Of a stretch of 34,946 nucleotides of DNA, positions 1 through 34,946 are shown one piece after another. A program made the translations under genes and the position numbers. This DNA is from a virus. Under the pieces are notes generated by a model that saw nothing but the letters and a program-made list of their open reading frames with translations, was not told the DNA's origin and did no database searches. Each line of letters begins with the position of its first letter. Within the stretch, counting starts at the first letter, position 1. The stretch spans positions 1 to 34,946 of the IMG/VR virus record IMGVR_UViG_3300032820_000049; one strand, written 5' to 3'.

Positions 1-32
1 GTCATCAGCGCCGCAATTTTTTTGAGATCCAT
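1..32 (-). CDS. 5' fragment of the small basic protein encoded at 34671-34826
   Basis: Only the first ten codons (MDLKKIAALM) lie here; the frame runs off the left edge. It duplicates the start of the gene complete at 34671-34826 because of the contig overlap. It is not a separate gene. Confidence 0.85.
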   Translation of the reverse strand, partial: MDLKKIAALM

Positions 33-126
33 CGTTCCCCACTTCAAAAAAACACTGGAGGCAAGATAGCTATCATCGCCAGGTTGATCCACACCCACCC
101 GCCGACGATAAGTGTCAGCACCGCTG
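1..126. repeat. terminal direct repeat, left copy
   Basis: Bases 1-126 are identical to 34795-34920. The copies then diverge in step, without indels, to 151 and 34945. This is the overlap expected when a circular or terminally redundant phage genome is assembled into a linear contig. The mismatched outer flank suggests that the two ends come from different strain variants rather than from a biological long terminal repeat. Confidence 0.93.
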
Positions 127-151
127 TCATGAAGATCACCCAGAATCTCAC
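44..151 (-). CDS. tiny membrane peptide, 35 aa, GTG start (left allele)
   Basis: Reading the minus strand from GTG at 151 gives 35 residues beginning MRFWVIFMTAV, almost all hydrophobic (residues 3-30), ending PPVFF. The GTG overlaps the stop of the preceding 23-residue membrane peptide by four bases (GTGA), a classic translational-coupling arrangement. The homologous copy at the right end (34838-34945) has the same length and begins MRTGILLMAAV from ATG. The frame, length and hydrophobicity survive although the first bases differ, which is good evidence for coding. An internal ATG at 130 is an alternative start. Function unknown; a small holin-like or membrane accessory peptide is possible but unproven. 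Confidence 0.6.
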   Translation of the reverse strand: MRFWVIFMTAVLTLIVGGWVWINLAMIAILPPVFF

Positions 152-219
152 AGGCGTCCGTGGAACCAGAACATCGCAAACACCGCGATGACGCCGACCA
201 CGAGAACGAGATCATTCAT
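148..219 (-). CDS. tiny membrane peptide, 23 aa
   Basis: ATG at 219 lies inside the end of the small-terminase gene (8-base overlap). The product begins MNDLVLVVGVIAVFAMF and ends FHGRL: one predicted membrane helix (residues 3-18) with a short basic tail. Its stop overlaps the GTG of the next 35-residue membrane peptide. The overlaps on both sides argue that it is translated by coupling from terS. Such stacks of single-helix peptides occur in phage lysis or membrane-remodelling modules, but here the role is unknown. Confidence 0.5.
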   Translation of the reverse strand: MNDLVLVVGVIAVFAMFWFHGRL

Positions 220-676
220 CGTCGGTGCCGATGAGCTCACTTTGAGCCTCCACAATTTTTGGAACCTGTAAAGCCTCGACGGCTTCGAGGTACATCCCCC
301 CAATATCGATGTTAACTTCTGGCCCTTTCCTGTCTCCCCACTCCTCCGGGTTCTGCCGGCTCGCAATCCATTTTCTCGTATCGATTCTGAGCCGAGCGAT
401 GTTCACTTCTTCCGGGGTCAGGTTTTCGTCGTCGGCGATCATCAAAGTCTCTTCTGCCAGAGCTGTTGCTCCCTCCTTCTTGGCCTCGTGATACCGGGAT
501 CTGCGTCCCGGTTCCTTGTCCAACCATTTATAAAACGCTCGGTTTCCGACATCAATTTCATTAGGTCCGATGAGTTTATGCAGCGTCATTCCCAGAGATA
601 CTTTCTCAAAGACATAACCTTCCCCGAAACCTTCCAGCTTCCGCACCCCTGCCCTGGTAATCGGTTGTCCACCCAT
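212..676 (-). CDS. terminase small subunit (Sf6-like TerS)
   Basis: The product has 154 aa. The central and C-terminal part (about residues 65-125) carries the pattern typical of Sf6-type small terminases: acidic LMIADD, then a helix with NIARLRIDTRKWIASRQNP and WGDRKGPEV. Small terminases bind the packaging site and feed DNA to the large subunit. The N-terminal third would be the DNA-binding part. ATG at 676 is preferred over GTG at 685 because it forms a TGATG overlap with the upstream zinc-ribbon gene and has an AGGTGG ribosome site. TerL is 1.2 kb away across the contig junction in the same direction. Confidence 0.82.
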   Translation of the reverse strand: MGGQPITRAGVRKLEGFGEGYVFEKVSLGMTLHKLIGPNEIDVGNRAFYKWLDKEPGRRSRYHEAKKEGATALAEETLMIADDENLTPEEVNIARLRIDTRKWIASRQNPEEWGDRKGPEVNIDIGGMYLEAVEALQVPKIVEAQSELIGTDDE

Positions 677-966
677 CAGTCCCACCTGTTCCTCGGAAGC
701 GATCCGAGTTCTATAAGAATTTCGCGTGCTTCGGATTGATCGGTCGCGCCCAACAAGGGCGCGGTCCGATCATGGCGTTGTCGGACAGAGGGTGACCGCT
801 GGCGTACTGGTTTTGCAATTTTTTTACGTTGTGGCCTATCCACGGCGACCTCCTGCGTGTGCCATTTGTGGTTGCAGGAGATACAGCGACGGCGTCTGAG
901 CACCCGATCTGGCTGACCCTGGGTTGAGTAGACCTCGGACTTTTTGCCGCATTTCGCGCACTTCAT
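676..966 (-). CDS. zinc-ribbon protein (NrdR-N-terminus-like)
   Basis: The product has 96 aa. The N-terminus carries two CxxC knuckles (C3/C6 and C28/C31) around a basic stretch RRRRC, very like the zinc ribbon of NrdR-type regulators, but the ATP-cone domain of NrdR is absent. The rest is a basic, Arg/Lys-rich tail. A strong ribosome site (GGGGAGGTGATC) precedes ATG 966. Its stop overlaps the TerS start, so the two are probably co-translated. A nucleic-acid-binding role is inferred. An imperfect hairpin (738-771) lies in its 3' half. Confidence 0.65.
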   Translation of the reverse strand: MKCAKCGKKSEVYSTQGQPDRVLRRRRCISCNHKWHTQEVAVDRPQRKKIAKPVRQRSPSVRQRHDRTAPLLGATDQSEAREILIELGSLPRNRWD

Positions 967-1068
967 CTTCTGATCACCTCCCCTATTCTAAGCCGCCGAA
1001 GGTGACACACCCTCATGACTGACAGCACTATGAGCCTGATCGGCTCCTGCCCAAGCCCTGACGCAGCC

Positions 1069-1401
1069 TCAATCACAATCGTCGCACCTGTTCTCGACCA
1101 AGTCCTGCATATCCGATGTGGAGATCCCGTAGTGGCGGTTCATATCGGAGTAGTTTACCGAACAGGCGGTCGTGGCGCTCTGGAATGACTCGATCAGCCA
1201 ACCGAGGTAAACCTGGGCTTTGAGAAGATCAGTCAGGGCTCCCTTTCTCGGATACCTCCAGAGGTATTTCAGCACGTTGCCGCGGCAGTACGCCTGGAAC
1301 TCTTTCGGGTCCATCGAAGCGCGGATAGCATCAATCGCCTCAACCGAGTTGGAGTCGCTGGCGGTGTAGTGCTCTGGTTGTGTCACTGGATCAGTCGTCA
1401 T
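1069..1401 (-). CDS. DUF3310-family phage protein
   Basis: The product has 110 aa. It shows the DUF3310 (SaV-like) signature: PEHYTA near the N-terminus, then an EAIDAI helix, then GNVLKYLWRYPRKG (about residues 41-54) and a DLLKAQVYL helix. The family is widespread in phages and is often annotated as a nucleotide-kinase-like or helper protein without firm biochemistry. The C-terminus adds a cysteine pair (CDDC). ATG 1401 lies inside the end of the upstream HNH-like gene (11-base overlap). Confidence 0.8.
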   Translation of the reverse strand: MTTDPVTQPEHYTASDSNSVEAIDAIRASMDPKEFQAYCRGNVLKYLWRYPRKGALTDLLKAQVYLGWLIESFQSATTACSVNYSDMNRHYGISTSDMQDLVENRCDDCD

Positions 1402-1765
1402 TCTGCATATCCTTGCGGTCCAGGGATGAGGCGATTGATTTCACCCAGAAGTCGAATTCCGACTGCGACATGGTGGATTTCATTCGGTTCACCGACCAGC
1501 AGACCAGGCGGACGTTTTCTAGAACGTAGCCCACGTTGTTGTCGATACGATCTATGGAGCAATTCGTCCATCCCCGGTCGCCGAAGTAGGTCATGTGTAG
1601 ATCGGTGACGTCGCATCGGCCATTCTGGTTTTTCCAGAGTTTGAACATATCCGCCGCTGTGATTTCCCATGCCATGTCTGGCGAGACGCGTTTGCGCAGG
1701 GCTTTCAGATTCGTGAACTTCTTTCGCAGATACGAACCCGGAGTGTCTGGCTTTTTCCTTGGCAT
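1391..1765 (-). CDS. HNH-like (His-Me finger) endonuclease-related protein
   Basis: The product has 124 aa. The central part reads NGRCDVTDLHMTYFG followed by CSIDRIDNNVGYVLENVRLVC and VNRMKSTMS, the arrangement of phage HNH-like proteins in which a DRID..GY..NV segment forms the second half of the fold. I do not see a clear first catalytic His next to the D of the SIDRID block, so activity is uncertain. ATG 1765 has GTAGGAG at good spacing. A stand-alone HNH protein near the terminase can take part in packaging (known for some phages) or be a homing nuclease. Confidence 0.65.
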   Translation of the reverse strand: MPRKKPDTPGSYLRKKFTNLKALRKRVSPDMAWEITAADMFKLWKNQNGRCDVTDLHMTYFGDRGWTNCSIDRIDNNVGYVLENVRLVCWSVNRMKSTMSQSEFDFWVKSIASSLDRKDMQNDD

Positions 1766-1773
1766 CCATGCTC

Positions 1774-2223
1774 CTACTGGTTGCTGTTCGTCTCTGGCTT
1801 GTCAGCCAGAGCCGAGGCAGCAGCCTCCGGGTTGTTGAGTCTTGGCCTCAGAATTTCGATCCAATCCTCGGCTGGCAGACACGCGAACCGATGTAGTGGG
1901 TTGGAGATTGGGTTATCGAGGCACCAATCCAGTGGCACAACGATACGCCAATTCGTAGCGCGATCAAAGCGATAGGCCAGAGTGGGAACGAGTTCGGGTG
2001 GAGCTGCTTCGCAGATTTGTGTCCACCAGGAGGCCGAGTGTTGGTGGCCGGTTTTACGGCGTTTGACCTCGATTGCGATTCCTGGGAGCCCGACCAGGTC
2101 GAAGCCACCGACGGCAGCTTGGTCGTAGTTGCGCTGTATTTCGTAGTTGGGGAGACGGTCGCGGATCCATGCGGCGAACTGGAGCTCGCCGGTTTTGCCT
2201 TTGCGGCGTGAGGTATTAGACAT
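1774..2223 (-). CDS. PD-(D/E)XK (Holliday-junction-resolvase-like) endonuclease
   Basis: The product has 149 aa from ATG 2223. The N-terminal motif RRKGKTGELQFAAWIRDRLP, then GGFDLVGLPGIAIEVKRRKT, fits a resolvase-type PD-(D/E)XK fold: the E of the first helix, D in GGFD, and ExK in EVKRR. WWTQICEAA follows as the usual next helix. A resolvase would clear branched DNA before packaging. An in-frame upstream ATG at 2262 would add 13 residues but passes through a perfect hairpin (2235-2261), so the shorter start is preferred; neither has a strong ribosome site. A stem of 8 bp lies near its 3' end (1793-1812). Confidence 0.72.
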   Translation of the reverse strand: MSNTSRRKGKTGELQFAAWIRDRLPNYEIQRNYDQAAVGGFDLVGLPGIAIEVKRRKTGHQHSASWWTQICEAAPPELVPTLAYRFDRATNWRIVVPLDWCLDNPISNPLHRFACLPAEDWIEILRPRLNNPEAAASALADKPETNSNQ

Positions 2224-2234
2224 TGCCGGGGAAA

Positions 2235-2261
2235 TGCCGACGCGCACCAAGCGCGTCGGCA
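2235..2261. other. perfect inverted repeat, 11 bp stem, 5 base loop
   Basis: TGCCGACGCGC, loop ACCAA, GCGCGTCGGCA. It sits just upstream of the resolvase-like gene (start 2223), in its leader. There is no T-run on either side, so it is not a canonical terminator. It could be an operator or an RNA structure covering the start. Confidence 0.8.
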
Positions 2262-2263
2262 AT

Positions 2264-2459
2264 AGACTTGGATCTAAGATCTAAGAACCGAGGTTGGGGG
2301 AACCGAGTCTTAGGATTGGTCATTGGAATGGAAATTCCGTTTTCCCCTCCCATATTCTGGAAATAAAAACCCCCCCTCTTGGGGGGGTTTTATTTCCAAT
2401 GAGAGAAGGGGCGTTCTGAATTCCAATAATCCAATCAGATCCAATCATTGGAATGAGTT
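2264..2459. other. 196 bp intergenic region around the early terminator
   Basis: No gene seen. Besides the terminator it holds an exact 11-base direct repeat, TCATTGGAATG, at 2320-2330 and 2445-2455, with related ATTCCAAT copies between. Tandem GATCTAA/GATCTAAG and two AACCGAG copies lie at 2272-2315. A leftward promoter for the resolvase-HNH-TerS group should lie here, but I cannot point to convincing -35/-10 boxes. Confidence 0.6.
2359..2397. terminator. strong bidirectional intrinsic terminator
   Basis: Seven C pair with seven G around a TCTT-type loop. The stem is continued by an A-tract (5 A) against a T-tract (4 T) and by GGAAAT against ATTTCC. The A and T tracts on the two sides make it work in both directions. 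It lies 62 bp beyond the stop of the PP-loop ATPase gene, so it most likely ends the leftward early transcript before the late genes. Confidence 0.88.
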
Positions 2460-3269
2460 TCATACCCCGCACATTCCCTCGCACTCATCGTTAAACATCG
2501 CCAGTTGGCCCCTATCTTCTGGCGTAGCAAAATCAGCATCAGTCAGAGGCACATGACTCCTGTGGAGATAGAGTTTTTCTTTGGTCCCTCGCACCCCATC
2601 CCGTATCATCTCGTCGATTTTAACGGCACTTTGGAAATCTTCTGGATGATTGTTTTTAAGATCACTCCATTCTTTGTCAGAGTGGTAGGGACAAAATGTG
2701 CAAGCTGACCGTCCCGGTTCTGGATAGCCATTCTTTTGCATCCATCCCAAGCAATCCAAACGCCTCATTCTGTTATCAACGAGAGGCCATTCATGCTGAA
2801 TCCAGTGTTCTCTTGAAGGCTTCATGCGGATACTCTCATCCAATGAAATACCTATGTATGAAACAGCTAGTATTTTTTTCGGCGCTTTCTGACGATATTT
2901 GAGGCCAACTAATTCCCTGATTTTCCTCGTCAGAGGCTTGAGTTTGAACTCCCTCGTACACTGGCGGCGCAACAGCCCCCCCCCACTGATGCTTTCTGTG
3001 AAAAATGGAACGCTGACAAATTTTCCATCTTCCAGGTTTTCAGTGATGCTTTCCTGTAAGCCTTCTTTGTGCATCACTCGATGGACAGGAAAAGGTAACT
3101 GGGTTTCCAGCCAATCCAGCCAATCATAAACATACTGTGGTTCTGCCCCTGTATCGGCAAAGATAGCCGCGTCAGGCATCGGCGTTAATTCGCCTTTGGC
3201 AAACATCAGGGCCATTGTGCTGCTTTGCACTCCAGCACCCAAACTAACAATATGAATGGGTCTACCCAC
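2460..3269 (-). CDS. PP-loop ATP pyrophosphatase, PAPS-reductase-like family
   Basis: The product has 269 aa. The N-terminus has the PP-loop SLGAGVQSS (residues 9-17), the phage variant of SGGxDS, followed by FADTGAEP. Cysteines at 104 (RRQCTREFKL), 173, 190 and 193 (SACTFCPYH) could bind a metal or Fe-S cluster. The family adenylates substrates; relatives reduce PAPS (CysH), modify DNA sulphur (DndC) or act in base modification. The exact substrate here is unknown. The start is GTG 3269, overlapping the primase stop by 8 bases; no ATG precedes the PP-loop. The DNA is visibly richer in A/T than both neighbours, which suggests recent acquisition. Confidence 0.78.
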   Translation of the reverse strand: MGRPIHIVSLGAGVQSSTMALMFAKGELTPMPDAAIFADTGAEPQYVYDWLDWLETQLPFPVHRVMHKEGLQESITENLEDGKFVSVPFFTESISGGGLLRRQCTREFKLKPLTRKIRELVGLKYRQKAPKKILAVSYIGISLDESIRMKPSREHWIQHEWPLVDNRMRRLDCLGWMQKNGYPEPGRSACTFCPYHSDKEWSDLKNNHPEDFQSAVKIDEMIRDGVRGTKEKLYLHRSHVPLTDADFATPEDRGQLAMFNDECEGMCGV

Positions 3270-5016
3270 TCCAGTTCACCCGGTGTTTTTCCTGAACCCT
3301 GACCCTGGTGGCGCGGCGGTCGCCGTCCTTATCAATGTGCGGGTGCGAGTAGATTTCCTGCCTGATCTTCTTTGCGGTAGCCTTGTCGATCTGGAGCCCC
3401 AGCTCGGTAGCCGATTCCGCAATCATCGCGTTCATCTCGTGTGTCGTCGTCCAATGCTCCTCTCGCTGCGCAAGCGCACGCAGGAGGCGCACTGTGAGCT
3501 CTGGATGGTTCTCTGCCCCGAAGGGGCGGAAGCGCATCGTAGAGGTGTGCAGGGCGACGAGGCGGTCGTCCACTCGTGGACCATTGCGCAACGAGAACTG
3601 TAGACGAATAGCGCCGCTGTTGTCGGTCGTCATCAGGATGCCAGAATCAAACCAGCCGCTCTTAGAGCCGCTGCCGCGGATCCCGTCGAACCCGTCATCA
3701 GATTTGGTGCCCTTGCGGGTGTGATCCACCAGCATGACTGCTGGTGGATTCTCAGTACCCAATTCGCCGGCATCGACTAACAGATTAAGCATCTTTAAGA
3801 ATGGCAACAAGTCGCTGGTGCTGTTCTCCTCACCGGCGAAATAATTTTGAAACGGATCGATGGCGATTATCGTGGGCTGATGCCGGCGAAAGAGTTCCTG
3901 CATCCGCTCAAAGTTGAGCATCAGGTCTACATCACCCCGCTCAGTCCAGAGAAAGTTCTGCTCGATCAGTGCGCGTTCATCCTCAGAGAATGACGAGTAC
4001 AGCGGAAGTATTCTGCTTGCGACGTAGGGACCGCGAATCTCAGCCTGAAGCCACAGAACCTTGTGCGGTTGGTTCCATTTCAGCCCCAGCCATTCACCGC
4101 CAACCGCGGCCGTAGTCAGCGCCTCCAGAACAAGCTGACTTTTTCCGATCTTCGGTGCGCCGGCTACGAAAATACGGGCACCTGAGAAAATGAACCCATC
4201 GCCCAGGAATTCTGGTGGGCGTTCCTCCTTCAGTCGGAACGCGTCTGAAATTGACAGCAGCTCAATCGGGCGGTCCTGGCGCTTGGGAGCCCAGCCCTTG
4301 GCCCTGGCCCCGTCGATCATGGTCTTGACATCCGCAATGGTCTGCGAGTCGGTCCATCCCTGCTCCGTGAAGCGCACGCACTCCCTCATAATTCTCTCGT
4401 TGGAATAGCCCAGGGCAACGCATCTGGCCGTCCATGACAGCACCGTGTTGCGCCACTCAGTGCCATTGCCGGCGGTCCCCCGGTTCCTACGAGAATCGAT
4501 GGCCTTGATGTGACCGCGGTCCAGACCGGGCAGATCTGCGAAAACGTGGAAGTCCTCGTCGTCCTTCCAATGCCACTCATACCCGTTGCCGGCCACAATG
4601 ACATAGCCTCCGAATGATCGAACGTCGACGCCGGCACCCGCCGACACCGTCACCTCATTGGGCATCGATGAGTAGAACCAGTGTTCGCCGCCGTTCTGAG
4701 TCGTCGCTGTCAGTGGCGTGAACGGGAGGTGCTGTTTCGCCCAATCCACGACAGACTCATCGTGGTGCGTGTCCAGATCGACGACACTAAATGGTCGCCC
4801 CGTCAACGCCCCCCAATAACATTTTGGAAACTCGGAGAACCAGTTCTCCAGGTCACTCTCTCGTGGTTGGCGGCGCTGGTAGCTTTTCCAGCTCACCAAG
4901 GACTTTTTGTCCTTTGAGCATGGAATCAAATGCACATCGTGTTCGGTTGCGAGTTCGATGACCGCCTCTCTGACGGCGGGCTCTGATTTGGGTCGGGTCA
5001 GTAATATCAGCCCCAC
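3262..5016 (-). CDS. bifunctional prim-pol / RecA-like replicative helicase
   Basis: The product has 584 aa. The N-terminal domain (about residues 25-165) matches the prim-pol fold: VVDLD (D80, D82), GGEHWFY (H112) and DVRSFGGYVIVAG. The C-terminal domain (about 275-480) is a RecA/AAA_25-type ATPase: Walker A GAPKIGKS (286-293), Walker B IIAID (383-387) and DHTRKG. The protein probably primes and unwinds the phage origin; archaeo-eukaryotic-type primases can also polymerise. Start GTG 5016, overlapping the HTH gene by 10 bases; no earlier ATG is in frame. A perfect 11 bp stem-loop (3724-3749) is built into the ATPase part. No DNA polymerase gene accompanies it. Confidence 0.88.
   Translation of the reverse strand: MGLILLTRPKSEPAVREAVIELATEHDVHLIPCSKDKKSLVSWKSYQRRQPRESDLENWFSEFPKCYWGALTGRPFSVVDLDTHHDESVVDWAKQHLPFTPLTATTQNGGEHWFYSSMPNEVTVSAGAGVDVRSFGGYVIVAGNGYEWHWKDDEDFHVFADLPGLDRGHIKAIDSRRNRGTAGNGTEWRNTVLSWTARCVALGYSNERIMRECVRFTEQGWTDSQTIADVKTMIDGARAKGWAPKRQDRPIELLSISDAFRLKEERPPEFLGDGFIFSGARIFVAGAPKIGKSQLVLEALTTAAVGGEWLGLKWNQPHKVLWLQAEIRGPYVASRILPLYSSFSEDERALIEQNFLWTERGDVDLMLNFERMQELFRRHQPTIIAIDPFQNYFAGEENSTSDLLPFLKMLNLLVDAGELGTENPPAVMLVDHTRKGTKSDDGFDGIRGSGSKSGWFDSGILMTTDNSGAIRLQFSLRNGPRVDDRLVALHTSTMRFRPFGAENHPELTVRLLRALAQREEHWTTTHEMNAMIAESATELGLQIDKATAKKIRQEIYSHPHIDKDGDRRATRVRVQEKHRVNWSG
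3724..3749. other. intragenic perfect stem-loop, 11 bp stem, 4 base loop
   Basis: ATCCACCAGCA, loop TGAC, TGCTGGTGGAT, inside the prim-pol/helicase gene. No T-run follows. One of the set described in the findings. Confidence 0.9.
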
Positions 5017-5210
5017 AGGTCGGGCCTGATGTCAGACCGATCCAAACCAAGAACTCCCGCTAATTCGATTGCTCGATGCGGGGGAATCCCGCCGGGGAGT
5101 TCACGCCATCGGTATACCGAGTTGCGCGAGATTCCAAGATCTCGCGCAACTTGCGTGACCGTGTGATTTGTAATTGCGTTCCATACATCAAGCGGGATAG
5201 CACCGGGCAT
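5007..5210 (-). CDS. Cro/YdaS-like HTH regulator
   Basis: The product has 67 aa. A helix-turn-helix is clear at about residues 17-36 (TVTQVARDLGISRNSVYRWR). It is followed by the family's typical ending PPHRAIELAGVLGLDRSDIRPDLWG, as in YdaS/Cro-like phage regulators. First gene of the leftward early transcript, facing the recombination operon across a 320 bp control region, so it probably represses one or both divergent promoters. ATG 5210. The recognition-helix codons form a perfect 13 bp stem-loop (5121-5152). Confidence 0.85.
   Translation of the reverse strand: MPGAIPLDVWNAITNHTVTQVARDLGISRNSVYRWRELPGGIPPHRAIELAGVLGLDRSDIRPDLWG
5121..5152. other. intragenic perfect stem-loop, 13 bp stem, 6 base loop
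   Basis: AGTTGCGCGAGAT, loop TCCAAG, ATCTCGCGCAACT, inside the Cro-like gene. It could be an RNA element or an operator within the gene. Confidence 0.9.
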
Positions 5211-5250
5211 GATTTTGTGTCCTCAAAAGTAGGTTGGCCGAATCCATTTC

Positions 5251-5280
5251 ATCATAGACCAAAAACATCAGCCATGTCAC
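5251..5280 (-). promoter_or_regulatory. leftward sigma70-like early promoter
   Basis: On the minus strand: GTGACA (5275-5280), 18 bp spacer, TATGAT (5251-5256), about 40 bp before the Cro-like gene. Each box matches the consensus at five of six positions. Confidence 0.6.
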
Positions 5281-5287
5281 CCGCGCA

Positions 5288-5317
5288 TTGACACCGCACT
5301 GATCGATGCAATATCCT
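5288..5317 (+). promoter_or_regulatory. rightward sigma70-like early promoter
   Basis: TTGACA (5288-5293, perfect), 18 bp spacer, TATCCT (5312-5317). With the opposing promoter it places the two -35 boxes back to back as an inverted repeat (TGTCA, 9 bases, TGACA at 5275-5293), a natural operator for the neighbouring Cro-like protein. It should drive the recombination operon. Confidence 0.55.
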
Positions 5318-5328
5318 CACCGCGGGCC

Positions 5329-5598
5329 ATGTTTCTATCGAAAGCACATCAAACTGCGATTTCTCGCATCGCCGGCGCTGCCATTGCATGGATCGGTGCC
5401 GACGCGTTCCCGTTCGAGCGGCGTTGGGTGCTTAAAGCAGGGCCGGCCCTTGAAGAATTTCAAACCAACCATCCCAAGTTCCACGCCCAGCTCTATCGGG
5501 AAATAAGAATTTGTGAAGAGGAGACAGCGAATGGCGAATATAGTGTTAGATCAGATCACGAAGGGGCCGAGACGCCGGCCGCAGAGGATAATAATTAG
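5329..5598 (+). CDS. possible early protein of 89 aa, uncertain
   Basis: This open frame starts about 12 bases after the rightward -10 box and ends 68 bases inside the Sak4-like gene. The product (MFLSKAHQTAISRIAG at the start, an ...EEFQTNHPKFHAQL helix in the middle) has a protein-like composition, but I recognise no family. There is no Shine-Dalgarno sequence; if real it may be translated from a nearly leaderless transcript. The alternative is that 5324-5530 is simply a 200-base leader of the recombination operon. Confidence 0.3.
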   Translation: MFLSKAHQTAISRIAGAAIAWIGADAFPFERRWVLKAGPALEEFQTNHPKFHAQLYREIRICEEETANGEYSVRSDHEGAETPAAEDNN

Positions 5599-6394
5599 CG
5601 GGACCAACGGCGTTGGTAAATCCACCTGGGCATCTGAAATGCCGAATCCGCTGTTTGTCGATCTTGAGGGAGGCACCAACGAACTGGACGTTGCCAGACT
5701 GAGGGTCACGACTGAGGCGGCATTGCTGGATTTGTGTCATGAGTTACTTGAAGCAGAGCACGACTACAAAACTCTGGTCATAGACTCCCTCGATTGGCTG
5801 GAATCGGCGCTCCAGAAATCAGTCGTGCAGGAGCATCAAAAGAAAGCGCCTGGACTTGAGGAAATTTCCGACATTCAATATGGGCGCGGCTATGCCCACA
5901 CGGCAAAGAAGATGAAATCGTTGCTGGAGCTTTTCAACCAGCTCACTGAGCTGCGCAAGAATCCGATGCGGATTTGTTTGATCTGCCATACCCATGTCAT
6001 CAAGATTCAGGATCCGCTCATCGATGACTACGACAAGATCGCGTTGAAGCTGCACAAAAAGTTCGGCGATCTGACCAAGGAGTGGTGCGACTATCTTCTG
6101 TTCGCAAACTTCAAAATCAGGGTATCTCAACGCGGTGAGGGATTCAGCAAAACCAAACAGGCGCGAGAATCTTCTGATGAGCGTGTGCTGTACACCCGCG
6201 GATCAGGACCATTCGACGCAAAGTCCAGGCGCGACATTTGCGACCCCGTCACCGGCGACCATGAACTCCCGATGGTGAAGGGACACGGATGGGCATCCTT
6301 TAACGACGCGTACAACGCGTCGTTCTCTGAGACTCAAAAACTCAAAAAATCCACCAAACCCAAAATAGTGAAAACGGAGAAAATCGATGAATAA
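5531..6394 (+). CDS. Sak4-like RecA-fold ATPase (single-strand annealing/recombination)
   Basis: The product has 287 aa. Walker A GTNGVGKS (24-31), Walker B TLVIDSLD (81-88) and the CHTHV strand (about residue 153) fit the AAA_24/Sak4 group of short phage RecA paralogues. These proteins work with a phage ssDNA-binding protein in homologous annealing, and exactly such a gene follows with an 8-base overlap. The C-terminus is lysine-rich and flexible. ATG 5531 is chosen over the in-frame ATG at 5513 because a GAGGAG ribosome site sits 7 bases upstream of it. A perfect 10 bp stem-loop lies near the 3' end (6302-6324). Confidence 0.85.
   Translation: MANIVLDQITKGPRRRPQRIIISGTNGVGKSTWASEMPNPLFVDLEGGTNELDVARLRVTTEAALLDLCHELLEAEHDYKTLVIDSLDWLESALQKSVVQEHQKKAPGLEEISDIQYGRGYAHTAKKMKSLLELFNQLTELRKNPMRICLICHTHVIKIQDPLIDDYDKIALKLHKKFGDLTKEWCDYLLFANFKIRVSQRGEGFSKTKQARESSDERVLYTRGSGPFDAKSRRDICDPVTGDHELPMVKGHGWASFNDAYNASFSETQKLKKSTKPKIVKTEKIDE
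6302..6324. other. intragenic perfect stem-loop, 10 bp stem, 3 base loop
   Basis: AACGACGCGT, loop ACA, ACGCGTCGTT, 70 bp before the end of the Sak4-like gene. Confidence 0.9.
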
Positions 6395-6914
6395 GATTTC
6401 ATTTGGCGAGGCGTTGCCAGCCACCCCCACATTGGACGCCACTTTCAGTGATCGTGGTCCCGTTCCAGAACTGGAACAAAATACTGACCACGCGGTTCGC
6501 GTTGACCGCACCAGAGTGGACGAGTCGACAACTCGTGACGGGGATCCCACCGTGCGAGTTGGGATATTTATGAAAACAGCGGAGGCTGATGTCGATGTGG
6601 TCTGCTGGCTTAACCTCACCGTGGGTGATTCGCCAAACGTCACCGACCTGGAGAGGCTGCGCCAAGCATACGCGTGCTTCGGCATGAAGATCCCGCCAGC
6701 GTGGGATTCCATTGAGGATGCGGAAGCTAATCTCGCGGATCTGCGCGAGCGAACTGGCGTCGTCCAGACATGGTACTCATCGAAGTCGAACAAGCCGACT
6801 AACCTCGTGAATTTGTTCGTGCCTCGTGATGCGCCTCGAAAAGCCGCATCAAAGTCGACCGTCGCCAACAACCCGGACGATTGGGCATACGATGATAGCA
6901 ATGACAGTGCATAG
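6387..6914 (+). CDS. ssDNA-binding-like protein (DUF669-type position)
   Basis: The product has 175 aa. A beta-rich middle (about residues 35-80 with TVRVGIFMKTAEADVDVVCWLNL) and an acidic, glycine-free tail ending DDWAYDDSNDSA resemble single-strand-binding proteins, whose acidic tip recruits partners. It sits between a Sak4-like ATPase and an exonuclease, overlapping both, which is the usual place of phage SSB or DUF669 proteins. Assignment rests mainly on context and tail; no OB-fold signature can be proven by eye. Confidence 0.6.
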   Translation: MNKISFGEALPATPTLDATFSDRGPVPELEQNTDHAVRVDRTRVDESTTRDGDPTVRVGIFMKTAEADVDVVCWLNLTVGDSPNVTDLERLRQAYACFGMKIPPAWDSIEDAEANLADLRERTGVVQTWYSSKSNKPTNLVNLFVPRDAPRKAASKSTVANNPDDWAYDDSNDSA

Positions 6915-8064
6915 TCCTGACGATCTTCTGAGAGCAATCTTTGATGTTCAACGCCGGCCTCATGGCCGGCGTACTTATTTGGGCGGCAGTTCATTGGCGA
7001 GGGAGTGCCCGCGTGAACAATGGCTTTCGTGGCGATGGTGTCTGAGTCCCATCGCCGATGATAATAAAACGCGGGTTTTCTCCCTCGGCCATTTGCTTGA
7101 GGATCATGTCGCAAGCATGATCCTCAAGGTTCCCTCAGTGAATTTGCACACTGAGGAACGCGGGTCACAAATCGGCGGCAGTATGTTCGCCGGTCATGTT
7201 CAATATCACGTTGATGGAATTCTGGAGCTGCCGCTGCTCGGAGGTGTTTATCTCTGGGAGGCCAAGTCCGCCAAGTCAACGCGGTTCAATAAGCTGGTGC
7301 GAATTTCCGAGGCCATTGCCAAAGAGCGCGACTCGATGAGCCGAGTCGAAATAGAGGACGCGCCGCAGCGCAGCGCGTATTCTGAATGGGATTCGACCTA
7401 CGCCGGTCAGGTTCAATTTTATATGGGAGCCTTGCGAGAACAGCGGCACAGCAAAATAGAATCAGCGTGGGTCACCGTCTATAACAAGAACACCAGTGAG
7501 ATTTATTCTGAGTTGATTCCGTTTCGGCCAACTGAATACGAGACGATCAAAGAATCCGCTGCGTGGATCCTCGGACTCACCGCACCGCCGCCGGGGCAAT
7601 GGGGAGCGAGCGCCTATCAGGTCAAGAATTTTATGGACGCCGACACGCGCGGCGTCTACCTCGGAGAACACCCGCCCCTGCATCCTAATTGCCGAAACTG
7701 TCGATTCTCCCAGCCCATCGTCAACGACGGTGACCAGGGTGAGTGGGCTTGCCGATTTCACAAGAAGAAGCTGACCATCAGGAATCAGAAAGAGGCTTGC
7801 CCGGATCACCAGTGGATTCCCGAACTGGTCGGTGCTGAGAGGTTGCCGGCGGGGTTGTCTGAGACAGCACCGGCGTCGTACAAAACGCCCCAGGGCGACA
7901 TTGTTCAGAACGTGAGTGAGTCCAGCGGATCACATAAACGCCTAGCGTTTACATCACACGAGATAGCGTTTCTGGCGCGTAACGATTGGGATTTGGGGTC
8001 GGCGAAAACGCTGTCCGAGATTCGGACAGCGTTTGGCGCCAGTTACGATTCGGACGAATCGTAG
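6892..8064 (+). CDS. PD-(D/E)XK exonuclease, Cas4/RecB-like, with four-cysteine cluster
   Basis: The product has 390 aa. The nuclease core shows D108 (HVDGILELP) and E123-A-K125 (LWEAKSAK), with GQVQFYMGAL as the RecB motif-like helix after it. C39 (ARECPREQ) together with C267, C270, C287 and C303 forms the split cysteine set seen in Cas4/AddB-type nucleases that hold an Fe-S cluster, so an iron-sulphur enzyme is plausible. It would resect ends for the Sak4/SSB pair. Start ATG 6892 (alternative 6901) overlaps the upstream gene. The gene carries an extraordinary number of perfect stem-loops (6951, 7096, 7133, 8006, 8044 and smaller ones). Confidence 0.82.
   Translation: MIAMTVHSPDDLLRAIFDVQRRPHGRRTYLGGSSLARECPREQWLSWRWCLSPIADDNKTRVFSLGHLLEDHVASMILKVPSVNLHTEERGSQIGGSMFAGHVQYHVDGILELPLLGGVYLWEAKSAKSTRFNKLVRISEAIAKERDSMSRVEIEDAPQRSAYSEWDSTYAGQVQFYMGALREQRHSKIESAWVTVYNKNTSEIYSELIPFRPTEYETIKESAAWILGLTAPPPGQWGASAYQVKNFMDADTRGVYLGEHPPLHPNCRNCRFSQPIVNDGDQGEWACRFHKKKLTIRNQKEACPDHQWIPELVGAERLPAGLSETAPASYKTPQGDIVQNVSESSGSHKRLAFTSHEIAFLARNDWDLGSAKTLSEIRTAFGASYDSDES
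6951..6972. other. intragenic perfect stem-loop, 9 bp stem, 4 base loop
   Basis: ACGCCGGCC, loop TCAT, GGCCGGCGT, near the 5' end of the nuclease gene. Confidence 0.9.
7096..7128. other. intragenic perfect stem-loop, 13 bp stem, 7 base loop
   Basis: CTTGAGGATCATG, loop TCGCAAG, CATGATCCTCAAG, inside the nuclease gene. An 8 bp stem (7133-7156) follows within five bases. Confidence 0.92.
8006..8034. other. intragenic perfect stem-loop, 13 bp stem, 3 base loop
   Basis: AAACGCTGTCCGA, loop GAT, TCGGACAGCGTTT, close to the 3' end of the nuclease gene and ten bases before the palindrome shared by the two convergent stops. It may act as a transcription or RNA-decay barrier, but there is no T-run. 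Confidence 0.92.
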
Positions 8065-8195
8065 GGGTAGTTGACAGCGAGTTCCTCTGCTACGGCGCAC
8101 ACCGGGCAGAGATTTTGCCCGTCGTCCCCGACGACGCTTTCGTCACCGTCATGCTCACTACCGCAGCGTTCGCACGCCCATCGCGGATCATCCAC
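8043..8195 (-). CDS. small zinc-ribbon protein, 50 aa, GTG start
   Basis: The minus strand from GTG 8195 encodes a 50-residue acidic protein with two CxxC knuckles (CERCG at 8-12 and CPVC at 30-33), ending NYPYDSSES. The spacing of the knuckles (about 18 residues) is right for a zinc ribbon. GTG lies inside the end of the upstream gene (8-base overlap), and the stop overlaps the convergent nuclease gene by 22 bp. It lacks an ATG and is easily missed. Function unknown; likely a nucleic-acid- or protein-binding ribbon. Confidence 0.65.
   Translation of the reverse strand: MDDPRWACERCGSEHDGDESVVGDDGQNLCPVCAVAEELAVNYPYDSSES
8044..8063. other. palindrome covering both convergent stop codons
   Basis: TACGATTC, loop GGAC, GAATCGTA (8 bp stem). 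The rightward nuclease gene ends through it (TAG 8062-8064) and the leftward zinc-ribbon gene also ends through it (TAA 8043-8045). Because both strands read nearly the same, the proteins end in YDSDES and YDSSES. Confidence 0.85.
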
Positions 8196-8394
8196 GGCTC
8201 TGAATCTCCGTATATTCTGCCTTGCGCGACAACCTTCCTGGCGCGTGTGTGGAGTTGTAGTCTGCGCAGACCGCTTGCGCTTGCGCTTCGGTGCTGACCT
8301 TCATTAACTTGCGCTTGTCAGTGCCATCAGGCTCTAAGCCGTTTGGCCAATCAGGGTTTTCTTTCCACCAATTCGATACATAAATTTGGAACAT
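8188..8394 (-). CDS. hypothetical phage protein, 68 aa
   Basis: A basic small protein (starts MFQIYVSNWWKENPDW, later STEAQAQAVCADYNST). The middle resembles an element that samples codon-rich Ala/Gln helices; no family recognised. ATG 8394 with a weak GGACGG ribosome site overlaps the upstream XRE gene by 44 bp, a long overlap, so either this start or the C-terminus of the XRE gene could be misjudged. Confidence 0.55.
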   Translation of the reverse strand: MFQIYVSNWWKENPDWPNGLEPDGTDKRKLMKVSTEAQAQAVCADYNSTHAPGRLSRKAEYTEIQSRG

Positions 8395-8611
8395 TGTGTC
8401 GCCGTCCTATAAAATATTTCAGTTTGATTTCAAACAACTCAAACAATCCGGGGTGCATCCGCCGTTTGCCGAGTTCCCAATTCTGCCATGCGCGCTGAGT
8501 CGCATAGATCAATGCCGCGGCTTGTTGCTGAGTCAGTGATCTGATTTTGCGCGCATCCCTGATCTCTTGCGGCGTGGGCGATGGTCGCCCTGCTGGTTTC
8601 CAATCCTTCAT
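8351..8611 (-). CDS. XRE-family HTH transcriptional regulator
   Basis: The product has 86 aa. It follows a common phage pattern: TPQEIRDARKIRSLTQQQAAALIYATQRAWQNWE (HTH at about residues 13-45) and then GKRRMHPGLFELFEIKL. The usual family members end soon after this; here about 20 further residues run into the next gene. ATG 8611 has a GGGAGGA ribosome site and overlaps the stop of the preceding membrane peptide by one base (TGATG). It is the penultimate type of gene before the convergence point and may control late transcription, which is inference. Confidence 0.8.
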   Translation of the reverse strand: MKDWKPAGRPSPTPQEIRDARKIRSLTQQQAAALIYATQRAWQNWELGKRRMHPGLFELFEIKLKYFIGRRHNVPNLCIELVERKP

Positions 8612-8769
8612 CAGCAGTCCTCCCGCAGTTCACGCGGCCAAGCGCCGCTGGCAATCATTTCACACGCGTGGATTCGCTCTCTTTCTTCATCGTCGAAATC
8701 CATGCGTCCGACTATGCCAAGAACCAGAAGCACAAGAATCGCCCCTAGTAGGATTTTGATCCTGTTCAT
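8611..8769 (-). CDS. small single-helix membrane protein, 52 aa
   Basis: Minus-strand ATG 8769. An N-terminal hydrophobic helix (residues 4-21, KILLGAILVLLVLGIVG) precedes an acidic/basic soluble tail (DFDDEERERIHACEMI...). It starts on an ATGA overlap with the gene before and ends on a TGATG overlap with the XRE gene, so it is firmly embedded in a coupled series. Function unknown. Confidence 0.65.
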   Translation of the reverse strand: MNRIKILLGAILVLLVLGIVGRMDFDDEERERIHACEMIASGAWPRELREDC

Positions 8770-8975
8770 TGTGGATTCCCCCACCAGAAGTTGGCATCGA
8801 TGTTGCCGCGGTCAACATTGGCTAGGGCAGCAAGAATGTCAGAGCGTGAGGGGACTTTGCCTATCTTCTCCCTCGCGCACAGGTTGGCTGCTGAATAGGC
8901 GGCTTTCCAGTTCCGCGTCCCGAAATACGCTGACTCAGCCGCGTCGGTCATGAGTTTCAGTTCTGCGTCGGTCAT
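8766..8975 (-). CDS. hypothetical phage protein, 69 aa
   Basis: A soluble, helical protein (AESAYFGTRNWKAAYSAANLC..., then SDILAALANVDRGN). Overlaps its upstream neighbour by four bases (ATGA). No family recognised. Confidence 0.65.
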   Translation of the reverse strand: MTDAELKLMTDAAESAYFGTRNWKAAYSAANLCAREKIGKVPSRSDILAALANVDRGNIDANFWWGNPQ

Positions 8976-9178
8976 TGATTTCCCCTCTCTTTTTCGTCGA
9001 TAAAATCAGTGATCTTCATGTTCGATTGTTCTGGCGTGAGGTCATGTAGTCGGTCTAACTCAGAATCCTTGATTTCAACAGTGCACTTACCATTGCGCGT
9101 CATTTTGACAACGTAAGTTTTCTCAGGATTCTCCTTTTTCAGATTGTTAAACAATCTTTCTGCTTCATGAAGTTTCAT
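8972..9178 (-). CDS. hypothetical phage protein, 68 aa
   Basis: A charged small protein (MKLHEAERLFNNLKKENPEK at the start, beta-like VVKMTRNGKCTVEIKD in the middle). Coupled to both neighbours by ATGA overlaps. A small alpha/beta fold is likely; function unknown. Confidence 0.65.
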   Translation of the reverse strand: MKLHEAERLFNNLKKENPEKTYVVKMTRNGKCTVEIKDSELDRLHDLTPEQSNMKITDFIDEKERGNQ

Positions 9179-9381
9179 TCGTTACTCCCTGTGAACGCGC
9201 TTGCGTAAGGCCCACGAAATCCATCGTCAACCTCACCCCAATCTTCTTCAGTTGTTCCGTCTGTGAGCACGGCCGCGGTAAAAAGCGTTCCCTCAATTAG
9301 CTGCCACGCATTTCCGTCAATGATTTTTATTTCATTTTCAGCCAAGCTCGCCGCAATGTGGTTTAGTTCAATCTTAGTCAT
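9175..9381 (-). CDS. hypothetical phage protein, 68 aa
   Basis: An acidic small protein with alternating strands (MTKIELNHIAASLAENEIKI..., LFTAAVLTDGTTEEDWGEVDD). It follows the clamp-like gene after an 86 bp gap with a purine-rich ribosome site (AGGGGAAGGA) and is coupled to the next gene by overlap. Confidence 0.6.
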   Translation of the reverse strand: MTKIELNHIAASLAENEIKIIDGNAWQLIEGTLFTAAVLTDGTTEEDWGEVDDGFRGPYASAFTGSNE

Positions 9382-9467
9382 TTCCTTCCCCTTGTTGGTT
9401 TTCCAAGACCGCCGACCTTTGGCAGCGGTTTCGACTGATAACCAATCAGTTGCTCCTCAGTTGGAAG

Positions 9468-10013
9468 TTATTTCCGGCAGGGCATCACTAAGCCGACTCG
9501 GTCGGGTTCTTTTTCAGAGACAACGCGCACTGGGCGAGAGATGCCGTCACTGGAATCGTCAAAGATGTCCAGACGAACGACGGGTTCCTCGCCGCGCCTC
9601 ACTGATAGTGCTTGAGCCAACTCCAGCAGGTACCGAGCGTTGAGGTGGACACTGGCGATGGGCTTCTCAGAATCGTCGGGCAAGACCCGCTCGTAGTCTG
9701 GAAAATTTCCATAGTCCACACGGTCGTAATGCGCCAGGTGTTTGCCGCTAGTTGGATCAACTAATGTTGCATCTCCGTTGCAGACAATTTCAGCGGATTC
9801 CAGCTTGCGCTTACGAGCATCTTTAATAGCATCAAGCGGCACTGGACCGCTTGTATCCGCCGTGCTTACCTCAACAGGGATGCGGATTAGTTTGTGGCCA
9901 TCGGTAGCAACCAAGCACTCGTTTTCAACATCCAGATGCGGGTCACGAATGTGTACGCGCACATCTTTCACGCCTGAGATTTTTTCAAGTTTCAGCTTTG
10001 GATCAATTTTCAT
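9468..10013 (-). CDS. reduced bacterial-type DNA polymerase sliding clamp (DnaN-like)
   Basis: The product has 181 aa. Three landmarks of DnaN appear in the right order: VATDGHKL (35-42, as in DnaN domain II), FPDYERVLP (104-112, the start of domain III) and a terminal VMPCRK (176-181, the VMPMRL end). Between them is a strand/helix pattern NARYLLELAQAL matching domain III. Cellular DnaN has about 366 residues in three domains; this protein seems to hold only two, so it may assemble as a trimer as T4 gp45 and PCNA do. It would tether polymerase, presumably the host's, since no phage polymerase is present. The ribosome site is AGAGGGGAAATC. Confidence 0.72.
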   Translation of the reverse strand: MKIDPKLKLEKISGVKDVRVHIRDPHLDVENECLVATDGHKLIRIPVEVSTADTSGPVPLDAIKDARKRKLESAEIVCNGDATLVDPTSGKHLAHYDRVDYGNFPDYERVLPDDSEKPIASVHLNARYLLELAQALSVRRGEEPVVRLDIFDDSSDGISRPVRVVSEKEPDRVGLVMPCRK

Positions 10014-10040
10014 CGATTTCCCCTCTAGTTGGTTGGTTTG

Positions 10041-10904
10041 TTAATGGGTGGATGGTGTACGCAAAATCTTTACCCACCGTTGCTTCGGTGCCGTTGATGA
10101 TGTGGTGTTTCTTTGCCGCGATGGGCGGTTCCATGAACCGCCCTTGCTAGGTGGCCCGTCCTTTTTCCATCTTGCGTATTGGAGCGATATTCCAGACTCA
10201 AAGTCTGCATTTGTGTAGGTGATGATTCTATTAAAGCCTCTAGCCCTAGCCGTATCCGCTGCCGTGTTATATCCCAAGCTCGCCGCTTTCCAGGTTAGGT
10301 GGCGGTCCAAGTCATGGTTTAGGCAAAGACGATTGACCTCAACCACCGTCGTGTGATCGATCTGTCGTGCGACAGGACGCCCAACCCAAACAACTCCAAT
10401 CACCTCTGGTCCGTTGCGGATTGCATGAGCCCACTTCCATCCAGCAGGAGGGCCATTGTGTCGATGGTGCTCACGGATGAACTCTTGTGCATCTTTCTGC
10501 CTAAATATTCCAGAGTTCCACAACTCATCGTTAGAGAACCCGCCGAGGGTTTCAACGCTCAGACCGTAATCTGCTTTCCACGGCTCATCGAAAGCCAGCG
10601 GGTCATTGAAAATACGCTGGACGCCCAGGTATTTTCCAAGGATGAGTTCAACTTTCGTATGTTGGGTAACCTCGGCAAATCCATACGCCTCCACGAGCCC
10701 TTGAAATTCCTCCTCCATTTCATCGCAGCAATTAGTGGTTATAAATTCAACGTGTCGGTCGGACTGATAACACCCATCCAAAATCTGAACGACATCATAT
10801 TCTGGCGCTCCGCAATATGGGCACTTGGGGCCATCAAAGAGCCCCTTTCCAATGGGCTTGTTGACCCAATCCCAATAGCCTTCTGTGGTGTCTGGCGCGT
10901 TCAT
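10041..10904 (-). CDS. XF1762-family (Mom/GNAT-like) protein with N-terminal cysteine domain
   Basis: The product has 287 aa. Residues about 140-245 show the XF1762 pattern: EHHRHNGPPAGWKWA, VIGVVWVGRPVARQIDH, VVEVNRLC, a helix AASLGYNTAADTARARGF, IITYTNADFESG and a final Trp. This family is related to the GNAT fold of the phage DNA-modification protein Mom. The extra N-terminal part (1-135) carries C28-P-Y-C31, C45 and C59-C60, a possible zinc site, followed by an unrecognised segment. A DNA-base-modifying or anti-restriction role is plausible from the family but not shown. A perfect 9 bp stem-loop (10123-10143) lies near the 3' end. Confidence 0.68.
   Translation of the reverse strand: MNAPDTTEGYWDWVNKPIGKGLFDGPKCPYCGAPEYDVVQILDGCYQSDRHVEFITTNCCDEMEEEFQGLVEAYGFAEVTQHTKVELILGKYLGVQRIFNDPLAFDEPWKADYGLSVETLGGFSNDELWNSGIFRQKDAQEFIREHHRHNGPPAGWKWAHAIRNGPEVIGVVWVGRPVARQIDHTTVVEVNRLCLNHDLDRHLTWKAASLGYNTAADTARARGFNRIITYTNADFESGISLQYARWKKDGPPSKGGSWNRPSRQRNTTSSTAPKQRWVKILRTPSTH
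10123..10143. other. intragenic perfect stem-loop, 9 bp stem, 3 base loop
   Basis: GGGCGGTTC, loop CAT, GAACCGCCC, near the 3' end of the XF1762-like gene. Confidence 0.9.
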
Positions 10905-10908
10905 CTGA

Positions 10909-11076
10909 TTATCCGAAAATGACCAGAGCCAAAATGAAAAAGAGTTGCGGCAGGATGAACAGCTTGAAGAAGCCGACGAACGCGACTTGCAGATCGATCA
11001 GACCTTCCCTCTTTTCACTGTGTTTTGTTTGCTCCACCCCGATATTATGATGCACCCGATGAGTGTGTGTCAACAT
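10909..11076 (-). CDS. small membrane protein, 55 aa
   Basis: Minus-strand ATG 11076 with an AGAGGTG ribosome site. The first 30 residues are polar (MLTHTHRVHHNIG, EQTKHSEKREG) and the last 25 form one long hydrophobic helix (VAFVGFFKLFILPQLFFILALVIFG). This N-out-polar/C-terminal-anchor layout suits a tail-anchored membrane protein. It stops 4 bases before the XF1762-like gene. An internal GTG is an alternative start. Confidence 0.62.
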   Translation of the reverse strand: MLTHTHRVHHNIGVEQTKHSEKREGLIDLQVAFVGFFKLFILPQLFFILALVIFG

Positions 11077-11252
11077 GATAGTGACACCTCTGCGGGCTTC
11101 TGATGGCTCCGTTCTCAGCTGATGATTGGCGTAGGTAAGCCGTTCTCAGTCCAAAAACGGCTGATTTCGGAATACTAGGTGCAGGGGTAGTGGTGAAATC
11201 GTCTCTCAGGCGAACTGAGAGCGTCTGACGGTATTCAGGGCAATCTGGCGGG
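11077..11252. other. 176 bp non-coding region with repeated CTGAGA motif
   Basis: No gene seen. CCGTTCTCAG occurs twice, 31 bp apart (11109-11118 and 11140-11149). The same CTGAGA core forms a 7 bp stem-loop at 11203-11221 (CTCTCAG, loop GCGAA, CTGAGAG). Four copies of the core within 113 bp suggest a protein-binding or RNA regulatory site before the small membrane protein and XF1762-like gene. Confidence 0.5.
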
Positions 11253-11441
11253 TCAGGAGTCGGCTGTCACCCGCTCGTCTGGAATGAACACGACAATCCC
11301 CTCACCATCGGGGTCTGCCAGTTCCGCAATGTGCTGTTCCAAAAACAGCACACGAGACTGAGCTCTGCGAAGATCCTCGCGTGATGCTGCCAAAGCATCA
11401 CGCATTGCCGAACAGCATTTACCGGGATCGGGTTCTGGCAT
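11253..11441 (-). CDS. small coiled-coil protein, 62 aa
   Basis: ATG 11441 (ribosome site GGGAAGAA) gives MPEPDPGKCCSAMRDAL, then a heptad-like helix (SREDLRRAQSRVLFLEQHIAEL) and a short beta-like end. A longer frame from 11495 exists but overlaps the preceding gene heavily. Two perfect stem-loops of 9 and 10 bp fall in this 189 bp gene. Function unknown. Confidence 0.6.
   Translation of the reverse strand: MPEPDPGKCCSAMRDALAASREDLRRAQSRVLFLEQHIAELADPDGEGIVVFIPDERVTADS
11330..11352. other. intragenic perfect stem-loop, 9 bp stem, 5 base loop
   Basis: TGTGCTGTT, loop CCAAA, AACAGCACA, in the small coiled-coil gene. Confidence 0.9.
11379..11403. other. intragenic perfect stem-loop, 10 bp stem, 5 base loop
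   Basis: GCGTGATGCT, loop GCCAA, AGCATCACGC, 27 bp from the preceding stem-loop and in the same small gene. Confidence 0.9.
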
Positions 11442-11565
11442 TTTTATTCTTCCCGTAACCACTGGCGCGAGCTGCGCGCCCCTGGCGCTCCGCATCGCGC
11501 CGGGTGCTATAGACCTTTCCAGAGTTTCCCCATCGCCAGCCGCCTCTGACTTTCTGAACCGGCAT
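11419..11565 (-). CDS. conserved small phage protein, 48 aa
   Basis: ATG 11565 gives MPVQKVRGGWRWGNSGKVYSTRRDAERQGRA..., a pattern I know from many phages: a GG(W/Y)RWG.SGKVY strand pair followed by an Ala/Arg helix and a basic end. It starts just after the stop of the large upstream gene. The longer frame to 11634 lies inside that gene and is not needed. Function unknown. Confidence 0.75.
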   Translation of the reverse strand: MPVQKVRGGWRWGNSGKVYSTRRDAERQGRAARASGYGKNKNARTRSR

Positions 11566-11569
11566 TGTA

Positions 11570-13336
11570 TTAGCGCCCGGTTCTGCCCAGCAACACATCC
11601 ATTGCGTAACTCGCCGGCCTGGACGCGTCCTCACTCAACGGACCAACTCCACGAGTTGTTGTGCCAGCCAATCGAGCGCCTCGGGCTGTCCCAAGAACGC
11701 CCGGTGACGGCAGTACCCGCTGCACTGTCCCAAGACCTCCCGATATGCCAGCAGCCGCTCGTGGGGAGAATAACGGTAAAGCCGCCAACGCGGCCGGGTT
11801 CATCGTCATGGCGGCTTGGCCACCAATCAGCCCGCCGGCTAACCGAGACGGGAGCCCGGTTGGCATAATGCCGCTCATACCAGCTCCAGCAATCGTAGGG
11901 AGAACGTCAATACCGGCCAGCCTCTCCAGGTCATCAATGTACGAAGCCCGCAGACCGAAATTCGTCGATGCGTTGTCCCTCAAAATAGAAAGAGCCTTCC
12001 GCGCCACAGTGTTCACATTGATGTTACCCCTGTTAGCGAGACTCAGATCCCTCCTCATGGCTGTCGTCATGTCTTGAAACTGATGGTATGGGCGCATGAC
12101 GTCGCTGTAACCGGGAGAAACCTCGCTGAGTTTGTTCCTAACAGTACCCCGGATTGCGGTTCGCGCTATAAATGCTCCGTCGTCAGTGGGTACATTCTTC
12201 TTCCAGCTTTTATCTATACTTCTTTTTATCTGATCCAGTACGTCCGCGGTTATCGTATCACCGTGGATTCTGCGCTTGTCCGCAATCAGATCGAACACTT
12301 GCTGGTATGTGGCCAGTTCGCCCGGAGAAGCATTAGTCCCCCTGCCAAACGCACCAATGTCATCCTGAAGGGCCAGTTCCGCTCTGATAGGAGCTTCTAT
12401 GTCGTCCAGCTTCACTGGGATATTTTCTAACTCCAACTCCTTGAACGCCTTTCCGAATGTGCTGGACGCGTCACGCTGCGTTTTCCTTAGACCATCTTCT
12501 ATGGTGTCAACAACCCCTAGAAGATCCTCTTCCCCTCTCAGGGCTCTGGAGAGTTGGGCACTCCTGTCCGCAGCACGAGTCGGGTCATCTGCTGTTAATT
12601 GCTCCCCTCTCCGAATGTTGCGCACCGCCCGTGGGCCACCCGGTAGGCCGGCCGTTAGCCCGAGCAGCGTGTCTGCGGCTGTGCCAACACCGCCCACTGT
12701 TGCCCCGGCTCCCCGAACCCCGGCTAATACCGGGTCAATAGCGCGGCCCACCTGCCCGACCGTGGACGCAATGTTCGCCGTCTGTCCGCCAACCTTGGCG
12801 GCAAGACCAGCCCCGCCGGTCATTACCATAGAAAGATCGGCCAAAAACCCCGCGGGATCGTTGGCGAATGTCTCCTTGATGTTTTCCAGACCGCCGTACC
12901 TTTCTCCCAGGAACTCGCCGACCGCTATGGCGGTCGCCTCGTCAGGATGCTCCCCAGGAATTGCGAGCTGATAAATCCCCTTGCCGAGAGAGACGAGAGA
13001 ATCTGCTGTCTCGATCGGGTGCAGAAACGGCGTAATCAAGTCCTTGCCCAGCTGCATCGTGCTCGATGGCAGATTGTATAGAGCACGCTCGAATGGGTTA
13101 CCCGTTCGGATGTCCTCTTTGAAAGTTCCCCATACGCCTGGAGACGGCGCAGCCGCCTCTGGACTTTCTTGGGGGGTACTTGTGCCCCCCATTAGATGAG
13201 GGTTCGCAGCTAGATATGACTCAAGAGCGGTTCTGCCCTCTCGGTACTGCGTATCGGTTATGTCTTGGCCACCCGCATCGTAAGCACGCAACTGAGCGTA
13301 AACCGCTCTAGCTTGATCGTCATTTGTGACTTCCAT
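11570..13336 (-). CDS. large virion (ejection-type) protein, 588 aa
   Basis: A long helical protein. N-terminal region (1-60) polar, then glycine/alanine-rich hydrophobic stretches (about 175-255, FLADLSMVMTGGAGLAAKVGG and following) that could cross or insert in membranes, then a charged helical part (270-470) and another Gly/Ala-rich end (480-560). It lies with two other large genes after the stabilisation and lysis genes, where podoviruses keep internal/ejection proteins that form a channel for DNA entry. No sequence family recognised. A wobble-paired stem (cgaatgggt/acccgttcg) and a 7 bp stem (13170-13191) lie near the 5' end. Confidence 0.6.
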   Translation of the reverse strand: MEVTNDDQARAVYAQLRAYDAGGQDITDTQYREGRTALESYLAANPHLMGGTSTPQESPEAAAPSPGVWGTFKEDIRTGNPFERALYNLPSSTMQLGKDLITPFLHPIETADSLVSLGKGIYQLAIPGEHPDEATAIAVGEFLGERYGGLENIKETFANDPAGFLADLSMVMTGGAGLAAKVGGQTANIASTVGQVGRAIDPVLAGVRGAGATVGGVGTAADTLLGLTAGLPGGPRAVRNIRRGEQLTADDPTRAADRSAQLSRALRGEEDLLGVVDTIEDGLRKTQRDASSTFGKAFKELELENIPVKLDDIEAPIRAELALQDDIGAFGRGTNASPGELATYQQVFDLIADKRRIHGDTITADVLDQIKRSIDKSWKKNVPTDDGAFIARTAIRGTVRNKLSEVSPGYSDVMRPYHQFQDMTTAMRRDLSLANRGNINVNTVARKALSILRDNASTNFGLRASYIDDLERLAGIDVLPTIAGAGMSGIMPTGLPSRLAGGLIGGQAAMTMNPAALAALPLFSPRAAAGISGGLGTVQRVLPSPGVLGTARGARLAGTTTRGVGPLSEDASRPASYAMDVLLGRTGR

Positions 13337-13338
13337 AA

Positions 13339-14655
13339 TTATGGCTGCTCCTCAAGCATAGGCATATACGGCAGCGGTTCTCCTGACACATCAGGAACTA
13401 GCATGAACTCTCTTTCCCTTCTTAACTCGTCTACCGTAGCCGTGTCCCCTCGTCTTTCGGCTGCTCTTATCCCTCTATCAATAGTACGATCTACCAGCCT
13501 CAAAGCTCTTTCCAAAAGAACCCTATTACCCTCAGTTGACTTGCCAATGTTAGCCTCTATAGATAGCAGTAATTGACCCTCTCTTTCCGTAAACTGAGCG
13601 CCGAATGTCGCCCTAAGTTGCGATAACACAGCCTTGCCAAGATTGTTAGAAAGCTCGGTTTCATCTGCTCCAGTGACCCCAAAGAAGTTCTTCACCGCTA
13701 GGGCAGCTCTGGGAAACCCACCTGTATCCACCAAGTGCGTCAACTCAATAGCCCTGACCAAGTTGGGCCTCGCATTGACCCCCGACCATGCGTCTTGAAT
13801 AAATAACGTATTTTGCCCCTCAGTAGATCTGCCGACCTCTGTCGCAGCGGCTACATCTTGGGCCTCTAGGGATTTCCGAATGCGTATCCCCTCGGCAGAG
13901 GCTAAATTGACCAGATTGCCTTCGGGATCTCTTAGGGTTGTTCCCCCTAGAGGATCAAACACCAGCGTGCCCTCTGCCCCATCAATGGTTCTCAAAGCGA
14001 AGCCGCGGGCTTCCAACCGTCCGCCACTCTCTCCCGATGGGAACTGGACGGTCCCGTCAGTCATTATCAGAGCAATGGTTCCATCCTCCAGAGTTTGGGT
14101 AGATTGAACTCTAGGCTCTAGCGATCCCGTTGCCGACGTCGCCCTAGATAGCTCTGGAAAAGCCGATCTTTGCGCCATTGTCACTTGGTCTGCCGGCGAG
14201 ACAATGTCCCAGACTGTTCGCTGTTGCGGGTTGAAATCCAGGGCATCAGGAATACCCACCATCGCCGCTTCCCTTCTCTCACGCTCTGCCATCGCCCGTT
14301 CTGTTTCCCTTATCCCCTGACGAGACTCCCACAACCCAGGCATCCACCTTTGGGTGAACGTCAAACTCTCTGGCTCGGCTACGGTAGATGCTACGACAGG
14401 AGGCATCTGGCCTCCTGTCGCAAACCCATTCAGACCCACAGCAATGAGCGCCTGTTCCTGCTCCGGGGTGAGCCGAGAGGGATCAACCGCCCGTCCAGAG
14501 ACAGCGCCGTTTCCGAGTCTTTGCGCGGAGCGGCGCGCTTGAAGCTGCGCCGGGTTGAAGCGACCCATCGAGCGCATATCCTGGCCAGAAACAGGTCGGC
14601 GCAACAAGCCGCCGCGCTGACCCGGTGTCAATGTGCGGAAAACATTCTCAGCCAT
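13339..14655 (-). CDS. virion-associated protein, 438 aa
   Basis: N-terminal polar part (1-150) with RRPVSGQDMRSMGRF and a TPEQEQALIA helix. It is followed by a beta-rich centre (about 180-260: EDGTIALIMTDGTVQFPSGE, TLVFDPLGG, DPEGNLVNLAS) and a helical C-terminus. It occupies the ejection-protein cluster and is likely packaged in the virion. Ribosome site GGTGAGGT before ATG 14655. A perfect 11 bp stem-loop (14394-14420) lies near the 5' end. Family not recognised. Confidence 0.6.
   Translation of the reverse strand: MAENVFRTLTPGQRGGLLRRPVSGQDMRSMGRFNPAQLQARRSAQRLGNGAVSGRAVDPSRLTPEQEQALIAVGLNGFATGGQMPPVVASTVAEPESLTFTQRWMPGLWESRQGIRETERAMAERERREAAMVGIPDALDFNPQQRTVWDIVSPADQVTMAQRSAFPELSRATSATGSLEPRVQSTQTLEDGTIALIMTDGTVQFPSGESGGRLEARGFALRTIDGAEGTLVFDPLGGTTLRDPEGNLVNLASAEGIRIRKSLEAQDVAAATEVGRSTEGQNTLFIQDAWSGVNARPNLVRAIELTHLVDTGGFPRAALAVKNFFGVTGADETELSNNLGKAVLSQLRATFGAQFTEREGQLLLSIEANIGKSTEGNRVLLERALRLVDRTIDRGIRAAERRGDTATVDELRREREFMLVPDVSGEPLPYMPMLEEQP
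14394..14420. other. intragenic perfect stem-loop, 11 bp stem, 5 base loop
   Basis: CGACAGGAGGC, loop ATCTG, GCCTCCTGTCG, in the 438-residue virion gene. Confidence 0.9.
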
Positions 14656-14670
14656 ACCTCACCATCCTCA

Positions 14671-15489
14671 TCAAAACCATTTCCCCGGCAATGTCGCCTC
14701 GGCGTCCCAACCCCGCGAACTGCTTCTAGCAAACTGCTGCGCCGGCGATGGAAGAATTCCAGTTACACCACGCAAAACATCTAGGCCGCGATATGGAAAA
14801 TCGCGTTCTTCGAGGAATCTTTGATAGCGGTCCTCCATGAATCGCTCGTCCATCCCGCGCATAGCTTCGCCGACCTGGGCGACACGCATTGCGTCGGCAT
14901 AACGAGCTGACTGTTCAGCAGTCGTCAGGTCAGCAAGAGTGCGCGCTCCACTGAGGCGCGTGCGAGCTGCATCGCCCTCCGCGCCAATTCCAGTGCGAGC
15001 CATGTCATATCTGAGCTGCGCAACCGCATCTGCCTCGGCGCGTGCGCTTGCCTCATCGACTGCCGCTTCCCGCAACCCATGCCGAGCACCTCCAAAAGCC
15101 CTCGCAGCGATGGCCTCTCCACCGATCTGCTGTTGGCGCATCTGCCGGCTGCGCTCCAGGTCACTTACCGTCGCCTGGATCAGCGGATCGATGTACGGAT
15201 TCAAATAACTGGTGTCGCTCGGACGAAACTGACTGACGTCGTAGGCGCTTGAAATCGCAGATTCCACCTCGGGTCTGCCGCCGTAGCGTGATCGAGAGAC
15301 AACGCCGCCCATTCCCTCCAGCTCCAACGGAGAAAACGGGAGCATCCTGTCCCACGCGTACCCTTGGTACGGCATATCGGCGATGGCCTGACCGCGCTTG
15401 TATGTATCTAAAAACGCCCCTTTGAGCTGCGGGTCAAACTTCGTACCGCTGGTACTGGTGCTTCTCTGTGTGCCTCCACCAAAACTCAT
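14671..15489 (-). CDS. virion protein with NPY..D / AFGG(S/A)RH motif, 272 aa
   Basis: Starts MSFGGGTQRSTSTSG. The centre has YLNPYIDPLIQATVSDLERSR and, after a QQQIGGEAIAARAFGG stretch, ARHGLREAAVDEA; this combination is common in internal virion proteins of environmental podoviruses. The following 90 residues are Ala/Arg-rich helices. ATG 15489 has an AAGGAG ribosome site. It shares the MSFGGG start with the proline-rich protein encoded just upstream, so the two may share a targeting signal for the capsid interior. Confidence 0.68.
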   Translation of the reverse strand: MSFGGGTQRSTSTSGTKFDPQLKGAFLDTYKRGQAIADMPYQGYAWDRMLPFSPLELEGMGGVVSRSRYGGRPEVESAISSAYDVSQFRPSDTSYLNPYIDPLIQATVSDLERSRQMRQQQIGGEAIAARAFGGARHGLREAAVDEASARAEADAVAQLRYDMARTGIGAEGDAARTRLSGARTLADLTTAEQSARYADAMRVAQVGEAMRGMDERFMEDRYQRFLEERDFPYRGLDVLRGVTGILPSPAQQFARSSSRGWDAEATLPGKWF

Positions 15490-15508
15490 CTAAAGCTCTC
15501 CTTGGTCA

Positions 15509-16255
15509 TCACCGGGGAATCAGGTCTTCCCTGCCAATAGAACGCAGCATGATTTCCGCGAGTTCCCGTTGGTCGCGTTGCGGCGGTTCTGGCTGTCCCT
15601 GACTTCTGCGGAATCTTCGTAAATCCTTAACGTATTCCATGTACCCAGTTTCCGCATCGTAATCGGCCCTGCGCGGACGTTTGTATGTGAGTTCGTCAAA
15701 AGGGTCATAACTAGACTCGTACACCGGCCGAGATTCTTCTAGAGACTGCGAAATCTCAGAAAACGTCGGCAATGATGGGTTCACAGGTCCCTGAAATGAT
15801 GGACCCTGAAATGACGGGTCCAGAGATTGTGAAATCTGAGAAAACGTCGGTATTGGCGAAGCTGGAATCGGAGCAACTGGAGGAACAATCGGCGATCCCA
15901 AAATCCCCGGCAGCGGCGTCACTTGAGGAACAAACCCCGGATTCACCCGCGGAGTGATCTGGGGATCCAACCCCGGATTCACTGGAAGTAACGACCCTGC
16001 CGCCACCGCATCAGGGGGTGCGGAGATTGGGCCTTGATTCGGCGGCAGAGCCATTCTGGAATTCATGCCGGGACCATAACCAAAAGGCGATCTAGATCCG
16101 AAAGGAGATCTATTTGCAAAAGGCGATCTATTGGCAAAAGATGAGCCGTAAAAGTTGCCCTGTGGAGCCCCATAACCCTGGGGACCGTAACCAGGAGGGG
16201 TCCAATAGCCAGGAGGGGGAGCGCCGTAACCGGGTTGCCCACCGCCAAAGCTCAT
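15509..16255 (-). CDS. proline-rich repeat protein, 248 aa
   Basis: ATG 16255 (ATGA overlap with the gene before) gives MSFGGGQPGYGAPPPGYW. The N-terminus is GYG/PPGY-rich, then a triple NRSPF/SRSPF repeat, then proline-rich spacers with NPGLDPQITP and NPGFVPQVTP. Next come two copies of PTFS(Q/E)ISQSL, with a doubled SFQGP between them. The last 75 residues are charged and helical. Such low-complexity virion proteins may be flexible tethers. The in-frame ATG at 16282 would only add residues overlapping the neighbour. Confidence 0.65.
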   Translation of the reverse strand: MSFGGGQPGYGAPPPGYWTPPGYGPQGYGAPQGNFYGSSFANRSPFANRSPFGSRSPFGYGPGMNSRMALPPNQGPISAPPDAVAAGSLLPVNPGLDPQITPRVNPGFVPQVTPLPGILGSPIVPPVAPIPASPIPTFSQISQSLDPSFQGPSFQGPVNPSLPTFSEISQSLEESRPVYESSYDPFDELTYKRPRRADYDAETGYMEYVKDLRRFRRSQGQPEPPQRDQRELAEIMLRSIGREDLIPR

Positions 16256-16635
16256 GAGAGATTCTTCGCGAACATAGTCCACGACTCCTCAAAACCGTGT
16301 TTTTCAATCACCTTTTTCCAGCCTCGTCTCCCACCCAAAATCACCATGTCGCAATTCGTGACCCTTGCGAAACTCTCAAGGGCTGGCCCCATTTTGAGAA
16401 TTTCGTCAAGGGAACCCCCGGACAAAAACAAATTTAAAGCGCGCCTCTGGGGAAAGTTTAGAAACTCCGTTATCACAAAAGATTCTTTCGCGGGCCAGTA
16501 TTGGAACTCACCTGATCGGATCCCCTCAACCAAATCTCCATATCTGTGCGTACCACGCGTATATTTTAACGCACGCTCGATGACGAACCTGAGAGGATCC
16601 ATTATTTTCTCAGGCGTTTCCGAATATAAAATCAT
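16252..16635 (-). CDS. phage protein, GNAT-like family, 127 aa
   Basis: ATG 16635, with an ATGA overlap. The sequence GDLVEGIRSGEFQYWPAKESFVITEFLNFPQRRALNLFLSGGSL and then GGRRGWKKVIEKHGF follows a pattern common in podovirus head/tail clusters, where it is sometimes annotated as a GNAT-fold protein. The conserved pieces are the WP...VTEF strand, the F.SGG turn and the final GR.GW. Role unknown. Coupled to both neighbours. Confidence 0.65.
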   Translation of the reverse strand: MILYSETPEKIMDPLRFVIERALKYTRGTHRYGDLVEGIRSGEFQYWPAKESFVITEFLNFPQRRALNLFLSGGSLDEILKMGPALESFARVTNCDMVILGGRRGWKKVIEKHGFEESWTMFAKNLS

Positions 16636-16844
16636 AGTGCTGTTGTCCCCAGGTTGCCTGAATTGTCCACCGTGACCGACCATCGAGTTCCGTTCGGAGC
16701 TCGCAAAACCAACCTCGCCGCTCCAATTTCCACATCCTGATCCTTCTTGTGGTTCTGCTTGTCCGCTAGCTCAATCGTCAAGTTCCGCTGCTGCTCGGTC
16801 GAAAGTACATAGTCAACGGGCGACGGTGGTAAACGCATCGTCAT
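16632..16844 (-). CDS. small phage protein, 70 aa
   Basis: Residues RLPPSPVDYVLSTEQQRNLTIE and then beta-strand-like GAARLVLRAPNGTRWSVTVDNSGNL indicate a small structural or adaptor-associated protein. Its C-terminus (TVDNSGNLGTT) is typical of phage virion accessory proteins. Overlaps both neighbours by four bases. Confidence 0.62.
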   Translation of the reverse strand: MTMRLPPSPVDYVLSTEQQRNLTIELADKQNHKKDQDVEIGAARLVLRAPNGTRWSVTVDNSGNLGTTAL

Positions 16845-18319
16845 CGCCCCGCACCAGCCACCACATTAAGCCTCATATTTCCAACCCTCCAGTTACCCAA
16901 GACAGCACCCTCGACTCGGAACGCGACCTGGCGTCCCTGGAACCGCACAGACGTCGGATTTGTCATCGTGAACGGTCCATGAGTTGTCTCATCGCCATTC
17001 GGGTAAAAGCGCGTCTTAAATTTCGCCGTGACGTCGCCCTGCGTCGATTCATCTGGGATCAGGTTCGTCGCCACCATCATTCGGTCGCCCTGGCCAATCT
17101 TGATTGGCGCAGTCTCACAAAAAACAGTCGCCGAGTCGTAATCAAAACCGACCTCGTGGTCATATAGAATCCCGCCACTGTCGGTCATAAGCGGGTACAC
17201 AAACGCACCAGAATCACATCCCGCCGTTCTTGCTACCTCACCAACCATCCAGAAATTGTCCCTATAGTTCCAAGCGACGTACTTGTCGCACTCCAATGTT
17301 GTCTGTGATGGATAGAGCCACCAAATCTCCGAATACTCAGAATTGACCACGGCGTAAACCTTGCTCCGTTGCGTCAGGTTCATATCGTGGAAAACATAAT
17401 CGCCAACGGAGCTCGGCAATGACCTGACCGCGCCGCCGTCATAGATAAAGAACGAATTCAGACCCATCCACACCGCAAATTGGTCCGCAACTGCACACGC
17501 ATTTGCGGACACTGTTCCGCAACCATTGCCGACTTTCTGGAACCCGTAGACATAGGGCGGACCAGCGTAGGTGGCTGCGTGCGCATCGATGTCAGTCAGC
17601 AAAAGCGTTTGACCACGCACTCTTTTCCCGTCGATCAGGTTGCCGGCGGTCTGCAAAGTGAAGTCGCCAGCCTGGTTTGTCGCTGCCGGCGTCCAGGTGT
17701 TGTTGGCCTCCTGGTCTGACCAACTGATCTTGTTGCCCACCCCGCCGGCACCCAATGCAAAAACGATCCGCTCCTCGGTCACGACCATCGCGGTACAGCT
17801 TGTCGGTGCGTTACTCAATACAGCCGCCACAACGGCTGTATTGAGTTGCCACTCGTAGATCTTCCCATCAGATGTTGCGCAACCCAAAAGATACTCCCCC
17901 CACGCATCCAGGCTCCAGGTGGTCGCCGGCGTGTAGACGCCCTGATCCTCGCGAGGGATGCCCCAAAATCCAGAGCCGTAAGTCACCCCACCAAAACCGA
18001 GGTTCTGAACCGCATCAGCAGCGCCAGCAGTAAAGCCGACCGGCGTTATGTCGCTAACGGTATCAGTCTGTGAAATGTGGTAGAGCTTGCTATGGGTGCC
18101 AGCGCCGACCCGGCGAACTGCGGAATTATCCTTCCAGGGCAACAACGCTCGACACACGCCGGTCATTGCCGACGTCGTGCGAGCTCGCCATCCATAAACT
18201 GGCTGCATGATTGCATCTCGCCATCTGACGAGATTGCCGTCACTCCAATACCCGGTGGCCTGGAGCGGCGTCCCGCCCTTCACGATTCCGGGCGGCATCG
18301 ATAACGATACTAATGCCAT
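16841..18319 (-). CDS. packaged-DNA stabilisation / tail hub protein (P22 gp10-like)
   Basis: The product has 492 aa. A beta-rich protein with the features of P22 gp10-type head-closure proteins: an N-terminal GGTPLQATGYWSDGNLVRWRD segment, repeated blades, and the central EIWWLYPSQTTLECDKYVAWNYRDNFW followed by RTAGCDSG, which corresponds to the conserved YP...N.Y..WNY...W part. These proteins plug the portal after packaging and carry the tail. A perfect 14 bp stem-loop (17813-17846), the longest in the window, falls in its middle. ATG 18319 overlaps the lysozyme stop. Confidence 0.75.
   Translation of the reverse strand: MALVSLSMPPGIVKGGTPLQATGYWSDGNLVRWRDAIMQPVYGWRARTTSAMTGVCRALLPWKDNSAVRRVGAGTHSKLYHISQTDTVSDITPVGFTAGAADAVQNLGFGGVTYGSGFWGIPREDQGVYTPATTWSLDAWGEYLLGCATSDGKIYEWQLNTAVVAAVLSNAPTSCTAMVVTEERIVFALGAGGVGNKISWSDQEANNTWTPAATNQAGDFTLQTAGNLIDGKRVRGQTLLLTDIDAHAATYAGPPYVYGFQKVGNGCGTVSANACAVADQFAVWMGLNSFFIYDGGAVRSLPSSVGDYVFHDMNLTQRSKVYAVVNSEYSEIWWLYPSQTTLECDKYVAWNYRDNFWMVGEVARTAGCDSGAFVYPLMTDSGGILYDHEVGFDYDSATVFCETAPIKIGQGDRMMVATNLIPDESTQGDVTAKFKTRFYPNGDETTHGPFTMTNPTSVRFQGRQVAFRVEGAVLGNWRVGNMRLNVVAGAGR
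17813..17846. other. intragenic perfect stem-loop, 14 bp stem, 6 base loop
   Basis: ACTCAATACAGCCG, loop CCACAA, CGGCTGTATTGAGT, inside the stabilisation-protein gene (protein WQLNTAVVAAVLSN). Longest perfect stem found in a gene. Confidence 0.93.
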
Positions 18320-18744
18320 GTTTTATACTCGCCCGTTGCGATCATTTCGCAAAGCTCCTCGGCGCGCTGACCGACTTGCGAACTCCACCGGGAGTTCGCA
18401 AATTCACTCGCCGCCAGGTCAAAATGCCACAGCGACATCGCTGAAAGCGCCTTGCGAAATTTCCTCAGTTTCGTAGCTCCGAGATTGAACGCAATATCGA
18501 TCATCGCGTCCTGTCGAACGTGGTCCAGATCATCAAACCAGGCATATTCGGACGACAACTCTGCACGAGTTCGCGCAATGTCGTTCGCCAACAGATACTC
18601 GATCTCCTCATCTGTCAGACCCAGGCCGACCCCACTCTCAATGCAGCGCCCAACGCCAATCGTTGCATGGCCGGCTGGACACTGGTAAGCGTGTTTTTCG
18701 GAGCCCTCGTGTCGTTTAAGCATTGATATCAATTTGTCGCTCAT
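18310..18744 (-). CDS. lysozyme / muramidase (GH24, T4-lysozyme fold)
   Basis: The product has 144 aa. The catalytic triad follows E-8aa-C-5aa-T: E13 (KRHEG), C22 (YQC) and T28 (ATIGVGR), a known variant in which C replaces the Asp of T4 lysozyme. SLWH and NSRWSSQVGQRAEEL are typical of the rest of the fold. It hydrolyses the glycan strands of peptidoglycan; no signal peptide is seen, so a holin should release it. The holin gene lies directly upstream with a four-base overlap. A perfect 11 bp stem-loop (18376-18401) lies near the 3' end. Confidence 0.93.
   Translation of the reverse strand: MSDKLISMLKRHEGSEKHAYQCPAGHATIGVGRCIESGVGLGLTDEEIEYLLANDIARTRAELSSEYAWFDDLDHVRQDAMIDIAFNLGATKLRKFRKALSAMSLWHFDLAASEFANSRWSSQVGQRAEELCEMIATGEYKTWH
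18376..18401. other. intragenic perfect stem-loop, 11 bp stem, 4 base loop
   Basis: TTGCGAACTCC, loop ACCG, GGAGTTCGCAA, in the lysozyme gene, 66 bp from its 3' end. Confidence 0.9.
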
Positions 18745-19145
18745 CCAGATGCTACGTTTTTCAGTTTCTCCACAGTCCTGTTCGTCGCCAATCCCAACAT
18801 TCCGATCAGCACTGGCATCATCACCGAAAGATCCAGATTCTCAATCCGAACCTCGGAATCGGCAATCGCCAGGGCCAGATTCACCAGCGGCAAAACAATG
18901 AAATTCATCGCCATGCCGGTGACGCAAGCCCATCCCGCAGCCGGCCTCCACCCACTCACAAAGACGCTCTTTGAACCGGCCTCAACTGCATTGACCTCGG
19001 CCTGGGCGAGAGCTACCTCATGAGCATTGCGCTCTGCAAGAGTCGCAATCTCATGAGCAAGTCTGGCTCGCTCATCCTTGTCGGTGACAACCTTGTCCAG
19101 AATCGATGTCACTGGACCGATAAGGGTGTCCAGCAATTTAATCAC
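18741..19145 (-). CDS. holin of the 3TM (GTA-type) family
   Basis: The product has 134 aa from GTG 19145. KLLDTLIGPVTSILDKVVTDKDERARL, a long helix HEVALAQAEVNAVEAGSKS and then VFVSGWRPAAGWACV are the signature of the 3TM holin family. Hydrophobic helices follow (about 70-90 and 105-120). It would permeabilise the inner membrane for the adjacent lysozyme. The GTG overlaps the upstream stop (GTGA), and its own end overlaps the lysozyme start. Confidence 0.85.
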   Translation of the reverse strand: MIKLLDTLIGPVTSILDKVVTDKDERARLAHEIATLAERNAHEVALAQAEVNAVEAGSKSVFVSGWRPAAGWACVTGMAMNFIVLPLVNLALAIADSEVRIENLDLSVMMPVLIGMLGLATNRTVEKLKNVASG

Positions 19146-19501
19146 TCACACTCCAAGAGTGCTGCGTCATAGGGGGTATTCGTCAATGCCTCGTATTGCG
19201 TCAGCAAACGGTTCAGCTCAGATTGCCAACTGCGCACGTTCGGGCTCCCAGAGCGGTTGCAAATTCTGGACACATACGACGCAATCTCTCCGCGAATTAA
19301 GATAATCATCACCGTGTCTAGTTGTTTGCCTTGCGCCTCCAAAATTTCTTGGGTTCTTGGGTGCATATCCAGTTCCAAGTGCTCTTTGAGCTCTTGGAAC
19401 TCGCCATAAAAAGTTCCTCCCAAGATAGCCACGGCAACCAGGGAAGCGAGACTCATCGAAATATTCCCGTACCCATCCAACATAAAACCGCTCAGATCCA
19501 T
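19142..19501 (-). CDS. membrane-anchored protein of the lysis region, 119 aa
   Basis: One N-terminal membrane helix (about residues 17-32, SLASLVAVAILGGTFYG) precedes a helical, partly coiled segment (EFQELKEHLEL, ...EILEAQGKQLDTVM) and a soluble tail with two cysteines. The position before holin and lysozyme and the N-in, periplasmic-helix layout would suit an i-spanin-like role, but no partner o-spanin is seen. A near-perfect stem (19371-19401) is built into the helical part. ATG 19501. Confidence 0.6.
   Translation of the reverse strand: MDLSGFMLDGYGNISMSLASLVAVAILGGTFYGEFQELKEHLELDMHPRTQEILEAQGKQLDTVMIILIRGEIASYVSRICNRSGSPNVRSWQSELNRLLTQYEALTNTPYDAALLECE
19371..19401. other. intragenic stem-loop, 9+4 bp with one T/T mismatch
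   Basis: AGTTCCAAG-T-GCTC, loop TTT, GAGC-T-CTTGGAACT. Nearly perfect 14-position stem inside the membrane-anchored protein gene. Confidence 0.85.
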
Positions 19502-19535
19502 TTTACCTAATCCATTTTTCTCTCACCCTGATTTC

Positions 19536-21287
19536 TTATCCTTCTAATGTCGTTACACGATCCGTTAATGCTGTGATTAATGCGCTTTGCTCTTGGATTG
19601 CTTTTACAAGCATCGGTACTAAATATCCGTCTGCTACTCTTTGTTTGTCGTCAGCTTCATCTTCACTCCACATACTGAAACCATTTTTTATTTCAGAGTG
19701 GTTATCTATGGCCGTCTTGACTTCTTGAGCAACAAATCCGTGATTGGTATTTGGGTTGTTATATGGTGTAGTGGAACCTTCTACTCTTGCGTTGTGTCCT
19801 TCAGGTAAATCACCCTCATTTTTCCATTCAAACGTAATTGGTCTAAGGTCATTAATAAAACTTAAACCCGCTGTAGAATCTTCAATGTTCTTCTTGTAGC
19901 GTAAATCAGAAGGTGCTGACCATGTGGTTCCACCCAATGTCATGGTGGAATCTGTGGTGGCATTGCCCACCGTTATTGTTCCGTTTCCTGAGCCTACCAC
20001 GTTGTAGCCCATGACGATTTGATTTGTACTATCAACCGCAGATGTATGTGAATAATCACCAACAATGACATTTTGAGAGCCAGTTGTAAGTCCAACACCA
20101 GAAGAACCCGCTGAGTTCCCAATTCCTACGTTAGTCCCGCCTTCAGTCACAGCATTTAAGGCATTGTCACCGAGGGCGCTATTATTTGACCCAGTTGAGC
20201 AATCTCGTAAAGAGTTCCTACCCACAGCAGTATTAGTAGCTCCTGTGGTGTTAAGTCCTAAAGCCCCTGAACCAACTCCTGTGTTGTAATTGGATGTAGT
20301 AGTAGCATCACCTGCCAAAGCACCAATAAATGTATTATCAACGCCTGTGGTTATTAGATTACCCGCAGAGTAACCAATACCTGTGTTATAAGAATTCTCC
20401 CCACCAGTGGAGTTTTGTGTCTCTAAAGCCCCAACTCCTATAGCTACTGAAAAATTACCCGTAGTCTCAGTAGATAAAGAAAAAGCACCTACTCCCGTGT
20501 TATTAATACCTGTCGTTACTGCTGTTGCAGATTGATAACCTATTGCTGTTGTATTTCCTCCCGTAGTGACTGCATCACCAGCTAATGCCCCGACTGCCAC
20601 ACAACCATCAGCAGTAGTAATCGCCGTACCAGCTTCATCGCCTACACAGACGTTATAGTTACCGCCACTTTCGATACTGTTACCAGCGTTGACACCTGCT
20701 CTAAAGTTAGAGGTTCCTGCTGACGCGGTGATTATGTCTGCACCATCTGCATAAGTTACGTCTGCTGCAAAGTTGACAGCGCCGTCTACATCCATGATGT
20801 CTAGATTGGACGTACCATCAACGTCAAGGTCTGCGGCAACAGTAAATCCGCCAGCAACCGAAAGGTCCGTCAGCGCATTGACGACCTTTGCGCCTGATCC
20901 AGCACCATCGGTGTAGATCATCTTCGTCTCGCCATTCAAAATATCGACCGTTGCTCCCGATCCCATTTTCATGGTGATGGTTTGAGAACCAGTAGTCGCG
21001 TTCTCTATGAGCCACAACTTACTCACAGTGTTTGGCGCAAGAGTCACTTCTCGGGTCGCCGACAAGGTGGTCGAGGTGATCTTCAAAAACAAACTCCGGG
21101 CCTCATCCGATGTGCCGTCGGCTATTGTGATCGTCGTGTTTGCATCGGAGCCCATGTTCTCCGTCCCATAGCTGAAAGCCTCGGCTATGTTGGTCAGAGA
21201 CGTTGTCAGGTAGCCGCCCCAGGTGCCGTCGTTACCGCCGACCGTCTGCTCGCGGATCCGCAAATCATTCGTGTAGGTGTCAACCAT
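19536..21287 (-). CDS. tail fibre with YadA-like head repeats and S74 chaperone domain
   Basis: The product has 583 aa. The N-terminal ~170 residues should attach to the virion (MVDTYTNDLRIREQTVGG...). Residues about 200-440 are trimeric-adhesin-like repeats of the form T.TGV.NT.IG..A, as in YadA-head domains. The end is a peptidase S74 intramolecular chaperone: SDLRYKKNIED with Ser460 and Lys465 as the self-cleavage dyad, then FINDLRPITFEWK. Such chaperones trimerise fibres and are then cut off. The DNA of the repeat and S74 part (about 19536-20750) is clearly richer in A/T than the anchor part, indicating domain exchange. It would determine host binding. Confidence 0.9.
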   Translation of the reverse strand: MVDTYTNDLRIREQTVGGNDGTWGGYLTTSLTNIAEAFSYGTENMGSDANTTITIADGTSDEARSLFLKITSTTLSATREVTLAPNTVSKLWLIENATTGSQTITMKMGSGATVDILNGETKMIYTDGAGSGAKVVNALTDLSVAGGFTVAADLDVDGTSNLDIMDVDGAVNFAADVTYADGADIITASAGTSNFRAGVNAGNSIESGGNYNVCVGDEAGTAITTADGCVAVGALAGDAVTTGGNTTAIGYQSATAVTTGINNTGVGAFSLSTETTGNFSVAIGVGALETQNSTGGENSYNTGIGYSAGNLITTGVDNTFIGALAGDATTTSNYNTGVGSGALGLNTTGATNTAVGRNSLRDCSTGSNNSALGDNALNAVTEGGTNVGIGNSAGSSGVGLTTGSQNVIVGDYSHTSAVDSTNQIVMGYNVVGSGNGTITVGNATTDSTMTLGGTTWSAPSDLRYKKNIEDSTAGLSFINDLRPITFEWKNEGDLPEGHNARVEGSTTPYNNPNTNHGFVAQEVKTAIDNHSEIKNGFSMWSEDEADDKQRVADGYLVPMLVKAIQEQSALITALTDRVTTLEG

Positions 21288-21311
21288 TGTCGTTCCTCAA
21301 AAAGTTATGAA

Positions 21312-22007
21312 CTACGCCACTTTTGTCCAATCTGTCGAAGCAGCATCGGCATCAGTCCAATCGGTGCTTGCGCTAGATTCCTCACTCCAGCTCGTGCTCG
21401 CGCCAGATGGGCGCGACCACACCACGACATTGCCGATGCTTGTCGTGGCCTCCACTCCTGTGATTTCCAGGTTCTCCGAAGTCGTGACCGAAACTGTCCC
21501 GACAGCGGTTGAAGCCTCAACTCCGCTTGGCGAAATTGTGGTGCCAGTTTCAACCGCAGGACTGCCAACGGCTGAAGTAGACGCAACCCCGCTTGGTGAA
21601 ATGTTTGCATCACCCGATACGGTGACAGTGCCAACGCCAGAAGTAGCCGCGACTCCCGTCGCAGATATTGTGTCATCGACAGAAACAGTGGGTGTGCCGA
21701 CACCCGTTGTGCCAGCGACACCAGAAGGCGCGACATTTGCATCGCCGCTGATACCAGGAGTGCCAACAGCGCTAGTGCCAACCGAGCCGTCAGGAGAAAT
21801 AGTAACGCTGACACCAATAACAGGAGTTCCCACGGCAGAGGTCGCAGAAACGCCGGTAACGGAAATGTTTGCGGCTCCTGAAATGGAGACGCTTCCGACC
21901 GAGGCGGTTGCGCCGAAGTTATTGGCGACACCTTCACCCCACTCGCCTGATCCATACGACTGCGTGTTGGAGGACCATCCCTGCCATACAATTTTGCCAT
22001 CGGCCAC
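21312..22007 (-). CDS. tandem-repeat tail protein, 231 aa, GTG start
   Basis: GTG 22007. The middle consists of about eight copies of a 22-residue unit, (G)V.AT(S/T).VGT..V.......ISP(S/D), each encoded by a 66 bp DNA repeat. The C-terminus repeats STDWTDAD/STDWTKVA. The pattern is beta-rich and resembles phage tail or decoration proteins. It lies between the fibre gene and another tail protein gene in the same direction. Two other frames stay open over the repeat for the same compositional reason; the reading given here has a coherent protein repeat and fits the gene order. Confidence 0.78.
   Translation of the reverse strand: MADGKIVWQGWSSNTQSYGSGEWGEGVANNFGATASVGSVSISGAANISVTGVSATSAVGTPVIGVSVTISPDGSVGTSAVGTPGISGDANVAPSGVAGTTGVGTPTVSVDDTISATGVAATSGVGTVTVSGDANISPSGVASTSAVGSPAVETGTTISPSGVEASTAVGTVSVTTSENLEITGVEATTSIGNVVVWSRPSGASTSWSEESSASTDWTDADAASTDWTKVA
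21370..21890. repeat. 66 bp tandem coding repeat, about 8 units
   Basis: Diverged direct repeats in the tail-protein gene, each encoding a 22-residue unit with the core VGT or VGS and a following ISPSG or similar. Copy boundaries are approximate. Such arrays can gain or lose units by recombination. Confidence 0.75.
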
Positions 22008-22020
22008 ACTTCTCTACCCG

Positions 22021-22464
22021 TCAGGCAATGCGAATTATGGCGGAGCTGGCATCGGCCGTGGGCCAGCTTATGGTCAAGTCCCCACTTGAGCTCGTCTGAT
22101 CGCTGGAAAAGTCCAGCACCAACACGGCCTTGTTTGAAACGGTCGAATTATAAACAAGCGCAAATCGTGTTGTGATGCTGGATGACGACCATGTTACGTC
22201 GGCCCAATCCAGAAAACTCGTGGTTGAACTTGAAGTCGGCGTGACGTTCGTAAGCGCCGCCCCTCCCGCGGAATAGTTTGTTCCAGAAACTTCGTTCGTC
22301 GCCGAGTACGCGGTCGTCGCTGCACTCAGCGAAGCGGAGCTCGTGTATAACGCGATCTTGAACGCGTTGCCCGTCGTCGCGGATCCTCCCCCGGACCCAC
22401 TCGTATGATTGTGGAGTCCTTGGAGAATCTCCACCTTCCAGCTCGTGCACAGGGCATTAGCCAT
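22021..22464 (-). CDS. tail-associated structural protein, 147 aa
   Basis: The start MANALCTSWKVEILQGLHNH, then FKIALYTSSASLSAATTAYSATNEVSGTNYSAGGAALTNV, is a pattern seen in structural proteins of many environmental phages. The remainder is beta-rich and serine/threonine-rich. Located between the fibre cluster and the adaptor genes. ATG 22464. Confidence 0.72.
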   Translation of the reverse strand: MANALCTSWKVEILQGLHNHTSGSGGGSATTGNAFKIALYTSSASLSAATTAYSATNEVSGTNYSAGGAALTNVTPTSSSTTSFLDWADVTWSSSSITTRFALVYNSTVSNKAVLVLDFSSDQTSSSGDLTISWPTADASSAIIRIA

Positions 22465-22465
22465 G

Positions 22466-22762
22466 TCAGTCTCCTAATTTCCGAATTATCTCTGCCAAAT
22501 CGTTATGACCCTGCTGAGCCAAAAGATTGTAGAGCGTCGTGCGGTCACTCAGGACCGCCTGTTTCAACGCGCTGACAATCACCCCGTGAATGTTGTCCCG
22601 AAACGCCTGTGCCTGGGCACGCACCTCTGGCGTTGCACTCTCTGAAATCGCCAGGATCCGCTCCATCGCGTGGTCGGCCAATTCCTCTGGCGTCCACCCG
22701 CGATTCTGAGTCGTGCGCACCGTGACCGAGCCTACTTCGCCAAAAACAGATGTACCAATCAT
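22466..22762 (-). CDS. small phage protein, 98 aa
   Basis: NRGWTPEELADHAMERILAIS, then a helix VRAQAQAFRDNIHGVIVSALKQAVLSDRTTLYNLL, is a recurrent small protein next to head-tail adaptor genes of environmental phages. Helical; role unknown. Coupled to the adaptor gene by an ATGA overlap. Confidence 0.7.
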   Translation of the reverse strand: MIGTSVFGEVGSVTVRTTQNRGWTPEELADHAMERILAISESATPEVRAQAQAFRDNIHGVIVSALKQAVLSDRTTLYNLLAQQGHNDLAEIIRKLGD

Positions 22763-23376
22763 TGTAACGGTGCAAATTGCATACTCATGCTGATTTGTCC
22801 TCTCGACCTTTCGTCGCTGACGTTCATGTCCGAAACCATCCTAGTATAAAGAGTCGCCCATACGGCCGTTCTCTCGTCGTCTCGCAGATATGGCGCGCTT
22901 TGAATAAGCGTGCCATAAAGGTAAATGTCAGGGCTCAACGTCAGCAACCAGTTCGTCGTGTTGCTGTCACTCAGAGCCGGCACCTTGGAATAGTAAATAA
23001 TCTCGCCGGTGTATGAAGTATCTGGCGATGGGTAGACCTCAATCTCGGTTCCAACCATTGTGAAATACCTCGGACGTCCGCCCGCACTACTGCCTGACCG
23101 CTTCTTGTTCAACATCTCGACCGTCAAATACACCAGTGGATCTATCGGATCCGTATTTAATTGGAGCTGCACCGTCTGCATCCAATCCGAAGGCGTTGCG
23201 GAGTACCGATCCGAAATCGTCGCAGTTGACCTGGCCACCATCTTTCGATGCCTGATCGAGCGGTTGAACTGAGCCTCTGCCAGAGTAATGAAGTCTGGAA
23301 TCACCGCCGTCAGGTCGTCACGGTTCAGCCAATCTCCAATCGAGGTTTTCAGCTCGTCAAACGTGCCAATCGCCAT
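22759..23376 (-). CDS. SU10-type head-tail adaptor protein
   Basis: The product has 205 aa. MAIGTFDELKTSIGDWLNRDDL, DFITLAEAQFNR, ...YSATPSDWMQTVQLQL and the late VWATLYTRM... helix fit the adaptor family found with SU10-like capsids. It forms the ring under the portal that accepts the tail. ATG 23376 shares its first base with the previous stop (TGATG). Confidence 0.78.
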   Translation of the reverse strand: MAIGTFDELKTSIGDWLNRDDLTAVIPDFITLAEAQFNRSIRHRKMVARSTATISDRYSATPSDWMQTVQLQLNTDPIDPLVYLTVEMLNKKRSGSSAGGRPRYFTMVGTEIEVYPSPDTSYTGEIIYYSKVPALSDSNTTNWLLTLSPDIYLYGTLIQSAPYLRDDERTAVWATLYTRMVSDMNVSDERSRGQISMSMQFAPLQ

Positions 23377-23708
23377 CAGACACGCCCGCCCCTGGTCCGA
23401 AACGCCCGGTTATCCGGGTCGTTCAGCCATTGCTTGAAACGCTTCTCGTCGTCGAGAATCCCCTTCTTCTTCAAGTCGTGAAAAATCACCATCGGTATTG
23501 AGGCGACTTTGGACATATTGCCGTGCGGCTGGTGCCTGTCGATTTCGTTTGCCTTCGCCTTGTTGTCCTTCAAAATATCGGTGACGTCTTGCTCGTGCTC
23601 AATCACGATTGAGTCGTCCGACTCGCGTCCAGAGGTCGACTCCTCATACAAAAAATTTGTCTTGGTTTTGGCTATAGGATCGGCGTCTAACAGTCGCTTC
23701 TTTGTCAT
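23376..23708 (-). CDS. conserved phage head-region protein, 110 aa
   Basis: The conserved pattern is HEQDVTDILKDNK, then MSKVASIPMVIFHDLKKKGILDDEKRFKQWLNDPDNRAFRTRGGRV, found in many phages between capsid and adaptor genes (the WLNDP(D/E)N..FRTR.G ending is very typical). Function unknown. It starts downstream of the capsid terminator, so its expression depends on read-through or an unseen promoter. Confidence 0.75.
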   Translation of the reverse strand: MTKKRLLDADPIAKTKTNFLYEESTSGRESDDSIVIEHEQDVTDILKDNKAKANEIDRHQPHGNMSKVASIPMVIFHDLKKKGILDDEKRFKQWLNDPDNRAFRTRGGRV

Positions 23709-23753
23709 TTGTTCACCAGATGTGGAGAAAAGCTACCACCATTTTACCGCACC

Positions 23754-23788
23754 ATAAAAAAGCGGAGAGAGGCTTTGCCTCTCTCCGC
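23754..23788 (-). terminator. intrinsic terminator after the capsid gene
   Basis: A perfect 12 bp stem GCGGAGAGAGGC with a 3-base loop, followed on the minus strand by TTTTTT. It lies 29 bp after the capsid stop, where phages often place a partial terminator to keep capsid expression above that of tail genes. Confidence 0.92.
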
Positions 23789-23816
23789 AACTCATCCACT
23801 CAACCCGCTACAAGAC

Positions 23817-24779
23817 CTAGGACGAAGTTAGATCGGCAATGATGCCGAGCCCCGCCTCTTGGTCAACCCGTAGACCGCCCTCAAATATGATGAGTTCCTT
23901 AGTGGCGTCACCCGTTTTGGCCAGTTCCTTGTTCTCGATTGGTCGCAAGACACACATCGCCAGCAGATCCATGTTCAGGACGAACGCTTCGCGCTCTCTC
24001 TGGAACAGGTTCGGAACGACGCTCAAACTGCCGAAATCGGATAAATAAATATCCGCGGCCGCCACGATAGTCGTAGGTTTGTCGCTGGGAGCCATGTATC
24101 GCTGTGCGGCGACTCCCGTGAACGCGCTCACCTTGGTCTTGTTGAACGGCCCGACCATCAGAACTGAAGGTTCTCCACCCTGGGTGTAAGTCTCCTGCAC
24201 AACCGTGGTCAGCATTGCTTCCGTGAAAGCCCTCCGCGTACCATTCGTCGCGCCGGCATTAACAATGCCACCCGACACCGTCGGATCAGCGCCACTCGTT
24301 CCGCGGCTGCTGTTCGTTCGGATGTACGCCGGCAGACCAGCCGTCACTCTGGCTGATGAAGTCGACCCAGCCTGGGCGTAGTTGTTCTGCAAGAAGTTCC
24401 ACTCGATATCACGCTTTAATTCATTTCCACTTTTTGTTAGTTGGTAAGCACGCTCGGACTTCCGACCGGCCGCGTTAATCACCGCCAGGTTGTCCGCGAG
24501 GATGAAATCCTTGCGCATGATCTGGGTGTAACTGCCGAGCCGTGACGTCGGCGTGACCGCGGTGAATGACGTAAGGTCATCGCCGTCGATCTGCTGGTTG
24601 GTAGCCGCGGCTGCGAGAGAGTCAGTCTGCCACTCGAAAAACGTGTTGTGCACGGTATCGCGTGACATATTGCTCACAAACGGCGTCTTGTGCGGAGAAA
24701 TGTTGAATATGACATCCATGAGCTCTTCTCTGATCCCGATCTCTGAATATCTGGTGAAGGTATTACTAATAATAGCCAT
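23817..24779 (-). CDS. major capsid protein (SU10 family, HK97 fold)
   Basis: The product has 320 aa. The N-terminus ISNTFTRYSEIGIREELMDVIFNISPHKTPF and the FFEWQTDSL, RLGSYTQIMRKDF and FQREREAFVL blocks match the SU10-type major head proteins. The C-terminal ELIIFEGGLRVDQEAGLGII is also typical. It lies directly after the scaffold gene and is followed by a strong terminator, as usual for the most abundant virion protein. Ribosome site GAGAGGA before ATG 24779. Confidence 0.9.
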   Translation of the reverse strand: MAIISNTFTRYSEIGIREELMDVIFNISPHKTPFVSNMSRDTVHNTFFEWQTDSLAAAATNQQIDGDDLTSFTAVTPTSRLGSYTQIMRKDFILADNLAVINAAGRKSERAYQLTKSGNELKRDIEWNFLQNNYAQAGSTSSARVTAGLPAYIRTNSSRGTSGADPTVSGGIVNAGATNGTRRAFTEAMLTTVVQETYTQGGEPSVLMVGPFNKTKVSAFTGVAAQRYMAPSDKPTTIVAAADIYLSDFGSLSVVPNLFQREREAFVLNMDLLAMCVLRPIENKELAKTGDATKELIIFEGGLRVDQEAGLGIIADLTSS

Positions 24780-24816
24780 AAGAAAAATCCTCTCTTACTA
24801 AATTTTGCCTTACAAG

Positions 24817-25890
24817 CTAGAGGAGCTGTTCCATCAGATCCACGGCATCGTCCAGCTTGCCCGTTTTCTGCAACTTTTGGTAAGAGCGTTTTTTGCGAAC
24901 CGAGGATGGTTTTTTGGTGCTCTTGGCACTACCAGGGCGAACGACCGTTTTATCCGTCGATGCTTTTTTCCTGGTTTTCTGAGATCTCTTAACACCGCGC
25001 TCATACAGCATCGAGTTCCTCGCCATTTCGATAAACTCAGGGCGGATCAATGCGGCAATCTCCTGTTCCGAGACACCTTTGTTCAGCAAGTACCTGGAGA
25101 TCTCCTCGGCCTCTTTCTGATAGACCGTGTCCTCACTCCAGCCTGGAATATCTCGACGAAGTTTTGCTCTGCCAGCGGCAACATAGTCACCGATTTTTTT
25201 CTGGTACTCATCAGCTTCAGCTTTTCTCAGCCTTTCGAGCTCGGAGTCCACAGCACTGAGCTGATCTTTCCGGGCCTTCTGCTGCTGGTCAAACTGTCGC
25301 TGCGCCAGCAAAACTTTCGTCTCGTTCCCAGGATCCTGCGCCAACAAGGCATCCCAATCAGGTTCCTCAGAATCCATCAATTCAATTCGTTTCCGCAGTC
25401 CGGGCAGCAGCTCGGCGTACTGCGAACGCTCTTGAGCCAGAGCGTTTCTCTCAGCATCAAACGCATTGCGTTCATTCAAAAGCGCGCCTTGATCTTCGTC
25501 CAGCGCACCACGGTCCTGAGAGAGCTTCTGGCTCTTTCTCGTGTAATTAGCTGTGCGGGAGTAGCCCTTGAGCAGTTCGTCCAGGTGGACCTCGTGTTCC
25601 TCGCCGTCAACCTTGACAGCGTATACGGGCTCCTCGACTAATTCCTCATCGTCTGCCTCCTCGCTCAACTCTTCGGTTTCGGCATCATTGGTAAGGGAGA
25701 GCTCTTCGTCCGAAGTGTCCTCTGCCTCTCTGTCCTCAACCGCTGGCGCGTCAATCGCGCCAGCTTCATCAGTCGCCCGTTTTTCGACTTGCGCCTGGTC
25801 AGGATTGTCCTTGGATTCCTGTTCCAGTTGCCTGTCCAGCAGAAAGCGCGCTGCTTCATTGATATCGATGGGTCCGCTAGGAGTTTCCAT
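24817..25890 (-). CDS. scaffold protein
   Basis: The product has 357 aa. Acidic N-terminal third (about 50-90), then the element PVYAVKVDGEEHEVHLDELLKGYSRTANYTRKSQKL common in scaffolds of this head type. A long coiled region (125-240) and a lysine-rich C-terminus (300-340) follow, which would bind the capsid protein. It sits between portal and capsid genes, the standard place. A perfect 8 bp stem (CTGGCGCG, loop TCAAT) lies in its 5' third. Ribosome site AGAAGGA. Confidence 0.85.
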   Translation of the reverse strand: METPSGPIDINEAARFLLDRQLEQESKDNPDQAQVEKRATDEAGAIDAPAVEDREAEDTSDEELSLTNDAETEELSEEADDEELVEEPVYAVKVDGEEHEVHLDELLKGYSRTANYTRKSQKLSQDRGALDEDQGALLNERNAFDAERNALAQERSQYAELLPGLRKRIELMDSEEPDWDALLAQDPGNETKVLLAQRQFDQQQKARKDQLSAVDSELERLRKAEADEYQKKIGDYVAAGRAKLRRDIPGWSEDTVYQKEAEEISRYLLNKGVSEQEIAALIRPEFIEMARNSMLYERGVKRSQKTRKKASTDKTVVRPGSAKSTKKPSSVRKKRSYQKLQKTGKLDDAVDLMEQLL

Positions 25891-25892
25891 GT

Positions 25893-26126
25893 TTATTCCT
25901 TCTGTCGATGTCTGATGAGATGCGCGTTATCCACAGCGGCGCGCATCCTTTTCAAAAATCTCTGAGCACCCTTGATTTCCGCGTAAATCCGCTCACGCTT
26001 ATCAAGCGTGTCGGCAGCGGCCCATTCCTCGTAACACTCCGATTCGGCTTGAGCCAGAATTTCCTGAAAAACAGAATCGTCCAGCCATTCCTTTATTCGG
26101 TCGCCGAGGGCCAGGGGGTCACTCAT
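25893..26126 (-). CDS. small helical head-region protein, 77 aa
   Basis: A charged, helical protein (DRIKEWLDDSVFQEILAQAESECYEEW..., then RIYAEIKGAQRFLKRMRAAVDN). Small genes of this kind are common just before the scaffold gene of podoviruses. Function unknown. ATG 26126. Confidence 0.7.
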   Translation of the reverse strand: MSDPLALGDRIKEWLDDSVFQEILAQAESECYEEWAAADTLDKRERIYAEIKGAQRFLKRMRAAVDNAHLIRHRQKE

Positions 26127-26168
26127 TGCAATCCATATATGGATTTCATCGGCAAATATTTTACAGGG

Positions 26169-28283
26169 TTATTTCAAGTTCCTCACAACCGCCGTTTCCA
26201 CGGCCGTTTCCTGTTCGATCAATTTCCGATCACGAGCGGCGATTGCACGGATCTCCTCGGTATTCACCGATGCGTTATAGCGAGCGTTGATTTCGGCAGC
26301 GCGCAACTCGCCCTCCATTTCGGTCTTATCGCGTTCCCTGTCGTCACGCATAATCATGTCCTCTCGCTTGAGCTCAAGCTCCGCTTGCTTCTTGAGTATG
26401 TCAGCCTGAATGTCCTCCGTCTGCACCTGAATCAACTGCTCATCAATGGTTGGCTCTTTGGGCTGCTGTGGCTGCGGCTGGTAATCAGCAGGATCGGAAA
26501 TGAATCTCTGCGTGTCTTGGAACCCGGCGAGCTCTATGACCTGGCGTAGAGTCTGGTAGTAATTCTCAATCGAGACGAGCGGGTTATCAGGCCCAATCGT
26601 CGTGAGGATCTGCTCCTGCTTGCCGGCGATCTGCATCAGCATCGCAATGCGCTCCTCCTCAGTTCCCCTGCCAAGCGCGACGTTCACAATCACATCCATG
26701 TCCGAGTCCCATACCCGCGGATCAATCGGCACAAATTCATTGCGTAACCGAATCATCCTCTCGGCATCCTGGCGGGTGTTCACCAGATAGAAGATGCCCT
26801 CAAACAGTTTCTTCATTCCCGTCTCGGCGAACATCCTGGCAATCAACTCAGTCCTCTGTTGAGCTGCGTGGATTGTCTGAGAAACCGCAAGAGCTGTTGA
26901 ACTCTGCAACGCAGCCGGGTCCAACCCGTCCGCCGCCCTGCTCACGCCCGTCCTGTTCTCGCGCACCAAGTCCATGTATTCCAGCATGGGGAAACAATCA
27001 CGCCCGACAAATGGCACCGAAAAGGGCACCACCGCACCAGGGCTCCTCATCCTGATAATGCCGCCAACCTCGGTATTGAGTACATCGTCCATGCTCGCCT
27101 GACCCTCGACAACGCCAACCCTCGGATGGGTCGAAAGCGCCAACGAGTCCAAGCTCGAGCGCAATACCATCGACTTGATTCTCTGGACATCCATCGTCAC
27201 ATCTGCAATGGACAGTCCGAAAAACGTGTGAGGCTCCGGGTCTGGCATGAATACCGCGAACGGCAACTGCTCAGCCGGCTCATTTAGAAAGATCTTGTAT
27301 TCGCTGCCAATGCTGCAAATGCGTCTGAGCTCGGCAACCGAATCACCATCCACATCAGCACGAATGTAGCTCTCAACATACAGCGCACGCCGCATCGTCG
27401 GATCGGCGCTCGAATCAGTGGAATTCCCCAACGTGGGATTGCGCTCACGAGACTCCGCATTGAAGTCAAAATTGTCCTCGGACGTCGCAAACTGCTCGAT
27501 CTCATCGTAGTCATATCCCATTTGAACCAGTTCAGAAAGCGTCAGATAGCGCCGATGCGCAACCAGATCAGCCTCCTCCAAAGAACGGGCGTTTCTGGAA
27601 ATCAGAATCTCCTCTGGAGGCACAGAAGTGACCTTGACACGCCCTTTGGGGCGTGTCCTGGTCACTCGCACATCATGAATCATCACCGGCTCGCCAGTGG
27701 CAGGATCTACATTCTCGGAAGTGGCGCGGCTCTCCAAATAATCAATCGAAACATTCGGATCCGAGGTCAGCGCAATTAACCCAATCTCATCAATTCCCTC
27801 AAGCGTATAAGATTCAATTTCGTCAGTTGAGTCCCAGTACCATTTTACGAATCCGCTGCCTTTGACTAGCGCATCCTTAAAAGCCGAGTACAACACAGCG
27901 AACCCGTCATTGTCCCGGCGAAAAATATAGTTGATGTAGTCGGTGGCCTGGGACGCCTTCTGAACGTCCTCCGCAGAAGTCGGTGCAAACTCCACAGTAT
28001 GCTCGCCGCCATAAAACACTCGCATCAGGCTTGGTAAAATCGCCTGGACAGTGTCGCGCACATCCATAGAAATGACGGTTGAGCGACCCTCCTCCTCGTT
28101 CCCAAATGGCTCGCCGAGGTAATACGACTCGGCCAGGGCTCTAGCAGGAGACACCACATTGTCAATGTAATCGGTCGCGTCTTGAATTTCGCCGGCGAGA
28201 ACATTCTCCAGCTCGGACTCGCTCATCCCTTCCTCGACCTCGACCTCAACCTCTACGCTCTCTGTTTGTTCATATGCTGCCAT
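26169..28283 (-). CDS. portal protein (P22-like, long C-terminus)
   Basis: The product has 704 aa. The clip/wing region contains STVISMDVRDTVQAILPSLMRVFYGGEHTVEFAP, VKGSGFVKWYWD and, later, NRTGVSRAADGLDPAALQSSTALAVSQ, all expected of portals of this group. The last 120 residues form a long charged helix (KEPTIDEQLIQVQTEDIQADILKKQAELELKRED...), like the barrel of P22 portals. It forms the DNA entry ring. ATG 28283 with GTGGAG. A perfect 9 bp stem-loop lies inside (27636-27657). Confidence 0.92.
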   Translation of the reverse strand: MAAYEQTESVEVEVEVEEGMSESELENVLAGEIQDATDYIDNVVSPARALAESYYLGEPFGNEEEGRSTVISMDVRDTVQAILPSLMRVFYGGEHTVEFAPTSAEDVQKASQATDYINYIFRRDNDGFAVLYSAFKDALVKGSGFVKWYWDSTDEIESYTLEGIDEIGLIALTSDPNVSIDYLESRATSENVDPATGEPVMIHDVRVTRTRPKGRVKVTSVPPEEILISRNARSLEEADLVAHRRYLTLSELVQMGYDYDEIEQFATSEDNFDFNAESRERNPTLGNSTDSSADPTMRRALYVESYIRADVDGDSVAELRRICSIGSEYKIFLNEPAEQLPFAVFMPDPEPHTFFGLSIADVTMDVQRIKSMVLRSSLDSLALSTHPRVGVVEGQASMDDVLNTEVGGIIRMRSPGAVVPFSVPFVGRDCFPMLEYMDLVRENRTGVSRAADGLDPAALQSSTALAVSQTIHAAQQRTELIARMFAETGMKKLFEGIFYLVNTRQDAERMIRLRNEFVPIDPRVWDSDMDVIVNVALGRGTEEERIAMLMQIAGKQEQILTTIGPDNPLVSIENYYQTLRQVIELAGFQDTQRFISDPADYQPQPQQPKEPTIDEQLIQVQTEDIQADILKKQAELELKREDMIMRDDRERDKTEMEGELRAAEINARYNASVNTEEIRAIAARDRKLIEQETAVETAVVRNLK
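27636..27657. other. intragenic perfect stem-loop, 9 bp stem, 4 base loop
   Basis: GACACGCCC, loop TTTG, GGGCGTGTC, in the portal gene. Confidence 0.9.
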
Positions 28284-28295
28284 GTCTGCTCCACA

Positions 28296-28697
28296 TTACC
28301 TGTCTAATCTTCCACCGAATTGAAGCCCCCAGGACTTGGTCAGCGGATCATATCGAAGTTGTAAAAAACGGTTTTTACGCATAGGATAAGTGGCCTCAAG
28401 CCCTGAGATCCCTGCCTCACGAGTCCTCGGTTCAAAATATCCCCCCATTCCCAAGTACATCGGGCGACCCAAGAGTGGGACCATAGTTGTGGCACTCCCG
28501 GTGACTCTAAACGGGTCATGCTGAAAACCAATATCGCCGAATTCCACACCTCGTCCAGCTCGCCTAAGTGCCTCCCATGCACTCATGTAGGGCAGCGGCA
28601 ATAACCCATACTCAGTGCCCGATTCTGGCACCCCTCTCCCAGGCAAGCCAGCCGCACTTCTTATACGAGGCAGGATAGTTTGTTCATATTCTGCCAT
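28296..28697 (-). CDS. hypothetical protein, 133 aa, portal-like start region
   Basis: Starts MAEYEQTILPRIRS and ends with beta-strand-like RKNRFLQLRYDPLTKSWGLQFGGRLDR. No family recognised. The translation-initiation region (28667-28698) is almost identical to that of the portal gene 414 bp away, so the start may be a recombination product. It has an AGGA ribosome site. A 7 bp stem-loop GTAAAAA/TTTTTAC (loop ACGG) lies near its 3' end. Confidence 0.6.
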   Translation of the reverse strand: MAEYEQTILPRIRSAAGLPGRGVPESGTEYGLLPLPYMSAWEALRRAGRGVEFGDIGFQHDPFRVTGSATTMVPLLGRPMYLGMGGYFEPRTREAGISGLEATYPMRKNRFLQLRYDPLTKSWGLQFGGRLDR

Positions 28698-28802
28698 GTC
28701 GATTCCTGCCTGATTTCGTTGCTATGTCCAGCGTTTTTCCCTAAAATTGCTGTCCGCGATTTAATCCTACTTGCCGCGTTAGAGCTAAAAAGGAGCCCTA
28801 CG

Positions 28803-29033
28803 ATGCCACCTAAAAAAACCCCCGAAAACGATCCCTACAGACTCGTTACCCATGCGAACGGCTCGCGAGAATGGATTGGCACCCCGACTGAGGAACAGGA
28901 GAACTGGATCCTGTCTCACGCGGTAGGCGTCAAATCGTTCGGATCAACTCGTTCTCGTTCTGCTGAGTCTGCCGAGACAAAAGGGGAACAAACATACCCC
29001 CTGCCACCGCCGGGAGTACCACGCCGTTCTTGA
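28803..29033 (+). CDS. lone rightward small protein, 76 aa
   Basis: ATG 28803 with AAGGAG 7 bases upstream, the best ribosome site on this strand in the structural region. The product (MPPKKTPENDPYRLVTHANGS..., EWIGTPTEEQENWILSH) is polar and could be real; the last 35 residues are read antisense to the end of the next gene (104 bp overlap). No family recognised. The frame has open codons upstream to 28680, but the ribosome site argues for 28803. An isolated opposite gene suggests a moron-type insertion. Confidence 0.5.
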   Translation: MPPKKTPENDPYRLVTHANGSREWIGTPTEEQENWILSHAVGVKSFGSTRSRSAESAETKGEQTYPLPPPGVPRRS

Positions 29034-31563
29034 GCGCCTCTCTCAGCCCTTCGATTCCTTTCTCCCAAAGAATCCTCCTGGCCTCCTGTATGTCATCGCG
29101 CAGCGGGAGGCCAGAGGACTCTGCAAACTCAGCGTCTCGCAACATATTCTGTCTGGCCTTCTGCCGCAATGCCGGCTCTATCTTGTCCCTGACCGCCGGC
29201 ACCGCATCCAGATCATCTAGGAATTTCGCAGTAGCCGCCCCCGAACCTGTCCCCTTTTTCCATAATGCTGTGAAATCAACATAACCCGTTTCGATGGCTA
29301 CCCGCTGATACGGAGTACCGAGTACGCTTTCAATCTCTTGGCCCAGACCGCCTTTCAACTCCCGTCCCAACGCCTCACCAGGGCTTGCCAGTTTCATCCT
29401 TGCAGCGCCGATTCCGCCTCGCTCTGCGTCAAACGCATCCGTTATCAGGTTGACGCCGTGACCGCTGTCAACTGCGAACATTCCATGCCGATTTCCAATA
29501 TCGGTGAACTTGCGCATTTCCGCACGAGTCGCAGCTCGATCCAGCGGGATATTGACCGACGTCCTCTGCCATGCCTGGGTCTGGCCATGTGGCAAAATGT
29601 AATGCCAAGCCGATGCGTCCTGGGCATCCACGAACGCAGTCCCCGCACTCACGCTATCGAGAAATTGTGTCGGCTCATCATGCAACATAGCGCCCACACG
29701 GTCGCCGAATGTCTGCCGACTGTTGTCCAGCATATCCCGCAATCTTGACCCCTCTGGTGGCATCGTGCCGCCTAATTCAGGATCCCACATCTTACGCGCC
29801 GCGTCTTCACTAAGACGGGGCGTGTGAGATGTCACCAGCGGGTAGTGCGCCATACCGAGGTTCTGTTGGTAGCGACCGGCCTCGTCAATATAAGATCCCA
29901 TTGCGCGTTCTGATGGCACTACTGGCCCCAACAGTCCGAGCGCGGTGTGCCTCCCAGTTACCTCGTCCACCCAGGTAGCCTCACGAGAATACGCATCGCG
30001 TAATTTCTGCCCGGTGTTTTCAATGCCGGTAAGATGGCCAGTGCGCGTCAATGATGCTCCGGGGATCTGCTCATCAATTACGTTTGCCATAAACCTGGGA
30101 GCTAACGTTCCGTAGTGCGCCGCGGCGTCTCTCGGATCTATTTCACCAGCCCGGATCTTTGCACCGCTCCAGGCCGCGGCTTGAGCCTGTGACGGCGTCC
30201 AAGCCGAATGGCCACCTACTTTGGCAACGTTTAAGCGGCGTACAATCTCCTCCATTTCGCGGTCCATGAACTCGTGCTGCGTCGGAGCGAACCCTCCGCT
30301 CCACGGCTTCGCAACCCGGAACCCGTCGCCGTCCTCGTAAACGCGCCCGGCGATCTTTCCCTTCCTGTCAGTGATAGAGAGCAGCGCCGCTGATCTGGTC
30401 GGATACACCTTGGCCGGCCGATGCTCGTAACCGAAAACTCGCCCCTGCCAGATGTCGTGAACAGGTTGGTGCGAGATGTCTGGATCCCATGCCACTCGTA
30501 AATTCTCGGCGAACGGGGCAACCTTAGAACCACCAGCTATTGGCTCGCCACGCCGAATCGCCTCAAGTTGCGGCCGCATCTTGTTCGGGAAACGCCCGGT
30601 ATTAATCATCGCGCCTACAGCGTCCTGGTTGAGCCCCTTCACGGTATGCAACAGGTTGGTCAGCACCCGATTGTCCGGGGAAGTCGCCGCCAACATTCGG
30701 ACCAGCTTCTCAGCTTCATCGACGTTGCTCGTAACCGACCGCGCCCAATCACTTGCATCCGCATACCAATTCCTGCCCGATAACCCCTCCACAACATGAT
30801 CTATGTAGTTCTTCCGCATCGTCTCCAGAGAACGAGGAGAGGCAATCCCCTTCGGGGCGCCTATATACTGGCCGGTGGCGGCACGCCGTGTACCGGCACC
30901 CGCATCGGCCGCTTCTTGATCTCGCAGCCTCCGGGCTGCGAGATCCTCGGTTACCTCACGAGTAGCCCTTCTGCCCTTAACCACTTGCGTCGCGCCCAGG
31001 CCACCAGGAAGCACCGTCGCAAGCGCGTCGATTTGCGGCTCATTCAGGTCGCCTGGGTGCCACGGAAGCAAGCTCAACGGATCGTCTAAAAGCTGCGTGA
31101 CCCCTCTCGCAAACTCCATGGGAGCGCGGTCAAGATACCCAGAGATAGGAGACGCGGCAGAACTTACAGCATCCCTCCAGCTCTGAGATAGCGGCACCGG
31201 CTCGGCAAACTCCCGCCGGTACTCTGGATCAGTGACGATGCCCTTGCCGAAATGCGCCGCCTCCGCAACGTCACCAGAAATCAATGGCTGGTATCGAGCA
31301 AACTCCAAAAGACCCGGCCCCAGATCAGCCGCCATTCCCGGCACATCACCAACCCTGGTACGCGACCCAGGCACAATCGGCACATCCGAAAAAGAGCGCC
31401 AGGCATCACCGGCCATATCCCTTAACCGAGGGAGAATAGCCCTGTCCCTGCTCTCCTGTTCCCTGTCTCTGATCTCCTGTTCCCTGGCTAATTGCCATGC
31501 GCGCCGGTCGGCCGGCGACAATGGAATATCATCCCGCAACAAACTGGGGAAATGCCGAGGCAT
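28930..31563 (-). CDS. large polyvalent-type virion protein, 877 aa
   Basis: N-terminus with QLAREQEIRDREQESRDR. About residues 240-470 contain NWYADASDWARSVTSNVDEAEKLVRMLAATSPDNRVLTNLLHT, then TGRFPNKM and HDIWQGRVFG, followed by WTPSQAQAAAWSGAKIRAGEID. This arrangement resembles HhH-glycosylase-like or nuclease-like domains found in phage polyvalent proteins. The rest is long and not recognisable. Proteins of this type are packaged with DNA and delivered into the cell. It lies between TerL and portal, which is unusual for an ejection protein. ATG 31563 overlaps the upstream stop (TGATG). A perfect 12 bp stem-loop is inside. Confidence 0.6.
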   Translation of the reverse strand: MPRHFPSLLRDDIPLSPADRRAWQLAREQEIRDREQESRDRAILPRLRDMAGDAWRSFSDVPIVPGSRTRVGDVPGMAADLGPGLLEFARYQPLISGDVAEAAHFGKGIVTDPEYRREFAEPVPLSQSWRDAVSSAASPISGYLDRAPMEFARGVTQLLDDPLSLLPWHPGDLNEPQIDALATVLPGGLGATQVVKGRRATREVTEDLAARRLRDQEAADAGAGTRRAATGQYIGAPKGIASPRSLETMRKNYIDHVVEGLSGRNWYADASDWARSVTSNVDEAEKLVRMLAATSPDNRVLTNLLHTVKGLNQDAVGAMINTGRFPNKMRPQLEAIRRGEPIAGGSKVAPFAENLRVAWDPDISHQPVHDIWQGRVFGYEHRPAKVYPTRSAALLSITDRKGKIAGRVYEDGDGFRVAKPWSGGFAPTQHEFMDREMEEIVRRLNVAKVGGHSAWTPSQAQAAAWSGAKIRAGEIDPRDAAAHYGTLAPRFMANVIDEQIPGASLTRTGHLTGIENTGQKLRDAYSREATWVDEVTGRHTALGLLGPVVPSERAMGSYIDEAGRYQQNLGMAHYPLVTSHTPRLSEDAARKMWDPELGGTMPPEGSRLRDMLDNSRQTFGDRVGAMLHDEPTQFLDSVSAGTAFVDAQDASAWHYILPHGQTQAWQRTSVNIPLDRAATRAEMRKFTDIGNRHGMFAVDSGHGVNLITDAFDAERGGIGAARMKLASPGEALGRELKGGLGQEIESVLGTPYQRVAIETGYVDFTALWKKGTGSGAATAKFLDDLDAVPAVRDKIEPALRQKARQNMLRDAEFAESSGLPLRDDIQEARRILWEKGIEGLREALKNGVVLPAVAGGMFVPLLSRQTQQNENELIRTI
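30918..30945. other. intragenic perfect stem-loop, 12 bp stem, 4 base loop
   Basis: GATCTCGCAGCC, loop TCCG, GGCTGCGAGATC, in the 877-residue protein gene. Confidence 0.92.
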
Positions 31564-31724
31564 CAGGACTTGGAACGTCTGCTGGTTTTGGCTTTCTTCT
31601 TGGGAGCCGATCCGTTTCTGCGCTCGCCTTCCGCAGCCTTGACCACTTCCTGGCGGGCCAACACCCCCATCAACTCGGCAGCAGCCTGTCTGCGCCCGAT
31701 CACTGAATCAGGATATTTGGGCAT
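31563..31724 (-). CDS. small basic protein, 53 aa
   Basis: ATG 31724 with GGAG upstream gives MPKYPDSVIGRRQAAAELMG..., ending in a very basic tail (PKKKAKTSRRSKS). The stop shares a base with the start of the 877-residue gene (TGATG). It may be a DNA-binding or helper peptide for the large protein. No family recognised. Confidence 0.65.
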   Translation of the reverse strand: MPKYPDSVIGRRQAAAELMGVLARQEVVKAAEGERRNGSAPKKKAKTSRRSKS

Positions 31725-31785
31725 AGAAATCTCCAAATCTGCGATTTATGTGGACAACATTCTACCGCAGCGCCAACCAACTACC

Positions 31786-31812
31786 TGATGATGCGCTCAA
31801 AGCGCATCATCA
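31786..31812. other. perfect stem-loop, 12 bp stem, 3 base loop, after the secreted-protein gene
   Basis: TGATGATGCGCT, loop CAA, AGCGCATCATCA, between the stop at 31815 and the next gene. There is no T-run on the leftward side, so an RNA stability element is likelier than a terminator. Confidence 0.88.
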
Positions 31813-31814
31813 AA

Positions 31815-32012
31815 TCAATCCACGATAATCGACAACACGCAGTTCTCATGCGCCGCAATCGTCAACGTGTACCGATCTGCACCGAACGCGTACACGCATT
31901 GCTGCGTCATGCCGGTCACTTCCATACTCACCAGAAAAGCGACGTTCTGAGCGAACGCCGAGTGCATGAAAAATAGCAATAAACCAATCAACAACTTCTT
32001 AGATGTACGCAT
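31815..32012 (-). CDS. small secreted/periplasmic protein, 65 aa
   Basis: ATG 32012 (TGATG overlap with the TerL stop) gives MRTSKKLLIGLLLFFMHSAFA, a textbook Sec signal peptide with AFA/Q cleavage at about residue 21. The mature 44 residues (QNVAFLVSMEV...) contain two cysteines (CVYAF and NCVLS) that could form a disulphide. A phage-encoded secreted protein in a terminase-portal cluster suggests action at the cell envelope, for example superinfection exclusion or a spanin-like aid, but nothing in the sequence proves it. A TTG one codon upstream is an alternative start. Confidence 0.7.
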   Translation of the reverse strand: MRTSKKLLIGLLLFFMHSAFAQNVAFLVSMEVTGMTQQCVYAFGADRYTLTIAAHENCVLSIIVD

Positions 32013-33457
32013 CAAACTATGCCCCTCACATTCCTCTTGATCGGCTGGTGCCAGCTCCCCGCCGCATGACGCCCGAACAACGCAACCGCCGCATCACCGG
32101 CGAACGTCAAACACAACGCATCCGCCCGGTCAGGACTCGGTAATCCCCTCTTTTTCATCGCATCCTTACTCTCAATCTGCATCTTTCCAGAGCTCGTAAA
32201 CTTGTACTTGGCCGCTACCAGTTCCGCTAGCAACAAATCATCCTTCGGAACACACACGTTGCGCGCCTCAAACCACGCCTTGGTCTTGAACCACAACTCG
32301 GCACGCAGATTCGCATAAGTGCCACCCATGCTCGGACTCTCACTGGTGTTGATCCCCACCACCGGCAACCCCAACTCCATCAACCGATCCGTTACGCCGG
32401 CACCAATACCGATAGAGTCAACCAGAATCTCCACCGGGCGCTCCTTCTGAGACAGCGCGTCATACTCCGCTTTCACCGCCCCAACGAGCTGCATCAAATC
32501 CAACTGCCGCCATACGCGAATGTCCTGCAATAAGCGCCCCTGGCGTTTAGCCAGGGCGCTGTACGCCGTCCCGAATCTCGCAACGTCCAATCCCCACACT
32601 ATGTTCGTGTCCCGGTCGACAACTACATCACGCTGCTGCGCAGACTCGACCAGATCCAACGGAATACAAGTGTCGTCGTCCGCTTCGGGGAACTCCCCCA
32701 ATACCCTCACGCGATAAACATTGGACTCCTCGCCATACCGGGAACGCATTTCATCGATGTACTCATCACTCACCCGCGGCGAATCCAGACAACTCACACG
32801 AGTTGTCCACCAGGAACTCGACAACCGATGATGCGTCTCAAAGAAGAACCCCGACGTTCTGGTCGGATTCCCCAGCAAAATCGTGACGGCGTTCTCGCCA
32901 GACATGGACCCCGAAGCAGCCTCAAAAACCTGTTCGGGTACGCCAGACGCCTCATCCGCAACCAACATCACGTTCTCCGAGTGAACTCCCTGGAGCGCCT
33001 CTGGCGTCTCAGCACGCGACGTTCGACAACTCATGAAACTCTCAGTCGGCGAGGCGCGCAAAAACACCCGGTCGGCCTTCGTCTCCAACAGCGTTTTCAA
33101 CACATCTGGCAACTTCTTGAGCCAGCGTTTCGTCTCAGCGAATAACGCGTCAAAGAGCTGCGCCGACGTAGGCGCAGTCACCACAATCTTGCACGGGTAT
33201 CGAGTCAGCAAAAACCAGAGCATCGCCCAGCTCGCCGCGGTGGACTTGCCAGTGCCATGCCCGCTGCGCACCGAGATACGCCGCTCACCACTGGCAACCG
33301 CCCGCAGGAAATCAGCTTGCCAGGGGTCGGGCTCGATGCCGATTACATTCTGAACGAACAACACCGGGTCGTTGCGGTATGTGGCAAGGAACTGGACGAA
33401 CGGGTTTTTCGCCGGTATGTGGAGCGGGTTCTTTTTTGGTTTGGCCTTTCTCGGCAT
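32012..33457 (-). CDS. terminase large subunit (TerL)
   Basis: The product has 481 aa. ATPase: Walker A SGHGTGKS (65-72), Walker B MLVADE (164-169), coupling LLGNPT (194-199). Nuclease: D291 (GLDVARFG), D347 (ILVDSIG) and the late SPDRADAL. It packages DNA into the prohead through the portal and cuts concatemers. ATG 33457 is chosen because residues before it (in a frame open to 33628) read poly-C/A-rich non-coding DNA, and GGTGG precedes this ATG. An 11 bp stem with one bulge (32533-32560) lies in the nuclease part. Confidence 0.92.
   Translation of the reverse strand: MPRKAKPKKNPLHIPAKNPFVQFLATYRNDPVLFVQNVIGIEPDPWQADFLRAVASGERRISVRSGHGTGKSTAASWAMLWFLLTRYPCKIVVTAPTSAQLFDALFAETKRWLKKLPDVLKTLLETKADRVFLRASPTESFMSCRTSRAETPEALQGVHSENVMLVADEASGVPEQVFEAASGSMSGENAVTILLGNPTRTSGFFFETHHRLSSSWWTTRVSCLDSPRVSDEYIDEMRSRYGEESNVYRVRVLGEFPEADDDTCIPLDLVESAQQRDVVVDRDTNIVWGLDVARFGTAYSALAKRQGRLLQDIRVWRQLDLMQLVGAVKAEYDALSQKERPVEILVDSIGIGAGVTDRLMELGLPVVGINTSESPSMGGTYANLRAELWFKTKAWFEARNVCVPKDDLLLAELVAAKYKFTSSGKMQIESKDAMKKRGLPSPDRADALCLTFAGDAAVALFGRHAAGSWHQPIKRNVRGIV
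32533..32560. other. intragenic stem-loop, 11 bp with one bulged base
   Basis: AGCGCCC-CTGGC, loop GTTTA, GCCAGGGCGCT, in the TerL gene. Confidence 0.82.
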
Positions 33458-33955
33458 GATGCCACCATAGTGGTTACAAAAAAAAATTTCAAAAATTTTC
33501 AAAAAATGGTGCGTGACACCTTGTACCCACCACCCCCCCGCCCCGGCCCACCGGGGGGGGCTCCGATCTGGACTCAGTCTAACCGATCGGTCTGGATTTC
33601 CCACTTTGGCCTGGAAATGGGGTGTCAAAACGATGTGCGCATAATCGTTATTATGTTAAATACCGCATACCTATGCGGGTTCCAGCAATCCCCACCAGTG
33701 ATTCTTCTAGGTTCCGCTAGTAAGTTATTGATTCATGGTAGAGCCGAGCTGGGCTTTGCGACTCGGTTTTCCCACTTTCGGAAAAACCCTGCGTTCAGGG
33801 AATTCCCCTGGGGAATTCCCCATTGGGGAATTCCCATGACCGGAAAAGCCAAAACACTTTGTTTATCAATGACTTAACATCCCCACGATCACACGCTGTC
33901 CATGCCAGCACTCTGCTTTTTCTCGGTATTTATGCCAGCTTCAAGGTGACAGATT
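33458..33955. promoter_or_regulatory. 498 bp non-coding region upstream of TerL, rich in palindromes
   Basis: No convincing gene on either strand. From TerL outward it holds: an A/T tract (33474-33510); a C7/G7 hairpin (33533-33560); two adjacent short palindromes, CATAAT..ATTATG (33640-33655) and CCGCATA..TATGCGG (33663-33678); two copies of GG(A/T)TTTCCCACTTT (33594 and 33765); and a triple GGGGAATTCCCC-type palindrome (33798-33835). It is the largest gene-free stretch and the most likely site of the late promoter or of an origin or packaging signal. Confidence 0.65.
33798..33835. repeat. three GGGAATTCCC palindromes in tandem
   Basis: Copies at 33798-33808, 33810-33821 (full GGGGAATTCCCC) and 33825-33835, with centres 13 and 15 bp apart. 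Each is its own inverted repeat, so the array could bind a dimeric regulator or form a cruciform. Confidence 0.85.
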
Positions 33956-34204
33956 CTAGTCTGGGATTCCCTCGATGGCCCTCTCGGAACGCAGCCATTC
34001 GCTGCAATCAAGGATAGCTACAACTCTCTGGCCTCCATAGACACTGTGCACCAGGCGAACGTGCATATTGCCCTTGTCTAATGTCATTACACGCATTTGT
34101 TCATGCGCATCGTGCCAGGATTTAATCTCGCCATAGAGTGAGACTCCGAGCATTGTCAGTCCACCGACCGCGGCGACTGTCACGGCCGCTATAAGCGGCC
34201 TCAC
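33956..34204 (-). CDS. small membrane-anchored protein, 82 aa
   Basis: GTG 34204 (GTGA overlap with the gene before). The N-terminal hydrophobic helix (residues 3-23, PLIAAVTVAAVGGLTMLGVSL) precedes a soluble part ending VVAILDCSEWLRSERAIEG. The first codons form a 7 bp stem-loop (GGCCGCT, loop ATA). Function unknown; the layout resembles small phage inner-membrane proteins. Confidence 0.65.
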   Translation of the reverse strand: MRPLIAAVTVAAVGGLTMLGVSLYGEIKSWHDAHEQMRVMTLDKGNMHVRLVHSVYGGQRVVAILDCSEWLRSERAIEGIPD

Positions 34205-34452
34205 TCGACCTCCAGAATTTCGATCTTGGTAATGACTTCGTTAGGAACGAACTGCTCCTCTCGCCAATCTGTCGCGTCCGCACCGAGTTCAAACGCCAGA
34301 CTGACACCCTTGTAGTCATGACGCAGCAGCCAGCCGATGGTGACCTGGCGCGCTGGCTGGTGACGCGGCTTGCCTGACCCGTCGTCATCCATGTGGCTGA
34401 CAGTGTCGTTCCAATGCACGACAACTGGTTCCTTTGGGTAACCCTTGGCCAT
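34201..34452 (-). CDS. hypothetical protein, 83 aa
   Basis: A soluble, beta-like protein (VVVHWNDTVSHMDDDG, TIGWLLRHDYKGVSLAFELG, EVITKIEILEVE). The strand-rich pattern hints at a small beta-sandwich, but I recognise no family. Coupled to its downstream neighbour by a GTGA overlap. Confidence 0.65.
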   Translation of the reverse strand: MAKGYPKEPVVVHWNDTVSHMDDDGSGKPRHQPARQVTIGWLLRHDYKGVSLAFELGADATDWREEQFVPNEVITKIEILEVE

Positions 34453-34453
34453 G

Positions 34454-34660
34454 TCAGGCGTTGCGTGTTTTTTTCAACGAGGGATAGCGTGCGTACACTT
34501 TCGCACGCACGCTTCTCTGTTCTGCCCTGGTGCCATGCTGCGCAACTCTGGCAAGCGCGTTGCGGGCATGGGAAATATCTTGGATCGGGTATCTCCTGCC
34601 AGGTAGAGCGAAGTTCTTTGCCTTGATCTGATTTCGGCCTCTGGTCGTCAGTTTCGCCAT
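34454..34660 (-). CDS. conserved small phage protein (DUF6582-like), 68 aa
   Basis: KLTTRGRNQIKAKNFALPGRRYPIQD, then SHARNALARVAQHGT and VRAKVYARYPSLKK, match a widespread phage/bacterial small protein whose core FALPG.R.YPI.D..HARNAL.R is very recognisable. Ribosome site AGGAGGAGAG is very strong. Function unknown. Confidence 0.82.
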   Translation of the reverse strand: MAKLTTRGRNQIKAKNFALPGRRYPIQDISHARNALARVAQHGTRAEQRSVRAKVYARYPSLKKTRNA

Positions 34661-34670
34661 TGCTCTCCTC

Positions 34671-34826
34671 CTAAGTGTGCTGCCCGCGCCCCTTCCTTGA
34701 GCGTCGGTTCAGTCTGGCAAGTTTACGCCTCTGCACCCGGTTCATCGGTGGAGAGGAATCCTCCGGGCGGACCTCTGGCTCGGTTCGTTTCTTGGTCATC
34801 AGCGCCGCAATTTTTTTGAGATCCAT
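34671..34826 (-). CDS. small basic protein, 51 aa
   Basis: ATG 34826 (ribosome site TGGGGA) gives MDLKKIAALMTKKRTEPE, ending in an Arg/Lys-rich helix (NRVQRRKLARLNRRSRKGRG). An upstream in-frame ATG at 34892 lies within the membrane-peptide gene and lacks a ribosome site. A basic C-terminus suggests nucleic-acid binding. Its first codons are duplicated at 1-32. Confidence 0.6.
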   Translation of the reverse strand: MDLKKIAALMTKKRTEPEVRPEDSSPPMNRVQRRKLARLNRRSRKGRGQHT

Positions 34827-34920
34827 CGTTCCCCACTTCAAAAAAACACTGGAGGCAAGATAGCTATCATCGCCAGGTTGATCCACACCCACCCGCCGAC
34901 GATAAGTGTCAGCACCGCTG
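34795..34920. repeat. terminal direct repeat, right copy
   Basis: Identical to 1-126; see the left copy. Confidence 0.93.
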
Positions 34921-34945
34921 CCATCAACAATATCCCAGTTCTCAT
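34838..34945 (-). CDS. tiny membrane peptide, 35 aa (right allele, ATG start)
   Basis: ATG 34945 gives MRTGILLMAAVLTLIVGG and the same following residues as the left copy at 44-151. The two copies are identical over 126 bases and differ in the first 25 bases, with the reading frame, length and hydrophobic character kept. This is a second strain allele of the same locus rather than a second gene. Confidence 0.6.
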   Translation of the reverse strand: MRTGILLMAAVLTLIVGGWVWINLAMIAILPPVFF

Positions 34946-34946
34946 A

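Follow-up and report, generated by a model that had tools for sequence, protein, structure and literature searches.

The phage genome described here carries perfect hairpins at roughly 25 to 40 times the level of its relatives, and this excess is specific to its lineage. The window, i.e. the whole stretch that was analysed, is a 34.9-kb record of an SU10-like podovirus, a virus of bacteria. The properties of the hairpins point to a process acting on DNA, not to selection for mRNA structure, and we consider it probable that they arose by template switching over short distances as the phage DNA was replicated.

Perfect stems far exceed chance

Scanning the window for perfect stems of at least 8 bp with loops of 3-10 nt gave 28 hairpins (six of 8 bp, six of 9, three of 10, six of 11, three of 12, three of 13 and one of 14). 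Those of at least 9 bp number 22, whereas dinucleotide shuffles give 1.06 (maximum 5 in 300), and those of at least 11 bp number 13 versus 0.09, so that the rough chance figures of a preliminary description of this DNA were correct. That description had placed the stems mostly inside genes and without T runs, which agrees with our finding of 14 of the 22 wholly within genes and of T-rich tails at only about 2-3 of the 22. It had also proposed a comparison with synonymous codon shuffles; here the 14 stems in genes stand against 0.87 expected (maximum 5 in 400), and the 7 of at least 11 bp against 0.04. The density of hairpins outside genes (8 in about 5.5 kb) is higher than inside them (14 in about 29.4 kb). 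The weaker stems of 6-8 bp mentioned earlier are in genuine, if smaller, excess, with observed/expected values of 44/29 for 6 bp, 13/7 for 7 bp and 5/2 for 8 bp. Stems with one mismatch are likewise frequent (7 versus 0.4 expected), none of the mismatches being G-U. The excess declines smoothly from 5 to 14 bp, which fits a continuous generator. Clustering of hairpins along the genome was not significant, and no regular spacing of them was found.

The hairpins are listed below by window coordinates, together with their state, where noted, in L003, L004 and L101, three contigs 93-96% identical to the window.

1792-1811: 8-bp stem, loop of 4, RusA-like gene; 11 bp and perfect in L101
2235-2261: intergenic 11-bp stem with loop ACCAA; L101 has one compensatory pair (C-G/T-A) there and one pair broken
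2267-2285: stem of 8 positions, one of them an A.C mismatch; in L101 the stem is perfect and includes one compensatory pair
2366-2391: terminator-like 11-bp stem, T runs on the - strand; L101 has two compensatory pairs
3724-3749: 11-bp stem, loop of 4, within the PrimPol/AAA_25 gene
5120-5151: 13-bp stem, loop TCCAAG, divergent genes on either side
6302-6324: 10-bp stem, loop of 3, within the Sak4-like gene
6951-6972: 9-bp stem, loop of 4, within the Cas4-like exonuclease gene
7096-7128: 13-bp stem, loop TCGCAAG, within the Cas4-like exonuclease gene
8006-8034: 13-bp stem, loop of 3, at the end of the Cas4-like exonuclease gene
10123-10143: 9-bp stem, loop of 3, within the Mom-like gene
11330-11352: 9-bp stem, loop CCAAA, within ORF 11253-11495
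11379-11403: 10-bp stem, loop GCCAA, within ORF 11253-11495
14394-14420: 11-bp stem, loop of 5, within ORF 13339-14655
17813-17846: 14-bp stem, loop CCACAA, within the tail stabilisation gene
18376-18401: 11-bp stem, loop of 4, within the lysozyme gene
19371-19401: 13 pairs with one A.A mismatch, loop of 3, within ORF 19142-19501
23762-23788: 12-bp stem, then T6 on the - strand, like an ordinary intrinsic terminator
25742-25764: 9-bp stem, loop TCAAT, within the scaffold gene; unchanged in L004
27636-27657: 9-bp stem, loop CAAA (- strand), within the portal gene
30918-30945: 12-bp stem, loop of 4, within the gene for an 877-aa protein; 12 bp from a recombination breakpoint with L003
31786-31812: intergenic 12-bp stem with a loop of 3; L101 and L004 have the exact inverse of this loop (TTG/CAA)
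32788-32807: 8-bp stem, loop of 4, within terL; missing in L101
33798-33835: palindromic cluster GGGAATTCCC of three units, intergenic; loop AAT/ATT in L101

L101 also has a cassette of about 1 kb, with a single gene, adjoining the 2235-2261 hairpin. At least sixteen stems had been claimed before, and 16 of the 18 positions then listed are indeed perfect stems of 9-14 bp (one of them, 5121, starting at 5120). The stem at 19371 is real but carries its mismatch, and the one at 32533 is weak, with just a 7-bp perfect core at 32538. Missed at that time were 2366-2391 and 23762-23788, 25742-25764 and the cluster at 33798-33835.

Loops are short, stem ends are sharp and arms are unrelated

Among stems of at least 9 bp, 19 have loops of 3-7 nt and seven have loops of 8-30 nt, while loops of 31-300 nt occur at 0.14 per size; the excess is thus specific to hairpin-sized loops (3-7 nt). 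Stems end sharply, as pairing past the stem (56 of 231) is at chance level, with a slight surplus of G-U over A-C (6 versus 2) directly outside the ends. The earlier statement that the arms share no sequence is true of the arms but not of the loops, which lean to CAA/TTG: nine of the 21 loops contain this motif (family-wise P 0.0004), and in eight of these nine it is the + strand that reads CAA. No such bias was found in the non-terminator hairpins of relatives (3 of 23). A REP, MITE or other repeat family is excluded, the copies having no common arm sequence, and N4-type hairpin promoters were rejected on the lack of a common stem sequence and the scatter of the sites in genes.

Hairpins are lineage-specific and change among close relatives

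The window has 16 stems of at least 10 bp versus about 0.4-0.6 per 35 kb in relatives (1.9 Mb), and none was found in T7 and the closest named phages. The hairpins are missing from relatives whose virion genes are similar; at 60-75% identity, mostly 2-8 of the 8-14 positions pair, and at the 17813 hairpin relatives at 55-66% identity retain the protein and pair just 3-8 of 14. Conservation of the stems, proposed earlier as a check, holds in close relatives such as L101, where compensatory change accompanies it, but not at 65-75% protein identity, where the stems are absent. Neither of the outcomes that the preliminary description had named as refuting its claim was obtained. L003, L004 and L101, independent contigs with two sample ids, have hairpins in common with the window, which argues against an assembly artefact.

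Between the window and L101 there are four compensatory base-pair changes, all in 2235-2391 (about 1.5e-5 under random placement). The loop inversion at 31786 leaves the arms otherwise intact (one locus). At two loop-closing pairs T-A is changed to T.G (U.G in the sense RNA). The differences by which the 32788 stem was gained or lost are clustered and are synonymous in terL, a pattern that looks like constraint on protein plus pairing. Stems at 25425, 25742, 23762 and 27636 are unchanged in L003/L004, but local divergence of only 1-7% makes this uninformative. Local reverse-complement copying of at least 10 nt explains one of 91 difference clusters among close relatives (in L101 and L004), and switching is thus not rampant at present. 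The hairpin-dense part of the window, 2.5-20 kb, which holds most of the coding hairpins, is without a close relative, so that most hairpin births are unobservable.

At the portal hairpin (27636), relatives read RRTPKGRV and the window RTRPKGRV; nucleotide identity to relatives is 26% in the left arm (2.8th percentile), compared with 57% in the right arm and a background of 61%. The 5' (sense) arm was less conserved in all six hairpins compared, and divergence above that of the own gene was significant in none except the portal case.

Searches for tRNA genes in the window found none, no known RNA family reached gathering score there, and megablast of phage records gave no close relative. No close relatives of the Cas4-like, PrimPol and 588-aa proteins were found; the best match of the Sak4-like protein was only 35-36% identical, and the terL search of genome contigs returned distant relatives only (24-36%), with no host clue.

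Pairing points to DNA rather than mRNA

The gain in folding energy at hairpin windows is -3.4 kcal/mol for the antisense and -2.5 for the sense strand, and stems contain no G-U interruptions. Coding hairpins fall into codon phases as 7/5/2, versus 21/9/27 for 6-7 bp stems, and in their commonest phase wobble positions pair with each other, the arrangement hardest to reach by synonymous change. Pairing that is strand-symmetric, ends sharply, shows no G-U bias within stems and lies in a phase unsuited to synonymous tuning points to a DNA-level process. The selection for RNA structure suggested earlier, in which RNase barriers, translation pausing or attenuation would favour hairpins in transcripts, is disfavoured by these data, and we regard it as unlikely. 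It would fit the excess over synonymous shuffles, the compensatory pairs of the intergenic hairpins at 2235-2391, the U.G changes at loop-closing pairs and the fact that genes are, overall, slightly more structured locally than expected even away from the hairpins (-0.41 kcal/mol per 40 nt), but the antisense gain is equal or larger, internal G-U pairs are absent, the codon phase runs opposite to synonymous tuning, and relatives at 65-75% identity do not have the hairpins in common.

Template switching is the probable source of the hairpins

Other names for this kind of template switching are quasipalindrome correction and sequence-directed mutagenesis. At an inverted repeat that is short and imperfect, a nascent strand that has stalled would fold back, or move to its sister, copy one arm from the other and then return, so that a single event could yield a perfect hairpin with a loop of 3-7 nt. 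Later events may make the arms match again, so that the changes look compensatory, or may flip the loop. The effective rate would be far higher in the window's lineage than in relatives, and purifying selection would clear hairpins from genes more often than from spacers. The excess with its loop limit and lineage restriction, the strand symmetry, the compensatory pairs and the loop inversion are observed directly; we infer both the mechanism itself and the cause of its high rate, which may lie in the replication or nuclease set-up of host or phage. Template switching, one of the causes named in the preliminary description, is supported by the loop limit, sharp ends, strand-symmetric stability and one-mismatch stems without G-U, by the four compensatory pairs and the exact loop inversion at 31786, and by denser hairpins outside genes, the wobble-pairing phase and the divergent, rewritten-looking left arm in portal. 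The signature seen at 31786, complete spacer inversion of perfect inverted repeats with arms of at least 10 bp and 2-5 nt spacers, is reported for template switching in yeast genes (PMC8604942) and likewise for MIR633 (PMC8794818). Against it speak the CAA/TTG enrichment, which the simple model does not predict, the single cluster of 91, the synonymous change at 32788, arms mostly no more diverged than their gene, and the slight G-U surplus beyond stem ends.

On the other hand, the hairpins could be functional at the DNA level, folding in single-stranded phage DNA and being used by a protein, e.g. as PrimPol/AAA_25 initiation sites with the CAA loop as part of the signal. Strand-symmetric Watson-Crick stems with loops limited to 3-7 nt, the CAA bias and its strand, stems kept through compensatory changes and the PrimPol-AAA_25 gene encoded by the phage are all consistent with this idea. 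We nevertheless find it doubtful, given arms without common sequence, irregular spacing, a loop orientation not kept at 31786, a CAA bias lacking in relatives' hairpins, and relatives with similar virion genes that do without hairpins. Equally improbable, in our opinion, is a dedicated DNA-level system, whether phage-encoded, active writing of hairpins genome-wide or dispersed CAA-loop hairpins serving as single-strand priming or protein-binding sites recognised by shape and loop, not stem sequence; for the packaging or replication role suggested earlier, the CAA/TTG loop bias is the only positive evidence. It is very unlikely that most of the hairpins are ordinary regulatory stem-loops such as intrinsic terminators: the T runs at 2366-2391 and 23762-23788 and the higher density between genes agree with this, but T-rich tails are few and 14 of the 22 stems lie wholly within genes, and for coding hairpins the terminator reading is refuted. 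An assembly or amplification artefact, or chance, is hardly credible at all. The two 150-nt end copies of the record, a virus contig, are just 93% identical, but independent contigs contain the same hairpins, reading frames run unbroken through them, the proteins can be aligned with relatives, and both shuffle tests lie far from chance.

Comparison with known systems

The best explanation is a known mechanism acting to an extent for which we found no record in the literature on dsDNA phages. Template-switch mutagenesis is usually visible as single events, while here about 20 marks stand in the working genes of one small genome. Together with its close relatives, their loop flips and paired changes, the genome provides a natural record of the speed, loop size and strand preference of the process and of its rewriting of proteins. 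Changes clustered in this way may pass for positive selection or for RNA structure with a function. Should the CAA/TTG bias mark places where the polymerase pauses or switches, or a site for a protein, the starting points of switching would become traceable by sequence.

Quasipalindrome mutations by template switching are known in bacteria, T4 rIIB and yeast (Ripley 1982 and Dutra & Lovett 2006, both cited by PMC7202029; PMC8604942; PMC8794818). The phage resembles these systems in its perfect hairpins from imperfect repeats, short spacers, multi-base compensatory changes, spacer inversion and coding location, but they are single hotspots or small statistical excesses, whereas the phage has about 20 stems of 9-14 bp in 35 kb. 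In prokaryotic genomes, according to PMC4060949, close inverted repeats are over-represented (Ladoukakis & Eyre-Walker, cited there), to a degree that differs strongly between bacterial genera. As in the phage, coding sequences there contain more short inverted repeats than expected, and sequence-directed mutagenesis is the proposed origin; those repeats are, however, mostly of 6-9 bp and in small excess, while the phage stems reach 14 bp, in excess of tens to more than 100-fold. Mitochondrial genes of Nematomorpha contain coding palindromes of up to 284 bp (PMC6649704). In both cases functional protein genes hold many perfect inverted repeats and conserved proteins tolerate both arms, but the stems of this dsDNA phage are of 9-14 bp, with loops of 3-7 nt.

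Perfect hairpins are in strong, lineage-specific excess in this dsDNA phage
Scanning the window for inverted repeats with perfect stems (8 bp or longer) and loops of 3-10 nt returned 28, and their lengths are distributed almost evenly from 8 to 13 bp. Stems of at least 9 bp numbered 22 and those of at least 11 bp 13, against 1.06 and 0.09, respectively, in dinucleotide-preserving shuffles. The preliminary description had noted perfect stem-loops scattered through the coding genes, and this was borne out: with proteins and codon usage fixed, genes hold 14 stems of at least 9 bp (0.87 expected) and 7 of at least 11 bp (0.04 expected), far above synonymous-shuffle counts. The excess over such shuffles declines smoothly from 5-bp to 14-bp stems.

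Nineteen stems of at least 9 bp have loops of 3-7 nt and seven altogether have loops of 8-30 nt, while loops of 31-300 nt yield 0.14 such stems per loop size; the excess is thus one of hairpin-sized inverted repeats, not of inverted repeats generally. As pairing past the stem ends is at chance level (56/231), each stem is a self-contained tract that ends abruptly.

Genes, which make up 84% of the sequence by our own gene list, contain 14 of the 22 stems of at least 9 bp, and the remaining 8 lie outside, so that stem density in spacers is about three times that in genes. Two stems, at 2366 and 23762, are terminator-like. Coding hairpins are crossed by intact reading frames, and the proteins align to those of relatives without indels at the hairpins; at the 14-bp stem in a tail gene, for instance, the window reads LNTAVVAAVLS and relatives LNTGAVAAVLS.

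Across genomes we compared counts of stems 8 bp or longer whose loops span 3-7 nt. The window has 25 (2.45 expected), phage T7 (39.9 kb) none that is perfect (2.35 expected), SU10 two (4.4 expected), the closest named phages MW202879 and MW805364 three and one (about 2.5 each expected), and 50 kb of E. coli eight (3 expected). Hairpin avoidance is perhaps the cause of the zero in T7. Stems of at least 10 bp number 16 in the window, compared with 16 in 947 kb of loci sharing its portal or tail genes, i.e., 0.59 per 35 kb; all 1.94 Mb of relatives' DNA analysed gave 23 unique non-terminator stems of at least 10 bp. In relatives at 60-75% identity, homologous coding sites mostly have just 2-8 positions paired. 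The terL gene of another contig of the group, L106 (short, terL 67%, GC 0.47), holds perfect hairpins of 10 and 13 bp (977-1001 and 1861-1889). At the 13-bp hairpin the protein has RYQFT in place of RYKFT, and this single unusual residue falls precisely where the pairing requires it. High hairpin density may therefore have arisen more than once.

Genome context and close relatives
The record (34,946 bases; one IMG/VR virus record) carries a 150-nt repeat at its ends (1-150 and 34795-34944). As the copies are only 93% alike and the close-relative contig L101 runs through the junction, the window probably represents a genome, permuted or circular, whose assembly drew on more than one strain. SU10 families account for its portal, major capsid and adaptor proteins (PF23899, PF17236, PF24175), and it encodes a PrimPol-AAA_25 protein, a Sak4-like annealing protein, a Cas4-like exonuclease and a RusA-like resolvase, as well as PAPS-reductase-like and Mom-like proteins. 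No phage record matched the window at the DNA level.

The close-relative contigs L003, L004 and L101 are 93-96% identical and collectively share, at covered sites, the hairpins at 27636, 25742, 25425, 23762, 31786 and 33798-33835. The informative comparisons come from L101:

2235-2261: one pair exchanged, one broken
2267-2285: one pair exchanged (T-A/G-C) and one mismatch repaired; a loop base, part of a direct repeat of the arm, changes along with the arm
2366-2391: all four differences make up two base pairs, both still paired
31786: arms identical but for one T-A to T.G; the 3-nt loop is precisely reverse-complemented (TTG vs CAA), also in L004
32788: 8-bp stem in terL, present in the window and missing from L101; the differences cluster in three codons and leave the protein unchanged

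The four exchanged pairs across the sites in 2235-2391 would be expected about 1.5 times in 100,000.

Larger differences were also seen. L101 has an extra single gene of about 1 kb (160-1181, vs window 2225-2264), bounded by AATGTCTA copies and adjoining the 2235 hairpin; its product, read by eye, contains CxxxCxxC, a motif of radical-SAM proteins. The 877-aa gene (window 28743-30957 vs L003:1804-2137) is, judging from its sequence, modular or recombined: L003 keeps its first ~200 codons, after which the two sequences are unrelated, the change lying some 12 bp from the 30918 hairpin. At the start of this gene the window (31523-31537) is without a 368-bp stretch present in L003 and L004. L101 is missing 128 bp (window 34415-34542) containing a 9-bp hairpin with a 10-nt loop.

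Hairpins most likely arise at the DNA level
Selection for RNA structure had been listed as one possible cause of the stems. Selection on transcript folding predicts that the sense strand folds better than the antisense and that G-U pairs are tolerated. The folding gain of hairpin windows over synonymous shuffles was 2.5 kcal/mol for the sense and 3.4 kcal/mol for the antisense strand, and none of the seven one-mismatch stems contains G-U (immediately outside stems, G-U and A-C occur 6 and 2 times, too few to weigh). The commonest codon phase of coding hairpins (7/14) pairs third positions with each other, an arrangement in which the protein dictates most of the pairs; the phase most easily reached by synonymous change is found in 2/14. 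RNA-structure selection is thus disfavoured, and the generating process most likely acts on DNA.

The best explanation for the excess is template-switch mutagenesis, with either its rate or the retention of its products being unusual. Such switching at imperfect inverted repeats, whether it stays on one strand or crosses to another, would be predicted to give perfect arms, short spacers, paired multi-base changes and spacer inversion. The paired changes, the 31786 loop inversion, the short loops and the sharp ends all support this cause, which the preliminary description had listed among others. In the portal gene hairpin, identity to relatives is 26% in the 5' arm and 57% in the other arm, against a background of 61%, and the protein reads RTRPKGRV where relatives have RRTPKGRV, so it is plausible that the 5' arm was replaced; the other five tested arm pairs lean the same way, not significantly.

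Two observations do not fit a simple template-switch reading. Local reverse-complement copying explains just 1 of 91 difference clusters in the close-relative comparisons, i.e., one recent event. Moreover, CAA or TTG occurs in 9 of 21 long-hairpin loops in the window (1.7 expected; P 0.0004 for any trinucleotide reaching 9/21 in random placements), and in 8 of these 9 it is the + strand that bears CAA, irrespective of gene direction. This bias, found post hoc on looking at the loops and thus needing new data, is seen neither in short stems nor in relatives' hairpins. The trinucleotides could mark places where the polymerase pauses or switches, or else a protein site. That the hairpins are themselves used at the DNA level seems to us improbable.

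As for template switching, a high rate might stem from a host polymerase that primes on hairpins uninhibited, from loss of single-strand exonucleases, or from phage genes for annealing and exonuclease functions. Because coding inverted repeats vary strongly among bacterial genera (PMC4060949), the host could plausibly play a part.

Comparison with known systems
Yeast CYC1 and the rIIB gene of phage T4 gave the first sightings of the association (Ripley 1982, cited in PMC7202029). Yeast genes provide documented cases of spacer inversion within perfect repeats (arms of at least 10 bp, spacers of 2-5 nt; PMC8604942), as does MIR633, and template switching can both create and repair stems (PMC8794818). 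Template switching is a known mechanism; no record was found of a dsDNA phage with perfect hairpins to the extent seen in this lineage.
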